A DNA stretch of 64,000 nucleotides, from positions 1,425,501-1,489,500 of the forward strand of contig CALSRS010000001.1 in the NCBI GenBank assembly GCA_943788815.1, read 5' to 3'. The notes beneath the pieces are model-generated. The model did no database searches. It saw only the letters and a list, made by a program, of their open reading frames with translations, and had not been told where the DNA came from. Numbering within the stretch: the first letter of the stretch is position 1; every line of letters begins with the position of its first letter. The position numbers and the translations under genes are program-made. The stretch is from an uncultured Gammaproteobacteria bacterium. GTDB lineage: Bacteria > Pseudomonadota > Gammaproteobacteria > Eutrophobiales > Eutrophobiaceae. Positions 1 to 64,000 of the stretch are shown here, one piece after another.

Positions 1-2788
1 GCGTCGTGACCAGTCTATCCAGGAAGTGCCTATTTCACTCGAAGCCTATACTGGCGACGTTTTAAACAAACAAGGCTTCCGTACCATGGAAGACCTGTCT
101 AGCTTCTCACCATCGGTTGAAATCGATGTGCGTACCCAGGACCAGGACATCGCTGTCCGTGGTATGGGCACCACCGGTAACAACCTGGGTCTCGAAGGCG
201 CTGTACCAATTTTCGTAGACGGTGTTCACTTTTCACGTACCTCTATGATCATGGGCGCATTTTTAGATCTCGAGCGTATCGAAGTCCTGCGTGGTCCGCA
301 GCCTGTCGCCTTTGGCCAAAACGCCACGGCCGGTGCCTTCAGCTTGACCACCAAGAAACCTACTGCTGAGTGGGAAGGTGACCTCACCGCCGAATACGGT
401 AACTGGGAACGCGCCAGTATTGAAGGCGGTGTCGGTGGTCCTCTCTCTGATACCTGGGGTATCCGCCTGGCAGGCCAGTTCGACAAGACCGGTGGCTATA
501 TCACCGATGTGATTTCAGGTGATAAATTCCCTAATGGTAAAGAAGTCGCAAGTCGTATGACCCTGCAATGGACGCCTACAGATAACTTAATGGCTACCTT
601 TAAGGCTGAATATGCACAACGCCGCAGTGAAGCAGAAGGTATCGCGGTTTGTCGTACCCCAACAGGGATCACACCTCAAACCGAGCGTGCCTACACTATC
701 CCGGGGCAAACCGATTATCCTGTGAAGGCAATTCATTACCCCAAGGATTGTGCTACCAATGGTTACCAACGTCTTGGTAACAAGGCCGGTAATGTCCCCC
801 TGGGCGCACCAGTTGATGGCGTGGATCAGGAAGACAGCGCGGGCGGCATCGTTGATTTGTCCAGGGTCTCTGCCAGCATTATGAATAATAATAATGCCCA
901 TGATCACATGGACGCTTATAACTACCGACTTGGCGTAGATTACGAGTTCGATAACGGTATTACACTGTTCTCCAACACCGGGTATATCGACTACAAGCGT
1001 AAATCCAACCATGACAACTCCAGTTCACCAGTGGTCACCAACGTGCAGTATCGTGGTGAGATCTTTAACCTGTTTAGTCAGGAACTCCGCTTTGCCTCTC
1101 CACGTGGTGGTCAGATTGAGTGGGAAGCTGGTGTCTCCTTCCAACGCGAAGATTTGGACCTGGGTAACCCTGGTGACCCTGATTATCAAACCATCACCAT
1201 ACGCGCCAACACCCGACGCCCTGCACGTTCCCAGGATGCCTGGCAGGACACGAAATGGATGAGTGGCTTCGCCAGTGTGACCTTTAACTTCCTGGATGAT
1301 AAAGCCTCTCTTGACGTGGGTGCACGCTATAGTGACATCAGCAAGACCTCACATATTCAGGGCTTTGCTCATACCTGGATCTATGATATTGACCCTGATA
1401 GTGTCGCCGTACCCAATGGTATCGACATGGTAGGCGACGGTGTCATCTGGGGTACTGATCACAATAACAATTGCGTAGACCGTGGCGATGGGGTTGCCCG
1501 GTGTACAGATAGGTATCGTGAGGTTGGCGGAATTGGTGTCGATCTGCTTCAAGGTGGTGCCTATGTCGGACCAGGAAGTGGTTTGCAATCCATCATCGAT
1601 TGTGGTGATGCTACCGATCCTAGAACACAGGGATCACGTAACCAGTGCGGTAGTTTTGGCGCCGGTTACTGGACCCATGCCTATAACCCTGGCAGACTCG
1701 GCAGATCTTCTGAAGCCCATAACGCCATACTAGATGGACGGGGTATCCGCACCACACCTGAGGCCTGGGATACCGCTTCACCTGTTGCCCTGGGACCTGC
1801 AGTTTGGGGTATCCGGGCGCAAACCGGTAACAACCTGCTGTATGACCGTCCTTATGACGATAACAGCTTAGACCCGCAGGTCACTCTGCGTTACCGGCCA
1901 ACGGATAACATGTCCCTTTACGCCAAGTGGTCCCGTGCCTTCAAGGGCGGCGGTGCTGATATCTCCACGGCCTCTTTGCCATCTAACCTGGACGCCTTCC
2001 CGCTCCTGGCTGAGAATGCAGAGAACTTTGAGATTGGTGCCAAGGGAACATTCCTGGACGGTGCTGCAAACTACAACATCACCGCTTTTCAGATCACCAT
2101 TAGTGACTTGCAGCTTGCGACCACGGTGCCTGAACAACTGCAGACCCAGAACAGTATCTCCACCAATGCTGGGAAGCAGCGTACCCGCGGTATCGAGTTT
2201 GATAGCCGCTGGGCGGCGACTGACCGCTTGACCCTGGGCATCGCTGGTGCCTTCATGGACGGCGAGATGGTCAGCTTCATTGGTGCCGGGTGTACCGATG
2301 CTGAGTTTGCGAATGCCGATACCGGACCATGTATCAGTGATGCTGAAGAGGGTAATGCAACTCTTAATCCTCTTGGATTTGCCTCTGGCACCATCGACCG
2401 TTCCGGCGCTCGGGCACCACGGACACCGAAGTACAAGATCATTACTGACGTGGACTGGTGGTATCCGATTACGGACAACCTGAAATACACCTTCAGTGGT
2501 CGAGCCAGTTTTATTGATGGTTACATCTATAACACGGAAGACTTTGATGAAATCACCAAGTACGATGATCGTAAAGTCATCAACCTGAATATTGGTCTGG
2601 CTGACATGGATGACAAATGGAACCTGACTTTCTGGGGACGTAACATGTTATCCGAAGGGTTTTCTTACTTCCCTGAATTTTATACCGCTGTGGGTACTGA
2701 TGGTGGACCAGAAGGCCGTGAAGACAAAGAAGTCACCTCACGTCAATGGTTCAGCTATGGTTTACAGTTCCAGTATAAGTTTAGATAA
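1..2788 (+). CDS. TonB-dependent receptor, 5' end cut by window edge
   Basis: Outer-membrane beta-barrel receptor that imports a ligand using TonB energy. The open frame continues upstream of the first internal GTG at 26 to base 2 (reading RRDQSIQEVP), so the signal peptide and TonB box lie outside the window. The plug domain is clear: FVDGVHFSR, RIEVLRGPQP and FGQNATAGAF. A long barrel region follows, ending with an aromatic C-terminus (QFQYKFR). The plug motif RGPQP..FG.NATAGAF differs from the common RGPQGTL.GRNA form and is shared with the receptor at 31871-34876, so the two belong to one subfamily. Codons such as CGT, GGT and AAC dominate, which suggests high expression. The ligand cannot be read from sequence. 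A strong terminator follows. Confidence 0.95.
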   Translation, partial: RRDQSIQEVPISLEAYTGDVLNKQGFRTMEDLSSFSPSVEIDVRTQDQDIAVRGMGTTGNNLGLEGAVPIFVDGVHFSRTSMIMGAFLDLERIEVLRGPQPVAFGQNATAGAFSLTTKKPTAEWEGDLTAEYGNWERASIEGGVGGPLSDTWGIRLAGQFDKTGGYITDVISGDKFPNGKEVASRMTLQWTPTDNLMATFKAEYAQRRSEAEGIAVCRTPTGITPQTERAYTIPGQTDYPVKAIHYPKDCATNGYQRLGNKAGNVPLGAPVDGVDQEDSAGGIVDLSRVSASIMNNNNAHDHMDAYNYRLGVDYEFDNGITLFSNTGYIDYKRKSNHDNSSSPVVTNVQYRGEIFNLFSQELRFASPRGGQIEWEAGVSFQREDLDLGNPGDPDYQTITIRANTRRPARSQDAWQDTKWMSGFASVTFNFLDDKASLDVGARYSDISKTSHIQGFAHTWIYDIDPDSVAVPNGIDMVGDGVIWGTDHNNNCVDRGDGVARCTDRYREVGGIGVDLLQGGAYVGPGSGLQSIIDCGDATDPRTQGSRNQCGSFGAGYWTHAYNPGRLGRSSEAHNAILDGRGIRTTPEAWDTASPVALGPAVWGIRAQTGNNLLYDRPYDDNSLDPQVTLRYRPTDNMSLYAKWSRAFKGGGADISTASLPSNLDAFPLLAENAENFEIGAKGTFLDGAANYNITAFQITISDLQLATTVPEQLQTQNSISTNAGKQRTRGIEFDSRWAATDRLTLGIAGAFMDGEMVSFIGAGCTDAEFANADTGPCISDAEEGNATLNPLGFASGTIDRSGARAPRTPKYKIITDVDWWYPITDNLKYTFSGRASFIDGYIYNTEDFDEITKYDDRKVINLNIGLADMDDKWNLTFWGRNMLSEGFSYFPEFYTAVGTDGGPEGREDKEVTSRQWFSYGLQFQYKFR

Positions 2789-2830
2789 AACCGTTATGGC
2801 ACTCACGCCGTTAACTAAGCGACAAAGTGA

Positions 2831-2857
2831 AAGGCCCCGTTTACGGGGCCTTTTTTT
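2831..2857 (+). terminator. Rho-independent terminator after TonB receptor
   Basis: Perfect GC-rich stem AAGGCCCCG / CGGGGCCTT with a TTTA loop, followed by a run of seven T. It lies 43 bases after the receptor stop codon. Confidence 0.92.
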
Positions 2858-2896
2858 ATTTTCAGTATTAAGCCCTTCTTTTAATACGATTCCCAC

Positions 2897-2973
2897 CTCG
2901 GCTTTGTCTCCATGAGTCGCCATCGGTCTTCGTTCCAGACTAGACTCTATCGATTCCATCCATGGATTTGTAC
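2897..2973. repeat. Diverged intergenic repeat, copy 1
   Basis: About 70 bases containing CGGCTTTGTCTCCATGAGT and GACTCTATCGATT. They match 38781-38849 at roughly four bases in five by eye. Both copies are intergenic and non-coding in appearance. Nature unknown. Confidence 0.6.
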
Positions 2974-3152
2974 CACCTGCATCCATGTAGTCGCACGTTC
3001 CATTACTTTGTCATGCTGATGGTAGCCAAGACCCAGATAAATGAAGTCTTATCCAAAGAATGATACATTAATCTATGTAGATTCCTGCCTTCGCGGGAAA
3101 GTGACTGACAAGCAAACATAATTCAAAAAATACTATTTAACGTGGAGAAAAA
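2974..3152. other. Intergenic spacer before OCD-like gene 1
   Basis: No gene seen. It holds a degenerate palindromic element at 3081-3106 (ATTCCTGCC/TCGCGGGAAA) related to the CGTCATTCCCGCG family found elsewhere in the window. The ribosome binding site GTGGAG lies just before the ATG at 3153. No convincing promoter could be assigned. Confidence 0.45.
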
Positions 3153-4283
3153 ATGCTACTAATCAATAATGAAATTGTGGATAAGGTCCTCACCATGGGC
3201 GATACCATAGACGTGTTGGAAGATGCTTATACCCAGCATGTAAAAAGTGAATCAGTCTGCCGACCTCGAATTGATGTTCATATACCGACTGAAGATCCAA
3301 AGAAAGTTTATCGTTGGGGTTCCATGGAAGGTGGCTCCATGCATAATTATTTTGCTATCCGTATCAAGTCAGACATCTTATATGAAACCGAATACCAGGG
3401 AGCTATCACCCAGGAAAAATATTGCCGTGAACCAGGTACCTTTTGTGGTTTTATTATCTTGATGAATGTGAATAACGGTGAACCCCTGGCCATAATTAAT
3501 GACGGCGAGTTGCAACATATGCGCGTCGGGGCAGATGGTGGTCTTGGCGTCAAATATGCGGCACGCAACGATTGTCATACCGTGGGCATGTTGGGTTCCG
3601 GTGGCATGTCCCGTTCTCACATTGCCGCCTACATGCATGTACGTCCAGAAATAAAACGACTACAGGTATTCAGTCCTACCCGAACTAACTGTGAAGCCTA
3701 TGCAGATGAAGTCAGGGATAAATATAAACTTGAAGTGGTCGTTTGCGATAAACCTGAACAAGTTTACAAGGATGCCGATATCATTGCTGCCCTGACAGAC
3801 AGTGCAGTGCCGGTAATCGATCCCCAATTAATTAAGCCGGGCGACCATGTTATAAATATTGGTGGTGGTGGTTATATTGGTGGAGGTGGAACGCCAGGTA
3901 ATACCTTGCTTGATCGAATTAATCTTTACTTACGACTCGGTGACGCCACTGCCCCCTGGGGACGACCAGAGTTCGGTGTGTCTGATGAATTTCTAACCTA
4001 TGCAGCAGAACCCGAATCCATGCATAAGCTCGAACACAAGCACATTGGTAAAAAGGGACACGGCAGGTTACCGGTAGAAAATACGGTGACATTTGAGGAT
4101 ATTGTAACCAAAGGATTATCATCGGCCCGTACCAGTGATGATCAAATCTCCTATTCAGAACGAGGCAATATTCAAGGACAACAATTCTGGTCCGTAGCAG
4201 GTAAGGTTTATGAGAAAGCCATAGAACAGGGACTAGGACAGGAGATTCCTACAGATTGGTTTCTGCAAAACATCAGGAATTGA
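3153..4283 (+). CDS. OCD/mu-crystallin-family NAD(P)-binding protein 1
   Basis: 376-residue cytoplasmic protein of the ornithine cyclodeaminase/mu-crystallin superfamily. Known members are NAD(P)-dependent enzymes acting on amino or imino acids. The Rossmann dinucleotide motif GMLGSGGM sits at about residues 145-152. The preceding NDGELQHMRVGADGG replaces the usual DG..LT..RTAA signature but keeps its arginine (R124), and K72 in AIRIKSDI is the likely substrate-site lysine. Two close relatives lie at 7197 and 21617. All three are longer than typical OCDs (about 320-350) and end with a W/FFLQ(D/N)IR tail. RefSeq names similar long proteins tyramine oxidase subunit B, from memory. Substrate unknown. 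Monocistronic, with the tandem array directly at its stop codon. Confidence 0.85.
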   Translation: MLLINNEIVDKVLTMGDTIDVLEDAYTQHVKSESVCRPRIDVHIPTEDPKKVYRWGSMEGGSMHNYFAIRIKSDILYETEYQGAITQEKYCREPGTFCGFIILMNVNNGEPLAIINDGELQHMRVGADGGLGVKYAARNDCHTVGMLGSGGMSRSHIAAYMHVRPEIKRLQVFSPTRTNCEAYADEVRDKYKLEVVVCDKPEQVYKDADIIAALTDSAVPVIDPQLIKPGDHVINIGGGGYIGGGGTPGNTLLDRINLYLRLGDATAPWGRPEFGVSDEFLTYAAEPESMHKLEHKHIGKKGHGRLPVENTVTFEDIVTKGLSSARTSDDQISYSERGNIQGQQFWSVAGKVYEKAIEQGLGQEIPTDWFLQNIRN

Positions 4284-4372
4284 GTGTGAGGTGTGAGGTG
4301 TGAGGTGTGAGGTGTGAGGTGTGAGGTGTGAGGTGTGAGGTGTGAGGTGTGAGGTGTGAGGTGTGAGGTGTG
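4284..4372. repeat. Tandem array of 7-bp unit GTGTGAG
   Basis: Twelve perfect copies of GTGTGAG from 4284 to 4367 plus a partial unit GTGTG. The array starts immediately after the stop codon of the OCD-like gene. A short-unit array of this purity is prone to slippage. Confidence 0.97.
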
Positions 4373-4424
4373 GGCAAGATTGTGTTGCCCTACATACAGA
4401 CTTAGTCAAGTGATGCTACAACTC

Positions 4425-4690
4425 CGTCATTCCCGCGCAGGCGGGAATCCAGTACAAAAATGTTCACCACCCGTATCGTGGACTTTAATGGATTGGATAC
4501 TGGCTTCCGCCAGTATGACGTTTTATCAATTTACGTTAGGCCCGTCATGCTGGTGTATACCAGCATCAAAATTATTTGATGAACATCCCTGAGAACGTAT
4601 TCTTATTTACTGGATTCCCGCATTTACTAGAAAATGCTCCTGCATTTCTAGTACTTCCGCCGTCCATGGCGGTCGCGCGGGAATGACGGG
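4425..4690. repeat. Cluster of four short palindromic elements
   Basis: Elements at 4425-4453 (CGTCATTCCCGCG...CGGGAATCCAG), 4495-4520 (GGATACTGGC...GCCAGTATGACG), 4543-4567 (CGTCATGCTGG...CCAGCATC) and a long imperfect one at 4610-4690 (CTGGATTCCCGC...GCGGGAATGACGG). Flanks CGTCAT and ATCCAG recur while the stem sequence changes. This is REP-like intergenic DNA. The gap 4373-4717 holds no credible gene. Confidence 0.85.
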
Positions 4691-4717
4691 GGAGAAGCGG
4701 AAAAGGCAAAGAAATGA

Positions 4718-5203
4718 TTAAATAATACCCGGTAACCAGCGTTTTACCTGTTTCATGTATTCCTCATATTCTGAACCAAACATTTCCATCAACCTCGCTT
4801 CGTCTCTTCCGACCCGAGGTTGATACCATATCAAGGTAAATATCAGCAATAATACTGCGACGATAGATTGTAAGGTGATGGCAATTCCGGTGATGTAGAT
4901 AAAGTGACCAAGGTACATGGGGTTACGGGTATAGGAATAAATGCCGGTAGTGACCAGGTTTTCTGGTGGGTTTTTTAGGCCCGGTCCTCCTCTGCCGATT
5001 CTGTTACGGTATTTTCCAGAAAATTTGAATTGCAGGTACCCCCAAAGCATAAACGGAGTACCCCAAAGTACCAATGACAATTCTCCTTTTTGAATTAGCA
5101 GTTCTATTAAAAATATAACGCCCGGGTAGAGAATAAAAGTTCGGTTTGAATTACTACGAAACCATTCTGCGACAGGATTCTTTTTTATAACTTCACCATT
5201 CAT
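4718..5203 (-). CDS. Isoprenylcysteine carboxyl methyltransferase-like membrane protein
   Basis: 161-residue integral membrane protein of the ICMT/phospholipid-methyltransferase superfamily, which methylates small or lipid substrates with S-adenosylmethionine. The family signature is visible: TGIYSYTRNPMYLGH at residues 86-100, and a C-terminal pair of acidic and basic residues around GSEYEEYMKQVKRWLP. Hydrophobic segments lie near 23-37, 43-58 and 98-125. Length fits the family. It lies 15 bases downstream of the EutA-family gene and is probably cotranscribed with it. Substrate unknown; a link to the EutA gene is only contextual. Confidence 0.8.
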   Translation of the reverse strand: MNGEVIKKNPVAEWFRSNSNRTFILYPGVIFLIELLIQKGELSLVLWGTPFMLWGYLQFKFSGKYRNRIGRGGPGLKNPPENLVTTGIYSYTRNPMYLGHFIYITGIAITLQSIVAVLLLIFTLIWYQPRVGRDEARLMEMFGSEYEEYMKQVKRWLPGII

Positions 5204-5218
5204 AATTGAATAACCATA

Positions 5219-6829
5219 TCAGCTGTCTTGCTCGGACTGTAAGCGTTCGAATCGCTTGTTATCACCGGACACGTCCTTAAATACCAGTGACTTAATCATT
5301 ACTGGTACGGTATTGGAAGGTTCACGCAACCTGCCGAGATCAATATAGTCAAAATTCCAGAGTGCTACTCCGTCAATCACTAAAACCGGATTATCGATAT
5401 TGAGATCTTCTTTTAGAATTCGACCAAGATTTAATGCTATATCAGCATCCAGAATGATAAATAGCGGTTTCCCTCGTTTGATTCGTTCTTCCAATCCAGC
5501 TTTTATGCCGTCTGCAAAGGCGCGAATTCGTTTGTAATCTGGATGCCCTTCCCAGTGAAAGGAATGAACAAGGTCGGCATCTGATCCTGTGAGATCAAAA
5601 TTTTGCATTGTTTTTTGAATTTCATTTGCCAACACTTGTTTATCAAATGTTTCCGTAAATTCAAAAGGGGTATGCACAACCTGCAAGTTTCTTCTAGGTA
5701 GTAGTGATTTTGAATCGCTTATATAACCTGTATTGCCGCTAAGCTGAGTAGAATATTCTGATGCTCCCAGTACGGTAGCTCGGATACCCTGACTGTCTTG
5801 ATTTACTTTCCAGGGCAATCTCCCATCTGCAATACATTCACGGACTGCTTCTCCAAGGTACGGTCCAAGATCGCCAAAATCTCTGGGTTCCCTCTCGTAG
5901 ATAAATTCTGAAACACCCCCGGAAAAAACCACGCTATTAATATGTTCGAAACTATTAACAGGATCTGTTAAATATAAATTTTTTGTATTGTCAGACAAGG
6001 TATTGTCAGTAAGCGCATGGACCAGATCATTGGTCATGGATCTGGCAATCGTTGTTAGATCATCACTGGAAACCGAATCACCTAAATTTAGCGTAAGCCC
6101 TGCCCGCTTTGCATGTGACTGACCTGCTGGTTCTATACGCACCACCTCATCCTTGTCATTTACAGCAAGCAATCTACCACCGATATGTAAGGCGGCTGTC
6201 GCCTGAATTAAACCGTTGTCGATAATACTTAACTTGGTAGTTCCACCACCTATATCAATATTCAAGATACGCTCTTTTTCATCATGAGATAACTGCACAG
6301 CACCTGAACCATGAGCCGCCAACATGGCTTCCATGTGATGACCCGCGGCAACACATACCAACTCACCACATTTCTCTGACAGGATCTGGCCTATCCTCTC
6401 TGAATTGGCCCGCCTTAATGCCTCACCTGTCAATATCACGACACCCGTATCGATGTCATCCGGATTTATTCTCGCCTGGTTATATGCCAGGTCCACGATT
6501 TCTCCCAGGGCCTTTGCATCTATCAAAGTTTCACTTTCATAGGGAGTCAGGCTGACGGGAGATTCATACCATGTCTCACGTGACACCACCAGGTAGCGAC
6601 TTGAGAGATCCACAGATTGTCTTTTTAAATGCAGATGTGAAAAGAGGATTTGTGTTCCAGCAGAACCAATATCAATCCCGACACTGGTCAGGGTTACATT
6701 TTCTCTTTGCCACAAGGGATGGTCTTCGATGTTCCCTTCAAAATCGGGGCCAACATAATATCCATCATGGGTATGCCCCGGATCAGGATCATAATAATGA
6801 CTATGTTCTTTTTCAGTATCGTGGGTCAT
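5219..6829 (-). CDS. eutA: EutA-family actin-fold reactivase 1
   Basis: 536 residues matching EutA, the ATP-dependent chaperone that swaps damaged cobalamin in ethanolamine ammonia-lyase. Visible actin/Hsp70-fold motifs are the phosphate-1 loop GIDIGSAGTQ (51-60), LTGEA (133-137), the EutA-type AAGHHMEAMLAAHGSGA (161-177) and phosphate-2 IDIGGGTTK (191-199). The N-terminus carries about 40 extra residues rich in His, Asp and Tyr (EHSHYYDPDPGHTHDGYY), a possible metal-binding tail. No eutB or eutC is present in the window, so the client enzyme is unknown. It is followed by the small methyltransferase and is divergent from OCD-like gene 2 and the TTT genes at 7197-11640. A paralogue lies at 25116-26624, again beside OCD and TTT genes. 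Confidence 0.85.
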   Translation of the reverse strand: MTHDTEKEHSHYYDPDPGHTHDGYYVGPDFEGNIEDHPLWQRENVTLTSVGIDIGSAGTQILFSHLHLKRQSVDLSSRYLVVSRETWYESPVSLTPYESETLIDAKALGEIVDLAYNQARINPDDIDTGVVILTGEALRRANSERIGQILSEKCGELVCVAAGHHMEAMLAAHGSGAVQLSHDEKERILNIDIGGGTTKLSIIDNGLIQATAALHIGGRLLAVNDKDEVVRIEPAGQSHAKRAGLTLNLGDSVSSDDLTTIARSMTNDLVHALTDNTLSDNTKNLYLTDPVNSFEHINSVVFSGGVSEFIYEREPRDFGDLGPYLGEAVRECIADGRLPWKVNQDSQGIRATVLGASEYSTQLSGNTGYISDSKSLLPRRNLQVVHTPFEFTETFDKQVLANEIQKTMQNFDLTGSDADLVHSFHWEGHPDYKRIRAFADGIKAGLEERIKRGKPLFIILDADIALNLGRILKEDLNIDNPVLVIDGVALWNFDYIDLGRLREPSNTVPVMIKSLVFKDVSGDNKRFERLQSEQDS

Positions 6830-7196
6830 TTTTGATTACTTCCATAAAAGTATTTTTTTTCTGGAATATATATTATTGAGAATTGCATTATACCGTTGCT
6901 TCGATGTGAAGTGTAAGGGGTGATGAGTGAAGTGTGTATTTTTTTAAATTTTTCCTACGCCGACATTTAATACCTAACGAATAGGTTGAATTAGACGAGG
7001 ATCAAAGCATCAAGGCCTTTGATTTTTCATACATCCACACGACTCCCCTCTCCTCACTCCTCACTCCTCACTTAGAAATATTTGACAAAACTGGTGCTAA
7101 TAGGTAGAAGTTAGTTACAAATAAAGACGTGTAAATCCCGTCATATAATTAAATCTTTTTGAATAACTCCCGAATTAATCTATAGAGGTTTTACCT
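6830..7196. other. Divergent intergenic region with GTGAAG/CTCCTCAC motifs
   Basis: 367 bases between divergent eutA-like and OCD-like genes, so both promoters should lie here. Purine-rich GTGAAGTGTAAGGGG and TGATGAGTGAAGTGTG run through 6906-6936. The opposite-strand equivalent CCTCACTCCTCACTCCTCAC lies at 7052-7071. Together they make a degenerate inverted pair about 100 bases apart. A partial dyad ATCAAGGCCTTTGATTTTT lies near 7012-7030. No gene seen. Confidence 0.55.
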
Positions 7197-8333
7197 ATGT
7201 ATATAATTAACAATGACCTGGTTAACCAGGTCCTGACGATGGACATGTGTATAGAAGCACAGGATAAGGCATTTCAAAAAATTCCTACGGGTGGCGCAAT
7301 TCATCGCCCCAGGATAGACATGTACGTCCCCTGTCAACGTGACGATGGCTATTTTCGATGGGGCAGTATGGAAGGGGCGAATGATGGATACTTCGCTATC
7401 CGCATGAAATCCGACATCATGCACTGGCCTAAAGATGAAAATGGAAACTGGACCGAGAAAAAATACTGCCGTGAACCTGGAACCTATTGTGGACTCATCC
7501 TGTTAATTTCCACAGAAAATGCCGAACCTCTGGCGTTCATTAATGATGGCAACCTGCAGCACATGCGTGTTGGTGGTGGTGCTGGTCTTGGGGTCAAATA
7601 CCTTTCCAGAGAAGACAGTCATGTTGTGGGTATGTTGGGTTCTGGCGGTATGGCCAGGACCTTCCTTGAAGCCTTTGCCTGTGTTCGCGACATACAACAA
7701 TGCAGGGTCTATTCCCCTACCGCCGTAAATCGTGAAACCTATGCCGAAGAAATGTCAGACAAACTGGGGATAGATGTGATTGCGGTAAATTCCGCAAAAG
7801 AGGCTGTAGCGGGTTGCGACATCCTGTCATCGTGTACCGACTCCATGCAACCAGTCTATGATGGCGACTGGCTGGAACCGGGCATGCATGTAACCAATCT
7901 CGGGCGACGAGAGATGCCCGACTCAGTCATTAACAAGTTCGATGTGGTCATCCGTCAGGGAACGGCAGGGCTACAAATGAAAATGACTGAAAGGTTTCAG
8001 GCAGAACGCGGACTATCTCCCGCGGCATTTATCGCTGGTTCTGTCGAAGAAATGAAGCGGATTCCTGAGAAAAACCCGCAGCCGGGATTCGGTGGTGATG
8101 ACCCTGATTTTCAAGACAGGGGTAAAGGCAGCGACAAACCAGATTTCGCCGATCTCGTCTCTGGTAAGGCCGAAGGCAGGACCAGTCCTGAGCAAATCAC
8201 CTTTTATCGAAACGTTGGAAACCAGGGACTGCAATTCTCTGCGGTTGGGGCAGTTGTTTATGAAAAAATTAAGGAAATGGGCCTGGGACAGGAAATCCCC
8301 ACAGACTGGTTTTTACAGGATATTCGAGACTAA
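7197..8333 (+). CDS. OCD/mu-crystallin-family NAD(P)-binding protein 2
   Basis: 378 residues, closely related to the genes at 3153 and 21617. The dinucleotide motif GMLGSGGMAR is at 145-154, preceded by NDGNLQHMRVGGGAG (117-131), and RWGSMEG and YFAIRMKSD mark the substrate half. The C-terminal WFLQDIRD is identical to that of copy 3. It is the first gene of a plus-strand unit with tctC, tctA and tctB, 126 bases upstream of tctC. Placement with a carboxylate importer suggests that it acts on the imported compound or its imine (inference). Length exceeds typical ornithine cyclodeaminase by about 30-50 residues, so simple ornithine cyclodeamination is unlikely. Confidence 0.85.
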   Translation: MYIINNDLVNQVLTMDMCIEAQDKAFQKIPTGGAIHRPRIDMYVPCQRDDGYFRWGSMEGANDGYFAIRMKSDIMHWPKDENGNWTEKKYCREPGTYCGLILLISTENAEPLAFINDGNLQHMRVGGGAGLGVKYLSREDSHVVGMLGSGGMARTFLEAFACVRDIQQCRVYSPTAVNRETYAEEMSDKLGIDVIAVNSAKEAVAGCDILSSCTDSMQPVYDGDWLEPGMHVTNLGRREMPDSVINKFDVVIRQGTAGLQMKMTERFQAERGLSPAAFIAGSVEEMKRIPEKNPQPGFGGDDPDFQDRGKGSDKPDFADLVSGKAEGRTSPEQITFYRNVGNQGLQFSAVGAVVYEKIKEMGLGQEIPTDWFLQDIRD

Positions 8334-8459
8334 TTTTCAACTCAAAATCTAGTCGATTTGCGGTTTTACGTGTATGATTTTGTAGCTTGTGTATTGAATT
8401 AATTACGTTTGCAAACTATTCGTTTCAATATTGATCATGGTAGGGGAAGGTAACAATAA

Positions 8460-9554
8460 ATGAATAAAAAAATCATCATCTCGTTATCCGTATTTGGAGC
8501 ATTACTGGCTGTCATCATAGTGGCAGGATTGATGGTCAATAAACCCACTCAACAGGGTGCTAACACCGCTGGTGGTTCTGACGCAGTCGTCGATCCCAAT
8601 GCCGCGGCAGCATTTTATGATGGTAAGGTGATTAAATGGGTTATTCCATATAGCCCTGGTGGTGGATATGATGAATATGTCCGTTTGATTGCACCATTTA
8701 TGGAAAAATATACAGGTGCCCGGATAGATGTATTAAACCTGCCTGGTGCAGGGGGGATGCGTGGAGTAAACGAACTGTATGCATCACCAAATAATGGGCT
8801 GACTGTTGGAATCATCAACGGCAGTGCGTTGATTACCAGTCAGCTCGCCGGTATTAAAGGGGCTGATTATGAGCTCGATAAATTTGAATACATTGGTCGT
8901 ATTATTGCGGATCCCCGCGTCCTGGTTCTTTCAAGTAAAAGTAATATTAAAGCATTTGATGATATTTTAAATTCTGAGGAACTGATAAAGATTGGTGCCA
9001 CGGGTCTGGGTGGCAGTACCTACGTTGACGCAGTAGTTGCCAAGGAGGCCTTCAACATGAATGTAGAAATTATCCATGGGTTTGATAGTTCCCCAGTTAT
9101 CAGGCAATCCATGCTACGTGGAAATATTATTGGCACATGGGGTTCATGGGGTAGTGCTGAAGATGGCGTAGAATCGGGTATGGAGTTTATACTTATTCAG
9201 AGTGGCAAAGAACGCCTGGCAGACCTTGCAGATGTACCCACCGTTTTTGAATACATAGATAAAACAGATGACCCGGAACGCACCAGGGCCATTCTTACAG
9301 CCTGGGATGCGTTGATTCAGGTGGGTCGCTCTGTTGCGGCACCTCCAGGTACAGCTGCAGACAAGATTGCATTTTTAAGGGAAGCATTTAACAAGTCCCT
9401 GCATGATCCAGAACTTTTACAAAAGGCGGAACAGGCTGGCAGACCATTTGATTACGCCACTGGTGAAGACATGACAAATATAACAATGAGTGCTACCAAG
9501 ATGCCCGAAGAAATAGAACAATTGTTTATACTGGCAATTCGCGGTCAACTTTAG
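8460..9554 (+). CDS. tctC: TTT system substrate-binding protein (TctC/Bug family)
   Basis: 364-residue periplasmic receptor of a tripartite tricarboxylate transporter. An N-terminal hydrophobic segment (residues 4-27) has no obvious cleavage site or lipobox, so it may be membrane-anchored. Family features are visible: WVIPYSPGGGYDEYVR in the first strand-turn, INVLN/LPGAGG-type loop (LNLPGAGGMRGVNELY), and later RADLADVPTVFEY and AAPPGTAADKI. The ribosome site GGGGAAGG precedes the ATG. It lies upstream of tctA and tctB in the usual CAB order. Such proteins bind carboxylates; the ligand cannot be predicted. Its counterpart in cassette B (22784-23878) is a lipoprotein. Confidence 0.9.
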   Translation: MNKKIIISLSVFGALLAVIIVAGLMVNKPTQQGANTAGGSDAVVDPNAAAAFYDGKVIKWVIPYSPGGGYDEYVRLIAPFMEKYTGARIDVLNLPGAGGMRGVNELYASPNNGLTVGIINGSALITSQLAGIKGADYELDKFEYIGRIIADPRVLVLSSKSNIKAFDDILNSEELIKIGATGLGGSTYVDAVVAKEAFNMNVEIIHGFDSSPVIRQSMLRGNIIGTWGSWGSAEDGVESGMEFILIQSGKERLADLADVPTVFEYIDKTDDPERTRAILTAWDALIQVGRSVAAPPGTAADKIAFLREAFNKSLHDPELLQKAEQAGRPFDYATGEDMTNITMSATKMPEEIEQLFILAIRGQL

Positions 9555-9616
9555 TCCTGGCCTGCATTTGAAATCACGAATTCTTCTATAAAATATAACT
9601 AGGGAAGTCATTAATT

Positions 9617-11131
9617 ATGGGTATTCTCGAAGGACTGGGGATTGGTTTTTTTGCATCAATTAGTCCCTCCGTACTGCCATATTTATTTGTTGGGTCATTA
9701 TTTGGTCTCGTAGTCGGGATAATTCCTGGACTCAGTGGCCATTTCGCAATTGCCATGGCGATACCATTTTTATATACCATGGAACCAGCCACGGGAATTG
9801 CCTTCTTACTGGCAGCCCATGCAGCAGTCGCGCAGGGAGGAGGGTTGACTTCTATACTCTTCAGCACGCCTGGAACCGGTCAGAATGCTGCAACACTGCT
9901 TGATGGCCCTCCCATGAGAAATAACGGCCAGGCAGGGGTTGCCGTTGGGGCTGCAATGATGGCCTGCCTGATGGGTGCAACTTTTGGGTCCGTTACCCTT
10001 GCAGCATTGTTGCCTGCATTACAACAGGTTGTTTTATTGTTTGGTCCTCCTGAAATCTTTGTCCTGGTGATCCTGGCTTTAACATTTGTTGCTGCACTGG
10101 AAGAAGGTGATCTGGTTAAGAGCATCATGTCTGCCCTCGCTGGCCTGTTATTTGCAATGGTAGGTCTGGACAATGTCACGAATCAGGAACGATTTACCTT
10201 CGGCTTACTTGAACTTCGAGACGGCCTGGAACTGGTTCCCGTTATTCTAGGGCTATTTGCTGTAGCCGAAATGTTTGACCTCTGGGTAAAAGGCGGTTCC
10301 CTGGTTGGTGAAGCAAAAAACAGCAGCCTGTCTGCCAAAGAAACCCAGAAACAAATTTTTCAGGGTATATTTGAAACTTTAAAACGCTGGTGGCTGGTCA
10401 TGCGTTGCAGCGCGATTGGAACGGCAATGGGATTGATACCTGGTCTTGGTAGCGCACCAGCAGCATTCGTTGCCTATGGTCATGCCAGACAATCTTCCAA
10501 GACCAAAGAAACCTTTGGTAAGGGAAATATTGAGGGAGTCATAGGCCCGGAATCAGCTAATAATGCGGTGGAAGGTGGAGCCCTGGCATCAACAGTAGCA
10601 TTTGGAATACCTGGCAGTTCATCCATGGCCATCCTGCTGGCTGGGCTTTTCATACTGGGTGTAGAGACCGGTCCAAAGATGCTCACTGAACATGTGGACT
10701 ATGTGTTTATCATGATTTTTACGATAATTTTTGGCAACCTGATCGGGACCGTATTAGGCATGTTTCTGGTGAACCCATTAACACGTGCCTCTGGATTGAG
10801 GTCCAGCCTGCTGGTACCGGTATTAATCTGCATCATATTTACCGGGGCTTATGCTGTAAATCACTCCTGGTTTGATATCGGTATTGCGGCGATTTTCGGA
10901 ATACTTGGTTATCTTATGAAAGAATTGAAATACTCACGAGCTGCTATGTTAATAGGATTTGTGCTCGGATTCGCCATTGAGAAAAACCTCTATCTTGCCG
11001 TGCAACTTTCAGGACCATACTTTATTCTCGACCCAGTGCCTCTAACATTGGCAATAATCACCTTTGGATTCCTGGCTTATAACATCTGGGGCATAATCCG
11101 TGACAAAAAACAAAACAAGCAAAAAGAGTAA
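9617..11131 (+). CDS. tctA: TTT system large permease TctA
   Basis: 504-residue inner-membrane permease with about 12 hydrophobic segments, the usual size for TctA. Family motifs: GIIPGLSGHFAIAMAIPFLY near residues 37-57, TSILFSTPGTGQNAATLLDG near 93-112, and GLIPGLGSAPAAF with GVIGPESANNAVEGGALAS and FGIPGSSSMAILL in the second half, reflecting the internal duplication. It lies 62 bases after tctC and 20 before tctB. It moves the carboxylate delivered by TctC using the ion gradient. Paralogue at 27113-28633. Confidence 0.95.
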   Translation: MGILEGLGIGFFASISPSVLPYLFVGSLFGLVVGIIPGLSGHFAIAMAIPFLYTMEPATGIAFLLAAHAAVAQGGGLTSILFSTPGTGQNAATLLDGPPMRNNGQAGVAVGAAMMACLMGATFGSVTLAALLPALQQVVLLFGPPEIFVLVILALTFVAALEEGDLVKSIMSALAGLLFAMVGLDNVTNQERFTFGLLELRDGLELVPVILGLFAVAEMFDLWVKGGSLVGEAKNSSLSAKETQKQIFQGIFETLKRWWLVMRCSAIGTAMGLIPGLGSAPAAFVAYGHARQSSKTKETFGKGNIEGVIGPESANNAVEGGALASTVAFGIPGSSSMAILLAGLFILGVETGPKMLTEHVDYVFIMIFTIIFGNLIGTVLGMFLVNPLTRASGLRSSLLVPVLICIIFTGAYAVNHSWFDIGIAAIFGILGYLMKELKYSRAAMLIGFVLGFAIEKNLYLAVQLSGPYFILDPVPLTLAIITFGFLAYNIWGIIRDKKQNKQKE

Positions 11132-11151
11132 TCCTCTGGATCCGAAAATCT

Positions 11152-11640
11152 ATGTCTAATAATAAGAAAACTCTCGAAATCTGTTTCACAATTTTTATCA
11201 CACTTATGGTGGTAGCTGCTTTTATTACGGCACTGACATACGACTTCGTATCTGCCAGAGCACCTCTAGTTATCCTGGTGCCGCTATTGATACTCACCGG
11301 TTTCCAGCTTAAAAAAGGATTGAAGGAAGCCCATGGTGTAGATGTAATGGGTGACCTTAAAAAGACTTTAAGTTTTCAGAATAAGGAATTCAACGGAATT
11401 GCCAGCTTTTTTGGCTGGATGATATTTTTACTAATACTGATTTTTGTGACAGGACATTACGTTGGTATGGCAGTATTCATATTTTTCCTGATGAATCTGG
11501 TTGCAGAGGAAAAACTCTCGCTCTCTCTTATTGTTTGCGTTGTCGTGACTCTGGTTATCTATATGCTGTTTGAGCACCTGTTTAATATTGAGCTTTACAG
11601 GGGGTTGATATACAGGATCTGGATGGGTTACGGTTTCTAA
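11152..11640 (+). CDS. tctB: TTT system small membrane subunit TctB
   Basis: 162 residues with four hydrophobic stretches (about 11-27, 34-48, 80-105 and 118-140), the expected topology for TctB, the poorly conserved small subunit of TTT transporters. The identification rests on size, topology and position directly after tctA. No terminator was seen after it, although the next gene is on the opposite strand. Confidence 0.85.
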   Translation: MSNNKKTLEICFTIFITLMVVAAFITALTYDFVSARAPLVILVPLLILTGFQLKKGLKEAHGVDVMGDLKKTLSFQNKEFNGIASFFGWMIFLLILIFVTGHYVGMAVFIFFLMNLVAEEKLSLSLIVCVVVTLVIYMLFEHLFNIELYRGLIYRIWMGYGF

Positions 11641-11742
11641 CTTTTTAGTTTAACCAGTTCATATATCTCATTCGTTATTCTGGTCAAGGCATTCGTAGGA
11701 TATCTTTAGTAATTAAGTTAACTTTCACCTTTATTACTATTC

Positions 11743-12690
11743 TTAGTTCAAATTTTCTGGAAAAGTTTTAACACCACTATTTTGGGTGATTTCCATCAGT
11801 TTTGTAGGCAGGCGTTCGTGCCTTATTTCCTTTTTTAGTTCATCAAATACTTCGTTCAATGTAGGAACATGGGCAGGAATTTTCTTATACACTGTTAATA
11901 AATGATATCCGAAATCTGACTTAACCGGTCCTTCAAGCTCATTTAAGCTTGCGGCAAATGCGGCACGTTCAAAGTCTGAGCGTGCTATTTGCCCTTCTCT
12001 TGAAAAGCAACCCATGTCTCCGCCCTTTTGTGCAGTTTTACTGTCAGTGCTATGTTGCTTTGCAAGCTCAATAAAATCACCACCTTTTTCCAGGTCCGCC
12101 ATTAATTGATTTGCTGTAGTCTCTTCATCAACCACAATTTGTCTAAGACAAATCTGCTCCGGTTTTTTAATCTCATCCTGGATATCATGATGTAATACGA
12201 CTACATCACCGGGGCGAACAACTATTTCCTCCAGCAATTGTTCCGAAAGGCTTGCCACCATTTGTTTGTCTCTTATTAATGCCAACAAGCGCACATCATC
12301 TAGTGGCTCAGTAATACTGGTATCGGATAATATTTCCTCGCGTATTTCAGCAGCCTGAGCCAATACAGCAGAGTCTGTAACCGCAATTCCCCGCTTAGTG
12401 GCTTCCTGGACCATAGCAAGTTCATTAGCACGTTGTCCTAAATACTGATTGCGTAAACGCTCTATAACGCTTTCGTCTTGATTCCCAAGTGGAATACCTT
12501 GCTGTGCCGCCAACATACGGACTGATACCTTAAATGTGGCTTCAAATTCTGATAGACCAATTTTTGTGTCAGACAGTTCAATCACGACCGGGTCTGATGA
12601 TTGTGCGTATGCATTTGCCTGCATTAATATTAATAATGATAAAGGCAGGCATTTTATTGTGCGAAAAAACATTGAATTGCTTTTGAACAT
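11743..12690 (-). CDS. Exported parvulin-type peptidyl-prolyl isomerase
   Basis: 315-residue periplasmic isomerase that assists folding of exported proteins. Signal peptide about 1-29 (ends ANAYAQ). A helical SurA/PpiD-like N-domain is followed by a parvulin domain at about 177-270 with CLRQIVVDEE, GGDFIELAKQHS, KGGDMGCFSREGQ and SDFGYHLLTV. An alternative start is the Met at residue 7. It sits 41 bases downstream of the split amidohydrolase pair, on the same strand. Cotranscription would make it a dedicated folding helper for those exported proteins (inference). Confidence 0.88.
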   Translation of the reverse strand: MFKSNSMFFRTIKCLPLSLLILMQANAYAQSSDPVVIELSDTKIGLSEFEATFKVSVRMLAAQQGIPLGNQDESVIERLRNQYLGQRANELAMVQEATKRGIAVTDSAVLAQAAEIREEILSDTSITEPLDDVRLLALIRDKQMVASLSEQLLEEIVVRPGDVVVLHHDIQDEIKKPEQICLRQIVVDEETTANQLMADLEKGGDFIELAKQHSTDSKTAQKGGDMGCFSREGQIARSDFERAAFAASLNELEGPVKSDFGYHLLTVYKKIPAHVPTLNEVFDELKKEIRHERLPTKLMEITQNSGVKTFPENLN

Positions 12691-12731
12691 AATGAAATCC
12701 TTACTAGATTTTAAATATTTAAACTAATTTT

Positions 12732-14141
12732 CTAACGCTCCACCGGCGTAAAATCAGGATCCTTATATCTGGTCTCACCGGCAAGAACAGTCATCAATAC
12801 TTTATTGTCTCTGACTTGTGTATCTGGTCCGGATAAATAATCCTTATCTATCACTGCAAAGTCTGCAAACTTGCCCACTTTCAGAGATCCAATCTTATCT
12901 TCTGCATAATGAAATTCAGCCGAACGAATCGTAAATAACTTCATAGCAACGACTCGGTCCACGCCCTCTTCTGGAGAAAATACTTCACCTTCTCCAAAGA
13001 TTGCAGGTGCTGTTCGTTCTGTTTCCAGTCCTTTTTCAATTTCACGATTTACATATACATCCATTAAGTCAAAATAGGTTTCAGGTGTAGGGTGACCAAT
13101 CTCACCTTCTCCTACTACATTGACACCAGCATCAAGCAATGTCTTTATTGGACCCAAAAATTTCCAACCAGGTTCACCATAATTTTGACGAATATTATCA
13201 GGCTCGATAGCCAATGCGCGACGTAAGTTAATCGGAACATAAATATTATATTTCTTCCAGCCTTCTACCACGTCTGGTACAGCACCTGTCATAGTGCCAT
13301 GCGCAAACCCATGCCTTGAGTTTCTTACATAATCCAGCGTTAATACACCCGGATTCTTCTGCATAACAAGTTCCAGTTGTTGGGTAAAAATCCTAAACGC
13401 ATGACTACCTGCACCGTGGACGCCGACAAATCGCCAACCAGCTTGAAGTCCTCTTATTAATGCATGTACCACTGGTGAATCAAAATCTGGACAGATCTCT
13501 ATCACCTCTTTGACTTCCGTAGCATCTACACCTGGCTTTGCCATTAGATCATCCCCCAGACAGGCACGGTTCGGGGCGTCCCATTCTCCTTCACTGCTAA
13601 TCCCGCGTAACCAAAGCCAAGGGTTGGCGTTGATCCCCTGCCATTGCACACCAATATTGCCATACAGTCCTGCTGCTGCAGCAGCATTCATAGGTTGCGT
13701 TGCGGTCTCTGCACTCCAGGCGAATCGCACTGGCAGACGATTGTTTTCCCTGAGGATATGCTGAAAACCAGTGACCTGATCGGCGGTCTCAAGACGAGAG
13801 CCAAATGTGGTCATACCAGAAGTAGAATAATATTCATCTGCCAGGATGTTAAACCCATCGGCAAACTGCGGTGGCGATGGCTGCTCTCGCAATAGATTAT
13901 TTATGTGTGATCGTAAAGCCGCCTGAATGATGACGGCTCTTGAACCGGGACTTTCCATTCCTCTGGCCTGACTGTCTACAGAATCTTCAAAGTCTGGCCA
14001 CATATCCAGTATCTTCTCCGTTGCCATATCATTAAACATAATTACCCGATGACTGGCCTGCACAGAAACTGCTAGACACAGCAGAATCATCAATACGCCA
14101 ATCTTGCTCATTATTTCATTCTTCATCATCATTTCCCTCAC
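12732..14141 (-). CDS. C-terminal half of split exported amidohydrolase, copy 1
   Basis: 469 residues covering the second half of a YtcJ/amidohydrolase-type barrel, with its own signal peptide ending SVQAS. The GTG start overlaps the stop of the upstream N-half by four bases (GTGA); the ATG at 14126 behind GAGGGAA is an equally good start. Metal-site candidates are AVHGAGSHAFR-type FVGVHGAGSHAF, the histidines in SRHGFAHGTM, and VVGEGEIGHP. The end GKFADFAVIDKDYLSGP is the usual C-terminal composite-sandwich return. The HxH motif is absent here and lies in the partner gene. The paralogue at 17255-18664 has identical organisation. Substrate unknown. Confidence 0.82.
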   Translation of the reverse strand: MREMMMKNEIMSKIGVLMILLCLAVSVQASHRVIMFNDMATEKILDMWPDFEDSVDSQARGMESPGSRAVIIQAALRSHINNLLREQPSPPQFADGFNILADEYYSTSGMTTFGSRLETADQVTGFQHILRENNRLPVRFAWSAETATQPMNAAAAAGLYGNIGVQWQGINANPWLWLRGISSEGEWDAPNRACLGDDLMAKPGVDATEVKEVIEICPDFDSPVVHALIRGLQAGWRFVGVHGAGSHAFRIFTQQLELVMQKNPGVLTLDYVRNSRHGFAHGTMTGAVPDVVEGWKKYNIYVPINLRRALAIEPDNIRQNYGEPGWKFLGPIKTLLDAGVNVVGEGEIGHPTPETYFDLMDVYVNREIEKGLETERTAPAIFGEGEVFSPEEGVDRVVAMKLFTIRSAEFHYAEDKIGSLKVGKFADFAVIDKDYLSGPDTQVRDNKVLMTVLAGETRYKDPDFTPVER

Positions 14142-14902
14142 TGCAGTTCCACAACACGTTCGAAGACTTCTTCCCCGTTATCACCCACCGTAATGTGATA
14201 CCAAACATTTGCCTCCGGCGCTGACAATATCGATGAGGCACTCGACAACACAAACGGATAGTCCGGCACAATCTCAGAGATATCTGAGCGACTGATACTC
14301 ACATCCGATAAGCGCGGTGCACTCATCAACGTCGATACGTCTGCGGGTGAACCGAATCCCAACTCCGGGTTGTGTAATAAAGATATATTGATCCATTCTT
14401 CAGATTCAGGCTGAACAGTTGATAGTAGTAACTCCATCGCCCGTGCCACTTTAGCCATGGTCTCGTCCGGATTCCCCGCCACATCCATACTCAATGCATA
14501 GCCTTCAGGTGTACTGCGCAGATTGTATTTCTCGCGGGCTATCTCCAGGGCCGCTCCCATGGGATGTACATGACTCTCCACAATACCGGGGATCACCATC
14601 TTCCCCTGTAGGTCAATGACCTTGGTGTTGGGACCTGCCATCTTTAAGATGTCTGCTTCGCTACCCAGGCCGATAATCATTTCGTCACGTACCGCCATGG
14701 CCTGGACTATCGTCCCGGGATTGGAATTCATCTCATGATCATCCAGGGTCATTATCGTGGTATTCACATACACCGCGTCAGCATATTAAATGATCGCCGA
14801 GGGTAAGGTGGAGATATCCTGAGCAATCAGTCGTACCGGTGTCATTAACAGGAAACATAGGCCCAAGAGAAAAGTCAGTGAGTTAAGAGTTGATCGTTGC
14901 AT
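14138..14902 (-). pseudogene. N-terminal half of split amidohydrolase, copy 1, with in-frame stop
   Basis: By comparison with 18661-19425, the gene should start at ATG 14902 (MQRST, then a signal peptide ending RLIAQ). An in-frame TAA at 14786-14788 is codon 39, where the paralogue has CGC (Arg). The remaining open frame, 14138-14773 from a GTG, encodes 211 residues with the N-terminal sandwich and the metal-binding ESHVHPMG, but no signal peptide. If the stop is real, the fragment would stay in the cytoplasm while its C-half partner is exported. It could be a recent pseudogene, a read-through stop or a sequence error. Everything downstream of the stop is intact. Confidence 0.7.
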
Positions 14903-14905
14903 TCA

Positions 14906-15212
14906 TCTTTCTCCAATGGATAAATAAAAAAACTATAAATTTTTTTATCCGATAGTGTTATCCCGAGTGCGGGAGATATAATTTCATAATTATCGAATTA
15001 TTGATTCTAATTATGATATATAAGTGTGTGACCTGTAACAGGGGATGTCAACAAGCTAAAAAATTAAAAACTCCTTAATAATCTGCATATTAGCTGAGTC
15101 ATTGTGAAAATAATGTGCAGTCAAAAAACTGTGAAATTTACACTACTATTGACATGGTTTTACACATTCAGGAGACTCAAATACAAATAGTTATATTAAA
15201 GAGGTCGAGATT
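14906..15212. promoter_or_regulatory. Divergent promoter region, split amidohydrolase 1 / alpha-beta hydrolase
   Basis: AT-rich 307-base gap between divergent genes, with no coding signal. A consensus-like TTGACA lies at 15149-15154, without a convincing -10 box at the right distance. The near-palindrome GTGAAATTTACAC at 15131-15143 could be an operator. Both are weak, by-eye assignments. Confidence 0.35.
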
Positions 15213-17096
15213 ATGAAGAATACAGCTCATGGATTATTCAGTGTTCTTATATTACTAATGGCCTATCCATCGTCCGCACAATCAAACTGCCCACTACTTG
15301 ACCAGTACATGGCACCATTTAATCTTCCTGTAGATAGCTGGTCAGTAAATATTGCAGGTCCTGCTCCAGGTGATGTTGAGCAACGATTAGTCGGGCCTGA
15401 AGAATGTCAGATCGTTTCTGAGAAAAAAATCTCCAATGCTTACGGCACTCCCTATCGGCAGGTGACGATAGCAATTAGCGGAAGTGTTTTTGGATACGCG
15501 CCAGTTAATTCTTTGGTACTTCCCCCCCTGGGTACTGGTGCGCAAGGAGAAGGTCAGGAGCATTTTTTTTCCGATCATGCGCTAATCTGGCAGGCCAGGG
15601 GCATCATGGGGCCATTCATCCCCGGAGTTGCAAGTTATCAATATACCCCTTCAACACCTGCCAGCGTCGAGATATTAATACCTGAAAACACGGATGATTG
15701 GAATGGCAGTATGTGGGTACTGGTCCACGGTGGCGGTCGTTACCCACCACTGCGTATGCATCCCAGGAAACCCAGGCAATTTAACCGCTATGATGAAACT
15801 AGTGAATCTGCAGGGGCACTGATTGATCAAGGTTATGCTGTTATCTGGACGAGAAGAGATGCGGCCACCTCAGTAGGAACTTCCATCGATATACCCACTA
15901 CGGCAATACTGGATAACGATATGGAGGTTGGAGGACCTGGAAAACCCGGTATGGCATTAAATGAAAACCTGGGGCTCATGCGAGACTATACCGTGATCAG
16001 TCGAAATTATGTCGAGATGCAATTGGGAAGACGACCAGAAGCAATTTTTTTTCGAGGTCATTCAGCCGGCGGTGCTATGGGGCGAAGCTTTCAGATAGTC
16101 AAAGGAATGAATACAGACCACGAGGGAAATAAATTATTTGATGGTTTTTATCTAGACGACAGCGCTGGAGGACGGGGATCCACGGCCTATTTCTGGGAAG
16201 CTGAAGTGATTGATGAGATTGGTTCATTCCGTTTAAATCCAACCGATACCGATACCTTAAACATAGATGATGATCAGACCCGGTTTATGTCACCAGTCAT
16301 TGAGGTTATCCATGAATTATATTCCGGTGGCAGAACGGCAACCGTTCCCCGTGTATTTGAGCGCGTGCCTGCAACCTATACTCATTACAAACGTGAGAAT
16401 GCCAGGATAAATATTGAAAAAGGTCTTGGGGACATGTGGAAATCATATGAAATAGCAGGTGTCAGTCATTCTGATGCCTCAGCTGAGGCCTTTGATTATC
16501 CCGAACTGGCAAAAGAGATGGTTGATATTGGTGGTGTTGCAAATGCATTAAGCCAGGCCCTGGCTGACTGGGTACTCAAAGGCAGAAAACCACCAGAGAC
16601 CCGAGTAGCCGCAGCAGACGTATGGGAAATTGATCCCAAAACTGGTCCGGCAATACATCTGCCGTATACCGCATGTCCAAGGGGTGTCTTCAGGACTTAT
16701 ATGAACCGGCCAGATGGCACGTCAGTGGGCTCTTCTCCTGCGTTATTTGTTCCTTATTTAACGGTTGTCCGTCCCCAGATTAATGAAGATCAGCCCAGAC
16801 CGCCTGGATTCCAGGAAGAGTGGCTGGAACCATTAAACCGGAAGGGGTACCTGGTAGACATGACGGGCAGCGGTCACCGCATGACTCGACCAACGATCCA
16901 GCAAATCTGGCATGTGCGCTACAAGGAAGGCAAAAAGACGGGGATATTAGCTCCCTATGAGATACTTACAAGAGATCGGTACATACAATGTGTCACCGAT
17001 GTGGTGAACGATCTCTATACAGATGAATTGCTGACACCTGAAGCCCGGGACTGGTATATAGAACAGGCACATAGAGATGATATTGGGGTGAAATAA
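15213..17096 (+). CDS. Secreted alpha/beta hydrolase (esterase/tannase-like)
   Basis: 627-residue exported serine hydrolase. Signal peptide 1-22 (ends YPSSAQ). Oxyanion-type HGGG at 172-175 and nucleophile elbow GHSAGG at 282-287 (Ser284). Likely acid/His residues lie later, around GVSHSDASAE and GSGHRM. The C-terminal third resembles the alpha/beta hydrolase domain proteins often found with catabolic operons. It is flanked by two split-amidohydrolase pairs, the left one divergent and the right one convergent, so it may act in the same pathway on an ester or amide. Substrate unknown. No close paralogue in the window; the hydrolases at 53348 and 62922 are a different family. Confidence 0.8.
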   Translation: MKNTAHGLFSVLILLMAYPSSAQSNCPLLDQYMAPFNLPVDSWSVNIAGPAPGDVEQRLVGPEECQIVSEKKISNAYGTPYRQVTIAISGSVFGYAPVNSLVLPPLGTGAQGEGQEHFFSDHALIWQARGIMGPFIPGVASYQYTPSTPASVEILIPENTDDWNGSMWVLVHGGGRYPPLRMHPRKPRQFNRYDETSESAGALIDQGYAVIWTRRDAATSVGTSIDIPTTAILDNDMEVGGPGKPGMALNENLGLMRDYTVISRNYVEMQLGRRPEAIFFRGHSAGGAMGRSFQIVKGMNTDHEGNKLFDGFYLDDSAGGRGSTAYFWEAEVIDEIGSFRLNPTDTDTLNIDDDQTRFMSPVIEVIHELYSGGRTATVPRVFERVPATYTHYKRENARINIEKGLGDMWKSYEIAGVSHSDASAEAFDYPELAKEMVDIGGVANALSQALADWVLKGRKPPETRVAAADVWEIDPKTGPAIHLPYTACPRGVFRTYMNRPDGTSVGSSPALFVPYLTVVRPQINEDQPRPPGFQEEWLEPLNRKGYLVDMTGSGHRMTRPTIQQIWHVRYKEGKKTGILAPYEILTRDRYIQCVTDVVNDLYTDELLTPEARDWYIEQAHRDDIGVK

Positions 17097-17254
17097 AAAT
17101 GAGGGTTGATGTGTCGGCACCCTGGAATCATGGCGTTATTGCGTAGATGTGAACATGTGAAATACTGAAGTTGTTTTTTATAAGATTAGAGTTTAAGTTC
17201 AACGGTTACTCCAGATAAATATCGACACTTCATCCCTCACTACTCATATCTACA

Positions 17255-18664
17255 TTATCTTTCTATTAGATTAAAATCCGGATCCCGATACCGCGTCTCC
17301 CCTGCCAATACCGTCATCAACACCTTGTTCTTTCTAACCTCGGTATCCGGACCAGATAAGAAATCCTTATCTATGACAGCAAAGTCCGCAAACTTGCCTA
17401 TTTCCAGGGTACCAATCTTGTTTTCCGCATAATGAAATTCAGCAGAACGGCTAGTGATGAGCTTTAATGCAACGACCCTGTCGATGCCTTCTTCAGGGAT
17501 ATAGATTTCTCCCTCACCAAAATTTTCGGGAATGGGTCTGCCTTCACTGGTGCCTTTACTGATCTCTCGATTGACATATACATCCACCTGCTTGAAATAG
17601 GTAGTAGGATCAGGATGGCCGATTTCCGCTTCCCCTACGACTTTTACCCCCATATCCAACAAGGTTTTCACAGGACCTAAAAATTCCCATCCTGGTTCAC
17701 CATAATTCTGGCGGATATTTTCCGGCTCGATAGCCAGAGCGCGACGTAAATTGATTGGAATATAAATATTATAATGCTTAATCTTTTCCATCACTTCAGG
17801 TATTGCACCAGTCAGGGTGCCATGGGCAAAACCATGCCTGGATTTACGCACGTAATCCAGGTTCAATACACTAGGATTTTTTTGCATTGCTTCCTCAAGT
17901 TTCTGGACAAAGATTCGAAATCCATGGCTACCAACACCATGAACTGCAACAAACCGCCAACCCGCGTTTAGCGCACGGATTAGTGATTGCACATTGGGAG
18001 ATGTAAAATCTGGACATATTTCCAATACCTCTTTGACTTGCACACGGTCAACGCCGGGCTTTGCCGGTAGATCGTCTCCCTGACAACCCCGGTTTGGTGC
18101 ATCCCATCCACCTTCACTGCTGACACCCCGTAACCATAACCAGGGATTGGAATTGATCCCCTGCCATTGGACACCAATGTTTGCATATAAGCCTGAAGCA
18201 GCGGCCGCTGGTATGGGTTGGGTATGGGTTTCTGCACTCCAGGTAAACCGTACTGGTAGGCGGTTTTCTTCACGAAGGATATGTTGAAATCCAGAGACAA
18301 CATCCGCGGTATCAAGACGTGAACCAAAAGTAGTCATACCGGAAGGAGAATAAAAGTCATCAGCCAAAGATTTAAATCCTTCAGCAAATTGTGCAGGAGA
18401 AGGTTGTTCCCGCAACAGATTATTGATATGTGACCTCAAACCGGTTTGGACAATTAATGATCTGGCACCGGGATCTTCCATTCCTCGAGATTCATTATTG
18501 ATAGATTCGGCAAAGTCCGGCCACATGTCGAGAATCTTCTCCGTAGCCATATCATTGAATAGCAATGCCCTGTGACTGGCCTGAACGGACATACCCAGGC
18601 ATAACAGAACCCAAAATAATCCAAGTTTATTCACCTTGCTAATCTTCATTGCCTTCCCCCTCAC
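17255..18664 (-). CDS. C-terminal half of split exported amidohydrolase, copy 2
   Basis: 469 residues, collinear with and very similar to copy 1 (12732-14141). The open frame begins with GTG overlapping the N-half stop (GTGA). The ATG at 18649, preceded by GAGGGGGAAGGC, gives the better start and a signal peptide MKISKVNKLGLFWVLLCLG...SVQA. Likely metal and catalytic residues are the histidines in AVHGVGSHGFR and SRHGFAHGTL and the acidic loop VVGEAEIGHPDP. The C-terminal GKFADFAVIDKDFLSGP matches metal-dependent hydrolase ends. It must pair with the N-half, because the ESHVHPMG metal motif is only there. Confidence 0.85.
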   Translation of the reverse strand: MRGKAMKISKVNKLGLFWVLLCLGMSVQASHRALLFNDMATEKILDMWPDFAESINNESRGMEDPGARSLIVQTGLRSHINNLLREQPSPAQFAEGFKSLADDFYSPSGMTTFGSRLDTADVVSGFQHILREENRLPVRFTWSAETHTQPIPAAAASGLYANIGVQWQGINSNPWLWLRGVSSEGGWDAPNRGCQGDDLPAKPGVDRVQVKEVLEICPDFTSPNVQSLIRALNAGWRFVAVHGVGSHGFRIFVQKLEEAMQKNPSVLNLDYVRKSRHGFAHGTLTGAIPEVMEKIKHYNIYIPINLRRALAIEPENIRQNYGEPGWEFLGPVKTLLDMGVKVVGEAEIGHPDPTTYFKQVDVYVNREISKGTSEGRPIPENFGEGEIYIPEEGIDRVVALKLITSRSAEFHYAENKIGTLEIGKFADFAVIDKDFLSGPDTEVRKNKVLMTVLAGETRYRDPDFNLIER

Positions 18665-19425
18665 TGCAATTCCACGACACGTTCAAATACCTCTTCGCCA
18701 TTCGGTCCTACCGTAATGTGGTACCACACATTCGCCTCAGGCGCCGACAATATCGATGACGCACTCGATAATACAAACGGATAATCAGGCACAATTTCTG
18801 ATATGTCCGACCGACTGATACTCACATCCGATAAGCGCGGCGCACTCATCAACGTTGATACATCTGCCGGTGAGGAAAATCCTAACTCCGGATTATGTAA
18901 CAAGGAGATATTTATCCACTCCTCCGGGGCCGGCTGTATCGTTGAAAGCAATAACTCCATCGCCTGAGCCACCTTTGCCATGGTCTCGTCCGGGTTCGCC
19001 GCCACTTCCATACTCAGTGCAAACCCTTCCGGGGTACTCTTGAGATTATACTTCTCACGCGCAATCTCCAGTGATGCCCCCATGGGGTGTACATGACTCT
19101 CTATTATCCCCGGTATCACCATCTTACCCTGAAGATCGATCACCTTCGTATCCGGCCCTGCCATCTTTAAGACCTCTGCTTCACTCCCCAAGCCAATAAT
19201 CACCTCGTCTCTTATTGCCATCGCCTCAACAATGGTCCCCGGGTTAGAGTTCATCTCATGGTCATCCAGGGTCATGATTGTGGCATTAACATAGACTGCG
19301 TCGGCATAGCGTATGATCTCCGCTGGCAGTGTTGAAATATCCTGGGCCATCACCCGTACGGAACCGCTGAGCAGCAAACAAATACTCAGCAAAAATGTCA
19401 GGATGTTTTGATATGATCGTTGCAT
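18661..19425 (-). CDS. N-terminal half of split exported amidohydrolase, copy 2
   Basis: 254 residues from ATG 19425, chosen because GGAGAGAGCCT precedes it; an ATG at 19446 would place the ribosome site inside the gene. Signal peptide of about 28 residues ends RVMAQ. The N-terminal sandwich (TIMTLDDHEMNSNPGTIVEA, then GKMVIPGIIESHVHPMG) carries the HxH metal motif of the amidohydrolase superfamily. It ends at VWYHITVG...VVELQ, where single-chain relatives continue into the barrel. The C-half gene overlaps its stop by four bases. Both halves have their own signal peptide, so a two-chain periplasmic enzyme is likely (inference). Confidence 0.85.
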   Translation of the reverse strand: MQRSYQNILTFLLSICLLLSGSVRVMAQDISTLPAEIIRYADAVYVNATIMTLDDHEMNSNPGTIVEAMAIRDEVIIGLGSEAEVLKMAGPDTKVIDLQGKMVIPGIIESHVHPMGASLEIAREKYNLKSTPEGFALSMEVAANPDETMAKVAQAMELLLSTIQPAPEEWINISLLHNPELGFSSPADVSTLMSAPRLSDVSISRSDISEIVPDYPFVLSSASSILSAPEANVWYHITVGPNGEEVFERVVELQ

Positions 19426-19690
19426 AGGCTCTCTCCAATCCATCATTATTCTTTAGGCTCGTAAGTGACATGCGCAAAAAGGAGGGAGATCGTAAAAATC
19501 TCTATTTTTATCGATATACAGCGTAAATCCCCCCTACTACACGCTCTAGTGTGTGACCAGAGATATGGGTTGTCAACCGCTTTTAAGGACTAATCAAAGC
19601 ATAGAATATTCATGGTTATATCACTTTGATTTAAAAGTATTATTTACATAATTTTTGGTAGCTGAGAATCTAATCTGTAGATATATATAA

Positions 19691-20596
19691 CTACGTAGAT
19701 GCGATGTGAGAAAATCGGGTCACCATGAGCATACCGACAAATATCAGCATGAAGCCTACTACATGGTAGAACAGGAATTCCTCATGTAAAAATATTCTCC
19801 CCAGGACAGCACCGTATACAGGCAAAAGATAGATGAAGATCACTGTCCTTCCTGGCCCGAGTAATTCAACAGCCTTGTTCCAGGCCATGTAAGCGAGTAT
19901 GGAAGGGAAAATAGCAAAATAACAAAGCGCTAAAGCGATCTCGGGACTTAAACTAAATCCACCTTTGTAAAAGAACTCAACTGCGATTAATGGCAAATGA
20001 AATAATACTCCAAATCCCATGGTGACAAACAGGAAAATTATTAATGGCAAACGTGTCATACGCCATCTGATTAATACAGTATAGATTGACCAGAATACCA
20101 ACGCACAAACCACTAACATATCACCTGGATTAAAAGACAGGGACAGTACCAATAATGGATTTCCTCTAAATATAATAAACAATGCCCCTAGTATGGAAAT
20201 TGCGGCACCTGCAAGCTGGTTGATCATGGGTTTTTCTTTTAGAAAGATCATGGCAAACAGAAAAGTTACCACCGGCATAACAGAATTGATGATGCTGGCA
20301 TTAATAACAGTCGTGTAGTGCATGGCACTGTAGATAAAACAGTTATATGAGGTCACACCAAACAAGCCGAGCAACATCAAAAACTTTAATTCTTTCTTTA
20401 TCTGCTCTTTGTGTTCTTTTATTCTGGGCAAACAAAACAAGAGTAAAATGGAAAAAGCACAGACCCATCGCCAGAACGACATTTGTAATGGAGGAATATC
20501 ATTCCTTAACATTCTCGAAATCAGGAAATTCCCAGACCAGAACAATGGCGGCAGCGATGCGATAATATATGCGCTAATACTTCGATTAGTAGTCAA
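19691..20596 (-). CDS. EamA/DMT-family transporter
   Basis: 301-residue inner-membrane protein with about ten hydrophobic segments in two EamA repeats. Visible family marks are FWSGNFLISRMLR near the start, PPLQMSFWRW, and the second-half AYMAWNKAVELLGPGRTVIFIYLLPVYG. Such proteins export or import small metabolites such as amino acids. It is the last gene of the cassette B operon, 21 bases after the dihydroxyphthalate-decarboxylase-like gene, so an efflux or uptake role for a pathway intermediate is possible. Substrate unknown. Confidence 0.9.
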   Translation of the reverse strand: MTTNRSISAYIIASLPPLFWSGNFLISRMLRNDIPPLQMSFWRWVCAFSILLLFCLPRIKEHKEQIKKELKFLMLLGLFGVTSYNCFIYSAMHYTTVINASIINSVMPVVTFLFAMIFLKEKPMINQLAGAAISILGALFIIFRGNPLLVLSLSFNPGDMLVVCALVFWSIYTVLIRWRMTRLPLIIFLFVTMGFGVLFHLPLIAVEFFYKGGFSLSPEIALALCYFAIFPSILAYMAWNKAVELLGPGRTVIFIYLLPVYGAVLGRIFLHEEFLFYHVVGFMLIFVGMLMVTRFSHIAST

Positions 20597-20617
20597 TGTT
20601 CTGATTAAACCTGGTGG

Positions 20618-21613
20618 TTATCTGTCTTCACTAGTGCCATGAAGGTAGTTGGACATGTCGGGTTTAATATTATTAACAAACAGTTCCTCGATCTGCATAT
20701 GTCTTTCAGTCAATCCCTGTTCATATAGATAACGAAACAGAGTTTCGAGGGTAGGTCGACTTCCCTCTATCGAGTAATCCCAGAAATCTTCACCCATCAA
20801 TTCGCGGGTGTCTTCAAGTTCATTTACCACCCAGGGCAATGTTGTAGTCAGTGCATCGGTATTATAAATATATCTATAGCTTCTTATTTTTGCCTCGGCA
20901 AATGCCTTGTAAAGACTGATTGCCAACCATGGGCACTTTTCGTACAACGCAGTTTTAATGACCAGGGTATGCATAATAGGAAACACACCCGTTCGCTTGT
21001 AATAGTCGATTTCTACGCGTTTATAATCAGGGAAAAGACGCTTAATATTGCTATTTTTTCTCTTCAGTGTTTCTGGCATCATCACTGATATCAATGCATC
21101 TATCTCTCCATTTTCTAAAAGGACTTCGGGGTTATCACTCCCAAATTTTTCAACAGTTATGCCGGTTGGCAATGTAAATTCCTGCACTGCTGTTCCGGTT
21201 AACCAGTTCATATCCTGGGGCTGGATACCGTATTCATCCTGTAATAATCCACGTACCCAGACTGCGGCTGTCATTTGATAATCGCCTACACCTATCCTTT
21301 TTCCCTTTAGATCGCCTGGAGATCGTATAGCTGATTTTGTGTTTATATATATGCCAGAATGACGAAAGGTACGAGATGGAAAAACAGGAATTGCGATAAA
21401 TCGCTCATCGCACCTGGAGCGAAGCATCGTATAGGAGGATAGAGATAATTCAGAGACATCAAACTCATTATTATTCAACATTCGCCAGAAGGTTTCTCCC
21501 GGCACCATAGGGAGAAAATTCAGGTTCACACCTTCAGGTTTAACAGTACCGTCAAATAAGCCACGAGTACGGTCGTAAAGCCCACAGGCGAGAGTGACAT
21601 CAAGCTTTGACAT
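20618..21613 (-). CDS. 4,5-dihydroxyphthalate decarboxylase-like / NMT1-fold protein
   Basis: 331 residues resembling 4,5-dihydroxyphthalate decarboxylase (Pht5 type) and its periplasmic-binding-protein relatives. The start LDVTLACGLYDRTRGLFDGTV and the following PEGVNLNFLP are typical of that group. Further marks are SELSLSSYTMLRSR, SPGDLKGKRIGVGDYQMTAAVW and the tail NIKPDMSNYLHG. There is no signal peptide, so it acts in the cytoplasm, unlike true ABC binding proteins. It starts three bases after the OCD-like gene's stop (TGA GGG ATG), which is strong coupling. It may decarboxylate a pathway acid. No ABC permease is nearby. Confidence 0.75.
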   Translation of the reverse strand: MSKLDVTLACGLYDRTRGLFDGTVKPEGVNLNFLPMVPGETFWRMLNNNEFDVSELSLSSYTMLRSRCDERFIAIPVFPSRTFRHSGIYINTKSAIRSPGDLKGKRIGVGDYQMTAAVWVRGLLQDEYGIQPQDMNWLTGTAVQEFTLPTGITVEKFGSDNPEVLLENGEIDALISVMMPETLKRKNSNIKRLFPDYKRVEIDYYKRTGVFPIMHTLVIKTALYEKCPWLAISLYKAFAEAKIRSYRYIYNTDALTTTLPWVVNELEDTRELMGEDFWDYSIEGSRPTLETLFRYLYEQGLTERHMQIEELFVNNIKPDMSNYLHGTSEDR

Positions 21614-21616
21614 CCC

Positions 21617-22738
21617 TCAGTCCCGGATATCCTGTAAAAACCATTCAGTAGGTAATTGCTTGCCCAGTTGCCTGGCAAGTGCTGCCTCATAGACCAGGCC
21701 ACTGACAGCGGCAAACTGTAAACCTTGATTCCCTGCATTTATATATGCAGTAATCTGCTCATCATTTGTCCTGCCTGATATCCGCCCATGGGCCAGATCA
21801 TTAAAATCAGGAAAATCCCTTCTAAATAATGTCTGGTGTTGTTCAGCGGGCAAGCGCTGCATTTCCGATTCTGAACCAGCGATATATGCCAGTGGACTAT
21901 TACCGATACCAGACTTTATTCTTGGATCATCATCTCCATTTCCCGCCACGGCACCCGCCACCCCCTGTCTTATGACTATGTCCGCTTTTTCAAATATGTC
22001 CTCAGTTAATTCAAAGGGGCTAAGATTGACGATATGCATACCAGGCATTAACCATTCTTTTTTAACGGTTGGAACCATACTACTGGTACAGGTGGCAAGA
22101 ATATCAACACCATCCACGGCAGCTTCAGGACTATCAACTGCAATGACAGATATACCATGTAGTTTTTTCATCTCCTTGGCATAAAGTTTTCTGTTATCAG
22201 GATTGGGACTATAGACTTTGACCTCCTTGATGTCTCTCACCTTGCAGAATGCATCCAGATAAGTACGCGCCATTCCACCAGAACCAATTATCCCAACCTT
22301 GTCTGCATCCTTTCTGGCCAAATATTTGGCACCCAGACCTGCACCTCCACCTACCCGCATATGCTGTAAATGTCCGTCATTAATAAAAGCAAGAGGCTCC
22401 CCATTACGGGTGGAAAATACCATTATCAAACCACAGTAGGTACCAGGGTTTACACAATATTTATCTTCACGTTCGAGCCCGCTGAGTTCATCACTAGACC
22501 AGGTAATCACATCAGATTTCATACGAATAGCAAAATAGGGGCCAGGCACACTGGTCGCACCTTCCATGGTACCCCACCGCCAGTAGCCATCTTCACGTTC
22601 GCAGGGGACATACATATCTATACGGGGGCGATGAACAGAGCTGCCATCGTCGATTCCAAGAAATGAGGCTTCCTGAACCTTGATACAATCCGCCATATCC
22701 AGCAAGGTCATGACGTCATTATTATTGATCACAAGCAT
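21617..22738 (-). CDS. OCD/mu-crystallin-family NAD(P)-binding protein 3
   Basis: 373 residues, third member of the long OCD-like set. Motifs: HRPRIDMYVPCERED (36-50), YFAIRMKSD, NDGHLQHMRVGGGAG (120-134) and IIGSGGMART (150-159), ending WFLQDIRD. The R in QHMRV and the lysine in RMKSD occupy the substrate positions expected for OCDs. It lies between tctC and the decarboxylase-like gene in the eight-gene operon, so its substrate is probably imported by that TTT system or produced by the cupin or EutA client enzyme (inference). Confidence 0.87.
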   Translation of the reverse strand: MLVINNNDVMTLLDMADCIKVQEASFLGIDDGSSVHRPRIDMYVPCEREDGYWRWGTMEGATSVPGPYFAIRMKSDVITWSSDELSGLEREDKYCVNPGTYCGLIMVFSTRNGEPLAFINDGHLQHMRVGGGAGLGAKYLARKDADKVGIIGSGGMARTYLDAFCKVRDIKEVKVYSPNPDNRKLYAKEMKKLHGISVIAVDSPEAAVDGVDILATCTSSMVPTVKKEWLMPGMHIVNLSPFELTEDIFEKADIVIRQGVAGAVAGNGDDDPRIKSGIGNSPLAYIAGSESEMQRLPAEQHQTLFRRDFPDFNDLAHGRISGRTNDEQITAYINAGNQGLQFAAVSGLVYEAALARQLGKQLPTEWFLQDIRD

Positions 22739-22783
22739 TTATTGACCTGCGTGATTATGTATTCACGGATATTTAAATGAGAT

Positions 22784-23878
22784 CTATCTAATAAATTTTT
22801 CCGTGAGCACATGCTTGACTTCCTGTACGCGCTCATCAGACAGGCCAGCAAAGATATTCCTTACCAACTGTTCCTGATCCTCTGCTGACATATAATTAAT
22901 TGGACGCTTTCTCTGTGTTGCCATGGTGATAAATTCAGGATCTGTGAGTATCTCATGTAATTTACCGCGCAAATAGGTGACTTTTTCAGTAGCTACGTCT
23001 CCATGGGTCACAAATGTTCTTCCTACCTCGGTGACACTAAATCTGAAATCTACCCAGCTTTCACCTTCCTGACTCATATCGGCCAGCTCAAAAATTGTAG
23101 GTACGTCAGGAAAGAACGTCTGTTCCCGGTTGCGGGAAAATGTCGCAACAGGAACCATTCCTTCATCACCACTACCAACATAATTAATAGCGGAACTGTT
23201 TGATACGACGATGCCGTCTACTTCACCTCTTACTACCGCCAGCGCAACCTCACTACTACCGGAATATCCGGTTACCACACCAAATTGTTCCGGCGTCAGT
23301 GCAAGTGCCTCTGCCATGGCAGACTCAGCATCCGAAATATTGTCCGTTAGTCCATTCGCACCCCAGGTTGAGCCATCTTGTTTAATGGTATTCATTACCT
23401 CATCAAAAGAACGCTCGGGATTTGCTTTACTCCAAAGAACCATAGGAGTATCAATTTGCGCGCGACCCAACCAGTTTAATTCCATGATATCGAAGCGAGT
23501 ACCTGGTCTATCCGTAATCTGAGCAAGAACCGCTGATTCACCACCCAGTAACATAATACTCAAGCCATCAGGGCGTCCCTGCACAAGACGGTTCAAAGCC
23601 AATAGTCCGCCGCCGCCAGGCTGGTTTTCTACAACCACGGTTCCACCTGTTCGCTGGGCGAGTTCATTGCCAATCATTCTTGCATATTCATCAAAGCCAC
23701 CGCCTGGATTAAAACCAACAATGATATGCAAGACTTCATTTTTATAAAACGATGCAGGATCTACAGACTGTGTCTCATCATCACCTGAACCACCGCTGCA
23801 TCCGCTTAAGCTGATAACAATACCAAGAAAAACTAATAGTAGCTTACTGGTATTAAATCTATCAAAAAGTAGATTCAT
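22784..23878 (-). CDS. tctC: TTT system substrate-binding lipoprotein (TctC/Bug family)
   Basis: 364 residues. Lipobox LSGC at 24-27 follows a hydrophobic stretch and is followed by SGGSGDD, so the mature protein is probably a lipoprotein. Family motifs: LHIIVGFNPGGGFDEYARM, ENQPGGGGLLALNRL and DVPTIFELADMS. Such receptors bind carboxylates for TctAB. Gene order is unusual, because tctA and tctB lie at the head of the operon while tctC is the fifth gene, after eutA and the cupin. The counterpart in cassette A is anchored differently. Confidence 0.92.
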   Translation of the reverse strand: MNLLFDRFNTSKLLLVFLGIVISLSGCSGGSGDDETQSVDPASFYKNEVLHIIVGFNPGGGFDEYARMIGNELAQRTGGTVVVENQPGGGGLLALNRLVQGRPDGLSIMLLGGESAVLAQITDRPGTRFDIMELNWLGRAQIDTPMVLWSKANPERSFDEVMNTIKQDGSTWGANGLTDNISDAESAMAEALALTPEQFGVVTGYSGSSEVALAVVRGEVDGIVVSNSSAINYVGSGDEGMVPVATFSRNREQTFFPDVPTIFELADMSQEGESWVDFRFSVTEVGRTFVTHGDVATEKVTYLRGKLHEILTDPEFITMATQRKRPINYMSAEDQEQLVRNIFAGLSDERVQEVKHVLTEKFIR

Positions 23879-23918
23879 ACTGTTCTCCTTGCCAGAACCC
23901 TGTTAGTCGATATTCCTG

Positions 23919-25028
23919 TCAGGCAATATCAAACTTATCCATCTTTGGATCTACATTATTTTTATTCATTTCTTCCAACCAGATTTTGTGAATCCTTGGG
24001 TCCTGATCTTCATATTCCAGTTGATCTCCACCTTCCTTGATACTGGTAGATACTGCTCCTTTTTCGCCAGGCTTCAGACCTATTAACGACCGACGTTTAT
24101 CTTTCGTTAAGGGGTAGCGTAATCCTCCGACACCAGTTGCCAAATATCTTGCTGGGTTCTGGCTGGTATTAAAGTGCTGATGGAACTGTCTGTCTGCCGG
24201 TGGAAAAACTACACCATGCTTCCAGTCTATCCTTAAAAAGTCTTCATCTCCCTCAAACCATAACAGCGAGTAACCATGTCCTGTAACACACATGACGTGA
24301 AAACCGGGGCCATGACGATGTCCCTTCTTATAGGTACCGACAGGCATTTCCGAAATATGTGCGTGCATAGAGCTGTCAGCTAGAACAAACATTACGTTAG
24401 TACCTCCCGCACCTCTATCTCCCCAGGAGTGCAATTCAATACTGGCAAGATCCGGTACGAAATTTGTCTCCCACATATGATTACCGGGTTTAACGGTAAT
24501 CAGATCACCTTCACCAGAAAAATACTTTTCCTTGCCACTTCTTTCTTCAAAGTCAAAATCATTGTCAAAAATAAACGCTTCATTATGAAATGTATTCATC
24601 ACCAGAGGCAGGCCTGTAGTGCTGACTATCAATGCCCTATCCTGGCCACTACCGTTAAAATGACGATGCCTGGTATTTAATGGGACTGCAAATAGACTCC
24701 TGGGCCCCCATTCAAACGTACGCTTTTCACCATTGGGAAGTTCAACCTGAGTGCTACCTCTGCCGTCTAATACATAATAGACATCTTCGTAGAGGTGTTT
24801 CATGGGAGCTGTTGAAGCGCCAGGCCCAATCTCAAACAGAAGCATGTTACTAAAATCACACCTTCCCTTAAGATGAACCGCAGCACCCTTGCAATCATGC
24901 CTGGCCCAGTCCTGCACAGGTACGTTGAAGAGGTCTACACCGTAATCTTCGGTGACTGGCAGGCCTTCTTTTTCCACCCAGTCCAAATATGAATCTATTC
25001 CGTATCGGGGGGCTTCCTGATCACTCAT
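23919..25028 (-). CDS. Two-domain cupin protein A
   Basis: 369-residue cytoplasmic bicupin. The first cupin (about 55-150, with VYYVLDGRGSTQVELPNG) lacks a full metal triad. The second (about 230-320) has KKGHRHGPGFH and, later, FHQHFN, giving several metal ligands. Related to gentisate-dioxygenase-like cupins; some relatives carry the RefSeq label ethanolamine ammonia lyase-activating protein (from memory), which would fit the adjacent eutA-like gene. It sits between eutA and tctC in the operon. Similar proteins lie at 40876 and 44297. It could be a ring-cleaving dioxygenase, an isomerase or an accessory protein; activity is not assignable. Confidence 0.82.
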   Translation of the reverse strand: MSDQEAPRYGIDSYLDWVEKEGLPVTEDYGVDLFNVPVQDWARHDCKGAAVHLKGRCDFSNMLLFEIGPGASTAPMKHLYEDVYYVLDGRGSTQVELPNGEKRTFEWGPRSLFAVPLNTRHRHFNGSGQDRALIVSTTGLPLVMNTFHNEAFIFDNDFDFEERSGKEKYFSGEGDLITVKPGNHMWETNFVPDLASIELHSWGDRGAGGTNVMFVLADSSMHAHISEMPVGTYKKGHRHGPGFHVMCVTGHGYSLLWFEGDEDFLRIDWKHGVVFPPADRQFHQHFNTSQNPARYLATGVGGLRYPLTKDKRRSLIGLKPGEKGAVSTSIKEGGDQLEYEDQDPRIHKIWLEEMNKNNVDPKMDKFDIA

Positions 25029-25115
25029 TTCTAACTTCTCCTGATAAATTTATTATTAATACCAGTTACATAGCTTACCACAATCATTTTTCAGACACCT
25101 TTATATCAAAGGAAC

Positions 25116-26624
25116 TCATGAAAATAACAGGGATTTTATTACTACCGGCACAACTCCGGGCGGGTCAATTAATTCGCCTACGTCCACATAATCCAGTTCC
25201 TGTAATTGCACCCCATCCACAGATAATAACTTTGCTGGAAAATGATGTTCACGTATCAGGATATTTCCCATAATATTTGCGATATCACCATCTATCATGA
25301 GCAACAATGGCTGAGTTCTGGCGCCATCCTTTAGCACCGCAGTACATATCCCTTTTGCCATGGCATTCAGACGTGAATATTCAGGATCTCCCTGCCAGCT
25401 AAATGCAATGGCAATACAGGTATCGATGGGTTTATCTATTCTATTAATTCCATCACGTATTGCTTTACTAATAATGTTTGCATCAATCGTATTTGACAGG
25501 TCAACATGCAATTGAACTACAGGAATGTTGTGGACTGGTAAAATATCAACATGAGATAAATAGATAGTCTTACCACTTACCTGTACCGTAAATTGAGAAG
25601 CACCAATGACTGTTGCCCGTATCCCCTGCCCGGGATCCATGATTTCAAGGTCAACATTATTTTTAAGTTGATTATTTAAACTGCTAACCAGCAAAGGGGC
25701 AATATCACCAAACTCTTTCATCTCTCCGTGCAGAAGGTATTCAGATACACCTCCGGAAAATGTTAATCCTTGAGGTTCCACATGGCGTTCCAGATCTTCT
25801 GTTAACTGTAATGCCTTGCCTAAATTATCAGTTGCCCCTGATTTAATAAAATCAATGACTACATCTACCAGACGTCCTACTATTTTTTCTCTGATAACTA
25901 CATTATTTAGTGATTCAGGATCTACAGGCAACTCCAGCTCTTTTGCGACAAGATGAGCTGAGTCATCGACCCGGTTCCAGGTACCATTTTCATCTTTTGC
26001 TAATAATCGGCCTCCTACTGCAAAGGCGCAGACACTTAATACTTTCCCCTTATCTATTAATGCCAGCTTGGTTGTGCCTCCTCCAATATCCACATGTAAG
26101 ATGCAAATATTTTTTTCTTTTGAAAGTGCAACTGCTCCAGAACCATGAGCTGCCAGGGTACATTCCAATTTATGTCCTGCTGTCGCGCATACGAACTTAC
26201 CGGCTTCTTCTGCGAAAAGATCAGCTATTGCACGAGCATTTTTTCTCTTTATGGCTTCGCCAGTCAGTATGACTGCACCACTATCAATATCACTTCTGGT
26301 GAAACCCGCTTGCTGATAAGACTTATGAATAAAGTCTTCCAGCATGGTGATATCTATCGTCCCATCTCCAAGGAAGGGGGTAAGCATGATAGGTGAACGA
26401 TGAATAACTTCTCTTCGTGTTACGACAAAACGGCTGGAAAGGGATTGGGTACTTCTTTGCAATCGAATTTTTGCAAATAATAAATGCGAGGTTGAACTGC
26501 CTATATCTATCCCCGCTGTTGTTAATTCCACTGTCTCCTGCCGCCAAATAGAATCAGCAGCGGCCTTAATATCATCTTCATGAATATGTCCATGCAGTAG
26601 ACCGTGACCTTCGTGTAATAACAT
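25116..26624 (-). CDS. eutA: EutA-family actin-fold reactivase 2
   Basis: 502 residues, paralogue of 5219-6829. Phosphate-1 GIDIGSSTSH (38-47), LTGEAIKRKNA, CATAGHKLECTLAAHGSGA and phosphate-2 VDIGGGTTKLAL are all present, as in EutA, which restores cobalamin-dependent ethanolamine ammonia-lyase. The N-terminus is again His-rich (HEGHGLLHGHIHEDD). No cobalamin enzyme is encoded nearby. It lies 23 bases after tctB and 87 before the cupin in the cassette B operon. Conservation of nucleotide-binding residues argues for an active ATPase. The client could be a lyase elsewhere in the genome or an operon product. Confidence 0.86.
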   Translation of the reverse strand: MLLHEGHGLLHGHIHEDDIKAAADSIWRQETVELTTAGIDIGSSTSHLLFAKIRLQRSTQSLSSRFVVTRREVIHRSPIMLTPFLGDGTIDITMLEDFIHKSYQQAGFTRSDIDSGAVILTGEAIKRKNARAIADLFAEEAGKFVCATAGHKLECTLAAHGSGAVALSKEKNICILHVDIGGGTTKLALIDKGKVLSVCAFAVGGRLLAKDENGTWNRVDDSAHLVAKELELPVDPESLNNVVIREKIVGRLVDVVIDFIKSGATDNLGKALQLTEDLERHVEPQGLTFSGGVSEYLLHGEMKEFGDIAPLLVSSLNNQLKNNVDLEIMDPGQGIRATVIGASQFTVQVSGKTIYLSHVDILPVHNIPVVQLHVDLSNTIDANIISKAIRDGINRIDKPIDTCIAIAFSWQGDPEYSRLNAMAKGICTAVLKDGARTQPLLLMIDGDIANIMGNILIREHHFPAKLLSVDGVQLQELDYVDVGELIDPPGVVPVVIKSLLFS

Positions 26625-26647
26625 TTAATTACTCCTTCAATTATTAC

Positions 26648-27112
26648 CTAGCGGGTCCAAAGTGGTTCTATAGGCAAAGAGACACCTAGTAGTGTATAAA
26701 AACCTATATAGACAATTATGAACACAACTAAAACTGACAGCATGCGCTGCCACCATGGCAGCCTGTGATAACTAGTATAAGCAAGGGTGAATAACATGAG
26801 ACCCATTAGCAAACCCAGTATGTAACAAACAGGATAAACACTGGCCATCCAAAGCAGACGTTTTACCAGGCTGGATCGTGGATCATCGCTAAAGCCAATT
26901 GATTCCCCCTCTTTTTCAAGTGCCTCCACAGGGCTTATAAATGCCCGGACTAGCAGCCATAAAGTACTAAGCATTAGCAGAACACCTGCCATCCATGGAA
27001 ACAGGATCACATTAGGACGATATTCCCAGACAAACTGCCCCATCAACAATAACACCAAGGGAAAGATGAAAAAGATGATTGCAATGACAATATTTCCTAA
27101 CCTGCCTTTCAT
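26648..27112 (-). CDS. tctB: TTT system small membrane subunit TctB
   Basis: 154 residues with four predicted membrane segments (about 9-28, 35-56, 88-112 and 120-143), the topology of TctB. It starts directly at the stop of tctA (TAA ATG with no gap), which indicates translational coupling. Sequence similarity to the cassette A TctB is low, as is normal for this subunit; the call rests on topology and position. Confidence 0.85.
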   Translation of the reverse strand: MKGRLGNIVIAIIFFIFPLVLLLMGQFVWEYRPNVILFPWMAGVLLMLSTLWLLVRAFISPVEALEKEGESIGFSDDPRSSLVKRLLWMASVYPVCYILGLLMGLMLFTLAYTSYHRLPWWQRMLSVLVVFIIVYIGFYTLLGVSLPIEPLWTR

Positions 27113-28633
27113 TTATGCCTCACCTGAATCTGATATTTGTGAGTCTCGTTTTTTTTTATTTTTAAAATAACGAAAGACAGGCATCAATATGCCAATCAGA
27201 ATTAAAAAAGAAATCACTAGCGAAATAGGTCGCATAAAAAACATAGGACCATAGGTGTTTAATGAAATAAATAGATAACTTTCCAACAATGGCGCAAGGA
27301 CAAAGCCCAGCAATAGTGCCGGCCTTGAATAACCATAATACTTCATGCCTGTTCCAAGGATACCAAATACAAATACGAACAGGACATCGGCAAAATGATT
27401 TTCAGTGGCATAAGCACCAACCACTACCAATGCCACCAATATAGGTGACAGAAAATGTCCGGGGATCAGTGTTATTTTTGCAAGATGCTTTGCAATTAAT
27501 ATGAGTGACAGTGCGCCGATGATGTTTGCTCCTATCAATACAAAAGCAAGACCATAGGCCATATCCATATTTTCGGTGAGAAACTCAGGACCAGGTTGGA
27601 GTCCAAGTAATAAAAATCCGCCCAATAGCAGAACCATAGCACTGCTACCTGGAACACCAAATGCCAATGTTGGTACCAATGCACCACCATCCTTGGCGTT
27701 ATTGGCCCCTTCCGGCCCAATCACACCTTCAATTGATCCCTTGCCAAAACGATGTGGTCGTTTTGAAATTTGTTTGGCCGCACCATAGGTTACAAATGGC
27801 GCTGTCTCACTTCCTACTCCGGGGATCAATCCCAGAAATACTCCCAGGATTGATGAACGTATCAAGACCCATTTTCTCGCAAAGACTGCCCAGACACCTC
27901 GCCATACCTGTTTACTAGTTATCTTAAGATTTGATCCATCAGTTCGACTGCTCGCAATACTTCTGCCAGACATCAACTCTAATAGCTCGGGTATGGCAAA
28001 CATACCCAAAGCCAGCGGGATTAATCTCACACCATCAAGCAGGTAATCAATATCCATCCAAAAACGTGGAACACCAGAGATACTATGATACCCAAAGGTC
28101 CCAAGAAATAATCCCAGGGCACCCGCTGCCAGCCCTTTCAAAGGTGAGCCGCCGCCCAGCAAGGCTAGATAACTCAAACCCAGTAATGCAAGAAAAAAAG
28201 TTTCTGGTGAACCAAACGACATGACTACTGGCCTGACCATAGGTAACAGAAAAATCAAAACGATTCCGCCGATCAAGCCTCCCAGACTGGAGGATGCCAA
28301 TGCTGCGCCCAGGGCATAACCTGCTCGACCTCGTTTTGCCAGTGCATAACCATCGATAATGGTTGCTGAATTACTTACTGATCCTGGGATTCCAAGCAAG
28401 ATAGAGGTAACCGATCCACCGGTTGCCACCACAGCATGACAGCTTAACAAGAATGCAAGGCCAACCACCGGTTCCATGCCATATACCAAAGGTAATAATA
28501 CAGCAAGCGCTACAAGACCTCCCAGACCCGGCAAAATCCCAAAAATCAGTCCTACTGGCACCGCTGCTGCGATGACGATTAAGATTTCAATACGGGCAAA
28601 AATTAAGATACCTTGCCAGAGATCTGACCCCAT
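27113..28633 (-). CDS. tctA: TTT system large permease TctA
   Basis: 506-residue polytopic permease, first gene of the cassette B operon. Motifs: GILPGLGGLVALAVLLPLVY near 32-51, VTSILLGIPGSVSNSATIIDG, LIPGVGSETAPFVTYGAAKQ, GVIGPEGANNAKDGGALVPT and FGVPGSSAMVLLLGG. The GxxPGxGG repeats in each half are diagnostic of TctA. It imports a carboxylate with TctB and the lipoprotein TctC. Divergent from the asparaginase homologue, with a palindrome at 28741-28765 between them. Confidence 0.95.
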   Translation of the reverse strand: MGSDLWQGILIFARIEILIVIAAAVPVGLIFGILPGLGGLVALAVLLPLVYGMEPVVGLAFLLSCHAVVATGGSVTSILLGIPGSVSNSATIIDGYALAKRGRAGYALGAALASSSLGGLIGGIVLIFLLPMVRPVVMSFGSPETFFLALLGLSYLALLGGGSPLKGLAAGALGLFLGTFGYHSISGVPRFWMDIDYLLDGVRLIPLALGMFAIPELLELMSGRSIASSRTDGSNLKITSKQVWRGVWAVFARKWVLIRSSILGVFLGLIPGVGSETAPFVTYGAAKQISKRPHRFGKGSIEGVIGPEGANNAKDGGALVPTLAFGVPGSSAMVLLLGGFLLLGLQPGPEFLTENMDMAYGLAFVLIGANIIGALSLILIAKHLAKITLIPGHFLSPILVALVVVGAYATENHFADVLFVFVFGILGTGMKYYGYSRPALLLGFVLAPLLESYLFISLNTYGPMFFMRPISLVISFLILIGILMPVFRYFKNKKKRDSQISDSGEA

Positions 28634-28740
28634 ATTACCCCAGTCTATTTAGACTATTTATTATTTACGTTATTATAAAGGTGATGTACTAAAGTGTAAC
28701 TTTATCAACAAAGTACGATGTTTGCATATTGATTCCAGGC

Positions 28741-28765
28741 AATGATGCACAAAATTTGCATCATT
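28741..28765. promoter_or_regulatory. Perfect 9-bp inverted repeat, candidate operator
   Basis: AATGATGCA and TGCATCATT are exact complements separated by seven bases. It lies between the divergent tctA operon (start 28633) and the asparaginase gene (start 28865), about 100 bases from each. There is no T-run, so an operator is likelier than a terminator. The regulator is unknown. Confidence 0.5.
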
Positions 28766-28864
28766 GAATTAGTCGTTAGATATCGAATTATATTGGTTTT
28801 ATTTCTAAGTCATAGTTAAGAAATAATCCCATAATGGACCATTGAATACATAAGGGGAACAAAT

Positions 28865-29896
28865 ATGAAATTTTCAGTAAATATCGTCTTAACATTCATA
28901 TTAGGACTACTAAGCTATACATTACAGGCACAGGATATGAATAAGCTCCCCCTGGTCAAGATCATTGCCACAGGCGGGACCATTGCCAACACGGCTCAAG
29001 GACGCTTGAGTGTGGATGAGGTACTAAGTCAGCTTCCGGAAATACGGGAGATCGCACAGATAGAAATCCATGATTATATCAGGGTGGGCAGTTCCGAGAT
29101 TACTGTTCAAAACTGGATAGACATCGCGCGCATCATCACTAAGGAATTAAACGATAATCCAGATATTACAGGTATCGTTGTCACCCATGGTTCTAACACA
29201 TCAGAGGAAACTGGATATTTTTTAAACCTTGTTTTAGATACTGATAAACCAGTAGTGTTAACGGCAGCACAACGCCAACGAACGATGAGAAGTGAAGATA
29301 GTTCCAGAAATTTCATAGACGCTGTCAGAGTCGCAGCCCATCCTGATGCGGGAGGACGCGGTGTCATGCTTGCGGTAAACGAAACCATACACACGGTACG
29401 CGACGTCACCAAGACACTAAGTTATCGAGTAGAGACCTGGAACTCAGGTGACCTGGGTGCCATAGGCTTAACGGATACCGATATGATCCGCTTCTATCAT
29501 CGTCCTGAATACCGACATACAACAAACAGCGAACTCGGGCTGGGTAGTATCACCCGAGCTGAGCAACTCCCCAGGGTAGACATATTTTATGCCTATGCAG
29601 ATGCAGGACCGGAACTGGTACAGGCCGCGGTGGATGCAGGTGCCAAAGGGCTGGTGATTGCCGGTTTTCCCACTGGCGGAACACCTCCCATCGTCACGGA
29701 AAGATTACGTAAACTGGAAAATGAAGGGATCGCCATCGTTATGGGGCACCGCGGCGGACGTGGACGTATCCAGACCAACCGGGAATTTATTTCAGCTGAT
29801 AACCTGAGCCCTCAAAAAGCACGCATATTGTTGATGATGGCGCTAGCCAACAAGGTGCCGCTGGACAGAATTGAAGAGGTATTTAGTACTTATTAG
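28865..29896 (+). CDS. Exported L-asparaginase-family amidase
   Basis: 343 residues with a signal peptide (about 1-22, ends LQAQ), type II asparaginase fold. The first catalytic motif ATGGTIA (35-41, Thr39) and RDVTKT (179-184, Lys183) are intact. The second motif is changed: HGSNTSEE in place of HGTDT.EE, so the catalytic Thr is Ser110 and the following Asp is Asn111. GSSEIT (75-80) replaces GSQDM, removing the usual substrate-binding Gln. It is therefore probably a periplasmic amidase with altered specificity rather than a classical asparaginase. Monocistronic and divergent from cassette B. Confidence 0.88.
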   Translation: MKFSVNIVLTFILGLLSYTLQAQDMNKLPLVKIIATGGTIANTAQGRLSVDEVLSQLPEIREIAQIEIHDYIRVGSSEITVQNWIDIARIITKELNDNPDITGIVVTHGSNTSEETGYFLNLVLDTDKPVVLTAAQRQRTMRSEDSSRNFIDAVRVAAHPDAGGRGVMLAVNETIHTVRDVTKTLSYRVETWNSGDLGAIGLTDTDMIRFYHRPEYRHTTNSELGLGSITRAEQLPRVDIFYAYADAGPELVQAAVDAGAKGLVIAGFPTGGTPPIVTERLRKLENEGIAIVMGHRGGRGRIQTNREFISADNLSPQKARILLMMALANKVPLDRIEEVFSTY

Positions 29897-29899
29897 TTT

Positions 29900-29929
29900 G
29901 TGAGGAGTGAAGCGTAAAGAGTGAGGAGT
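29900..29929. repeat. GTGAGGAGTGAAG-type purine-rich motif
   Basis: GTGAGGAGTGAAGCGTAAAG followed by AGTGAGGAG, just after the asparaginase stop. Its complement-like partner is at 30397-30424, and similar runs occur at 6906-7071 and in the heptamer array. Confidence 0.5.
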
Positions 29930-29979
29930 TTCTCGGTTTTATGAATGACTCTAACTATTCATTCGCGCTAACCATTGTA

Positions 29980-30222
29980 CTGGATGCTGGTTTTCACCAG
30001 CATGACGAATATAAATAAAAGCATAGACACCGTCATACTGGGATTCACTAGAATGAATGCATCCTATTGATGATGGCGCTAGCCGAGACAGGAAGTTTAG
30101 TTTGTAGTATACAATTGTGCGCCATAGGCGCTAACTATATTACTGGATGCTGGTTTGCACCAGCATGACGAATATTAAAATACAAGTATAGACACCGTCA
30201 TACTGGCGAATGCCAGTATCCA
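29980..30222. repeat. Cluster of palindromic CTGGAT...ATGACG elements
   Basis: Elements at 29980-30007 and 30142-30170 (CTGGATGCTGG...CCAGCATGACG) and 30196-30222 (CGTCATACTGGC...GCCAGTATCC), plus a degenerate one at 30031-30064. The whole gap 29897-30420 has no credible gene. It also repeats the phrase GATGATGGCGCTAGCC at 30069, copied from the end of the asparaginase gene (29834), which suggests a small local duplication. Confidence 0.75.
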
Positions 30223-30349
30223 ATTAAAAAGAGGTGCGCCCTATGGGCGCTCATCCTTTTATATTGAATCCGGATTGCGCTCTACACCACCGGAATAACG
30301 ACTAAAATTAAGTACCGGTCCATTCAAATATAATAATCAGTTCAAAATA

Positions 30350-30380
30350 AAAGACCGCCATCAGGCGGTCTTTTTGTTTT
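30350..30380. terminator. Bidirectional terminator
   Basis: Stem AAAGACCGCC / GGCGGTCTTT with loop ATCA and T-runs on both strands. It lies about 40 bases beyond the stop of the minus-strand HMGL-like gene and can also stop transcription from the asparaginase side. Confidence 0.88.
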
Positions 30381-30396
30381 GAAGCGCTATTAATCT

Positions 30397-30424
30397 TCCC
30401 GCCTCACACTTAACTCCTCACTAA
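30397..30424. repeat. Complementary CTCACACTTAACTCCTCAC motif
   Basis: Pyrimidine-rich run GCCTCACACTTAACTCCTCA, the opposite-strand counterpart of 29900-29929. It overlaps the last codons of the HMGL-like gene. Confidence 0.4.
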
Positions 30425-31626
30425 ACGACTACTCGCTCAACAACTCCTCGGAATTCATCATCCGTCACCAGTCGTTGATTACTGGTACCAATATCCTTGA
30501 CCTGTGCCAGGACTTCACCGCGCTTGTCATCAGGAATGGTCAATCCCAGTTCCTTGCCTTTCATATCTATGCTGGCGAGACCGCTCTTCTTACCCAGCAC
30601 GATCTTACGTTCTGCCGCGACCACTTCCGATGAGTAAGGCTCTATGGAATCGGGGACATGAAACTGGCTAACGACACCGCCGCTTTCTCGCGTATATAGA
30701 AATTCACCAACCACGGGTTTCCAGCCATCGACAGTGTACTTACCAGCCTTTTGGACCAGTTTGGAAATTTCCCTCGCCTTGGTGAGGTCCAGCTCCACTG
30801 GCATGTGATAGAGCCCCTGTAATGCCAGGGCAACTTCACAGATGTCCGCATTTCCAGCACGTTCACCCATGCCATTAATAGTCCCTTGTACCCAGCTTGC
30901 ACCACCCTTGACTGCAGCGATAGCAGAGGCCGTTGCCAGTCCAAAGTCATTATGCCCATGCCAGTGGACGTCTATATCAGGACCTACCCAGCTTTTTACT
31001 TCTCTAATCAGATTGCCGACGGTCTCTGGGGCACACACACCTATGGTGTCCACAATGGAGACCTCTTGTGCACCATTTTCAATGGCCGCTGCATAGACAT
31101 CTTTTAAATATCCCAGGTCACTGCGGGTTGAGTCCACGGCAAAAAAGTTGATATTTTTAATCCCGGCATCTTTAGCATACTTCACCGCATCGATAACTTT
31201 TTGCATGACCTTTTCACGAGTAAAACCAAATGCCTTCATCTTTCGGTCACTGGTGGTTATTTCGATAAGAAGATATTCTGTACCCAACTCAAGATGGGCA
31301 TCAATATCTGCCTGCACCGCACGGGAAAAACCCCATATTTCTGCTTCAAGATTCGCTTCGAGTATCCTTTTAACGGCTCGGGTATCTTCATCGGATACGC
31401 GAGGAAACCCTGACTCAATACGACCAATCCCCAGCTCTGATAACTTACAGGCAATTTGAAACTTATCGTCGGCTGAAAAACAGACACCTACAGACTGTTC
31501 ACCATCTCGCAGAGTGGTGTCATAAAATCGAACCGGCTTGGATCGGTCAAATCCGTCCTGAACACTATCGACTTCGTTTAATTCGGTGGTCCAGAATTTA
31601 TCTCTGGGTAGATCAGTTACCTTCAC
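30421..31626 (-). CDS. Homocitrate synthase-like DRE-TIM metallolyase
   Basis: 401-residue cytoplasmic enzyme of the HMGL-like family (homocitrate synthase NifV, isopropylmalate synthase, related aldolases). DTTLRDGEQ at 36-44 holds the metal Asp and catalytic Arg; HWHGHNDFGLA supplies the HxH metal pair; GTINGMGERAGNADICE is the family signature. The length is like NifV and it lacks the LeuA regulatory domain. It would condense acetyl-CoA or another acyl-CoA with an oxoacid, or cleave a product. No other leucine or lysine genes are nearby, so a catabolic role is possible. Monocistronic, with a terminator downstream. Confidence 0.85.
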   Translation of the reverse strand: MKVTDLPRDKFWTTELNEVDSVQDGFDRSKPVRFYDTTLRDGEQSVGVCFSADDKFQIACKLSELGIGRIESGFPRVSDEDTRAVKRILEANLEAEIWGFSRAVQADIDAHLELGTEYLLIEITTSDRKMKAFGFTREKVMQKVIDAVKYAKDAGIKNINFFAVDSTRSDLGYLKDVYAAAIENGAQEVSIVDTIGVCAPETVGNLIREVKSWVGPDIDVHWHGHNDFGLATASAIAAVKGGASWVQGTINGMGERAGNADICEVALALQGLYHMPVELDLTKAREISKLVQKAGKYTVDGWKPVVGEFLYTRESGGVVSQFHVPDSIEPYSSEVVAAERKIVLGKKSGLASIDMKGKELGLTIPDDKRGEVLAQVKDIGTSNQRLVTDDEFRGVVERVVV

Positions 31627-31822
31627 AGCGTTTTCTCCGTTCTATTAGAATGAATATGTGGTTAATCAATCGTTTGACAATAATGCGTCAAATTTATCTG
31701 AATTTCAGTGATTTAAAAAGTAATACGATGTGTATCACTACGGATATGTTGAATTTCCCTGAAATATCTCTAGTTTCACAATATAAACCATGGGTACACC
31801 TGAAACAAGGAAATGAAAAATA
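31627..31822. other. Intergenic spacer upstream of HMGL-like gene
   Basis: AT-rich gap that should carry the promoter of the minus-strand HMGL-like gene. The Shine-Dalgarno-like GGAGAAAACGC precedes its start. No other signal seen. Confidence 0.35.
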
Positions 31823-31850
31823 AAAAGGGGCGCTAAAGCGCCCCTTTAAC
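31823..31850 (-). terminator. Terminator after TonB receptor 2
   Basis: Stem AAAGGGGCGC / GCGCCCCTTT with loop TAAA; on the minus strand the stem is followed by TTTTTATTTTTC. It lies 20 bases past the receptor stop. Confidence 0.9.
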
Positions 31851-31870
31851 TCACCTTTTCAGGTCAGGCT

Positions 31871-34800
31871 TTACTGATAGTTATACTCCAGGCGTAATCC
31901 GTAAGAAGTAAAACTGTTGTTGCTCAGCGGCGTAGTTACAATTCCGCTTGGTAATACTTCTTTATCAGAATAATATCCCGGCTTAAATTCAAAGATATTT
32001 CGAACATAAGCTGCTAACCGCCAAGAACCGTCAATTGAATTCAAACCGAAGCTGAGGTTCATGTCCCCGCCCTTTTCAAAATAGGTGGTATCGGCTGGGT
32101 TAGCAGCACGACCCGTACGAAAATCATCAGAGACAAATCCTTTGACGTTGACAAAGGCCTCCACGGTATCGAATATCGGATAGGCGTAGATCGCACCCAG
32201 GACAAACTTCCAGTCCGGGGCGTCCTGAGGAACTACGCCTCTACGATTAATTGTACCTGCACCGAAGGCGGTGGTATCAACCAATCGACAGATCTGGTTT
32301 TCATAATACACTGGGTCAATCTCGCTTCTGGATGGCAATAAGGCTTGAATGTCCGGCTCCAGTGCATCGATACGGGCCTGGGCAGCCTGGATCCTCGCAC
32401 CACCATAGGCACCTGGATTAGCCAGTACCTCAATGGACGCGGCATAGATTTCATTTGTAGAACAACCATCCCCATCAAACTGAAGGAACTCCGCATCCAG
32501 TAAAGAGCCCGCCACGTTCAATGTAAGGTGTTCCGTTGCCGCATACTGGAAACTAAACTCAATACCGTCCACCCGTTGCTTACCGGCATTTAAACTCACT
32601 GAGTTCTGATCCTGGACGTTACCAACAACCGCCGCACCCACTGTCTGCAGGTCACTAAAATCATTACGGAAGATATCCCAGTCATAACGTAGACGACCAT
32701 CGAACAATGTACCCTTGGAACCCAGTTCATAGGCCTTCACATACTCAGGGGCAAATGCCAGCTCTTCAAAGGTCAATGGCAGACCACCCTGCCCGGTATC
32801 AGTCACTGGTCCTTTGAAGGCCTCCACATACTTGGCATAAAAGGTATGGTTACCTTCCAGGGCATTGGGGGTATAACTCAACACAATCTGGCTGTTGTAA
32901 TCGTCAGCATTCTGCTCTTCCAACCAGGGTTCTGGAATATTATTCTGATAGTTCGGTGCGGTGAATCCCACCGCTGGTACACCACCATTTCGATAATTCA
33001 AAGGCACACCCTGTCGACTACCCCATCGAGTCGTGGTCCAGAGTTCCGTCAGATCCGCACCGTCCAGCAAGATTTGTGGATTATCGATCCGCACCCTTTG
33101 GTTCGGCGCCCTTGAAGGATCAGCGAAGGTAGGATCAGTTAAGGTCAGGTCGATCCGGGTAAAATCAGAATCAATGGTACAGGTGGCCGGATCTGAATCA
33201 CCATCTGGGGATTCACGCAGGTCAGCACAGGGCCTCTCGTCAAAGATATGGGCCGCACCCCAACCACCGATACGCACGTTCTTCTTGATATCTGTATATC
33301 TGCCACCCACGGACAGTGACAACTGGTTTTCCATGAAATTAAAGGTCAGGTTCCATGATGCAGCATACCACTTGGATTTCTCCCAACCATTGTTAAAACG
33401 CATGGGACGGCGCAATGCACCGCCTTCAGAGTTACCGTTCCAGAACTCCAGCCCTGACTGCTGATAAAACAACTGCGCCATATATTCCACATTGACGTCA
33501 TCAGACATCTCTACCCCTTCTGCCGGGGAGTCAATACGGAACAACTGACTAAACTGCTGATAATTTTCTTCTTTTGGTTGATAACCTAACAGAAACGGAC
33601 TGATGCGAAAATCACGACTGGCAAGGCGATCCAGCTTGGCCCAACCTGTCTCAGAGGTCAGTGCAATCCCGTTACCTAATTCATAATCAATAGCAAACAA
33701 ACCGTTCCAGGTATCGATCCAATCCTTACCTACGGTACCTTTTTCACCACCATGGTCGGCACCGCCTACACCCGGCACACTGGCACCACCGTCCCCAGAA
33801 TAAAATGCTGCTAATAACGAACGAGAATCCACAGAGCCATCCTGAGCCCGCCGGCTGCTCTGTTGGGAAACTACGTTAGCTGGTGGAGCAAAGTAAGGAC
33901 CACCATTACCAAAGGCATAATCGCCTTCAAAACACTCTTTTCCACTTGCCACTTCTGGGGGAATAATATTCTCAAATACACCAGTCCCATTGGGTCCATT
34001 GGCAAACACAGAATACTCGTTACCAAATTCTCCACGTAAACCTTCATCATCATTTCTAAGGAAGTTATCTCCAAACCCGGAGGTCGGTGCCAGACCAGTC
34101 AGACAACCCATGGTCAACTGACTACCATTACGCTGACGGGAACGCTCAACCTTGGAGAAGATCGTCAGGTCCTCACGCGGCGTCCACTGCAAAGAAGCAC
34201 GACCACCAATGTGCTCAAACTTCGGTAACCTCTCACCAGGGTTATAGCGGTTGTACACCGGACCATCATCACCTTCGTAGATACCGGCAACTCTAATTCC
34301 AAGTGTTTCGCTTATCGGACCACCAATGGCACCACTTAATTCCTTCTTACCAAAGTTACCAAACTCCGCGCCCACATTACCCTCCCAGGTATCGGTTGGT
34401 CTGGCACTTTGAATGTTAAATGCACCGGCGGTGGCGTTCATACCAAAGTGCAAGGGCTGTGGACCTCTTAACACCTCGACACGCTCGGTGTCGAGAAACG
34501 CCGTCTTCACCAGGGACATACGACCAAAGTGTATCCCGTCAAGGAACAAGGGGGCTGCAGACTGCAGGGTTAATGAATTACCCCGGGTGGAGAAACTTCG
34601 AATCGCAATATTCTGTTCCTGAATACCATTACTGATATTAACAGACGGGGAAAACTTGGACAGGTCGTCCAATGTTCTATATCCCTGAAGATCCAGTTCG
34701 TCACGGGTATAAACGTCAACGGATATTGGCACTTCCTGCAATGTCGTTTCACGACGCTCTGCTGTAACTACAATTTCTTCTAGAGCCTGTGCGGAGCTAA

Positions 34801-34876
34801 TCTGTGGAACAAGCGTCAGGATAGAAGCTAGTAATGGTAGTATGAAAGATGGAATAGACTGGTCTAATTTGGACAT
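31871..34876 (-). CDS. TonB-dependent receptor 2
   Basis: 1001-residue outer-membrane receptor. Signal peptide 1-31 (ends ISSAQA), TonB box EEIVVTA at 33-39, plug with LFLDGIHFGR (110-119), RVEVLRGPQP (132-141) and NATAGAFN (147-154), then a 22-strand-size barrel ending in LRLEYNYQ. The plug motif is the same variant as in the receptor at the left edge, so the two may take related ligands. Extracellular loops carry cysteine pairs. It is monocistronic with a strong terminator. Next to the ThDP/cytochrome genes and the asparaginase homologue, it probably imports the substrate of this region; the ligand is unknown. Confidence 0.95.
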   Translation of the reverse strand: MSKLDQSIPSFILPLLASILTLVPQISSAQALEEIVVTAERRETTLQEVPISVDVYTRDELDLQGYRTLDDLSKFSPSVNISNGIQEQNIAIRSFSTRGNSLTLQSAAPLFLDGIHFGRMSLVKTAFLDTERVEVLRGPQPLHFGMNATAGAFNIQSARPTDTWEGNVGAEFGNFGKKELSGAIGGPISETLGIRVAGIYEGDDGPVYNRYNPGERLPKFEHIGGRASLQWTPREDLTIFSKVERSRQRNGSQLTMGCLTGLAPTSGFGDNFLRNDDEGLRGEFGNEYSVFANGPNGTGVFENIIPPEVASGKECFEGDYAFGNGGPYFAPPANVVSQQSSRRAQDGSVDSRSLLAAFYSGDGGASVPGVGGADHGGEKGTVGKDWIDTWNGLFAIDYELGNGIALTSETGWAKLDRLASRDFRISPFLLGYQPKEENYQQFSQLFRIDSPAEGVEMSDDVNVEYMAQLFYQQSGLEFWNGNSEGGALRRPMRFNNGWEKSKWYAASWNLTFNFMENQLSLSVGGRYTDIKKNVRIGGWGAAHIFDERPCADLRESPDGDSDPATCTIDSDFTRIDLTLTDPTFADPSRAPNQRVRIDNPQILLDGADLTELWTTTRWGSRQGVPLNYRNGGVPAVGFTAPNYQNNIPEPWLEEQNADDYNSQIVLSYTPNALEGNHTFYAKYVEAFKGPVTDTGQGGLPLTFEELAFAPEYVKAYELGSKGTLFDGRLRYDWDIFRNDFSDLQTVGAAVVGNVQDQNSVSLNAGKQRVDGIEFSFQYAATEHLTLNVAGSLLDAEFLQFDGDGCSTNEIYAASIEVLANPGAYGGARIQAAQARIDALEPDIQALLPSRSEIDPVYYENQICRLVDTTAFGAGTINRRGVVPQDAPDWKFVLGAIYAYPIFDTVEAFVNVKGFVSDDFRTGRAANPADTTYFEKGGDMNLSFGLNSIDGSWRLAAYVRNIFEFKPGYYSDKEVLPSGIVTTPLSNNSFTSYGLRLEYNYQ

Positions 34877-35194
34877 ATGCCCCCTTATTTATTGATAAAA
34901 ATTAAGAGCGTAAATTAATAAGCCATTAATCAATAATCACTAAAATGTTATATATTTACAACACATTTTTAAAACTGTCACAGCACAATATAAGTAAGAG
35001 ATACTTCGATGTCAAACATAGAAAAAAAAACAATTACGTAAAAAAGGTGCAAATAAGAAAGCTCGAATTTAATAACTAGTTAAATTTATTTTTGGCAATT
35101 TCTTTATTATGGTAATTCGTAAATTTTTTTATTTTTTAAACTTTTCAAGTAGTTAGAGTTTAAAGCCCTAAATAGTTTGTCCGTATTCAGTCTC
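34877..35194. promoter_or_regulatory. AT-rich region upstream of TonB receptor 2
   Basis: 318 bases, very AT-rich, with no gene. It must hold the receptor promoter (AAGGGGGC precedes the start) and the end of the ThDP-enzyme transcript. Partial dyads AAAATGT/ACATTTT occur around 34942-34969. No clear terminator for the upstream gene. Confidence 0.35.
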
Positions 35195-37102
35195 TTACAC
35201 CTTCTTGTTTCTAAGTTGCGCAACAGAAAATTTCTGGTACTGAGTTAACCCTGCCCCGGTCCCCCAGGATCCCGTGCGGGCATCGATCATATAGGGACGG
35301 CCTTCTGCCAGTGTCCTGAATCCTCGTTGTATGGCAGGACGAACTTGATCACTATTGCTCACAACTTCACCGGGGATGTTGTATACGGACGCGAGTTTGG
35401 CAAAATCCATATCAGGATCTCCCAGGTAGGAAACGTAATCACGATTCGCATCACCAGCGTTACCACTACCCATGATCCGAAAACGCGTGGCTTCATAACT
35501 GCGGTTATTCAGGACTACTGTCAGAACGGGTACATCATAACGTGACATGCTCCATAAGGAATCAGATTGCCCGAACATGAATCCACCATCACCCTGTATT
35601 GAGACCACCTGCCTGTCAGGTAAGGCAAGTTTAACACCGACCGAGGCACCCACACCCCAGCCTAGCGCCATACCTGTGGTACGGCCTACCTTTAGGCGCC
35701 CATCAGGACTGAAATTGATATGGCTGAGGGTTCGTTCACCCCTGCCTAGTTCTTCTACCACGACTGCATCTGGATCCATCATTTGATCCAGTTCATATAT
35801 TAACTTCTGCCAGGGTAACGGGTCACCTTTACTGCGCCTACCTGCTTCACGTGTACCAGCATGCTTACCCGCCGAATAGGCAGCTATCTTGACCCTGCGC
35901 TCTTCAGTCCTGCGTTTAATCTGCGCTGAACTGGCCATGCTCTTAATGGCGGCTACCAGATCTTTTGCGATGAGATCAATATCCCCCACCAGACCTACCG
36001 CCGTATGCACATTGCGACCTATTTTCTCAGGATCCACACTAGCGTGGATTAATGGAATATTTCGGCCTTTCATAAACGTTTCCATACCCTGGGTTGCGCG
36101 GGTGCCAATACTGATACAGCAATCTATCTGATTAGGATAAAACTGGTGATAGCTAGGGAGATTTAATAAATAGCCAATATGCAATGGATGGAAATTAGGA
36201 AAATCACAATGAAAACTTCGAGAGTGCTGAACAACAGGGAGTGCCAGCAACTCTGCTAATTCCACAACAGAATTAATCGCCTTGCATTGACTAACTTCGA
36301 ATCCAACCTCAAGCAAAGGTGAGCTAGATTCAAGTAAAAATTTCGCCGCCCTTTCAATTTCGACAGGGTCAGGTCTTAGCTCCATGGAGACATTAAGCGC
36401 CTGTTTTGAATATATTGATGCTGTTACATCAGAGGAATAGAGATGATTACGAGGAATTCGAATATGGGTGGGGCCACCTGGCATGATATTCGACAATTTA
36501 TATGCCCTTCTTATCCATTCTGGCATACGCGTCGGTTCATGCACGACCCATTGCCATTTTGTATAAGGTTTTACTCCTTCCGTCCAGTCATCCAGGTCTT
36601 CATGCGTATCGGTTCCCTCATTCCTTGAACTCGCATGGTCACTGATCATGACCAGTGGTGTCCTGTCTTTCATGGCGTTATACATATTGGAGCTGGCATT
36701 ACCCAGACCAACCCGACTGAACATACCAAAACCAGTCTTGCCTGATGCCTTTGCATAACCATCGGCTATTGATAACACCTGACCTTCATGCGTAGCTTGA
36801 ATAAACGTCAGTTTCCCAGGTCGATCTACCAATGCATCACATATGGGTCCCAGTCCTGATCCATTTGCAATAAATAAATACTCTGCGCCTGTTTCGAGGA
36901 TTTGATCCACCATTAATTCAGCCCCGGTTCCGGTGGCCTGGCGGACATACCCCTCAGGCATAGGGGAACCGGGTATATACGGTTCTACTGCTGCAAGTGC
37001 TGACTTTGCAGCGGTTGCGCCATAACTAGCCGCCGCCATTCCTGCCAAAAATCCGCGTCGGGATATTTTTGCATTGATAAGATCTTTGACTAATTCGCGC
37101 AT
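35195..37102 (-). CDS. Tat-exported thiamine-diphosphate enzyme
   Basis: 635 residues. The N-terminus has a twin-arginine signal, SRRGFLAG (14-21), then a hydrophobic stretch to about 38 (SALAA). The rest is a full ThDP enzyme of the acetolactate synthase/benzoylformate decarboxylase type: the activating Glu106 in ATHEGQVLSIADGYA, a central domain at about 245-390, and the ThDP/Mg motif QGDGGFMFGQ at 503-512 ending with LNNRSYEATR. Most ThDP enzymes are cytoplasmic, so folding with cofactor before Tat export would make sense. It lies 24 bases after a small cytochrome c gene, suggesting a periplasmic oxidative decarboxylase or lyase (inference). Substrate unknown. Confidence 0.85.
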   Translation of the reverse strand: MRELVKDLINAKISRRGFLAGMAAASYGATAAKSALAAVEPYIPGSPMPEGYVRQATGTGAELMVDQILETGAEYLFIANGSGLGPICDALVDRPGKLTFIQATHEGQVLSIADGYAKASGKTGFGMFSRVGLGNASSNMYNAMKDRTPLVMISDHASSRNEGTDTHEDLDDWTEGVKPYTKWQWVVHEPTRMPEWIRRAYKLSNIMPGGPTHIRIPRNHLYSSDVTASIYSKQALNVSMELRPDPVEIERAAKFLLESSSPLLEVGFEVSQCKAINSVVELAELLALPVVQHSRSFHCDFPNFHPLHIGYLLNLPSYHQFYPNQIDCCISIGTRATQGMETFMKGRNIPLIHASVDPEKIGRNVHTAVGLVGDIDLIAKDLVAAIKSMASSAQIKRRTEERRVKIAAYSAGKHAGTREAGRRSKGDPLPWQKLIYELDQMMDPDAVVVEELGRGERTLSHINFSPDGRLKVGRTTGMALGWGVGASVGVKLALPDRQVVSIQGDGGFMFGQSDSLWSMSRYDVPVLTVVLNNRSYEATRFRIMGSGNAGDANRDYVSYLGDPDMDFAKLASVYNIPGEVVSNSDQVRPAIQRGFRTLAEGRPYMIDARTGSWGTGAGLTQYQKFSVAQLRNKKV

Positions 37103-37126
37103 ATTCGCCCCCGGTTTACTAACGGT

Positions 37127-37423
37127 TTATTTATCGTTTGCAAAGTTGTTAATTAAATAATTCTTAATTGAATCCAGATCATCTATATCAATCACCGCGC
37201 CCCTGGCGACCATATCGTACACAGCATTTTCCCATTGCTCAGCATCTAGACTGACGCGAGTTAAATGTCCAAGACCATGACACTGGACACAGGCAACAAA
37301 AACTTTGTCACGCCCATCTCCCTCTGGAAATGCACCTTGTGCTTGAATTTTCACAGAAAAGAACCCGATAAGAAATAATGCAATGAACGTTCTAAATATA
37401 TATTTGAAGTATCTGATATTCAT
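37127..37423 (-). CDS. Small periplasmic cytochrome c
   Basis: 98 residues: signal peptide 1-28 (ends VKIQAQ) and one haem-binding CVQCH at 45-49, followed by GLGHLTRVSLDAEQW. Met71 (DMVARG) is the likely sixth ligand. Size and motif resemble single-haem subunits that serve sulfite, sorbitol or quinoprotein dehydrogenases. It is the first gene of a two-gene unit with the Tat-exported ThDP enzyme. A role as electron acceptor for that enzyme, or for the PQQ dehydrogenase at 42250, is inferred from position only. Confidence 0.85.
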   Translation of the reverse strand: MNIRYFKYIFRTFIALFLIGFFSVKIQAQGAFPEGDGRDKVFVACVQCHGLGHLTRVSLDAEQWENAVYDMVARGAVIDIDDLDSIKNYLINNFANDK

Positions 37424-37491
37424 CTAATCTCCATACGCATCTATCTATACATCATTATTAGTTGAACCAGTATAGACAGGCAAAAATTCAT

Positions 37492-37508
37492 ATTCAATAA
37501 GATTGAAT
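37492..37508. promoter_or_regulatory. Perfect 7-bp inverted repeat, candidate operator
   Basis: ATTCAAT-AAG-ATTGAAT in the 158-base gap between the divergent cytochrome c (start 37423) and aldolase (start 37582) genes. Symmetry and position fit an operator; the binding protein is unknown. Confidence 0.4.
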
Positions 37509-37581
37509 CATCTCAAGCATATTTTAATATTGTTTCCCTATATACACATGTTTTATATACTGTGGTGTCATAAAATAATAA

Positions 37582-38325
37582 ATGGAAAAAAATATGTCAT
37601 TACTTGAAGCTTCAATTAATGAGCTGGTCACGGCCAATCATATACTCGCAAGAGAAGGTGTGGTGGACTCTTTTGGTCATATCAGTATTCGACACCCTGA
37701 GAATCCTGACCATTATCTATTATCATGCTCACGCGCACCCGAGTGCATCAAGGCAGAGGATATTATGGAGTTCAAACTGGATGGAGAACCAGTTAACCCA
37801 AAAGGACGTGACCCTTATGCAGAAAGGGCCATTCATGGATCAATATATGAAGCCAGGCCTGAGGTCATGTCAGTGGTACATAATCACAGCCCCAACGTAA
37901 TTCCATTTGGAGTCACAGGATGTACGTTAAAACCTTTGATGCATATGGCGGCAGGGATGGGAACGGATATGCCAATTTGGGATTCGAGGACAAATTTTGG
38001 TGATACCACCTTATTAGTCACTACCATGGATATGGGAAGAGACCTGGCAAATATGCTACATGATCACCGTGCAGCTTTGATGCGCGGCCATGGCTGTGTC
38101 GTAGTAGGTAAATCAGTTCGTGAGGTGGTATTCAGTTCCATCTATCTTGAAATCAATGCAGAACTACAATTTAAGGCAAACACATTGGGGGATATTACCT
38201 TTCTCAGTGATGGTGAAGTAGAAGCCATATTAAAACGCCGCGGACCCTATACGTTTGAACGCGCCTGGGAACGTTGGTGCCTGCGTGCCAATCGTCCTTA
38301 CGAAGCTGCACCTGATCACAAATAA
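37582..38325 (+). CDS. Class II aldolase/adducin-family protein
   Basis: 247-residue zinc enzyme of the FucA/AraD fold. Metal ligands are visible as VVHNHSP (98-104, His100 and His102) and the later RGHGCVVVG. SFGHISIRHPEN near 30-41 is the usual phosphate/substrate loop. Related proteins include fuculose-phosphate aldolase and decarboxylases such as HMG/3-hydroxy-2-methylpyridine-type enzymes. It could cleave or decarboxylate a hydroxyacid intermediate. Monocistronic on the plus strand, divergent from the cytochrome c/ThDP pair, and followed by repeats. A second possible start is the ATG at 37594. Confidence 0.85.
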   Translation: MEKNMSLLEASINELVTANHILAREGVVDSFGHISIRHPENPDHYLLSCSRAPECIKAEDIMEFKLDGEPVNPKGRDPYAERAIHGSIYEARPEVMSVVHNHSPNVIPFGVTGCTLKPLMHMAAGMGTDMPIWDSRTNFGDTTLLVTTMDMGRDLANMLHDHRAALMRGHGCVVVGKSVREVVFSSIYLEINAELQFKANTLGDITFLSDGEVEAILKRRGPYTFERAWERWCLRANRPYEAAPDHK

Positions 38326-38355
38326 TTTATTAAGCCTCAGAGAACGCGCCATTCC

Positions 38356-38733
38356 CGTCATGCCGGGCTTAACCCGGCATCCAATAAATAGCGTTGTATG
38401 TTTAGCCGGGATTGTACTATTCAATAATAAGTGAGGAGAAACATCACTTGTTTAACGACCACCTGACGATGGTCTTCCTGGATACTGGCTTTCGCCAGTA
38501 TGACGAATGCTTATTAATGTACCCGACAACCGTCATACCGGGCTTGACCCGGCATCCTATAAATAGCGTCGTATGTTTAGCGGGGATTGTACTATTCAAT
38601 AATAAGTGAGGAGAAACATCGCTTATTTAACGACCACCTGACGATGGTCTTCCTGGATACTGGCTTTCGCCAGTATGACGAATGCTTATTAATGTACCAG
38701 ACAACCGTCATGCCGGGCTTGACCCGGCATCCA
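38356..38733. repeat. 175-bp tandem duplication carrying palindromic elements
   Basis: Units start at about 38356 and 38531, with a third partial copy from 38706 to 38733, in register by 175 bases. Each unit has a CGTCATGCCGGGC...CCCGGCATCC palindrome, the phrase TATGTTTAGC.GGGATTG, AATAAGTGAGGAGAAACATC, and a CTGGATACTGGC...GCCAGTATGACG palindrome (38480-38505, 38653-38680). Only a few bases differ between units, so the duplication is recent. Open frames across it are repeat artefacts. Confidence 0.9.
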
Positions 38734-38780
38734 GTATTTTTTTCTCCACAAAGTGGACACATTATTTCTCTGGATTTCTG

Positions 38781-38849
38781 CTTCGGCTTTGTCTGCATGA
38801 GTAGCACTCGGTCTTAGTTCCCGATTCGACTCTACCGATTACATCCATG
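38781..38849. repeat. Diverged intergenic repeat, copy 2
   Basis: Contains CTTCGGCTTTGTCTGCATGA and CGACTCTACCGATTACATCC. It matches 2897-2973 with about one difference in five. Both copies continue into CATCCATGTAG.CG after a small indel. Confidence 0.6.
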
Positions 38850-38923
38850 TAGGCGTTCGAGTGAATGGCGAGCTGGACGTCCTCAGTTCAAATACATAAT
38901 TTTACTGAGCACTACAGCAATAT

Positions 38924-38951
38924 AAAAAGGGGCACGTAAGTGCCCCTTTTT
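38924..38951 (-). terminator. Terminator after flavin monooxygenase
   Basis: Perfect stem AAAAAGGGGCAC / GTGCCCCTTTTT with loop GTAA, 20 bases beyond the minus-strand stop codon. The T-runs make it usable in both directions. Confidence 0.9.
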
Positions 38952-38971
38952 ATCAAACAGAACTTGCCTCT

Positions 38972-40585
38972 TTATTTATTCAATCCTGTGGCGATTTCCC
39001 GAAGTAATGCAGGACTCTCAGGTGGCTCAGTGCCCCGCCAAATGATATGTAGATCCGGACGAAGCAGAAACACTTTATAGCCTTCGTACACTTCAACAGC
39101 ATGTGAGTCATCAAATGACAACACCTCCAGAGGTGCCCCTGTATTTTCAAATTCAGAGATTAGACCAGACATCTCTATCTCATCATTGTCGAATCTTAGT
39201 AATGTATACCCCTTGCCAATTTTGTCCTGTATCGCCGTACCGTCTTTCAACCAGACATGGGGCAGACGGAACCCTGGCCAGGTGGTGGGGATATAATCCT
39301 GACGGTCGGGATCCGGGCCTTCCCCTGGCTCGGACCAGATTAACGGAGAATCCATGTATCGGTACCCTGCCTCAATACCCAGGATTTCGTTGGTCTTACG
39401 CTGTTCCACATTGGCGATCTCGGCTACCTTGCTGCGAATTTCGGCACCTTCCGGTGTCCTTTCACGGATTTCCGGTTTCCATTCAGCGCGCCAGCGATAG
39501 CGACCAGAATTTGCCCTACCAGACGCTGCGACATTGCGGACCCCAATCTGGCGACGCTCAGAAAGATAGGATTTCAAGAGTTGATCGCCTCCCCAACCTT
39601 GCAGCGTACCCTGCAACTTCCAGGCGAGATCAATGACATCGCCCACACCGGTATTCATTCCCAGTCCACCTGTGGGTATCACCAGATGGGCCGCATCACC
39701 GGCGATAAAGACCCGGCCTTCACCATACTTGTCGGCTACCAGCAGGCGCTGTGTCCATTGACCTATATATAAGGTCTCGTACTCAATAGGCATGCCAACG
39801 ACTTCTTCGAAACGCTTTGGCATGTCTGAAGCATTATCCACCACCGCATGAAAGGTAAAATGTTTGGTATCGTCCTGGACAATAACGAACCCGGACTTTT
39901 CATCACATACATGATAATGGCGACCCTTACCGATAGGGATCTGCTCATAGAGGTCATCACAACGAAACAGAGCCTGGTGCATCGACAACATATCACCGTC
40001 ACCGTTCAGCTTGATTCCCAACTGCTTCCTGACGGGACTGGCTCCACCGTCACAACCCACCAGGTAGTCGCCAGTGATGATCGATTCTGTGCCATCGGAA
40101 CGCTTTATTTTTACAGAGACATGGTCTCCCTTGTCATCGAAATGAATAAATTCATGACCGAACCTGACATCAATATACTCGCTTTGTTCTGCAAATTGTT
40201 TAAGTAGAGGTTCCAGGGTGTATTGAGAAATTAACTGGTAGGGTTCAAGGGTACGGGTGCCATCATTATGGGAGGCAATGTCTTCTTTGCATTGCTTCAC
40301 CGATCCATAAGGTAAACGCAGGATGGGTTCATCCACCAGACGTGTCACCACAAACACATCCATGGGACAGTCTTCTGGCAATCCAGCAGCACGAATATCT
40401 TCACCAATCCCTAGACGGCGATATATCTCCATGGTTCGGGCATTGCATCGTTCCATCTTGGGTAAGCCGGAAGGTGCGTCGTTCTTTTCCAGTAATATGC
40501 AATGCAAACCCAGATCCGCTAGTGCAAGTGACAGGGTTAGCCCAACGGGACCCGCGCCAACAATAATTACCTGTGTGTCATTCAT
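38972..40585 (-). CDS. FAD-dependent aromatic hydroxylase (PheA/TfdB/MhpA-like)
   Basis: 537 residues. FAD-binding GAGPVG at 10-15, the DG motif GCDGGASPVRK at 177-187 and GDAAHLVIPTGGLGMNTG at 296-313 define a class A flavoprotein monooxygenase. The approximately 130-residue C-terminal domain is of the thioredoxin-like type found in phenol and 3-hydroxyphenylpropionate hydroxylases. It would hydroxylate an aromatic ring with NAD(P)H and oxygen in the cytoplasm. It is monocistronic but near cupin B, which could act as a ring-cleavage enzyme. Aromatic catabolism is therefore plausible for this part of the region; the exact substrate is not readable. Confidence 0.9.
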   Translation of the reverse strand: MNDTQVIIVGAGPVGLTLSLALADLGLHCILLEKNDAPSGLPKMERCNARTMEIYRRLGIGEDIRAAGLPEDCPMDVFVVTRLVDEPILRLPYGSVKQCKEDIASHNDGTRTLEPYQLISQYTLEPLLKQFAEQSEYIDVRFGHEFIHFDDKGDHVSVKIKRSDGTESIITGDYLVGCDGGASPVRKQLGIKLNGDGDMLSMHQALFRCDDLYEQIPIGKGRHYHVCDEKSGFVIVQDDTKHFTFHAVVDNASDMPKRFEEVVGMPIEYETLYIGQWTQRLLVADKYGEGRVFIAGDAAHLVIPTGGLGMNTGVGDVIDLAWKLQGTLQGWGGDQLLKSYLSERRQIGVRNVAASGRANSGRYRWRAEWKPEIRERTPEGAEIRSKVAEIANVEQRKTNEILGIEAGYRYMDSPLIWSEPGEGPDPDRQDYIPTTWPGFRLPHVWLKDGTAIQDKIGKGYTLLRFDNDEIEMSGLISEFENTGAPLEVLSFDDSHAVEVYEGYKVFLLRPDLHIIWRGTEPPESPALLREIATGLNK

Positions 40586-40821
40586 AAAAACTTAATCTGG
40601 TAGCTATATCAAAAATACTAAACTCAACAAGATAAATACTATGATGTCATGCTAAAAAAATCCGGCATCCAACAAACTATTTTACTGGGATCCCCAGGCA
40701 TGACTGTATATTGAAATTCCTATTCATTGTAAAAAAATCACATTTTAGGTAGATGTTATTCAATTTAAAAACCCGTGAACACTATAACTAACACAATGAA
40801 TAATTGAATGATCTATCTCAA
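40586..40821. other. Intergenic spacer with degenerate palindromes
   Basis: No gene. Degenerate palindromic elements occur at about 40642-40671 (GATGTCATGC...CCGGCATCCAAC) and 40683-40704 (TACTGGGATCCCCAGGCATG), decayed members of the CGTCAT...ATCCAG family. Confidence 0.45.
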
Positions 40822-40853
40822 AAAAAACCGGGATTAAAAATCCCGGTTTTTTA
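40822..40853 (-). terminator. Terminator after cupin B
   Basis: Stem AAAAACCGGGATT / AATCCCGGTTTTT with an AAA loop, followed on the minus strand by a T-rich tract. It lies about 20 bases past the cupin stop. Confidence 0.9.
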
Positions 40854-40875
40854 TTTAGAACTTATCCAATTAAAA

Positions 40876-41991
40876 TTAATCAAGTGGAGGCAAGGTTGCC
40901 TTTTCAGCCTCATAGGACTCATCCATTTTGGATTCCAGCCCTTTTTCTGAAAGGGCGTCAGCAAACTTGGTCCTGACTAACTGGCTTTCGTCGGCATAAT
41001 CAATCTGGTGCCCACCGATTCTACGACTAATCCAAGCCTTGGGAACACCCTGTGCATTACGTATAGCCACGCCTTCATATTTGAATGCCAGGTAACGGGC
41101 CGGGGTAGTACCCGTGTTGAAATGCTGATGGAACCACATATTTGGTGGGGTAATCAGGCTGCCTGGTTTCCAGGGATAATACTTAGGTTCTTCACCTTCA
41201 GGCCACATTAATGAATAACCTTCACCTGCAAGTATAATCACGTGTGCACCCGGACCATGGGCATGAGCCTTTTTATATGTACCCACAGGGAACTGGGATA
41301 TATGGGTGTTCATAGAACTCTTGGCCAAGTTAAAGCGAATATGACCACCACCTGCACCGCGTTCCTTGGCTTCTATTAATGGTAGGTTAACTGCATCTGT
41401 GACAAAGTTTGTCAGAAGCATAAGTCCATCAACATCTTCTTTGGGTGCAAAATAATCTGGCTCACCGGAAAATCTACCTTTGAAATCATAGGCTGTCTTA
41501 AAAATAAAATCTGGATCTTCATAGACATTCATTATGGGTGGCAGGTTGGTGACAGCAACAAACCTCACCGTTTCACTTCCTGACCCATTGTAATGTTGAT
41601 GCATAGTATTAAGAGGAATTGAAAATAAGGCTCCGGCCTGCCATTCAAAAGAAACTTTCTGTCCTGCATCATTCCAGACTTCCGTGGAACCGTGGCCACT
41701 AAGGATTAAAATCATTTCTTCATAAAGTTGACGTAGTGGATTGAGTTTTTCACCCGGGGCAATCTCACATACATAACAATCGTTAGATGTGCGCGAGGCA
41801 TCATGATTAAGGAATACGCCGCGGCCATTCCTACTAGCCCAGGGTTTGAGCTCGATTGTGTTTAAATCTTCCTGGTAGATGCCATCCATGATTTCAAGAC
41901 CCTCGGCCTTTACCCATCGGGTGTAAGGTGTCTCTTTTTCCTTAGCGAATTTTCTGGCTGTTTCATCAGAAACAATTGCGTCTTTTGCCAT
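40876..41991 (-). CDS. Two-domain cupin protein B
   Basis: 371 residues, no signal peptide. The first cupin includes EMILILSGHGSTEVW. The second carries KKAHAHGPGAHVIILAGEGYS and WFHQHFNTG, the same metal-ligand pattern as cupins A and C. Overall relatives are gentisate/salicylate-dioxygenase-like bicupins. Monocistronic, immediately downstream in map order of the flavin hydroxylase, which would supply a hydroxylated aromatic if this is a ring-cleaving dioxygenase (inference). An accessory or isomerase role is also possible. Confidence 0.82.
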   Translation of the reverse strand: MAKDAIVSDETARKFAKEKETPYTRWVKAEGLEIMDGIYQEDLNTIELKPWASRNGRGVFLNHDASRTSNDCYVCEIAPGEKLNPLRQLYEEMILILSGHGSTEVWNDAGQKVSFEWQAGALFSIPLNTMHQHYNGSGSETVRFVAVTNLPPIMNVYEDPDFIFKTAYDFKGRFSGEPDYFAPKEDVDGLMLLTNFVTDAVNLPLIEAKERGAGGGHIRFNLAKSSMNTHISQFPVGTYKKAHAHGPGAHVIILAGEGYSLMWPEGEEPKYYPWKPGSLITPPNMWFHQHFNTGTTPARYLAFKYEGVAIRNAQGVPKAWISRRIGGHQIDYADESQLVRTKFADALSEKGLESKMDESYEAEKATLPPLD

Positions 41992-42249
41992 TATTTAGTT
42001 CCTCTTAAAGTCGATCGAAGGTGAAAAATCCCTATCCTGGATTAAAAACACCTGAATTTTTAATTATTAGCGTCAATTTCCCAAAGGGACAGTATATTTG
42101 TGGAATTACCCAGAAGTGACACTCAGTAGTGCGATTATATCTTCTGGGGCATTATGCAGCAACAAAGCTACACACAATTGCGCCAAATTTTACCTAAAAA
42201 TCAGGGAAATATACTGTTCACCATGCAAGATAAGGTGATTTAGCCAAAC
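41992..42249. promoter_or_regulatory. Promoter-bearing spacer upstream of cupin B
   Basis: 258 bases between two minus-strand genes. The cupin has GAGGAAC just before its ATG. No terminator hairpin for the PQQ dehydrogenase and no clear promoter box could be identified. Confidence 0.3.
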
Positions 42250-44013
42250 TTAGTCGGGTAGCGCAAAGACATTTATCGAATTATTACCTCGAACTACGTC
42301 GACTTCATTAACCATACTTACCACACTTGATGTAGCTGACAGGCCATCACCCGTTAATACCGCAATGTACTGCTTGCCATCTACTGAATATGTAATCGTG
42401 CTGGTCTGGATCACCCCTTGTAATTTGGTGTCCCAAAGTATCTCTCCATTATCAGCATCGAAGGCATTCAAGGTCCCAGTGATATCTCCCCATATTAATA
42501 AATCCCCAGCAGTCAATAATACTGCTCCGTTACCCGGTGCGCGTTGGGTATGGATATGATCGACTTCACCGGTGGACATATCCACCTTGGCCAGTCCTGC
42601 AAAGGCATTGGGATCAGCGCCTTCGCGAAGATGAGATGTTCGGGCATGTCCATTTACGGTATTCAATCGGCCCACCCTGCTGACACAGGCATCATGATAC
42701 GGCACGTACAGAGAATTTTTACCCGGGTGATAGGCCATGGGCCAGTATCCTTTGGTGTTTTGAAAACAGGTGGTATGCTCCTCGTCTTCTCGTGTAAGCA
42801 CCTTATCCCGACTGATCCTGGTGGCACCGGTTTCAACATCGATATCAGCAATATGAAAATCCGGCGTGTCATGAGGAAAAGGAATAGTCCATAGGAATGT
42901 CCCATCATTACTGTCCAGGACCCACAGACCACCCGGTTCACCCACCGATACCACCATGTCCCTTTCTTCACCGCGGGTGATATTGGGGTTAATCCACTTC
43001 ACGTCATTGGCATCAGGATTAAATTGAGACCGAAAGAGTATGCGTTCATGGGTATGATCAGAGTCCCAATCATCTCCTGGTAGGTGCTGGTAATACCAGG
43101 CCAATTCTCCTGTATCGGGATCAATCGCTAAGGTAGAGTTACTATATAACTCTGATGGCGCCTCGAGTGGCACATCAAATGGTTTTCCATCATGCCGAAG
43201 TATGCGGGTATGTGGTGACGGGTTGGCAGTTCCCCAGTAAATGAGGTTCTTGTCAGGATCGAAACTTCCCGGTAGTCCCCAGGGTGATGCCAGGCGAATA
43301 TCATCAGGCATGCTTCCCCAGCTGTCGCCTCCCGGCTCACCTTCCGCTGCGGTGGTCTGAAACCGCCAGACCTCCTCACCGGTCAATGCATCGTGGGCAA
43401 GGATATGACAATAAATCCGGGTATCGCCACAGTTTCTTCCGGTAATGACCTTGCCTTTTACTACTGACGGCCCGGTGGTATGTTGAGTACCAGTCCTGAA
43501 ATCATGGGCAAAGGCCTCCCAACGTAATGCGCCGGTCTTTGCGTCCAATGCAATGACATAACCATCTGCAGCTGAGTGGTAAACCATGTCAGAATAAATG
43601 GCCAGTGTTCTTGCCCTGCCGACGGCATTTTGATGATCATCAATATCATCAGGCAGGTTCCGTATATATTCCCAGATCAATTCACCCGTAACCGCATTGA
43701 CTGCCTGGATAATCGATCTGGGATTGGCAACAAACATAATCCCGTCATAGACAATCGGAATATTTTCCTGGGTACCACCATGCATGGGCCGAGACCAGGA
43801 CAATGTTAACTGATCGACATTATTTCGGTTTATCTGATCTAAGGGACTAAACCGTTGATTATCATAAGTCCTGCTATACATCATCCAGTCGCCTGCGGCT
43901 GGATTTAATAATGTTTCATCCGTTACCGACTGATAAGTATCTAACTGTGCCCGGCTATTCATACTTAGCACCAGAAATAAAAGTGGGCTTATATACTTGA
44001 TTATGTTTTGCAT
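42250..44013 (-). CDS. Periplasmic PQQ-dependent alcohol dehydrogenase
   Basis: 587-residue eight-bladed propeller quinoprotein. Signal peptide about 1-22 (ends NSRAQ). Propeller tryptophan-docking repeats such as AVTGELIWEY, DAKTGALRWEA, DALTGEEVWRF and DPDTGELAWYY recur. PQQ/metal-site features are GTANPSPH (Asn264) and PGDDWDSD with catalytic Asp317. An Asp two residues later (Asp319) is the mark of lanthanide-dependent members. The adjacent-cysteine ring of methanol dehydrogenase is replaced by Cys195/Cys202 spacing. No haem motif is present, so electrons go to a separate cytochrome c. The mxa-like maturation genes at 45605-51114 fit this enzyme. Confidence 0.9.
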   Translation of the reverse strand: MQNIIKYISPLLFLVLSMNSRAQLDTYQSVTDETLLNPAAGDWMMYSRTYDNQRFSPLDQINRNNVDQLTLSWSRPMHGGTQENIPIVYDGIMFVANPRSIIQAVNAVTGELIWEYIRNLPDDIDDHQNAVGRARTLAIYSDMVYHSAADGYVIALDAKTGALRWEAFAHDFRTGTQHTTGPSVVKGKVITGRNCGDTRIYCHILAHDALTGEEVWRFQTTAAEGEPGGDSWGSMPDDIRLASPWGLPGSFDPDKNLIYWGTANPSPHTRILRHDGKPFDVPLEAPSELYSNSTLAIDPDTGELAWYYQHLPGDDWDSDHTHERILFRSQFNPDANDVKWINPNITRGEERDMVVSVGEPGGLWVLDSNDGTFLWTIPFPHDTPDFHIADIDVETGATRISRDKVLTREDEEHTTCFQNTKGYWPMAYHPGKNSLYVPYHDACVSRVGRLNTVNGHARTSHLREGADPNAFAGLAKVDMSTGEVDHIHTQRAPGNGAVLLTAGDLLIWGDITGTLNAFDADNGEILWDTKLQGVIQTSTITYSVDGKQYIAVLTGDGLSATSSVVSMVNEVDVVRGNNSINVFALPD

Positions 44014-44241
44014 AATGCCTCCCTCCCCGTGAATGTTATTTTAATATTCTATCCTAAATTATTCTCTGGGTTTTACAGACCTCCAGAGAATATTTAATTG
44101 CATTACCTGGCCTTAAAATAGATAAGAAAAGAAGATAAACAGAAAATACACAAAATATCAGATTGTTTTTAATTGTGTTTGACCATAGTAATTTAACCAG
44201 AATACGACTGAGATTAAATCACCATTATTAAGCTATAAACG
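44014..44241. other. Spacer upstream of PQQ dehydrogenase
   Basis: AT-rich, no gene. GGGGAGGGAGG just before the dehydrogenase ATG is a strong ribosome binding site. The promoter could not be pinned down. Confidence 0.35.
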
Positions 44242-44272
44242 AAAAAAGGCCCGGAGTAATCCGGGCCTTTTT
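44242..44272 (-). terminator. Terminator after exported cupin C
   Basis: Stem AAAAAGGCCCGGA / TCCGGGCCTTTTT with loop GTAA; T-run on the minus strand, about 25 bases beyond the cupin stop. Confidence 0.9.
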
Positions 44273-44296
44273 ATTAACTTTAATACCTGTCAGGTA

Positions 44297-45442
44297 TTAT
44301 TCCATACCAATTTCAGCTTTTATTTTGGCAACTTCATCCTCAAACTCCTGCTTCATTGCAGGTACGTCTTCCTCAATCTGATCGTTGAAACGTAGTCCCA
44401 GGGAAACAACAATTGGGGGGGCATTAATAGCCAGATAACGGGCTGAATTCTCAGGACGTGGGTCCGGATTCATATGCTGATGATACCAGTATATAGGTGG
44501 TACAAAGATGGTGCCTTCCTGCCAATCGACACGGATGCGATCTTCATAACGACCTTCTGGCCAGGTCAATGAATAACCTTTACCAGAGGTAAGAAGGATA
44601 AAGGCATCACTACTGTGTCTGTGGGCCTTCTTGTAAAGACCGCCAGGCATTTCAGAGACATGCATATCAATAATGGCATTACCGGACATCTTCCAGTGCA
44701 TATTGGTAGTCCCTTTACCACGATGATCATAAGAATCTAATTCAAATTCCAGAGCATCGGGGACAAAGTTGGTCACCGTATCATTATCGCCGGTATGCTC
44801 ACTGTAGGTGGCATAGTCTTCCTCAGCATCATAGCGGTCGGTAAAAGCGAAATCATTATCAAAAACAAAGTCTACGTTATCGAATGAATTCATAGTAAAC
44901 GGGAATGAGGTAACAGCAACAATCCTGACCACGTCGTCACTGTCATTGAATATCTGGTAACGGACATTAGTGGGAACGGAATATAGTGCCCTGTGACCAA
45001 ATTCAAACTGTTGCGGCCGACGACCTTCCTGCTGGAGCATAATACGTCCTGGACCACCGAAGAAATACATGCCAGCCTCAAATAAATGACGTTGTGGTTT
45101 AATTGATCCGCCTGGAGGAATTTCCAGAATCCATCCATCGGTGATCTGATAGTCAGCCATCTTGATATACAAGCCGTCCACACCAAACTGCTCCCAATGC
45201 TCCAGAGGCTCAGTCCTCGCGTCCTGTATCAACAGGCCTTCATAGTAGGGCATACTAGCCTTGTTGTCGGCAAACCATCTTTCATATGGGGTGTCCGTGG
45301 GTTTGACCCTGAATGAGGTAGGAGTGATTCGCTCACGCTCCGGATTCGAATTCGGTGGTGAGCGTTTTTCCTGAGCGCCCAAACTCGCAACTACACACAT
45401 GCTTAATAGCACGGTAGATAATACGATTGATTTTATATTCAT
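44297..45442 (-). CDS. Exported two-domain cupin protein C
   Basis: 381 residues from ATG 45442, which has CGGAG nine bases upstream; an ATG at 45469 would give a worse signal sequence. Signal peptide MNIKSIVLSTVLLS... ends ASLGAQ, so this member is periplasmic, unlike cupins A and B. The second cupin has KKAHRHSSDAFILL and YWYHQHMNP, matching the shared pattern, and the first cupin has MYFFGGPGRIMLQQEG. It lies between the PQQ dehydrogenase and the mxa-like operon on the same strand. A periplasmic accessory or isomerase role in the same oxidation pathway is a reasonable guess. Confidence 0.83.
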   Translation of the reverse strand: MNIKSIVLSTVLLSMCVVASLGAQEKRSPPNSNPERERITPTSFRVKPTDTPYERWFADNKASMPYYEGLLIQDARTEPLEHWEQFGVDGLYIKMADYQITDGWILEIPPGGSIKPQRHLFEAGMYFFGGPGRIMLQQEGRRPQQFEFGHRALYSVPTNVRYQIFNDSDDVVRIVAVTSFPFTMNSFDNVDFVFDNDFAFTDRYDAEEDYATYSEHTGDNDTVTNFVPDALEFELDSYDHRGKGTTNMHWKMSGNAIIDMHVSEMPGGLYKKAHRHSSDAFILLTSGKGYSLTWPEGRYEDRIRVDWQEGTIFVPPIYWYHQHMNPDPRPENSARYLAINAPPIVVSLGLRFNDQIEEDVPAMKQEFEDEVAKIKAEIGME

Positions 45443-45604
45443 TATTTTTTTCTCCGAGAAAAATTCCATAATTCTAGAACGGTACAGTGTAACATCACTT
45501 ATATCGGCCTGTTAACCGAATTTGAAATTGTTCCATATTTCAATAACTGATTGATATTATTATAAATTCTTTCCCTTATTACAAGACAAGTCCGTTCCAC
45601 CTGT

Positions 45605-46615
45605 TTATGAATAATTGGAAAAATATGGAAATGCCCTTAGACCTAGTCCCAAACTAATCAAAATCAACCCCGAGATGACAAACCATTGATAAACCGGAAC
45701 CTGTTGTACATATTCCCGGGTGACGACACGGCCTTTTTCAAGTTCATCTATACCAGCAGAAGCAAGGAACATATCATCGCGTGTATTCGCATCGAAATAA
45801 TTTCCCCCCTGGTCGACGATTTTATTGATCAATAATTTGACGTTTTCCCTTTCCTTGATCCTGTCTTCAAGGTCAACACCCACCAGGTGCACTTTCACAT
45901 TGGATAGATAAAGTTGTTCCAGCACCTCCAACGGGTCCATCCCATGATTGTGTTCACCGTCGGTATACACCATGATGACCTGTCCCCTTCGTTCATCCCC
46001 TTGTTGCCTTAACAACAGTCCATTCGCCAATGATATCCCATTACCAATTGCAGTCTTACGTTCATTCCTGAGGATATTTGTATCTACCATATCCAGGTAG
46101 TGCAGCAGAAAATCATGGTCCATAGTCAGTGGACTGACAATATAGGCATTGTCCGCAAAGACCACCATGCCAATCCGATCATCCCGACGGCCAATAATAA
46201 AGTCACGAAGCGCGTCCTTGGTAGTCATTAAGCGGGTAATCCCCTGTTGTGTCATGGTCATCATTTCTATCTCTTCGGGCTGTTCTATTTCCTGGTTTTC
46301 ACGGTCCATGAGTTCCTGCATGCTTTCTGACAGATCCAGCACAATGGCAATGTCTAAGCCCTGAGACTCCACTTCCTGTTCAGCAAGAGGAATAACTGGT
46401 TGCATAGCGGCTAATACCAACAGGATTATCGAGAAGGTAATTAATAGTCGGGGAAGTTGTCGCACTAATGACGGGTGTAAAAATGCAGATGGGGATAGAC
46501 TGAGTGTGGTTGATGCAACGTAACCAGTTTTTTTAATCTTAAACCAGATCAGGGACAACAAAACCAATACTGGAATTAACCACGCCAGGTGTGGCTTGAG
46601 AAATATAAGCTCCAT
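45605..46615 (-). CDS. MxaC-like VWA-domain membrane protein
   Basis: 336 residues: two N-terminal membrane segments (about 9-25 and 57-73), a von Willebrand A domain with MIDAS DLSES (94-98), and a C-terminal membrane segment near 309-330. This is the layout of MxaC and BatA proteins. Its start overlaps the stop of the preceding mxaA-like gene by one base. It is the last gene of the six-gene operon. In methylotrophs, mxaACKL products help insert metal into PQQ methanol dehydrogenase. A general aerotolerance (Bat) operon is the alternative reading. Confidence 0.75.
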   Translation of the reverse strand: MELIFLKPHLAWLIPVLVLLSLIWFKIKKTGYVASTTLSLSPSAFLHPSLVRQLPRLLITFSIILLVLAAMQPVIPLAEQEVESQGLDIAIVLDLSESMQELMDRENQEIEQPEEIEMMTMTQQGITRLMTTKDALRDFIIGRRDDRIGMVVFADNAYIVSPLTMDHDFLLHYLDMVDTNILRNERKTAIGNGISLANGLLLRQQGDERRGQVIMVYTDGEHNHGMDPLEVLEQLYLSNVKVHLVGVDLEDRIKERENVKLLINKIVDQGGNYFDANTRDDMFLASAGIDELEKGRVVTREYVQQVPVYQWFVISGLILISLGLGLRAFPYFSNYS

Positions 46616-47574
46616 TAGCTCCCGGTCACAAGACCTTCTGTGAACTGGACACCCTGGTTAAACTCCTCCTCACCTGGGAGATTTTTATTTGTCCCATATC
46701 GTGCATATTCACAATGACATAAAACATCAACCAGTCCTTGCACCGGAAAGTCTGAATTAGAAAGAGTATTATGTTGTGCAAGATCGCTGGCAGTCAGCGC
46801 ATTTGGATTCTGTCCGGTTGTCTGCCCAATAAACTCCCGAATGATAGTTTCCAGTTGCTGGAAAGCCTGACGTCTATTTGAATTGTCACTTGTTTCTATG
46901 GCTCTTAATTCATTAAATACATTTGTCGTGACCGTTACAGATTCTCTCGCCTGCTCTGCCTGGTTATCAAGCTTTCGCTTCTGCATATAAGCATAGGCAG
47001 CTGATCCAACCGGAAACATAGAAACTAATATCAACAATATTCCTATAGTCCCTATCCAGTTTAGACTTGTGGAGGTGGCTGCAGGCATTTGCATATCCCT
47101 AAGCTGAAGGTTTTCCAGGACTCCAGGCAGGGTACTGCTTAAGACCAGGGTCACGGGAGGTATGATCACTTCGCCAACAGTGGCAACGTCTTCAATTCGC
47201 TGTCCTGGCCGTTTGAAATAATACCTAACGCTTAACTGGTCAATACCAAGAGGGGCTGCATTGCTGGCATAGCTTGTTAGCGTATAACTAAATGTATAAC
47301 GAGTGCCTATACCAAAACTTTCCTTCTCAACATTTGAAGAGAGCAGTTCCAGTCCATTTAGTATTAGTTCATTGTCCGCCAGGTCTTCCGGCAAAATATC
47401 TACATCAGAATCACAAATCACTTCTATGATGTAGGTAATATGATCACCGGGAAATAGAGCCGTCTTATTTACATAGTTGCTAATGAGAATGCCGGGGTCC
47501 AATTCACCAGCGTTTTCCTGAGCTGATATGTTACTGATAAACAAAACAAGTAAGTAGCACAGAATTCTTTTCAT
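46615..47574 (-). CDS. MxaA-like exported membrane protein
   Basis: 319 residues: signal peptide 1-18 (ends NISAQ), a beta-rich periplasmic region at about 25-165, one membrane helix at 172-196, and a cytoplasmic helical tail. This topology and size fit MxaA rather than BatD (larger) or DUF4381 (smaller). Position after moxR and a DUF58 gene, and before a VWA gene, reproduces the R-S-A-C order of methylotrophs. Overlaps its upstream neighbour by four bases. Sequence similarity cannot be scored here, so the name is provisional. Confidence 0.65.
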   Translation of the reverse strand: MKRILCYLLVLFISNISAQENAGELDPGILISNYVNKTALFPGDHITYIIEVICDSDVDILPEDLADNELILNGLELLSSNVEKESFGIGTRYTFSYTLTSYASNAAPLGIDQLSVRYYFKRPGQRIEDVATVGEVIIPPVTLVLSSTLPGVLENLQLRDMQMPAATSTSLNWIGTIGILLILVSMFPVGSAAYAYMQKRKLDNQAEQARESVTVTTNVFNELRAIETSDNSNRRQAFQQLETIIREFIGQTTGQNPNALTASDLAQHNTLSNSDFPVQGLVDVLCHCEYARYGTNKNLPGEEEFNQGVQFTEGLVTGS

Positions 47575-48452
47575 ACCCGCTTCCTCGCCGAAAACATTTT
47601 TAATATAGGTTCAACGACATATTTGTCTGACCTGGCAAATACATAGTCCATAGGCACCCGGTAAAAGGCGTTAATCATTCGATTATGATGTTTGTCCATA
47701 GCCGCAGAAAACCTTTCACGTTGCTCCCTGCCAAGACCCACCAGGCGTCTACTTCCTGATTCAACATCCATCATTTCAATACTGGCATTACTATCCGGCA
47801 GTTCGGTTTCCCTGGGGTCCTCCACAACGACCGCAATTATATCGTGCTTCAAAGCCAACATACTCAGCGCCTTTGAGTTCGCCAGATCCTCGTTTGTCAT
47901 AAAATCCGAAATCAGGAAAATCACACCTTCCTGCTTAAAATGGTTACCTAGATAATCTATCACGGGTAACAGGCAGGATTCACCTTTCTCAGGTTCGTAA
48001 GACCACAGCTCTTCAAGAAACTTCCAGGCCCTGGAACGGCTGTGGCGTGGGGGGTAATAATTATGTACATAATCAGAAAACATCATAAATCCGGTATTAA
48101 CCTGATCTGCAAGAGAAGAATAAATCAGGCTGGCAGCAAGTAATAACTGCCTTTCTTTTTTAGTGTATTGCGAGGTACCATATTCCATGCTCCGGCTAAC
48201 ATCGACTGCTATAACAACATTCAGCTCCCGGTCTGCATGGGTTTCCCGCACATAGGGAGTTTGCATTCTCGCTGTAACGTTCCAGTCAATTTTCCTGACG
48301 TCGTCACCTCTACGATATAACCGGTGTTCATCAAATTCAAAACCTGGGCCACGAAGACGACTTTGAAACGTTCCAGTGCGCAGGTTGGGGAACCGGCGGC
48401 GAGTAGTTATCTCGATATAACGTAGTTCGTGTATTAAATGATCAGGTAACAT
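47571..48452 (-). CDS. DUF58 protein, MxaS-like
   Basis: 293 residues. The DUF58 core FDEHRLYRRGDDVRKIDWNV (40-59) and a VWA-like MIDAS DVSRS (84-88) are clear. DUF58 proteins work with MoxR ATPases and VWA proteins in maturation or chaperone operons. It starts 10 bases after moxR and overlaps the mxaA-like gene by four bases, so the genes are co-translated. The role here, maturation of the nearby PQQ dehydrogenase, is inferred. Confidence 0.85.
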   Translation of the reverse strand: MLPDHLIHELRYIEITTRRRFPNLRTGTFQSRLRGPGFEFDEHRLYRRGDDVRKIDWNVTARMQTPYVRETHADRELNVVIAVDVSRSMEYGTSQYTKKERQLLLAASLIYSSLADQVNTGFMMFSDYVHNYYPPRHSRSRAWKFLEELWSYEPEKGESCLLPVIDYLGNHFKQEGVIFLISDFMTNEDLANSKALSMLALKHDIIAVVVEDPRETELPDSNASIEMMDVESGSRRLVGLGREQRERFSAAMDKHHNRMINAFYRVPMDYVFARSDKYVVEPILKMFSARKRV

Positions 48453-48462
48453 GATTGATAAT

Positions 48463-49488
48463 TCAGGGAATGGGAACCGTTTCCAAAATCATGGCAATGA
48501 TGTCATCGGTATTCAGTCCTTCCACTTCTGCCCTGACAGTTCGGGCAATACGGTGCCTGGCCGTATCAGGAAAGATCTCTTTCACATCTGCGGGCAATAC
48601 AAAATCCCGGCCATTAAAAAATGCATTGACTCGCGCTAAGGCCAATATATGTTGATAAGATCGTGGTGACATTCCCAACAACACCATATCTTTCAATTCA
48701 TCCAAACCAACTTCTTGTGGCGCCCGGCTTGCGCGACCAAGGGCCACTATGTACTCCATTACCTTGTTATCTATATGGGTATTTTCGTAAATCATCTGGC
48801 GAATTCCTGTCACCTGCTCAGTTGATATACGTTTACTAAGATCCAGTTCTTCAAACCGGTGATGAAGCATTTCTATCTCTTCCGCAGCCCCAGGATAATC
48901 TACTCGTAGCATCATGCTGAAACGATCAAGTTGTGCTTCTGGCAATGTGTATACGCCCTCTTGTTCGACCGGGTTTTGTGTTGCCAACACCCAAAAAGGA
49001 TCTGATAACTCAAATGTGGTATCGGAAATCGTTACCTGTCGTTCCTGCATGGCCTCTAATAAGGCGCTCTGTGTTTTTGCCGTGGTACGGTTTATTTCAT
49101 CTGCAAGTAATACGTTAGTAAAAACCGGGCCCTTATCGATACTAAAGCTTGTCGTCCCTGCATCATAAATCCGGGTACCCACAATGTCCCCCGGTAACAT
49201 GTCTGGGGTTAACTGAATACGCTGAAAATCTGCTGAAATAGTATGAGCAAGGGTAGTGGCTGTTAATGTTTTAGCCACTCCAGGTACGCCCTCAAGTAGT
49301 ATATGTCCACACCCTGTTTTTACATGACCTTCTGAAAAGGAATATGGAATCGCAGCTAGCAGACCAGTAAATAAGCGACGAATCATCTTATGCTGTCCGA
49401 CTATGACCTTACTTATCTCGCCTTCAATGACTGTTATCAGCTTATGGGCATCTGCCTGGTCTATTCGTGTTTCATCCTGCATATACAT
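48463..49488 (-). CDS. moxR: MoxR-family AAA+ ATPase
   Basis: 341 residues from ATG 49488, which overlaps the upstream stop as TAATG and has AAGGA seven bases upstream; a longer frame to 49515 would intrude on the previous gene. Walker A GVPGVAKT (67-74), Walker B LLADEINR with TTAKTQSALLEAMQE, and sensor ATQNPVEQEG are typical of MoxR. These ATPases cooperate with VWA and DUF58 partners to insert cofactors or remodel proteins. It is the central gene of the operon; mxaR of methylotrophs occupies the same position. Confidence 0.93.
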   Translation of the reverse strand: MYMQDETRIDQADAHKLITVIEGEISKVIVGQHKMIRRLFTGLLAAIPYSFSEGHVKTGCGHILLEGVPGVAKTLTATTLAHTISADFQRIQLTPDMLPGDIVGTRIYDAGTTSFSIDKGPVFTNVLLADEINRTTAKTQSALLEAMQERQVTISDTTFELSDPFWVLATQNPVEQEGVYTLPEAQLDRFSMMLRVDYPGAAEEIEMLHHRFEELDLSKRISTEQVTGIRQMIYENTHIDNKVMEYIVALGRASRAPQEVGLDELKDMVLLGMSPRSYQHILALARVNAFFNGRDFVLPADVKEIFPDTARHRIARTVRAEVEGLNTDDIIAMILETVPIP

Positions 49489-50495
49489 TAAATCCTTATC
49501 AAAAAAATCCAACATAAAAAAACAGCTGTAAGGACCAGCGGGACATAGATATCCCGGTAATCTACCAAGCGCTGATAACCAAGCAGTTCCAGATCACCGG
49601 TAACGATACTATTCAGGGACTCTGACAAATCATGTCCCGTTTCAGATCGCAAGAAAGTCCCATTCGTCATTGCCGCCACCTGACGCATGGTTGATTCATT
49701 AAACCGGGTAAACAACTGGTTACCTTCCTCATCAGTCAGAAATTCAATGGCATCTCCACCAGAAAACAATGGCATTGGGACAGATTCATTAGAACCGATT
49801 CCTATTGTATGTACCTTAATACCTGCATCATTTAACTGATTGAGATATTCAAACAATTCAGTACTTTCATCGTCACCATCAGACAATAATAGAAATGTTT
49901 TGTTTGAATCCGTATCGTCCTTGTCTACCATTTCCAGGGCTGAACTAATGGCACCTGAAAAGTTTGTACCAAAATAGATATTATTATCTTCACTGATCCA
50001 GTCCAGAAAAAAGAACATCGCATCCAGATCACTGGTGAGATGAGATAACACCACCGAAGTACCTGCAAATCCAATTAAGCCTATTCTATTAATCGCATCG
50101 GGTTTGGATAACAGAAAGGATTTTATTTCCCTTATTGCCCCGGTAAATCTGGATGGAGAGATATCAGTGGCCTGCATGGAGACAGATCTGTCGAGGATAA
50201 GAATCAGGTCCTGTTTTTCATACTCGGGCGTGATTTGTTCAATACGTAGTTGTGGTCGTAATAATGAAAATGCAAGGATCAATGCTACTAAGGCTATGGT
50301 CACAACAGCAAATTTATCACTTCGAGTGGTAGTGAAACTAGATAAGCGCCTGAGTGAATCACCATAACCTGCCTGTTCTCTAAACTGGTTTTTTCTATAA
50401 ATATGGAAACAGGAAAACCCAACCACCACCGGAAGAATAACAAACCATAACACCATATTTGGCTCAACAAATTTCACGATGGCTAAATCCAGCAT
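49488..50495 (-). CDS. MxaL-like VWA-domain membrane protein
   Basis: 335 residues with membrane segments near 17-32 and 62-79, a VWA domain with MIDAS DRSVS (102-106) and the second motif FAGTSVVLSHLTSDL, and a C-terminal membrane segment (VPLVLTAVFLCWIFLIRI). Paralogous to 45605-46615. It lies four bases after the mxaK-like gene and couples into moxR by TAATG. Having two VWA proteins in one operon is the pattern of mxaC plus mxaL, and also of batA plus batB. Confidence 0.75.
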   Translation of the reverse strand: MLDLAIVKFVEPNMVLWFVILPVVVGFSCFHIYRKNQFREQAGYGDSLRRLSSFTTTRSDKFAVVTIALVALILAFSLLRPQLRIEQITPEYEKQDLILILDRSVSMQATDISPSRFTGAIREIKSFLLSKPDAINRIGLIGFAGTSVVLSHLTSDLDAMFFFLDWISEDNNIYFGTNFSGAISSALEMVDKDDTDSNKTFLLLSDGDDESTELFEYLNQLNDAGIKVHTIGIGSNESVPMPLFSGGDAIEFLTDEEGNQLFTRFNESTMRQVAAMTNGTFLRSETGHDLSESLNSIVTGDLELLGYQRLVDYRDIYVPLVLTAVFLCWIFLIRI

Positions 50496-50499
50496 AATA

Positions 50500-51114
50500 C
50501 TAACCCGTTTGCTGAAACGGTTGTTCTCCCTCTTGAGGTCTGGGTCTTAATATTTCCATTATCTGAGGTGGTGTTTCCTTCTCTTCCTTGAGTTCATCTA
50601 TCAATTTATTTGTAAATTCATAATTATATTTTGCATTCCAGTCATCTGGCGCAAGCTCAATTGCCTTAAGAAATTCATCACTTGCACGCTCTAACCATGC
50701 CACTTGCTCCTGGGGTTCATCCAGATTTCCGGTACGACGAAATAATGTATTACCAGTCCAGAAGTGGACATCAGCCAACACAGGACTGGTGGCGGATTTT
50801 TCCAGCAGGTCATCATAATTACCCAGGGTGTAAAGGATATAAAATTGACTGGCGATGCTATCAAAATATATTTCAGGAAAAACCTGCCTGGCCAAAGTAA
50901 TGGAATTAAATCGTGATTCAACTTTTACAAAGAGTTCAAAACTTTCTTCCAGCGCGCCTGCTTGCAGACTATCCAGGGCCTGATGGTACGGTCTTAACCA
51001 AACAGAAACCACTAACAGGCATATACCTAGAATGAATATCAAACACAGTGACAATACCGCAGCAGGTTGTTTTAATAACTGGTTCAAAATTCCCCCAAAA
51101 TGATAACAGAACAA
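50500..51114 (-). CDS. MxaK-like single-pass membrane protein
   Basis: 204 residues: one N-terminal membrane helix (about 17-39), then a helical periplasmic part with a TPR-like stretch ending FLKAIELAPDDWNAKYNYEF, and a proline/glutamine-rich tail. It heads the operon. A TTG at 51087, preceded by GGGGGA, is an alternative start that would place the helix nearer the N-terminus. Topology and position fit MxaK; BatC-type TPR proteins are the main alternative. Function beyond complex assembly is not known. Confidence 0.62.
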   Translation of the reverse strand: MFCYHFGGILNQLLKQPAAVLSLCLIFILGICLLVVSVWLRPYHQALDSLQAGALEESFELFVKVESRFNSITLARQVFPEIYFDSIASQFYILYTLGNYDDLLEKSATSPVLADVHFWTGNTLFRRTGNLDEPQEQVAWLERASDEFLKAIELAPDDWNAKYNYEFTNKLIDELKEEKETPPQIMEILRPRPQEGEQPFQQTG

Positions 51115-51358
51115 AGTCGTATGGATAGTAGCTTAAAAGCCTAAAACGGGCAAACACAAAACATTTTCAACCATACAAGACATTGAGTAAATAAATATTA
51201 TAAAACAGGATTTCTAATGATCATGCTGGCATAAGAAGAATGTGCAACAATTACTTTACGAAAAAAAATAAATTCAAAATTACGATTTATAAATGACAAT
51301 AAAAATATATTCTATTCACACCTTCCCTCTATCAAATTTTATTCATCTACTTTTTTTT
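51115..51358. promoter_or_regulatory. Upstream region of mxa-like operon
   Basis: About 240 AT-rich bases without a gene, upstream of the minus-strand operon at 45605-51114 and downstream of the amidohydrolase terminator. The operon promoter must lie here, but no convincing box pair was found. Confidence 0.35.
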
Positions 51359-51398
51359 GCAAAAAAAATGGAGAATGATTTTAGTCACTCTCCATTTA
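51359..51398 (-). terminator. Terminator after amidohydrolase 1
   Basis: Stem ATGGAGAGTGA / TCATTCTCCAT on the minus strand with one mismatch and loop CTAAAA, followed by TTTTTTTT. It lies 20 bases past the amidohydrolase stop. Confidence 0.88.
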
Positions 51399-51418
51399 TC
51401 ATCAAACGCGGATACTTC

Positions 51419-53323
51419 CTAATTCATAACACGACTTGGAATTTCCGGAGGAATTTTCCCCCATCGCCACAACGACGTTGGAGTATTCATTTCCACTTCC
51501 CATTCAGCGACATCCGGATCTGTATTGAACCTGAGTGTGTTACCTCTAAGTGCAGGTAATTCGGTTTGCACTTTTCCACCTACCAGGGTCATCAAGGGAT
51601 ATAGGGTATCCAGATCTTCAACTTCAACATCCATATAATTACCATTAAGAATAATTATGTCTGCCCACTTACCAGGTTCAATGGACCCAATCTCGTCTTC
51701 CTTCCATAAGGTGTATCCACCCCATCGGGTCATCATTGCCAACAAAGTGAGTCTATCCGGCACCGCTTCTTCAGGGACACCAAAGTTTTCACCGTTAATC
51801 TTCCGGGTCATCCAGGCAACACCATCTTCAAAGGGGGAATGACGAATCTCACTCTGGCTGCCAAATTCACTGATTAGTGCCCTGGCACCTGCCTTCATCA
51901 TACTGGCTACCGGGCCAGTCATAGTGAGATACTCTTCACCATAATCTTCCATAATAACCTGGCTTGGTACTTCGGTAGCATCACAGGAAAAGGTTTGTCC
52001 AATTCTTGCCGCAAGCTGAATTTGTTCAGGTGTCACAGAGTGACAATGATCAGTTTGCAAACGCAATGAACGCAATTTTTCCAAAGACATTCCAGATTGC
52101 ATCAATTCATCCTGATAAAACTTCAGGGCACCATCACCGGCCATGTGCCAGCCAGGAATACCTGTCTGCCTGCCCAGTGATGCCAGTTCTACTAACACCT
52201 TGTAATGTTCAAGCCTTCTCATATTAGCGGTACTGGATTCTGCTGTTGGACACAGCTCTCTTGCCTTGAGCTCTGGTGTTTTGGCTGGTATCGACGTACA
52301 CCAGGCCACACCACCACCATCAGAAGCCCCGGCACTACTACCAATGCTCCACATCATGTCAGAGCCATAACCTACCCAATCACCTATACGCCAGTAGGTT
52401 TCAGTCACCCTGGGATTAAATGGCTGCATCCAGCGGTGCCCCCAGGCCAATCTGAGGGGCATGAGATCATTACGCTGCAGATGTACTGAAGCATTAAAAC
52501 CACCTTCACACTGGATATGGGTCTTGTGTGTCGTCAGGCCATTCTGGGCGTTTAACTGCATAACTTCGAAATAGGCCTTGGTATATTCATCAGTCTTTCC
52601 AGCAGCACCGACGATAATGTCTCCACGGATACATCTTGGACCATCGGTGTAATCACCAGACCAACCAACAGTTTCATCAATCCAGAAATCATCAGGTATC
52701 GGATTTCTGAATCTCTCTTCTATAGATCGGATTCCCAGGGAGTTATAAGCAGCACCCCCGCGTGTACTAATGACAACGGGATTTTCAGGAGATAATGGAT
52801 CAAGAAACTGCTTGGTGGCAGTTTTTCCGATAACGTTCACAGCAACCTGTGCAGGCCCGAGCCTTACCTGTATCCATTGCCCCGGGGGCACCTGACTGGC
52901 TCTCGCTGGCAATGCCTTTTCAAGCGTATTTAGCATTTCTTCAGGACTATCAGCACTTATGTTGATCTGGATGAGTTCGGGAATATCGCGCAGCACCCAT
53001 TCAAAAGCCGTTAATGTATTTTCATAAAGGTGATTGTGCGTATCGATAAGACCGGGCAGGACACTGTTACCTTTAGCGTCTATAACTTCAGTCCAGTCAG
53101 CGACGTACTGCTGAATTTCTGCATTACTCCCCACTGCCATAATGGTGTCATTTTGAATGGCGATGGCCTCTTCAAAACTTATGTTATTAATATCATCTGA
53201 ATCCATAGTGATGACTTTGCCATTAATTATGACAGATGTTGCATACGGCGAAGGTCCTGCCATAGCCGCACTGCCGATCAATATTCCAAAAATTAAATAA
53301 AACCCTTGTCTGAAGATCCTCAT
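51419..53323 (-). CDS. Exported YtcJ-type amidohydrolase 1
   Basis: 634-residue periplasmic metal-dependent hydrolase. Signal peptide 1-22 (ends AAMAG). HxH motif DTHNHLYE at 94-101, later GWHMAGDGALK and TDHCHSVTPEQI as metal/catalytic histidines, and SEFGSQSEIRHSPFEDG near the barrel end. C-terminal GKWADIIILNGNYMDV is the composite sandwich. Closest relative in the window is 54815-56743, with the alpha/beta hydrolase between them. Family members cleave amide or related C-N bonds; substrate unknown. Last gene of a minus-strand run starting at 56743, with a terminator after it. Confidence 0.88.
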   Translation of the reverse strand: MRIFRQGFYLIFGILIGSAAMAGPSPYATSVIINGKVITMDSDDINNISFEEAIAIQNDTIMAVGSNAEIQQYVADWTEVIDAKGNSVLPGLIDTHNHLYENTLTAFEWVLRDIPELIQINISADSPEEMLNTLEKALPARASQVPPGQWIQVRLGPAQVAVNVIGKTATKQFLDPLSPENPVVISTRGGAAYNSLGIRSIEERFRNPIPDDFWIDETVGWSGDYTDGPRCIRGDIIVGAAGKTDEYTKAYFEVMQLNAQNGLTTHKTHIQCEGGFNASVHLQRNDLMPLRLAWGHRWMQPFNPRVTETYWRIGDWVGYGSDMMWSIGSSAGASDGGGVAWCTSIPAKTPELKARELCPTAESSTANMRRLEHYKVLVELASLGRQTGIPGWHMAGDGALKFYQDELMQSGMSLEKLRSLRLQTDHCHSVTPEQIQLAARIGQTFSCDATEVPSQVIMEDYGEEYLTMTGPVASMMKAGARALISEFGSQSEIRHSPFEDGVAWMTRKINGENFGVPEEAVPDRLTLLAMMTRWGGYTLWKEDEIGSIEPGKWADIIILNGNYMDVEVEDLDTLYPLMTLVGGKVQTELPALRGNTLRFNTDPDVAEWEVEMNTPTSLWRWGKIPPEIPSRVMN

Positions 53324-53347
53324 TACTTTCTCCTATTCTGTAATACT

Positions 53348-54781
53348 TTATTTATTCAAAAAATAACCATTCATAATTGCATCAAACCAGATCTTGACAC
53401 CATAGGGTGCAACTCCCTGAGGAAGTCCTTCTTCTGGGGCGTTGTAACCGTGAATGCCGGCATCTAGCTGATAAACTTTGATTTGTGGTGCAGGCTTCAT
53501 CGCTGCGTAACCTGGTAAGTACACGTCCCGATAGATTTCCGGGGCATGGTCTCGACTGTTCTTGGTGATCATCAATAACAGAGGCGGAACAGGTTTTACA
53601 TCAGGACCCGATATCCCCCTTAAGTAACCCAGGTATCGACCAACCAGACCTTCTGTATCCTGCGGTGACATGTCCATTCTTTCTGCTGTCGCTCGTGCAG
53701 CTGCCTCAATTTCTTGAGGGTTGTCAAAATGCAAAATATTTTCTGCTTTAAAATGCGGCTGCGTCGTCCCGCGCTGCCATTTGTCATGAACCTCTTCCAT
53801 AACCATCGCCAACCTGGCCAGTGCATCCACGCCTTCTTCCTGAATCAATTCGTAGCCATAGTATCTGGCATTGTCACGCCATGATCGCACTCGCAGGCAG
53901 TTAAACGCCATGGCCCATGGTTCGGCGATGCCCTGAACCTCTCGTGTCATGATGCCGTATAAAGACCCAAATGGAGAACTCTCCATCCCTAAAACACCGA
54001 CTATATTTGGGATATGTTGGGTTAACATCATAGTCATCGGACCACCTGTGGAATGTCCATGACTGTAGATAGAATATTCGTCTTGTGGAAAATATAGATT
54101 GGCAAGTTCCGTTGCGCCTTTCTCATGGGCAATAGGCCATCCAGCCATGCGATTGTAAAAAGTACTGCCCTGTTTCGCACAGGCCAAAAATAATGTTCCC
54201 CAACGTTTTCGCCGCGACTCCTCTTTGTCCTGAACCACCTCATATTGATCGGATGAAATTAATTCGTCCTTTTTCCATATAGGCGTGCGCACGACGGTAT
54301 CTGATTTTATGGTATCTCCAGGCCAGTTACCGTCAGTACTCTGGAGGTTATATCGACCCGGGTAAGACATATTGACCACCCTGACACCAAACTTGGAAGC
54401 AAGAAGTTGTGCGAACTTATTCTTACTCCGATGATCACCGGAACCACCGTGTAGCAAAAAGATACCAACCTTTCTACCATCAGGTCCTACTGGAATTTTC
54501 GATTGGTCCACCGGTTGATGAACACTAGCTGCAATGTCCCAATCCATCTCAACGGCATTAATACGATGGACTACTTCTTTTGATTCAATTGGAAAATCTG
54601 GTCGGGACAGGATCTCGCGCGAGCCGCTTACCAGTTCGGGCCGGGAAACCTTTGTCCATTCATATCCACTGACTCGTTCAACCGCACTGGTATTGGTTTG
54701 CGATTGTGCAGTATTAAGCTGAATGCCCAGGATCAACATAAGGGTAAAAATCATATGTTTATATATATTCAGGTCTCCCAT
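53348..54781 (-). CDS. Exported alpha/beta hydrolase 1
   Basis: 477 residues. Signal peptide about 1-27 (ends TAQSQ). HGGSGDHR (111-118) supplies the oxyanion region and HGHSTGG (241-247) the nucleophile Ser244. The likely His is in AGIHGYNAPEEG near the C-terminus. It lies between two amidohydrolases with gaps of 24 and 33 bases, so the three are one operon. A homologue begins at 62922 in the same relation to a third amidohydrolase. This repeated pairing suggests ester and amide cleavage of one substrate in the periplasm (inference). Confidence 0.82.
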   Translation of the reverse strand: MGDLNIYKHMIFTLMLILGIQLNTAQSQTNTSAVERVSGYEWTKVSRPELVSGSREILSRPDFPIESKEVVHRINAVEMDWDIAASVHQPVDQSKIPVGPDGRKVGIFLLHGGSGDHRSKNKFAQLLASKFGVRVVNMSYPGRYNLQSTDGNWPGDTIKSDTVVRTPIWKKDELISSDQYEVVQDKEESRRKRWGTLFLACAKQGSTFYNRMAGWPIAHEKGATELANLYFPQDEYSIYSHGHSTGGPMTMMLTQHIPNIVGVLGMESSPFGSLYGIMTREVQGIAEPWAMAFNCLRVRSWRDNARYYGYELIQEEGVDALARLAMVMEEVHDKWQRGTTQPHFKAENILHFDNPQEIEAAARATAERMDMSPQDTEGLVGRYLGYLRGISGPDVKPVPPLLLMITKNSRDHAPEIYRDVYLPGYAAMKPAPQIKVYQLDAGIHGYNAPEEGLPQGVAPYGVKIWFDAIMNGYFLNK

Positions 54782-54814
54782 GCGCTTACCCTCTTTTCAT
54801 AATATTGGATGACA

Positions 54815-56743
54815 CTATTCCACCAGAGGAATGTGTGGCCCGTCTTCTGGCCAACGCCAGAGATCAGTCGGTGTATTTTTTTCAATCTCCCAGGCGGATA
54901 TATTAGGATCGGTATTAAATTTGAGAAGATTTCCTCTTAGTTCCTTGTTCTCGTAGACCACTTTTCCGTCAACCATGGTCATAATGGGATACAAGGTATC
55001 CAGATCTTCCACTGAGACATCCATGTAATCACCATTCAAGATAATGATATCTGCCCATTTACCTGGTTCTATGGAACCGACCTTGTCTTCCTTCCATATC
55101 GCATAGGATCCCCAACGAGTCATCATTAATAATAATGTCAAACGGTCAGGTACGGCTTCTTCTGGAACACCAAAGTTTTTGCCATCAATCTTTCGAGTCA
55201 GCCACATTACTCCATCTTCAAAAGGTGAATGTCGGATTTCACTCTGGCTACCAAACTCACTGACAACCGCACGTGCACCGGCTTTAAGCATACTCGCAAC
55301 CGGCGCGTTCAATGTCAGATACTCTTCACCGTAGGCCTCTTCAATTACCTGGCTGGGTACTCTTGTCGCATCACAGGAAAATGCCATATTGATTCTTGCC
55401 GCTTTTTCTATCTGATCTGGTCTGACGGAATGGCAGTGGTCAACTTCCAAACGCATGGTACGAAGCTGTTCAACCGAGATCCCGGAATTTAGTACCACAT
55501 CAAACCAGGCATCAAGGGCCGCATCGCCAGCAACGTGCCAGCCGGGTATACCGGTTTGTCGCCCTGCTTTTGCAAGCTCGGTAAGGGTGGCCAGATGCTC
55601 AAGTCTTCTAACATTGGTAGGGCTGGACTCCATAGTAGGACAACGTTCCCTTGCCTTTAATTCATCGGTCTTTGCAGGAATGGTGGTACACCAACCGACA
55701 CCACCATTGTCCAGCGCGCCAGCACTGCTGCCTATGGACCAGAAATGATCTGAACCATAGCCGACCAGATCGCCAATACGCCAATAGTTCTCTACGATAT
55801 AAGGATTAAATGGTTGCATCCATCGATGTCCCCAGGCCAATCTAATTGGCATTAGATCATTACGGTCGAGATGAACTGTTGAGTTAAAACCACCTTCACA
55901 TTGAATGTGGGTCTTAAATGTTGTAACCCCTGTCTGGGCATTCAACTGCATTACCTCAAGGTAAGCCTGGTTATACTCATCTAGTCTGCCACTTTGGGGC
56001 ACAATAACATCGACCCTGGCACAACGGGTACCGTCTGTCTGATCACCTGAAAAGCCAAGGTTTTCATCTATCCAGAAATCCTCCGGCACACGGTTTCGGT
56101 ATCTAACTTCAAATGCATTTATCGCCCTTGTACTATAAACAGAGCCACCGCGTGTATAGACTACAATCGGATTGTCTGGAGATATCTCATCCAGGTATTG
56201 ACGTGTTACTGTTGTACCTAACATGGGAACGGCAACTGCAGGTGGATTAATTTGTATCTGGATATATTGTCCCTGCGGGATTTGCTGAATCCTTGCCTTG
56301 ATTCCTGCAGTGAGTATGTTTAGCAATTCGTCCTGGGATTTTGCTGTAAACCTGACCTGCAGTACTTCGGGAATCGCTTTTGCGACCCAGGGAAAATTTG
56401 ATAAGGTTGTGTCGTATAGGTGATTGTGGGTATCAACCAATCCTGGCAGGACAGTATTTCCCTTCGCATCTATTGTTTCAGTCCAGTCTGCAAGGTATTG
56501 CTGCATATCTGCATTATTGCCGACCGCAATGATTTCATTATCACGTATCGCTATGGCCTCATGCATACTTATATTGTTGATATCGTCAGAGTCTGCGGTG
56601 ATAACCTTACCATTGATAATGATGGTCGTTGCAAACGGCGATTGCGCCGCAAATACCACCTGTGCCAGCGCTGCTCCCAGAAATATAGATAAGGACATGC
56701 TGAAAATTGAACTAAACCTGTTACTAAATGACACAACACTCAT
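54815..56743 (-). CDS. Exported YtcJ-type amidohydrolase 2
   Basis: 642 residues, tandem paralogue of 51419-53323. Signal peptide about 1-33 (ends QVVFAAQ). Motifs in the same order: DTHNHLYD (104-111), GWHVAGDAALD, VDHCHSVRPDQI, SEFGSQSEIRHSPFEDG and GKWADIIILNGDYMDV. First gene of the three-gene unit with the alpha/beta hydrolase and amidohydrolase 1. Retention of all metal ligands in both copies argues that both are active, perhaps on different substituents. Confidence 0.88.
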   Translation of the reverse strand: MSVVSFSNRFSSIFSMSLSIFLGAALAQVVFAAQSPFATTIIINGKVITADSDDINNISMHEAIAIRDNEIIAVGNNADMQQYLADWTETIDAKGNTVLPGLVDTHNHLYDTTLSNFPWVAKAIPEVLQVRFTAKSQDELLNILTAGIKARIQQIPQGQYIQIQINPPAVAVPMLGTTVTRQYLDEISPDNPIVVYTRGGSVYSTRAINAFEVRYRNRVPEDFWIDENLGFSGDQTDGTRCARVDVIVPQSGRLDEYNQAYLEVMQLNAQTGVTTFKTHIQCEGGFNSTVHLDRNDLMPIRLAWGHRWMQPFNPYIVENYWRIGDLVGYGSDHFWSIGSSAGALDNGGVGWCTTIPAKTDELKARERCPTMESSPTNVRRLEHLATLTELAKAGRQTGIPGWHVAGDAALDAWFDVVLNSGISVEQLRTMRLEVDHCHSVRPDQIEKAARINMAFSCDATRVPSQVIEEAYGEEYLTLNAPVASMLKAGARAVVSEFGSQSEIRHSPFEDGVMWLTRKIDGKNFGVPEEAVPDRLTLLLMMTRWGSYAIWKEDKVGSIEPGKWADIIILNGDYMDVSVEDLDTLYPIMTMVDGKVVYENKELRGNLLKFNTDPNISAWEIEKNTPTDLWRWPEDGPHIPLVE

Positions 56744-57084
56744 AACTTCCCCCTAATTAGTGAGATCTCACATAATTTTTTTTACCGGACAGCAGTACGC
56801 AAGCATTATTACCAAACCACTGTATCTGAATATATATTCCATTTTACCGCTTATTTTGTGCTTACATTACTGAGTATTCTAATATGGTGCAAATAATTTA
56901 TAGCAATTTCACAATAGTTTCGATAATGGAAAAAATCAGGTAATTTTTCAGGAATACCTATCAAAATGTCATAAATCTGGGGCAGATCAACGAAGCAAAT
57001 ATCTAGTAATTTGATAATGCATGGATATACTCGATCTGATCACACCCGGATAAATGATGCGAAAGACCTCAGGAGTAAGACATT
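56744..57084. promoter_or_regulatory. Divergent promoter region, amidohydrolase operon / binding protein
   Basis: 341 AT-rich bases between divergent starts, no gene. GGGGGAAG precedes the amidohydrolase start and CAGGAG the binding-protein start. The 11-mer GGTGCAAATAA at 56886-56896 also occurs upstream of TonB receptor 2 (35046-35056). Promoters not resolved. Confidence 0.35.
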
Positions 57085-58116
57085 ATGTTTTTTAAGCTAA
57101 TTTCAAATACGGTCCTGTTCAAAACCTCTTCTTTTCTCTTCATATTATTACTAAGCCCATATTTGGCCGCGCAACAAGAAGATAATCTAAAGCTTATGCT
57201 GGGTGATGTTTCTCTGAATAAACTTCCATTTGTAATGGCCTATGAAGAGGGTATTTATAAAAAAAATGGCCTGGAACTGACCCCTGTGTTTACTCGCAGT
57301 TCAGTAGAAATCATTCGTCGTAGCGGCATTGATGTACCAGAAGAATTTATAGCGTCTCAAGGTGAAGATACACCTATTAAAATTTCCGGTGCGTCTCCTA
57401 CTATAGTCCGATTAGTAACCCAGGCCGGAGCATGGGACCCATTAATTATAGGATCCACTCACCATCGTTCTCGTTGGACAATTGTAGGTAGAAGCGACAT
57501 TCGTTCCGCAGAGCAACTAAAAGGAAAAAGAATCGGTTATTCAGGATACGGTGCAGTCACTCACCTGGAAGCAATAAATTTTGCAGAGGCAATGGGATGG
57601 GACCCACAGTTTGATGTGTCATTGATGTCTGACGGATTAGCTGTGGAGGCATTACAAAATGGCTATATAGATGCATTTGTCGCGGACAATATGCATGGCA
57701 CCATGGCTATGGCAGCAGGCTATCGAGTAATTGTTGATCTAGCTGACTATAGTTTCCCCACGGCAGGATCTTCATTAATGGTCGACAGGGAATGGATAAA
57801 AAATAACGACGACGCTGCCAGAAAATTTATTAAAGCATCCATTGAAGCTGTTGCCCTGTTAAAAACAAACAAAGAAGCAACATTTAAAACACTTAGAAAA
57901 TGGTATCGTCTAACGGATCCTGAATTACTTGAATTTTTTTATGAAGGTTCAACACGTATGCCGCGAAAACCCTATCCCCCCGTGGAAGGCTTGCGGAGGG
58001 TGATGGAAGTCTACGACAGCCATGAAATGCAAAAATACAGCCTGGAATATTTTTATGATGATCGTTACGTAAGAGAACTAGATGAAAGTGGTTATATAGA
58101 CAGCCTGTATGAGTGA
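57085..58116 (+). CDS. Exported NMT1/SsuA-like substrate-binding protein
   Basis: 343 residues. Signal peptide about 1-29 (ends PYLAAQ). Family marks: LNKLPFVMAYEEGIYKKNGL, SAEQLKGKRIGYSGYGAVTH and NGYIDAFVADN, as in nitrate/sulfonate/taurine-type periplasmic receptors. No ABC permease or ATPase is adjacent, so it either serves a transporter elsewhere or is a sensor or enzyme-like member. Monocistronic, divergent from the amidohydrolase operon, and its stop faces the gene at 58137. Ligand unknown. Confidence 0.83.
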   Translation: MFFKLISNTVLFKTSSFLFILLLSPYLAAQQEDNLKLMLGDVSLNKLPFVMAYEEGIYKKNGLELTPVFTRSSVEIIRRSGIDVPEEFIASQGEDTPIKISGASPTIVRLVTQAGAWDPLIIGSTHHRSRWTIVGRSDIRSAEQLKGKRIGYSGYGAVTHLEAINFAEAMGWDPQFDVSLMSDGLAVEALQNGYIDAFVADNMHGTMAMAAGYRVIVDLADYSFPTAGSSLMVDREWIKNNDDAARKFIKASIEAVALLKTNKEATFKTLRKWYRLTDPELLEFFYEGSTRMPRKPYPPVEGLRRVMEVYDSHEMQKYSLEYFYDDRYVRELDESGYIDSLYE

Positions 58117-58136
58117 CTTAGTTCTCTCAAATCAAA

Positions 58137-58874
58137 TTATGGTGATTCTTTTAAACCCGCTTCGACAATAAATCTTTCCAGTAATCGCCTGGCGATCTCA
58201 CCTTCATCTTTATCTCGATACTTTTCAAAAATTAGTTGAAACTGTTGCCTGGTAGTAATAGCCATCTGATCTGCAAGATCAAGTGCCTTTATATCTCTAT
58301 AATGGCGCCATAGGTCACGGTAATCGATCGCGAGGTAGAACTCTATTTCTGACAAATTCTCAAAATCGGGATATTTATTTTTAAAAGACTCTTTTTTCTC
58401 AATTATTACTTTTAGTTCATTCTCACCCTCTGGCACTAAAAGAAAAAAATCTCTGGTAATTGTCCTGTATAGACTATCCATTCGGTATTGACCTTCGGGA
58501 TACCGTTCTAAATATTCATTCAAGACTTTTCCATCATAAAAAAACCTTGAATTACGACCTTCCCAAAATATATTAATTTGAATACCTTTTGATCTTTCTA
58601 GGGCAAGCTCAATTAATTTTTCATTTTCATTGGCATGTGCTTCGACCTCATCGGACAATAGTTTTGCCAGGTCATCTGCAGTTTTACCGAGAGTGTATAA
58701 TGCGAACTCATGTTCTTCGTTTTTTTGTATCTGTAATTGTGACCGCTGCATCTGCTTTAAAGCACTGTTAAGATTTTCCGACGTAAGAAATACATCGGCA
58801 TTAACATTCTGGTTTACTACAGTTACAAGGGTAACTAAGAGTACTGATAACATTTTTGTACTAATTCTGCTCAC
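58137..58874 (-). CDS. Exported helical protein of unknown function
   Basis: 245 residues from GTG 58874, chosen because GTGA overlaps the stop of the HupE-like gene and AGAGGG lies seven bases upstream; a longer frame to 58898 is open. The signal peptide ends NQNVNA. The mature part is mostly charged helix, with NEEHEFALYTLGKTADDLAKLL, and a folded-looking middle (INIFWEGRNSRFFYDGKVL). I do not recognise the family. Tight coupling to the HupE-like membrane protein suggests that the two work together, perhaps in metal handling (inference). Confidence 0.75.
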   Translation of the reverse strand: MSRISTKMLSVLLVTLVTVVNQNVNADVFLTSENLNSALKQMQRSQLQIQKNEEHEFALYTLGKTADDLAKLLSDEVEAHANENEKLIELALERSKGIQINIFWEGRNSRFFYDGKVLNEYLERYPEGQYRMDSLYRTITRDFFLLVPEGENELKVIIEKKESFKNKYPDFENLSEIEFYLAIDYRDLWRHYRDIKALDLADQMAITTRQQFQLIFEKYRDKDEGEIARRLLERFIVEAGLKESP

Positions 58875-59950
58875 AGGATGGCCCTCTGAACAAACCACAC
58901 CAAACCAAACACGCTGATTACACCAGACACAATATTCACAATTGGTTTCCTGTATTTTGTCTTTGCCATGCTGTTAAGTAGAGGCCAGGCTAGTGCCACT
59001 ATCACGATCTGACCTGTTTCAACACCGAGATTAAAACTAAACAGGCTCAATAACAAGCCAGCCCGCTCCAGATCCATCTCTCCTAAAAGTCCGGCAAAAC
59101 CAAAACCATGAATGAGCCCAAAGGTAAACGTCAGCCGCCATCGATGTTTGACTTCTTTGACCAGTAAATTTTCTAATCCGACATATAAAATACTCAGAGC
59201 AATGGCTGATTCCACAATCCAACCCACAGGATGAATTAAACCCAGGGTAGCCAATGCAAGAGTAATACTATGTGCAACTGTAAACGAGGTCACTATGATA
59301 ACCAGGTTTTTCAGTCCCCTGGAAACAATTAGTAATGCTAACAGGAACATAAGATGGTCATAACCAGTAACGATATGTTCCAACCCGAATATAAAAAACT
59401 CGAAGGCATTAGTCAGAACAGACTGCTTATCCCGTTCCCACTCCCAGACATTTGAATGTTGAAATACAAATTGATTACTCACATCATCTGATACCATGGA
59501 CGCCAGTATCCTGTGATCTGGATAGAGATCAGATAAAAACCGTAACTGAATTTTTGCAAATCGAACTGCTTGCAGACCGGGATACTCCACAACTAATTCA
59601 AGATAAGGAAATTCTTCACTATCCAGCCATGTATCCATGGAAATTAATCTATGGCTTATGAGAGTATCGTTAAGCTCAACGGTAACTTGTTCCTGTATAT
59701 ATGAATTTAGTCTTTCACCAGCAGCAGATATTTCTTCTGCCGACACATTTTCATCAAGATCGCTGTCCAGTCCCAGCAACAGGTCCATATCATCCATCGG
59801 CAAGCGATACCTTGCCTCAAACAGAAGATCGCTGATTGTAAATTCTGCATAACTGACACTAAGTGGATGAGAATTAACCGGGCTGGAAATCAACCAGATC
59901 AAGGCAATACTGAATATTATTTTGCAATACTTTACTGTAATCACTTTCAT
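58871..59950 (-). CDS. HupE/UreJ-like membrane protein with periplasmic domain
   Basis: 359 residues: signal peptide 1-27 (ends PVNSH), a periplasmic domain of about 140 residues, then six membrane helices with the HupE signature FGLEHIVTGYDHLMFLLALL and later TFGLIHGFGFAGLL. HupE/UreJ proteins transport nickel or related metals. The periplasmic domain holds an EF-hand-like loop, DSDLDENVSAEE (62-73), with acidic residues at positions 1, 3, 5 and 12. The downstream partner overlaps by four bases. Metal identity unknown; calcium binding by the loop is plausible. Confidence 0.83.
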   Translation of the reverse strand: MKVITVKYCKIIFSIALIWLISSPVNSHPLSVSYAEFTISDLLFEARYRLPMDDMDLLLGLDSDLDENVSAEEISAAGERLNSYIQEQVTVELNDTLISHRLISMDTWLDSEEFPYLELVVEYPGLQAVRFAKIQLRFLSDLYPDHRILASMVSDDVSNQFVFQHSNVWEWERDKQSVLTNAFEFFIFGLEHIVTGYDHLMFLLALLIVSRGLKNLVIIVTSFTVAHSITLALATLGLIHPVGWIVESAIALSILYVGLENLLVKEVKHRWRLTFTFGLIHGFGFAGLLGEMDLERAGLLLSLFSFNLGVETGQIVIVALAWPLLNSMAKTKYRKPIVNIVSGVISVFGLVWFVQRAIL

Positions 59951-60069
59951 TGTTTGAGTTGTAAAACCGTTACAATATTTTTATTAAAAAAATATGGATT
60001 ATTATGTCAGAGTAAATTACCTCACGGTAATAGAGTAGAAATCTTAAAATTAGTTTATTTTCGTCTGAT

Positions 60070-60101
60070 AAAAAAACGGACATCAATGATGTCCGTTTTT
60101 A
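60070..60101 (-). terminator. Terminator after small secreted protein
   Basis: Stem AAAACGGACATC / GATGTCCGTTTT with loop AAT and flanking T/A-runs. It lies about 27 bases beyond the stop at 60128 on the minus strand. Confidence 0.88.
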
Positions 60102-60127
60102 AAATGCTGTGTGTAGTCAGTAAGAAT

Positions 60128-60550
60128 TTATGCAGCCTGCTGATTTTTCCTCATAATAACAACCACACCAATAATGAGTAACAAGGCTACGATACCGCCT
60201 ATTATCATCATTGAATTACCACCACCTGATGCATCTCCAGCAGTAGTAACTGACTGTCCTCCGTCAGGTGCGGCTGCAACTGGTGCACTCTGTTCACCAG
60301 ATTCGTCTTGTTGATTAGCAACGTTGCTCTGATTTTGCGCAATTTCCTGAATCTGCTGAGCCTGCATATGCTCATTTTTCTTTTGTGCCATAGGATCTAG
60401 GGCAGTCTTAAATTCACCCGTTTCCGGATCAAACTCAAGGTAAACCTGGGAAATCATGTCTTCATCAGCAGACCAAGCAGCAGACACAGGCATAAGGCAT
60501 ATCAGACATAATGCTATGTGATGGAATATTGTCTTATTATTGTGATTCAT
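60128..60550 (-). CDS. Small exported protein with C-terminal membrane anchor
   Basis: 140 residues: signal peptide about 1-27, an acidic N-terminal part with FDPETGEFKTAL, a Gln/Ala/Ser-rich low-complexity middle (60-112), then SGGGNSMMIIGG and a membrane helix (113-133) followed by MRKNQQAA. The ending recalls short C-terminal sorting tails (Gly-rich, helix, basic), but no sorting enzyme was seen. It is not recognised. It lies downstream of amidohydrolase 3 (gap 101 bases) and has its own terminator. Confidence 0.7.
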   Translation of the reverse strand: MNHNNKTIFHHIALCLICLMPVSAAWSADEDMISQVYLEFDPETGEFKTALDPMAQKKNEHMQAQQIQEIAQNQSNVANQQDESGEQSAPVAAAPDGGQSVTTAGDASGGGNSMMIIGGIVALLLIIGVVVIMRKNQQAA

Positions 60551-60651
60551 ACGACTTCCTCTATTTAGTCCAAGATTGGAGCGGTCTAAAATTACCGCTC
60601 CAATCTATTCAACAAAAAATGATTTACAAGTTAAGCTCAACCCCTGCGAAA

Positions 60652-62619
60652 TTAATAGCCGTTGGCACCATTTAAGAATGGTGGAATACTTGGTGTATCC
60701 GTCCAACGCCATGCAGTAGTCGGTGTTTGCATATCAGTTGTCCACTGTGCAGTATTGGTGTCGAAATGCAAGGTATTACCACGTAATGCAGGCATTTCAT
60801 GAGATATTTTCCCATTAATGAATGTCATAACCGATGTTAAATTATCGAGATCCTCAACCGGAGTCGTCATATAATCTCCATTGAGAATAACGATATCGGC
60901 AAACTTACCTTTCTCGATTGAACCCAGAGCGTTCTCCTTCCAGATAGGATAAGCACCCCAACGAGTCATCATCAGCATTAATGTCATACGATCGGGTACG
61001 GCTTCTTCCGGAACACCCCAGGTCTCACCATCGATCTGACGGGTCAACCACATTACACCGTCTTCAAAAGGTGATTCACGAAGTTCACCCTGAATACCGA
61101 ATTCACTGATCACGGTATTAACACCGGCAGCCATCATACTGGCAACTGGCGCATTCCAGGTAAGATATTCTTCACCATAACCTTCCATGATAACCTTGGT
61201 TGGCACGTCGGTAGCATCACAGGAGAAGGTATGACCTGTACGGGATGCGATCTCTATTTCTTCTGGTGTGACAGAATGACAGTGGTCACTCTGGGTACGC
61301 AACATTTTAATACGTTCAGGATCCATGTAATGCAGATACGTTTTCATCATGATCTCGGTAGCACCATCACCAGCAGAATGCCAACCAGGAATATTACTGA
61401 TTCTGCCTTCGGCGGCCAGTTGTGCCAAAGTCACCAGGTGTTCTGTACGACGGCCACGGTTGGCGGTGATCCCGCCATCAATACCGCCACCTTCTAGTGT
61501 CCTTCCTTCCCAGGCATCCAGCTGAATACCTTCTGGTGCTGGTGGGCACTGTTCACGGGCTTTTATTTCCGCGTTCTTGGCCTGCATGGAGGTACACCAA
61601 CCAACGCCACCGGCATCAATACCACCGACACTACTACCAGTACTGAAAAACCAATCCGAACCATGCCCTACCCAGTCACCAATACGTCGATAAGATTCCT
61701 TGATGTTATCAGAGAATGGTTGTAACCAGCGATGGTTCCAGGACATTCTGATAGGCATCATGTCATTCCTATCAAGGTGGTTGGTAGCACTAAAACCAGC
61801 CTCACACTGGATGTGACTGGAATAGGACGTCACACCAATCTGGGCATTGGCCTGCATTACTTCAAATAGGCCTTTGATATATCTGTTAAAGGTATCTTGA
61901 TCCTGGGTACCAATCAGATCCAGACTACTGCAACGGGAAAAGTCAGTATACTCACCAGACCACCCACGGGCTGCATCCACCATCCAGTAATCTGATGGCA
62001 AATCATTTCCATAGTAATCTTCTATAGCTTCAATGGCCTTGCCATTTAGTATAGATCCACCACGGGTTGTAATCAGAACCGGATTGTTGGGTGAAACGGC
62101 ATCAACCCTGGAACGATTGATCATATTTTGATTCAAGGCAGGTACTGATATAGGAGGAGGGCCCATCACGACTCTGATCCATTTTCCATCATCGACCTGA
62201 CGTGCTCTAGCTTCAATAGCCTTTACAACATTATCAGCAAGTTCTTGTGGTTCATTGCCGTTGACCCTGAGTTCAAGTAAATCTGGTATAGAATTAACAA
62301 CCCATGGAAACCCGGTAGCGGTTTCATAGATATGATTATGGGTATCGATATATCCAGGAGTAACCGTATTCCCCTTGGCATCAATCACCTCTGTCCAGTC
62401 TGCAACCAATGCCCTGATTTGAGCATTAGTACCAACTTCAAGAATTTTATCACCCTGAATCGCAATGGCTTCAGCTATGGTGACCTGAGTAGGATCATCA
62501 CTGTCTGCGGTAATGACCTTACCATTTAATATCACAACTTCTGCATAAGGTGATGTAGCAGCAATTACCTGCCCGACGAATGCAAAAGCCAGTAATAATG
62601 TTAATAAGAATTTCATCAT
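60652..62619 (-). CDS. Exported YtcJ-type amidohydrolase 3
   Basis: 655 residues. Signal peptide 1-21 (ends QVIAA). Metal motif DTHNHIYE at 92-99, GWHSAGDGATE, SDHCHSVTPEEI and SEFGIQGELRESPFEDG. It has an extra 15-20-residue loop (PAPEGIQLDAWEGRTLEGG) absent from copies 1 and 2, and ends in NGANGY. It lies downstream of an alpha/beta hydrolase on the same strand, 302 bases away, repeating the hydrolase/amidohydrolase arrangement. The protein is likely periplasmic and zinc- or iron-dependent; substrate unknown. Confidence 0.88.
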   Translation of the reverse strand: MMKFLLTLLLAFAFVGQVIAATSPYAEVVILNGKVITADSDDPTQVTIAEAIAIQGDKILEVGTNAQIRALVADWTEVIDAKGNTVTPGYIDTHNHIYETATGFPWVVNSIPDLLELRVNGNEPQELADNVVKAIEARARQVDDGKWIRVVMGPPPISVPALNQNMINRSRVDAVSPNNPVLITTRGGSILNGKAIEAIEDYYGNDLPSDYWMVDAARGWSGEYTDFSRCSSLDLIGTQDQDTFNRYIKGLFEVMQANAQIGVTSYSSHIQCEAGFSATNHLDRNDMMPIRMSWNHRWLQPFSDNIKESYRRIGDWVGHGSDWFFSTGSSVGGIDAGGVGWCTSMQAKNAEIKAREQCPPAPEGIQLDAWEGRTLEGGGIDGGITANRGRRTEHLVTLAQLAAEGRISNIPGWHSAGDGATEIMMKTYLHYMDPERIKMLRTQSDHCHSVTPEEIEIASRTGHTFSCDATDVPTKVIMEGYGEEYLTWNAPVASMMAAGVNTVISEFGIQGELRESPFEDGVMWLTRQIDGETWGVPEEAVPDRMTLMLMMTRWGAYPIWKENALGSIEKGKFADIVILNGDYMTTPVEDLDNLTSVMTFINGKISHEMPALRGNTLHFDTNTAQWTTDMQTPTTAWRWTDTPSIPPFLNGANGY

Positions 62620-62921
62620 GTCCCCTTCCTTAAATTTTCAATCAAAAAAAACAAATATTCAGTCGGTATTTTACTTCATATCCCGATATCGTCTACTAGA
62701 TTAAAATTAAAATTCTCATTTTATTCATAAAAGACCGCTGACAGAGCTACTTTTGCCCAATTCCCGAATAAAAACTCCCATTATAGAAATGTTCACCCTA
62801 TTTTATTGCATATCATAGCTTTCGTAGACTCTATAGACACTGCGTATTTCCTCAACCGGTAGCCAGGGATTTACGCGGTACTTTGGAAGCCTTCTCTTAC
62901 AGGGCTGAATCTAAAGCTATT
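62620..62921. promoter_or_regulatory. Spacer between hydrolase 2 and amidohydrolase 3
   Basis: 302 AT-rich bases, no gene and no terminator hairpin. AAGGAAGGGGAC just before the amidohydrolase start is a strong ribosome site. The promoter was not identified. Confidence 0.35.
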
Positions 62922-64000
62922 TTATTCTAAAAAATACCCACCTTTAATTGCATCGTCCCATTGCAAAAATACTGCGGGTCCAACACCAAATGGGACACCT
63001 TCCACGTGTTCTCCACTCATATAACCATGGGTACCTAGATCAAACTGCGTGAGTGAGACCTTGGGTGCCGGTTGCATCTTTTTAAACATGGGAATTACGA
63101 CTTCTTCGTAGACTTCTCTGCTGTGGTCTCGACTATGAGCTGTAATTTGAAACATAACCGTTGGAACCGGTTTTACACCTCTTCCCTTCAACTCCCGAGA
63201 TAATCCGATATAGCGATCAACCAGTTCTTCTGTTTCTTCCTTATCGAGATTCATGCGCTTTGCTGTCACTGTTGCCGCTTCTCTTAGAGATTCTTCTATT
63301 CCATGAGTAACTACATATTCAGCCTTGAACGAGGCATATCTTTGGGTATCACCCCAATCTTCCAATATCTCCTCCATGATCATGGGTAGTCGCATTAATG
63401 CTTCAGGACCCTCCTGACCTAAAAGCTCAGGACCCTTGTAACGAGCATCGTCACGCCAGCTTCGGATATAGAGTTCATTAAAAGGATCCGAACGTGACGG
63501 TAACAATATCTCTTCGTCTTGTACTCTCGTGAATCCTTCTATCTTACCAAGCTGACCACCCCAGGCTGCCTGAGCTCGATAGATATAACCAAAAGAAGAG
63601 TTTTCGATTGCCAGGATGCCGCGAATATTGGGTACCCGCTGTGACAACATCATGGTGAATGGACCTCCCGTAGAGTGACCATGCACATAAATAGAAAATT
63701 CATCTTCTGGAAAATGTTTCTTCATGGCCTCAATCCCACCCTTTTCAAAGGCCATGGGCCAACCCGCCATTCGATAGTAAAAGTTCGTTCCTGGTTTGGC
63801 ACGGGCGAGCGTACGGATTCCATAACGTGGACGCTGGCCATAATCCTTGACGACCTCATACTGATCCCGGCTAATGGTTTCACCACGAAGCCAGATAGGG
63901 GTGCGTACATCCAATGAGTACTTGTGGTGATCATAAGCTGTGACATTACGCCCAGGCCACACTCGGTCTGGGGTATGAAAAGCATGCCGACCGGGGTAAC
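62922..64000 (-). CDS. Exported alpha/beta hydrolase 2, 5' end cut by window edge
   Basis: The frame continues beyond the internal start at 63962 to the window end (YPGRHAFHTPDRVWPGRN), aligning with SYPGRYNLQSTDGNWPGD of the hydrolase at 53348, so the N-terminus lies outside. The nucleophile motif HGHSTGGPF is intact, and the C-terminal GTHGYMSGEH supplies the probable His. Similarity to 53348-54781 is collinear: RTPIW, YEVV.D, FYYRMAGWP and VPNIRG. It forms the second hydrolase/amidohydrolase pair. Substrate unknown. Confidence 0.85.
   Translation of the reverse strand, partial: YPGRHAFHTPDRVWPGRNVTAYDHHKYSLDVRTPIWLRGETISRDQYEVVKDYGQRPRYGIRTLARAKPGTNFYYRMAGWPMAFEKGGIEAMKKHFPEDEFSIYVHGHSTGGPFTMMLSQRVPNIRGILAIENSSFGYIYRAQAAWGGQLGKIEGFTRVQDEEILLPSRSDPFNELYIRSWRDDARYKGPELLGQEGPEALMRLPMIMEEILEDWGDTQRYASFKAEYVVTHGIEESLREAATVTAKRMNLDKEETEELVDRYIGLSRELKGRGVKPVPTVMFQITAHSRDHSREVYEEVVIPMFKKMQPAPKVSLTQFDLGTHGYMSGEHVEGVPFGVGPAVFLQWDDAIKGGYFLE

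Follow-up and report, generated by a model that had tools for sequence, protein, structure and literature searches.

The 64 kb window (the whole stretch of DNA analysed) carries two gene cassettes, A and B, each encoding a EutA-family protein, one or more long proteins of the OCD family and a full TTT (TctABC) transporter. These parts had been named in a first-pass annotation of the locus, and Pfam confirms all of them. Cassette A starts with OCD_A1 (3153..4283, + strand), a long OCD/mu-crystallin-family protein of 376 aa (PF02423, E 7e-27). Between it and EutA_A lies a PEMT/ICMT-type membrane methyltransferase gene (4718..5203, − strand; PF04191, E 2e-12). EutA_A itself (5219..6829, − strand; PF06277, E 2e-115) is an EutA-family ASKHA ATPase of a non-Eut EutA clade. 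The remaining genes are on the + strand, and specify a second long OCD-family protein, OCD_A2 (7197..8333; PF02423, E 9e-35), a TctC-type solute-binding protein (8460..9554; PF03401, E 2e-6), a TctA permease (9617..11131; PF01970, E 1e-120) and a TctB subunit (11152..11640; PF07331, E 2e-5, slightly below the curated cut-off, in the position expected). The order OCD_A1-PEMT-EutA_A-OCD_A2 is conserved in four congeners, including the methyltransferase and the place of OCD_A1 beside EutA_A, and a methyltransferase of this type also adjoins OCD_A1 in a Burkholderiales locus (L149).

All genes of cassette B are on the − strand. An EamA-family transporter (19691..20596; PF00892, E 2e-50) is followed by a protein (20618..21613) that Pfam names Phosphonate-bd but which matches 4,5-dihydroxyphthalate decarboxylase (PDB 9jp7) over nearly its full length (residues 1–313 of 331, E 1e-73), and so is assigned by sequence to that decarboxylase family. 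Then come OCD_B (21617..22738; PF02423, E 1e-37), a TctC-type solute-binding protein (22784..23878; PF03401, E 1e-16), the bicupin metalloenzyme Cupin_B (23919..25028; PF07883), EutA_B (25116..26624; PF06277, E 7e-113), a TctB subunit (26648..27112; PF07331, E 2e-8) and a TctA permease (27113..28633; PF01970, E 2e-125). TctA, TctB and TctC are thus encoded together in both cassettes. Cupin_B went unnamed in the first-pass annotation, and proves to be the key partner of EutA_B. The order TctA-TctB-EutA-cupin-TctC-OCD is conserved in two congeners and, together with the conserved order in cassette A, shows that the arrangement is not due to chance.

The same island holds further candidate members of the system. 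A TPP-dependent enzyme of the acetolactate synthase/benzoylformate decarboxylase superfamily (35195..37102, − strand; PF02775/PF02776) is probably one of them, and in Phyllobacterium a TPP enzyme also adjoins the EutA-bicupin pair. A class II aldolase family protein (37582..38325, + strand; PF00596, E 1e-32), which has relatives in 12 of the 80 EutA loci described below, is likely to be another; its match to the 3,4-dihydroxyphthalate decarboxylase PhtC is weak (NF053537, 79.5 bits, cut-off 200). There are two more bicupins, left unconnected with the cassettes in the first-pass annotation: Cupin_D (40876..41991, − strand), an orthologue of which adjoins an A-type EutA in two Hyphomicrobiales genomes (74% and 71% identity in G356 and G584), and Cupin_E (44297..45469, − strand), which has a hydrophobic, secretion-signal-like N-terminus and relatives at two EutA_A loci (L155, L156). 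The nearest unpaired bicupin is 34 kb from EutA_A, which counts against the explanation favoured below. A third EutA gene, with its own bicupin, is found 17 kb upstream of the window. The two cassettes and this upstream locus would be paralogous copies of one catabolic system; this proposal belongs to the best explanation given below, and shares its evenly balanced probability.

EutA_A and EutA_B match PF06277 over its full length (profile positions 2–475), and their ATP sites appear intact from the motifs, which are DIGSAGTQ, DIGGGTTK and FSGGVSE in EutA_A, and DIGSSTSH, DIGGGTTK and FSGGVSE in EutA_B and EutA_C. An ASKHA fold is predicted for EutA_B. The scores of the window proteins against the NCBIfam EutA equivalogs (reactivating factor) are 325.1 and 316 bits, and do not reach the cut-offs of at least 598. 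They belong to a clade separate from EutBC-linked EutA (support 100), with a signature, S43/K186, present in 102 of 102 members, and a clade-specific N to K change at the residue after the second phosphate loop. The system is present in soil rhizobia, Burkholderiales, marine Rhodospirillaceae, Actinomycetota and SAR202, and some of the host groups are tied to the degradation of recalcitrant organic matter. A single-sequence search of genome contigs with EutA_B returned nothing, while an alignment-based search retrieved relatives; no relative was found by a search of viral sequences. A EutA hit of only 45 profile positions (27.5 bits) on contig 3 was rejected, as the same short match recurs in most genomes and probably represents an FtsA-type protein.

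The comparison covered 80 loci of related EutA genes, drawn from five or more phyla, and a bicupin gene directly adjoins EutA in 66 of them. Neither EutB nor EutC was found within 10 kb of EutA in any of the 80, in agreement with the initial proposal that EutA recurs here without EutBC. Among 297 Hyphomicrobiales genomes, EutA of this branch and the bicupin occur in the same seven, and no genome has one alone; an eighth EutA match is an EutB-linked EutA. The bicupin was detected in four of 72,556 plasmid records, with the branch EutA adjacent in all four, and four other plasmid EutA records, inspected by annotation, show EutBC beside EutA. In three Rhizobiales, distinct paralogue pairs stand in tandem (Cupin_B-EutA_B-Cupin_C-EutA_C), and the two families co-diverge (Mantel r 0.72; permutation maximum 0.25). 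On the other side, an adjacent bicupin is missing from 14 of the 80 loci, some of which are contig ends. Complete loci with no bicupin within 10 kb are those of a Rhodospirillaceae-rich group (L097, L105, L114, L115, L122) and one of SAR202 (L124). Chance neighbourhood is ruled out by the frequency of adjacency and the identical genome sets, and a decayed eut operon by the lack of EutBC, the separate clade and the intact ATP site. That EutA and the bicupin form the conserved unit of the system is well supported.

The AlphaFold model of Cupin_B (pLDDT 92.6) is most similar to gentisate 1,2-dioxygenase (3bu7; Z 21.5, rmsd 5.1 over 268 residues), which the bicupin also matches by profile. Gentisate and salicylate dioxygenases head the list of structural matches (Z about 21), and the bicupin is predicted to share the fold of these 1,2-dioxygenases. 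Oxalate decarboxylase is effectively tied with them (Z 20.5), so the fold does not fix dioxygenase chemistry. Four cupin metal-ligand histidines (H237, H239, H283 and H285) are invariant in alignments of 72 and 33 rows. Among curated ring-cleaving cupin families, only 5-aminosalicylate 1,2-dioxygenase is matched, at 24 bits against a cut-off of 650. Taken with its surroundings, the modelled structure suggests a dioxygenase performing an O2-dependent step.

Judged by their sequences, the gene clusters around the EutA-bicupin pair look like those for aromatic-acid breakdown. The dihydroxyphthalate-decarboxylase-type family is represented in 34 of the 80 loci (part of these being weaker, shorter matches), a neighbouring Rieske protein resembles phthalate 4,5-dioxygenase (7fhr, E 2e-84), and other neighbours include UbiD, Fer2 reductases, FAA hydrolases and MarR/IclR regulators. 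TTT transporters are a known route of phthalate uptake (PMC13040137). The substrate of the system is, by this evidence, probably aromatic.

The best explanation, given about an even chance of being right, is a core of EutA-like ATPase and bicupin, with TTT importing an aromatic-type carboxylate and the ATPase maintaining or reactivating the bicupin. TTT transporters would bring in the carboxylate, most likely aromatic or aromatic-derived, and phthalate-type Rieske oxygenases and decarboxylases (dihydroxyphthalate-decarboxylase type, UbiD) would prepare it. The bicupin, whose modelled structure resembles gentisate/salicylate 1,2-dioxygenases, would carry out the key step, probably O2-dependent. 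The EutA-like protein would spend ATP on upkeep of the bicupin, for example by opening it so that an oxidised metal or dead-end ligand is released. Ethanolamine ammonia-lyase is maintained likewise by true EutA, and it is by analogy with that protein that a reactivating role is suggested. The one-to-one match of EutA with a single metalloenzyme family resembles a client relationship. A broader proposal, that EutA-family chaperones are a widespread, hitherto undescribed class of ATP-driven reactivases for O2-dependent aromatic-acid bicupins, with several pairs per genome and each ATPase specific to its bicupin, is put forward tentatively, and is somewhat less probable than not.

The EutA-like protein might instead be an ASKHA ATP-using enzyme or structural ATPase with a step of its own, such as carboxylate activation or an energised reduction, in the manner of hydantoinase, acetate kinase or HgdC/BadF-type activators. 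The fold comparison of EutA_B fits this in returning ASKHA members of many functions: exopolyphosphatase-like proteins lead the list (Z 18.7, rmsd 3.9 over 263), and activators of the HgdC type come further down (Z 15.0, rmsd 4.2 over 223). The N to K change fits it as well. The full-length match to EutA, by far the best family, and the one-to-one pairing described above argue the other way, and a separate catalytic step is considered unlikely.

The first-pass annotation saw EutA, OCD and TTT as the functional unit, importing an amino or hydroxy acid that a reactivated lyase and finally the OCD-like enzyme would process. TTT and OCD genes did recur around EutA, but TctA is near EutA in only 22 of the 80 loci and OCD in only 12, against 66 for the bicupin, which takes their place in the linked unit. 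In favour of the OCD link, OCD_A1 and OCD_A2 flank EutA_A in five of five congeneric genomes, and EutA has an OCD_A1 orthologue in its vicinity in Sulfuritalea (L072), Sterolibacterium (L086) and SAR202 (L124). Against this, EutA of the branch is missing from five of the eight Burkholderiales genomes with a strong long-OCD match, all five of which carry a copy of the OCD_A2 type, and cassette A has no adjoining TTT in three of the five congeneric genomes. In a plasmid search with OCD_A2, no OCD exceeded about 31% identity, and the long OCD subfamily is thus absent from known plasmids. No lyase for EutA was found either, in a search for B12 enzymes that covered EutB and diol/glycerol dehydratase. 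A three-part unit of this kind is improbable. The long OCD is an accessory, lineage-specific partner of the EutA-bicupin system. In line with the role first assigned to it, its target may be an imine-type intermediate; as a side partner in some lineages, it would probably reduce or deaminate an imine-type or keto intermediate.

Least probable is that EutA here still works with an adenosylcobalamin enzyme whose gene lies in another part of the genome. In favour of this, the role of EutA has to our knowledge been studied only together with a B12 enzyme, and a few EutA loci, as well as the window, contain Ni/Co transporters of the NicO and HupE types. Against it, EutB is missing from 11 of 13 genomes tested (including the host genome and all four congeners), diol/glycerol dehydratase from 12 of 13 (and from the genus), no B12-binding family is among the 25 found most often in 103 close neighbours, and EutA co-occurs exactly with the bicupin instead. 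The first three of these results likewise speak against the lyase once proposed as the client of EutA.

Proteins of the branch are publicly annotated as "ethanolamine ammonia-lyase reactivating factor" (e.g., WP_262291242.1, Phyllobacterium), a label that is misleading because most genomes tested lack ethanolamine ammonia-lyase. In the literature searched, EutA was nowhere connected with a cupin enzyme as reactivase and client. The protein called EutA in work on ectoine (PMC4996985) shares the name but is unrelated, and a paper on paracetamol (PMC9420511) brings up ethanolamine ammonia-lyase without connecting EutA with a cupin. In this branch an established repair factor seems to have acquired a different client. 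Should the two be reactivase and client, the EutA family would serve another class of metalloenzyme besides the vitamin-B12 enzymes, and a defined pair of genes would be available for testing how ring-cleaving cupin enzymes withstand inactivation.

Compared with known systems, the EutA loci resemble phthalate catabolic clusters in their recurring TTT transporters, Rieske proteins and decarboxylase families; we know of no phthalate cluster with EutA or such a bicupin. Gentisate and salicylate 1,2-dioxygenases have in common with the bicupin two cupin domains, the top fold matches and an aromatic-acid gene context, but identity is only 9–16%, and the invariant histidine set of the bicupin is that of the C-terminal cupin. 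Like OCD/mu-crystallin proteins (alanine dehydrogenase, pyrroline-2-carboxylate reductase), the long OCDs have the Rossmann region, a GSGGMAR-type glycine motif, and conserved Arg and Lys near the N-terminus; they differ in length (365–378 aa), in many invariant residues of their own, and in scoring far below all equivalog cut-offs (the window OCDs carry PF02423 but reach at most 132 bits, against NCBIfam cut-offs of 266–500). Finally, the EutA branch is set apart from the ethanolamine ammonia-lyase reactivase by its own clade and signature residues, sub-cut-off NCBIfam scores and the absence of EutB/EutC nearby, while sharing with it the full-length PF06277 domain, the ASKHA ATP-binding motifs and the predicted ASKHA fold.

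The 3.23 Mb genome carries, within the window (1,425,501–1,489,500 on contig 1), the two gene cassettes described in the first-pass annotation, and Pfam searches confirmed their gene content. Cassette A (3153–11640) contains OCD_A1 (3153–4283, plus strand), a PEMT-type methyltransferase (4718–5203, minus), EutA_A (5219–6829, minus) and OCD_A2 (7197–8333, plus), followed on the plus strand by TctC, TctA and TctB. Cassette B (19691–28633) lies entirely on the minus strand and holds TctA, TctB, EutA_B, a bicupin (a two-domain cupin metalloenzyme), TctC, OCD_B, a decarboxylase-family protein and an EamA transporter. A third EutA (EutA_C) with its own bicupin is found 17 kb upstream of the window start (in stretch L006), and further bicupins are located at 40876–41991 (Cupin_D) and 44297–45469 (Cupin_E). 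Cupin_E alone among the bicupins has a hydrophobic N-terminal stretch resembling a secretion signal; an exported member of the family, as this hints, would be unusual. A PQQ-type propeller gene (42250–44013) separates Cupin_D and Cupin_E, and a MoxR-AAA/VWA/DUF58 gene block (45605–50495) lies just past them. Further TTT (TctABC transporter) sets occur in the window and in the upstream stretches read, as do amidohydrolases, TonB receptors and Rieske oxygenases, which makes the region a large catabolic island. One TonB-dependent receptor of L006 occupies two genes (plug half, 13490–14851; barrel half, 14900–16252), and may be frameshifted or decaying.

Two paralogous amidohydrolases (12732–14773 and 17255–19446, minus strand) are each encoded by two genes with a 4-base overlap, the second gene starting with its own hydrophobic, signal-like stretch. 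Locus L039 has a single-gene relative of 742 aa. The same split site in both paralogues, and a similar N/C pair in locus L138 (1–1152), suggest a real two-part enzyme rather than a sequencing error.

EutB is absent from this genome, from four congeners and from six of eight distant EutA-bearing genomes. Diol/glycerol dehydratase is likewise missing from every one of the five genomes of the genus and from seven of those eight others. Among 53 genomes of the family, EutA proper is limited to this genus, except for one fragment (G031), and it is rare in the phylum (3/199 genomes, this one included; the remaining two are EutB-linked). The largest EutA/bicupin expansion seen is that of Oxalobacteraceae bacterium CAVE-383 (loci L148 and L155), with six EutA-family and five bicupin matches in 4.1 Mb and no EutB.

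Related EutA loci were sampled as the best 80 of 501, from Alpha-, Beta- and Gammaproteobacteria and from MAGs and isolates assigned to Myxococcota, Binatota, Chloroflexota (including SAR202) and Actinomycetota. The first-pass annotation had read EutA, OCD and TTT as functionally linked, and named repeated co-occurrence without EutBC as what would support a new system. None of the 80 loci has EutB or EutC, but EutA, OCD and TTT are not the conserved unit: OCD occurs in only 12 and TctA in 22 (TctC, 34), whereas a bicupin gene directly adjoins EutA in 66. All three OCD proteins fall in a long subfamily that retains the Arg, the Lys and the glycine-rich nucleotide motif, and they score far under the cut-offs for characterised OCDs. 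In Sulfuritalea, Sterolibacterium and SAR202, OCD_A1 is again found near EutA; two Burkholderiales genomes encode both OCD_A1 and EutA. Five Burkholderiales genomes lacking this EutA have OCD_A2-type proteins; OCD is therefore an accessory and not a defining part of the system.

A less biased test of the pairing used 297 Hyphomicrobiales genomes: the seven that carry this EutA clade are precisely the seven that carry the bicupin. One more EutA match (158 bits) is the EutB-linked EutA of G258. Were genomes independent, the chance of sharing the same 6 of 296 (seed genome excluded) would be about 1 in 10^12; as they are not, the figure indicates scale only. In a plasmid collection, all four records with the bicupin have this EutA adjoining, and in the other four annotated EutA records inspected EutBC adjoins EutA; the unannotated locus L135 has EutB and EutC by BLAST.

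The pairing extends to paralogue types. EutA_B-type genes adjoin Cupin_B in 68 pairs and Cupin_D-like genes in four, EutA_C pairs with Cupin_C in 7/7 cases, and EutA_A with Cupin_D in 3/4. EutA_A of the window genus has no adjoining bicupin, Cupin_D being 34 kb away; Cupin_D orthologues (71–74% identity) adjoin A-type EutA in G356 and G584. Three Rhizobiales carry B and C pairs in tandem: in one such locus, identity is 39% between the two EutAs and 28% between the two bicupins, against 78% and 88–92% for like pairs across genomes. EutA and bicupin co-diverge, their pairwise distances correlating over 80 pairs (r = 0.72; largest of 2,000 permutations, 0.25), to which shared species history adds.

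The bicupin has a confidently predicted two-cupin fold (AlphaFold pLDDT 92.6), and H237, H239, H283 and H285 of the second cupin are invariant in the aligned rows. Going by cupin enzymology, such a histidine-only site, in which the customary Glu is missing, would fit Fe(II) dioxygenase chemistry better than that of a Mn decarboxylase. The phosphonate-binding-like gene of the window is a homologue of 4,5-dihydroxyphthalate decarboxylase (9jp7, E 1e-73), and a Rieske protein of L006 is akin to phthalate 4,5-dioxygenase (7fhr, E 2e-84). Dihydroxyphthalate-decarboxylase-type proteins occur in 34 of the best 80 of 501 loci, some as weak matches, and Rieske proteins in 16. Elsewhere, UbiD decarboxylases, RidA, Fer2 reductases, FAA hydrolase and MarR, IclR and LysR regulators are among the close neighbours. 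The genes of the isolate Phyllobacterium zundukense run from TTT through a TPP enzyme, an NAD(P)-dependent oxidoreductase and the bicupin (annotated as hypothetical) to EutA and LysR. TTT transport is a known route of phthalate uptake (PMC13040137). The neighbourhood thus points to aromatic carboxylates, with no single substrate favoured.

By analogy, the EutA-like ATPase would act on the bicupin as true EutA does on its own lyase. A weak point of this reading is a Rhodospirillaceae-rich group whose full EutA loci have no bicupin within 10 kb. In five loci, mostly of Rhodospirillaceae (L097, L103, L105, L115 and L122) and with no bicupin within 10 kb, EutA follows a gene of about 492 aa, the size of UbiD. 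NicO and RidA are present there together with a dihydroxyphthalate-decarboxylase-type gene and a shorter OCD; their EutA possibly has a different client. No description of the EutA–bicupin pair was found in the literature searched; most subscription journals lie outside its coverage, so this absence is weak evidence of novelty.

The EutA model has an ASKHA fold (pLDDT 83). A tree of 110 EutAs, built by a quick method and with some long branches, places 102 of them, including EutA_A, EutA_B and EutA_C, in one clade (support 100) that retains the ATP-site motifs. The EutBC-linked EutAs of E. coli, Cetobacterium, Acetoanaerobium and haloarchaea fall outside this clade; EutBC-linked sequences have T and N (7/7) at the positions where the clade has S43 and K186 (102/102).

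Follow-up and report, generated by a model that had tools for sequence, protein, structure and literature searches.

The EutA-like proteins encoded in the window, by which we mean the whole 64,000-nucleotide stretch of DNA analysed here, are best explained as members of a lineage of ASKHA ATPases dedicated to bicupins, into which they would insert a metal or in which they would exchange one. We give this reading a probability of roughly 0.55 as the best explanation overall, with no experiment behind it; as part of the same explanation, the orphan EutA-like proteins would be a sister lineage of such ATPases and not reactivases of ethanolamine ammonia-lyase. EutA itself spends ATP and ejects damaged cobalamin from that lyase, whereupon fresh cofactor binds (PMC5821096), and it is as 'ethanolamine ammonia-lyase reactivating factor EutA' that databases label the present proteins, in genomes without that ethanolamine route. 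That name very likely misdescribes an entire clade, whose members occur in Pseudomonadota, Actinomycetota and Acidobacteriota. The support comes from comparison of sequences, which speaks for a separate clade, a bicupin partnership with matched subfamilies, histidine-rich tails, nickel genes in the neighbourhood and, by prediction, the fold.

Two such genes lie in the window, identified by Pfam profile, tree position and comparison of tails:

5219-6829, minus strand: EutA-like ATPase 1, subfamily A, 536 aa
6686-6829, minus strand: His/Asp-rich N-terminal extension of EutA-like ATPase 1, MTHDTEKEHSHYYDPDPGHTHDG..., absent from classical EutA
25116-26624, minus strand: EutA-like ATPase 2, subfamily C, 502 aa, with the HxH-bearing N-terminus MLLHEGHGLLHGHIHEDD

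The earlier note had described two EutA-family proteins with intact nucleotide motifs, and so they proved: PF06277 covers the first open reading frame at full length (386.7 bits, E 2e-115) and the second likewise (378.4 bits), motifs are kept in both, and EutA-like 1 retains all of GIDIGSAGTQ, NIDIGGGTTK and FSGGVSEF. A whole-genome search added a third full-length copy in the same genomic island, 17 kb upstream of the window (C1:1408229, equal to L005:13154-14653), and pairwise identity among the genome's EutA copies is 36-41%; a fourth, weak match (on C3) was rejected as FtsA. The absence of eutB and eutC from the 64 kb, also claimed in that note, extends to the entire genome (3.23 Mb, completeness 99%), where EutB (PF06751) and EutC (PF05985) had zero matches in searches that were positive for an E. 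coli control. Diol dehydratase gave no match in a search without a positive control. Against NCBIfam EutA equivalog cut-offs of at least 598 bits, the genome's EutA-like proteins reach 325-347. A sequence search of the PDB returned no EutA structure, and remote ASKHA matches only; the predicted model (pLDDT 78) finds its Foldseek counterparts in Ppx/GppA, PilM, MreB, EutJ and dehydratase activators, and thus has an actin/Hsp70-like fold. In the later genome surveys EutA was counted only if E < 1e-30, because the Pfam EutA cut-off admits FtsA-type proteins in most genomes. The PF06277 gathering cut-off was exceeded in 189 of 274 gammaproteobacterial genomes, true EutA being present in only 3, and many of the excess matches were short and lay in FtsA-sized proteins.

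Relatives were drawn from one-per-species genomes as the best 80 of 508 confirmed, with plasmid and genome copies added, and open reading frames in their loci were called by codon-position GC. The queries that gathered the 80 loci were the EutAs of the window itself, and intermediate forms may for that reason be under-sampled. Two trees were built, one of 115 sequences and a more careful one of 44, the latter including 16 EutAs that adjoin eutBC in Enterobacteria, Clostridia, Listeria, Fusobacteria, haloarchaea and others. In the 44-sequence tree all 16 eutBC-linked EutAs and all orphans fall on opposite sides of one branch (bootstrap 98, SH-aLRT 96), and the larger tree gives the same split; the separate clade that phylogeny had been proposed to look for is therefore found, with the genome's copies outside the classical clade and no eutBC locus elsewhere in the genome. 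Orphans divide into three subfamilies (A, n=82; B, n=18; C, n=3), and EutA-like 1 groups with relatives from Marinobacter, Pseudomonas agarici and metagenome-assembled genomes (MAGs). Six alignment columns separate orphan from classical EutAs, and the second phosphate motif reads DIGGGTTK in 30/30 orphans, as against DIGGGTxN in 8/8 classical proteins. In two genomes (G145, loci L091 and L136; G448, locus L158) a very divergent EutA adjoins a divergent EutB, 39% identical to that of E. coli; this EutA forms a very long branch whose exact placement is unsure, and the pairs are possibly another lyase subfamily. A survey within the phylum found EutB in 79 genomes, of which 5 also had EutA; with EutA missing from most EutB genomes, the lyase often works without this reactivase.

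In place of the lyase, the partner of orphan EutAs is very likely a bicupin. The window holds three:

23919-25028, minus strand: bicupin, subfamily C, putative partner of EutA-like 2 by PF07883, bicupin tree and pairing, 87 bp from it on the same strand
40876-41991, minus strand: bicupin, subfamily A, with 80% identity to those that adjoin subfamily-A EutA in Marinobacter algicola and Pseudomonas agarici
44297-45469, minus strand: divergent fourth bicupin of the genome, with no matching EutA

When genes in the best 80 of 508 loci were clustered, a bicupin was the commonest neighbour of EutA-like genes, occurring in 53 of these 80 loci and mostly as the directly adjacent gene, whereas EutB or EutC occurred in none. 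Bicupin trees resolve three subfamilies that mirror EutA A, B and C, and adjacent same-strand pairs are matched in 42 cases out of 42 (A-A 27, B-B 12, C-C 3), without a single mismatch; many of these pairs are related, so the count overstates their independence. The three-way split is older than the phyla sampled, and all three sets are present in the window's genome, where the upstream third EutA pairs with a subfamily-B bicupin (L005:11839-13056). Its 80% identity to bicupins beside sister EutAs is the reason why 40876-41991 is inferred to be the cognate of EutA-like 1, from which it lies 34 kb away. The fourth bicupin adjoins a PQQ-type dehydrogenase gene (42250-44013).

The same association extends to plasmids and to whole genomes. 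Among 72,556 plasmid records an EutA homologue occurs in 25 and the bicupin in 4; these four (Phyllobacterium and three Sinorhizobium) are exactly those with an orphan EutA, and the other 21 EutA plasmids are without bicupin. EutA occurs in 6 of 398 Pseudomonadota genomes, five of which have EutB adjacent and no bicupin that we could find, while the sixth, the window's own, has four bicupins, no EutB, and is the sole bicupin genome of the set. There are exceptions: no bicupin was seen in 27 of the best 80 of 508 loci, most of them with short flanks or partial cupins, and five (L010, L020, L057, L067 and L082) lack one even with some 10 kb of sequence available on either side. One further genome (G011), the only other EutA genome without EutB, carries an orphan EutA fragment at a contig edge, and no bicupin was found in it either; the edge truncates the gene at just the place where one would look for a subfamily-B bicupin. 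We searched the literature for EutA in connection with a cupin, NikR, nickel or a TTT transporter, and it yielded nothing relevant, although that search missed most subscription papers. Overall, comparative genomics supports the putative partnership of EutA-like protein and bicupin well, and we hold it with high confidence. The earlier note, silent on the His-rich tails and on further bicupins in the window, had offered as client either a radical or cobalamin enzyme, which gains no support here (three B12-binding-domain matches in the genome, none of them next to these genes, and no EutB or EutC), or a cupin or an ornithine cyclodeaminase (OCD)-like protein served by a recruited ATPase. Of the latter pair the cupin is strongly upheld by the adjacency of the genes, by their matched subfamilies and by joint occurrence on plasmids; the OCD link holds in the nearest relatives and fails as a general rule, being confined to 4 of the best 80 of 508 loci.

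Orphan EutAs further differ from classical ones at their ends. Classical EutAs begin a few residues ahead of the first phosphate motif and stop just past the last strand. Members of subfamily A carry an N-terminal extension rich in histidine and aspartate, and often also a tail at the C-terminus in which as many as 30 histidines occur (at least 8 in 54/82 members); HxH-bearing tails occur in 80/82 proteins of subfamily A, 3/3 of C (at the N-terminus) and 1/18 of B, against 0/13 classical EutAs. Both ends of EutA-like 1 are predicted to be disordered, and its model falls below pLDDT 50 at residues 1-33. As subfamily B is without His-rich tails, metal storage cannot be needed by all members. In three related betaproteobacterial MAGs (L019:9950-13426, L031 and L062) the EutA-like protein and an ABC permease form one frame, joined by a long His-rich linker; the database titles of L009, L019 and L031 (Klebsiella pneumoniae, Bordetella parapertussis) look wrong, their genes being unlike those species.

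Maturation factors that hydrolyse NTP, and His-rich nickel proteins such as CooJ, are a known requirement of nickel enzymes (PMC6006190), and genes for nickel handling do occur beside some orphan EutAs. Phyllobacterium zundukense has a bicupin gene followed by EutA, a HoxN/NixA nickel/cobalt transporter and NikR; EutA, transporter and NikR stand together again in three Comamonadaceae-type loci, and NikR exceeds its NCBIfam equivalog cut-off in both groups. These are the only two lineages with NikR beside EutA. More broadly, a nickel/cobalt transporter is present in 11 and CobW-family GTPases in 7 of the best 80 of 508 loci, and such transporters can serve cobalt or other enzymes. Taken with the bicupin company and the His-rich tails, these occasional nickel genes suggest that a metal centre, not B12, is probably what is loaded or repaired.

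The bicupin offers a plausible site for such a metal. The AlphaFold2 model of 40876-41991 (pLDDT 89) best matches salicylate 1,2-dioxygenase (Z 21.3) and gentisate 1,2-dioxygenase (Z 20.9), only slightly above other bicupins such as oxalate decarboxylase and seed globulins (Z 19.4); gentisate dioxygenase also ranks first by sequence profile. At family level NCBIfam gave the bicupins of 23919-25028, L005 and P. agarici a weak, partial match far below cut-off. Four histidines of the second cupin (His243, His245, His288 and His290) do not vary among 37 bicupins of all subfamilies, a set that would fit a metal site. Recurrent neighbours are a LigXa-type Rieske oxygenase, a flavin/iron-sulphur reductase, a pht5-like protein, an amidohydrolase, RraA-family and class II aldolases, UbiD, and ABC or TTT (tripartite tricarboxylate-type) importers, a set that suggests import and degradation of an aromatic acid or one like it. 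Further genes of the window are the following:

3153-4283, plus strand: ornithine cyclodeaminase/mu-crystallin family protein (PF02423)
4718-5203, minus strand: ICMT/PEMT-like membrane methyltransferase, 15 bp downstream of EutA-like 1
7197-8333, plus strand: ornithine cyclodeaminase/mu-crystallin family protein (PF02423)
8460-11640, plus strand: TTT transporter TctC, TctA and small TctB-like protein, by neighbour clusters (the small protein by position and length only)
20618-21613, minus strand: substrate-binding/pht5-like protein, a neighbour of EutA-like genes in 28 of the best 80 of 508 loci
21617-22738, minus strand: ornithine cyclodeaminase family protein (PF02423)
22784-23878, minus strand: TctC-type solute receptor (PF03401)
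26648-28633, minus strand: TctB-like and TctA transporter subunits, by neighbour clusters (the small protein by position only)
35195-37102, minus strand: thiamine-diphosphate enzyme, sharing 64% identity with one that adjoins EutA in L011
37582-38325, plus strand: class II aldolase/adducin family protein (PF00596)
38972-40585, minus strand: FAD-dependent enzyme of aromatic-ring hydroxylase type (PF01494, PF21274)
58871-59950, minus strand: HupE/UreJ-type protein of the nickel/cobalt permease family (PF13795), tied to the unit by co-location only

The order of EutA-like gene and ICMT/PEMT-like methyltransferase is repeated in L008, L009 and L010. An amidohydrolase is encoded as two genes that overlap by 4 bp, an arrangement present in two tandem copies (12732-14141/14138-14773 and 17255-18664/18661-19446) and again in L010, its homologue in L005 (9460-11652) being one 730-aa frame; a split gene, translational coupling and frameshifting are the alternatives. 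The island also includes a BatA/BatB-like operon at 45605-51114 (MoxR AAA ATPase, DUF58, von Willebrand A, DUF4381). A connection to the ectoine 'eut' genes was considered and rejected: the OCD-family proteins match ectoine EutC weakly, at 62-103 bits against a cut-off of 472, and the resemblance is a coincidence of gene names.

Under our preferred explanation each EutA-like ATPase would be dedicated to one bicupin metalloenzyme of a catabolic island whose substrate is probably an aromatic acid. By analogy with the EutA cycle, with bare metal in the place of cobalamin, the ATPase would bind the apo or metal-damaged bicupin, ATP binding or hydrolysis would open the site, and a fresh metal ion would enter, the His-rich tails of subfamily A and the weaker ones of C holding metal meanwhile. 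In the window, 5219-6829 (A) would serve bicupin 40876-41991 and 25116-26624 (C) the adjacent 23919-25028; the upstream third copy would serve L005:11839-13056 (B). ATP-driven insertion or exchange, the identity of the metal and ring cleavage as the reaction are each inferred. That EutA-like proteins handle metal at all, a conclusion drawn from sequence and predicted structure, we consider somewhat better than an even bet. Nickel is the leading candidate, tentatively and short of even odds, with cobalt, iron and zinc also possible.

Strict one-to-one pairing of subfamilies and adjacency would suit subunits as well as they suit chaperone and client, and EutA-like protein and bicupin could instead belong to one ATP-dependent catabolic enzyme, either as its subunits or as steps that follow one another, the ASKHA part phosphorylating or activating the substrate (compare acetone carboxylase or hydantoinase-type enzymes), the bicupin finishing the reaction and the tails being incidental. 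ASKHA proteins do include substrate kinases, and Foldseek returns general ASKHA folds (Ppx/GppA, 2-hydroxyglutaryl-CoA dehydratase activator); however, the full-length homology is to EutA, a reactivase, and not to HyuA-type enzymes, and substrate kinases would leave the HxH tails with up to 30 histidines and the nickel genes unexplained. We regard this joint proposal as unlikely, though it is the strongest competitor. The tails could also mark a scavenging or storage buffer for metal, present in catabolic operons by chance and not needed by the bicupin, and they do resemble nickel storage and chaperone tails such as that of CooJ (PMC6006190); yet a mere buffer fits poorly with the retention of every ASKHA nucleotide motif, with subfamily-specific pairing and with tail-less subfamily B still pairing with bicupins, and we find it improbable.

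Less credible again is an ATPase that acts mainly with a neighbouring ABC or TTT transporter, for instance receiving imported metal or gating uptake: an ABC permease often lies directly 3' of EutA and the two are fused in three MAGs, but the transporter type switches while the bicupin is constant. We give least credence to a reading of these proteins as genuine cobalamin reactivases for a B12-dependent enzyme that has escaped recognition, with the Ni/Co transporter supplying cobalt. EutA homology, a transporter family able to carry cobalt and CobW-family GTPases in 7 of the best 80 of 508 loci speak for such a role; on the other hand, no B12-dependent enzyme recurs among the clustered neighbours, NikR is a nickel regulator, and the genome's only three B12-binding-domain matches, inferred from length to be one methionine synthase and two B12-radical-SAM proteins, lie nowhere near the EutA-like genes.

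If dedicated metal service of bicupins is indeed their role, EutA's reactivase principle, known for a corrinoid, would here be applied to a bare metal centre, and certain cupin enzymes that use oxygen would depend on an ATP-driven metal service of their own, something that lies outside the usual picture of cupins. The fuller claim, of an unrecognised ASKHA class that inserts or exchanges metal, probably nickel, in bicupin ring-cleaving dioxygenases, is a possibility we advance cautiously, judging the odds to run slightly against it; it would make these proteins the first nickel-handling NTPases outside the P-loop fold. The system is compact, consisting of two proteins, and points to an uncharacterised catabolic pathway, possibly with nickel-dependent chemistry.

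Among known systems, EutA (PF06277; Mori et al. 2004, as cited in PMC5821096) is closest in full-length homology, ASKHA motifs and use of a single-subunit ATPase, from which the orphans depart in lacking an EutB/EutC partner, in their separate clade, DIGGGTTK motif and His-rich extensions, and in the bicupin beside them. The activator of 2-hydroxyacyl-CoA dehydratase is likewise an ASKHA ATPase dedicated to one partner enzyme, although no iron-sulphur or corrinoid partner was found for the EutA-like proteins. On the client's side, salicylate and gentisate 1,2-dioxygenases share the bicupin fold and are the best structural match (Z about 21), but the window bicupin is only 10-16% identical to them and has its invariant histidine set in the second cupin. 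Finally, HypB, UreG, CooC and CooJ (PMC6006190) offer the parallel of an NTPase or His-rich protein that serves a single metalloenzyme, together with the nickel genes found near EutA-like units in some lineages; in contrast to CooC, which is of the SIMIBI/P-loop type (PMC6006190), the EutA-like proteins have an ASKHA fold, and their putative client is a bicupin.

Follow-up and report, generated by a model that had tools for sequence, protein, structure and literature searches.

A putative periplasmic amidohydrolase divided between two separately exported chains in one gammaproteobacterial genus

The window analysed here, a 64,000-nt stretch of contig CALSRS010000001.1 from an uncultured Gammaproteobacteria bacterium (GCA_943788815.1), carries two copies of a gene pair on its minus strand, each consisting of an N-terminal and a C-terminal half of an amidohydrolase-like protein, at the place where the first-pass annotation had described them (Table 1). 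The HxH motif that this annotation assigned to the N-half can be read in copy 2 as SHVHPMG, and the remaining barrel strands (2-8) and candidate metal residues (H237, H276 and E340) would, from alignment and models, lie in the C-half, as it had also proposed. The C-half has its own signal peptide in both copies, again as it had stated.

Table 1. Positions of the split pairs, their predicted functional features and their gene neighbours. Positions without prefix are those of the window; C1 denotes a contig of the window genome and L numbers denote other loci.
Feature	Position	Strand	Remarks
Copy 2 pair, N-half and C-half	17255-19425	-	intact; both halves predicted to be exported by signal peptide
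Copy 2 N-half, 254 aa	18661..19425	-	intact; signal peptide, beta-sandwich strands, barrel strand 1 with HxH, insertion region
Copy 2 N-half signal peptide MQRSYQNILTFLLSICLLLSGSVRVMA, cleaved before Q	19345..19425	-	cleavage site by pattern; sequence and hydrophobicity
Copy 2 HxH metal motif, N-half H111 and H113	19087..19095	-	invariant in split and fused relatives
Copy 2 N-half stop TGA, overlapped by C-half ribosome site GAGGGGGAAGG	18650..18663	-	serves ATG at 18649
Copy 2 C-half, 464 aa from ATG	17255..18649	-	intact; signal peptide, barrel strands 2-8, closing sandwich strands
Copy 2 C-half signal peptide MKISKVNKLGLFWVLLCLGMSVQA, cleaved before S	18578..18649	-	cleavage site by pattern; sequence and hydrophobicity
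Copy 2 C-half H237, strand 5	17939..17941	-	invariant; alignment
Copy 2 C-half H276, strand 6	17822..17824	-	invariant; alignment
Copy 2 C-half E340, strand 8	17630..17632	-	invariant, in place of the usual Asp region; alignment
Copy 1 N-half, interrupted	14138..14902	-	frame broken by TAA
Copy 1 N-half, in-frame TAA	14786..14788	-	directly after signal peptide; sequence
Copy 1 N-half, internal GTG ORF	14138-14773	-	no signal peptide; reading frames
Copy 1 C-half	12732..14129	-	intact; own signal peptide; 75% identical to copy 2 C-half
SurA-like chaperone / parvulin peptidyl-prolyl isomerase, exported	11743..12690	-	41 nt downstream of copy 1 C-half
Alpha/beta-hydrolase PF20091, exported, between both copies	15213..17096	+	profile match
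Tandem split locus of the window genome	C1:1360099-1366586		N+4C
D-type pair of the window genome	near C1:1009240-1011368		
Exported protein of about 240 aa after D-type pairs	L048:5410-6126; L086:4931-5683; L088:7309-7995; L090:6303-7028		
LigK-type aldolases	L046:16845-17522; L054:13356-14063; L056:11745-12440		L046 by profile, others by similar sequence start

The claim that both copies share the same architecture stands for the N/C order and for the C-halves, which are intact in both, but not for the N-half of copy 1, where an in-frame stop codon had been missed. Because this TAA follows the signal peptide directly, the copy 1 N-half, as read, is predicted not to be exported. Beyond the stop it is 91% identical to the copy 2 N-half, with few amino-acid changes, and the downstream sequence still looks constrained (dN 0.05, dS near saturation); for this reason the stop probably arose recently, a sequence error being the less likely alternative. 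Recent gene conversion between the two N-halves was considered and rejected, no low-dS stretch being found in a windowed comparison. Elsewhere in the window, the gene at 25116-26624 encodes an EutA-like protein (316 bits, below the NCBIfam cut-off of 598) and clusters with tripartite tricarboxylate transporter, cupin and ornithine-cyclodeaminase-like genes; the start of a gene at 5219-6829 resembles its start, and three further genes (3153-4283, 7197-8333 and 21617-22738) have starts similar to one another, one of them belonging by Pfam to the ornithine cyclodeaminase/mu-crystallin family.

The division is not confined to the window, nor to its species. Fourteen split loci, holding 19 C-halves and 13 N-halves, were found in all five sampled species of the genus and belong to two subfamilies, here labelled W-type and D-type; at all of them the barrel is divided between two genes rather than encoded in one chain, and at two of the 14, cut by contig ends, one half only is visible. 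The window genome (G000, 3.23 Mb) has five: the two in the window, a tandem locus of the order N+C+C+C+C, one on contig 2 and a divergent pair, the D-type. It thereby holds eight C-halves and four intact N-halves. G007 has a tandem N+4C locus, a second W-type pair and a D-type pair, G009 has one W-type and one D-type, and G010 two W-type and one D-type; in G008 an N-half lies where a contig ends, and its neighbours resemble those of window copy 2. Wherever the contig extends far enough, an N-half stands ahead of the first C-half of the locus. Fused relatives coexist with split forms in the same genomes, seven of them in G000 (677-741 aa, 35-38% identity to the split forms over the C part). In the comparison of split with fused homologues, which the first-pass annotation had proposed as a test, the window species does not stand alone, since all five species have split loci. 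Its view that the split is no chance frameshift is borne out by the same division at 14 loci in five species, with both halves under purifying selection, and chance frameshifting is rejected on this conservation. The G000 assembly (C1, C2, C3) is also rich in amidohydrolase-like genes, with 50 matches to PF01979 in its 3.23 Mb, many of which are next to one another.

Outside this genus of aquatic bacteria no member of either split subfamily was seen. Among 398 genomes of the phylum and 369 of the class, with the top few candidates per genome scored, there was no match at E 1e-30 or 1e-25 besides the window's own genome; the relatives returned by a profile search were all distant and single-chain, with open frames of 577-610 aa, and plasmids gave five partial matches. 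A scan of the genome contigs returned two loci.

The two genes had been described as overlapping by four bases, GTGA. This overlap is present only with a GTG start (at 18664 in copy 2, a possible alternative start of the C-half), and eight of the nine N/C junctions compared point to an ATG start 5-11 nt downstream of the N stop codon, which is itself overlapped by a GGAG/GAGG-like ribosome site; the ninth, a D-type junction, has a longer gap. The GTGA overlap is probably a misreading of the start codon, an actual overlap being possible but unlikely. Because the ribosome site overlaps the N stop, translation of the two halves is probably coupled. The distance between the halves varies among loci (5, 10, 11 and about 63 nt), as does their relative frame.

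A signal-like segment lies directly before the mature domain in all 19 C-halves, with a maximum 13-residue hydrophobicity of 1.9-3.6 over a scan of up to 36 residues before the conserved domain start, whereas the same place in 15 fused homologues reaches at most 0.59. Because of this difference, the linker of the fused form is, as far as can be judged from sequence, replaced by a signal peptide in the C-halves. Most of these segments end in AxA-like sites (VQA/S, ANA/A, SQA/A), signal peptides being judged throughout by hydrophobicity and pattern and not by a trained predictor.

Both C-halves of the window match PF07969 (Amidohydro_3) at 77.9 and 75.6 bits, above its cut-off of 29.7, and the N-halves match positions 1-29 of the profile only, just below that cut-off (26.6 and 25.3 bits). 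When each half was modelled singly with AlphaFold2, the C-half (pLDDT 81.9, pTM 0.77) gave seven barrel strands, read as strands 2-8, with closing sandwich strands, and the N-half gave a moderate model (pLDDT 80.6, pTM 0.52) with the other sandwich strands and the insertion, in which the HxH loop (residues 108-115) has a pLDDT below 50. Among solved structures, the C-half superposes on 3igh 196-500 (Z 24.0) and 3icj 204-501 (Z 22.1), and the N-half on 3igh 18-78 (Z 6.9, rmsd 2.6) and, loosely, on 3icj 35-170 (Z 7.2, rmsd 14.1); in a Foldseek search with the N-half alone, the amidohydrolase fragment 3ggm was the sole match with E under 0.001. Barrel strand 1 and HxH are absent from every C-half, and in the models neither half makes a whole barrel. 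Two independent folds, which the first-pass annotation had named as evidence against a divided enzyme, were not predicted, the halves falling on complementary ranges of 3icj. They would be complementary parts of one chain, with barrel strand 1 and sandwich strands in the N-half and strands 2-8 in the C-half.

The HxH on strand 1 is invariant in all N-halves and fused homologues, H237 and H276 are invariant in 31 sequences, and E340 is invariant in the C-halves and fused homologues; H237 aligns with the His of VAVHAIGD in 3icj. No Lys of the kind that is carboxylated in a two-metal centre occurs in the strand 4 region, whether in split or in fused members. The strand 8 Asp is also missing, the Asp of other members aligning two residues after E340; TDGD occurs at the strand 8 place only in the distant paralogue O47, and more distant paralogues in the window genome also carry Glu there. 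Because the strand 8 Asp is replaced by an invariant Glu, we regard the pair as a divergent relative of the Amidohydro_3/YtcJ-like amidohydrolases and not as a canonical YtcJ enzyme. The metal site would consist of HxH, His, His and Glu, and because it is non-canonical, with no strand 4 Lys and Glu in place of the strand 8 Asp, catalysis is not assured. C189 and C212 are likewise invariant and would fit a periplasmic disulfide.

In a tree of the C part, the branch that sets split members apart from fused ones has support of 97/95, and in a tree of the joined halves, including D-type rows and outgroups, support of 74/96; the trees favour, but do not prove, a single division event. A possible origin is tandem duplication of a fused exported gene followed by complementary losses, which would have left a signal peptide on each part. 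Both halves show low dN against near-saturated dS, as under purifying selection, dN/dS values being rough with dS near or beyond saturation (the comparison of C2_47 with G7_126 was unaligned and was discarded). The four tandem C-halves of G000 are orthologous to those of G007, pairing with them one-to-one at 89-93% identity and dN 0.04-0.07. Residues specific to individual tandem paralogues were not significantly enriched at the active-site rim under three rim definitions (p 0.22-0.30); strand 3 and the loop that follows strand 8 were the only places with a higher density of them, and diversification of the pocket is suggested at most.

A SurA-like exported gene follows the C-half at five W-type loci (the window, L046, L054, L056 and L057). 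Its SurA N-terminal domain scores above the cut-off of 27.2 bits in the window (33.7), L057 (37.0) and L056 (34.2) and below it in L046 (24.5) and L054 (19.4), and a parvulin domain is found in the genes of the window and L057 only; the SurA N-terminal part alone, without parvulin, was seen at L046:5379-5966, L054:1834-2457 and L056:7369-8040. At all four D-type loci the pair is followed by an exported protein of about 240 aa with a WNDFMIDNKND motif, without a match in the two that were scanned against Pfam, and a relative of this protein occurs at L055:7007-7582 beside the W-type pair of G009. The window's module of an amidohydrolase, a divergent exported alpha/beta-hydrolase and a further amidohydrolase recurs around fused amidohydrolases, in L049 and partly in L059; the modules that contain split forms thus resemble those that contain fused ones. 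Close to the tandem locus are a LigK aldolase gene (above the NCBIfam cut-off) and a TonB-dependent receptor gene, neighbours that give a weak hint of a possible role in the catabolism of imported aromatic compounds. A LigK-type aldolase and an Amidohydro_2-type gene adjoin split loci in three species.

We think it likely that these genes encode a two-chain periplasmic hydrolase assembled after export, with N-halves probably shared among C-halves. The two-chain part of this reading is that of the first-pass annotation, and it is supported by the signal-like segments of all 19 C-halves and by the complementary 3icj ranges; assembly and activity we infer. An Amidohydro_3/YtcJ-like chain would have been cut in a variable linker, the one that joins strand 1 and its insertion to strand 2, the halves becoming two genes of one operon. 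Each half has a Sec-type signal peptide of its own; the two would pass through the inner membrane in unfolded form and dock in the periplasm, the N-half supplying the first metal motif (HxH, strand 1) and several sandwich strands, and the C-half strands 2-8, most of the pocket and the remaining conserved residues (two His and one Glu). One metal site would thus be built from both chains, and the assembled pair would hydrolyse some substrate. The adjacent SurA-like chaperone, or the other conserved exported protein, may help in assembly. N-halves are probably shared because one N stands beside four conserved C-halves and because copy 1 has an intact C beside a broken N, and since the genome has twice as many C-halves as intact N-halves, an N-half may serve more than one C-half, which would give several specificities. 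The stronger form of this idea, a combinatorial system in which a common N-subunit joins any of several C-subunits with specificities of their own, helped by a dedicated exported chaperone, we put forward tentatively, at a little under an even chance.

The excess of C-halves over intact N-halves, the single N beside four Cs and the retention of the copy 1 C-half next to an interrupted N-half would also be explained if the C-halves worked alone, as homomers with a rebuilt or strand-swapped barrel, the N-half being separate or dispensable. We consider this improbable, as no C-half has barrel strand 1 or HxH, and the N-halves keep an invariant HxH, are under purifying selection and stand before the first C-half wherever the contig reaches that far. 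It is to a similar degree doubtful that the assembled pair is a pseudoenzyme, serving for binding or as a scaffold after loss of the canonical metal residues. The strand 4 Lys and the Asp at the usual strand 8 position, both absent here, are both essential in BwBSH1, an exported Amidohydro_3 enzyme and metal-dependent bile salt hydrolase of 945 aa in a single chain (PMC13081902). However, HxH, H237, H276 and E340 do not vary among the relatives, split or fused, and distant paralogues share the Glu, which makes an altered metal site no less likely than an inactive one.

The stop codon in the copy 1 N-half could be taken to mean that the halves are remnants of broken genes, and it is for this half alone that gene decay is not contradicted; elsewhere the division conserved at 14 loci in five species, the new signal peptide of each C-half and the low dN make such an account very unlikely. 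Programmed frameshifting or stop readthrough, which would fuse the halves into one chain, would suit the short distance between the genes, but every C-half is equipped with a ribosome site and a signal peptide of its own, and at the tandem locus four Cs follow a single N; as distances and relative frames differ between loci, programmed frameshifting was rejected, and fusion by either route is hardly credible.

If two exported chains do assemble into one hydrolase, a natural catalytic TIM barrel of this kind would be a rare test case for the folding of a barrel from pieces, and for how halves find each other after crossing a membrane. The N+4C operon offers a direct test of whether one barrel fragment serves several partners, broadening substrate range cheaply; one N beside four different Cs is suggestive, though not yet proof, of enzymes made from interchangeable parts outside the cytoplasm. 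The case bears on annotation too, as the halves score as partial amidohydrolases and would be set aside as fragments.

The fused Amidohydro_3 homologues of the genus (e.g. C1:1313887-1315971, 695 aa; L049-L053, L059) have the same conserved motif order as the split forms, with the identity over the C part given above, and most have their own N-terminal signal peptide; those in L049 and L059 have a homologous exported alpha/beta-hydrolase neighbour, as in the window. They differ in being one chain, in which the stretch at the split site is not hydrophobic and has no signal peptide. BwBSH1 resembles the split pair in its Amidohydro_3 domain, Sec signal peptide, HxH and two further His ligands, and differs in its single chain and in its Lys and Asp ligands, absent from the split pair (PMC13081902). 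The Pyrococcus metal-dependent hydrolases 3icj and 3igh, solved structures of the Amidohydro_3 fold, are the best structural matches to the C-half (Z 22-24), and the N-half matches their complementary N-terminal part, but both are single chains and identity is low (16-23%). No split or two-subunit amidohydrolase, or divided barrel of the superfamily, was found in the open-access literature (subscription journals were outside its scope), which is weak evidence that a divided barrel in this superfamily has not been reported earlier. TIM barrels have been rebuilt from two chains by engineering or fragment complementation; these are cytoplasmic laboratory constructs, usually cut near the middle. 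In contrast, the split pair described here is natural, is predicted to be exported as separate chains, and is cut after strand 1 and the insertion.
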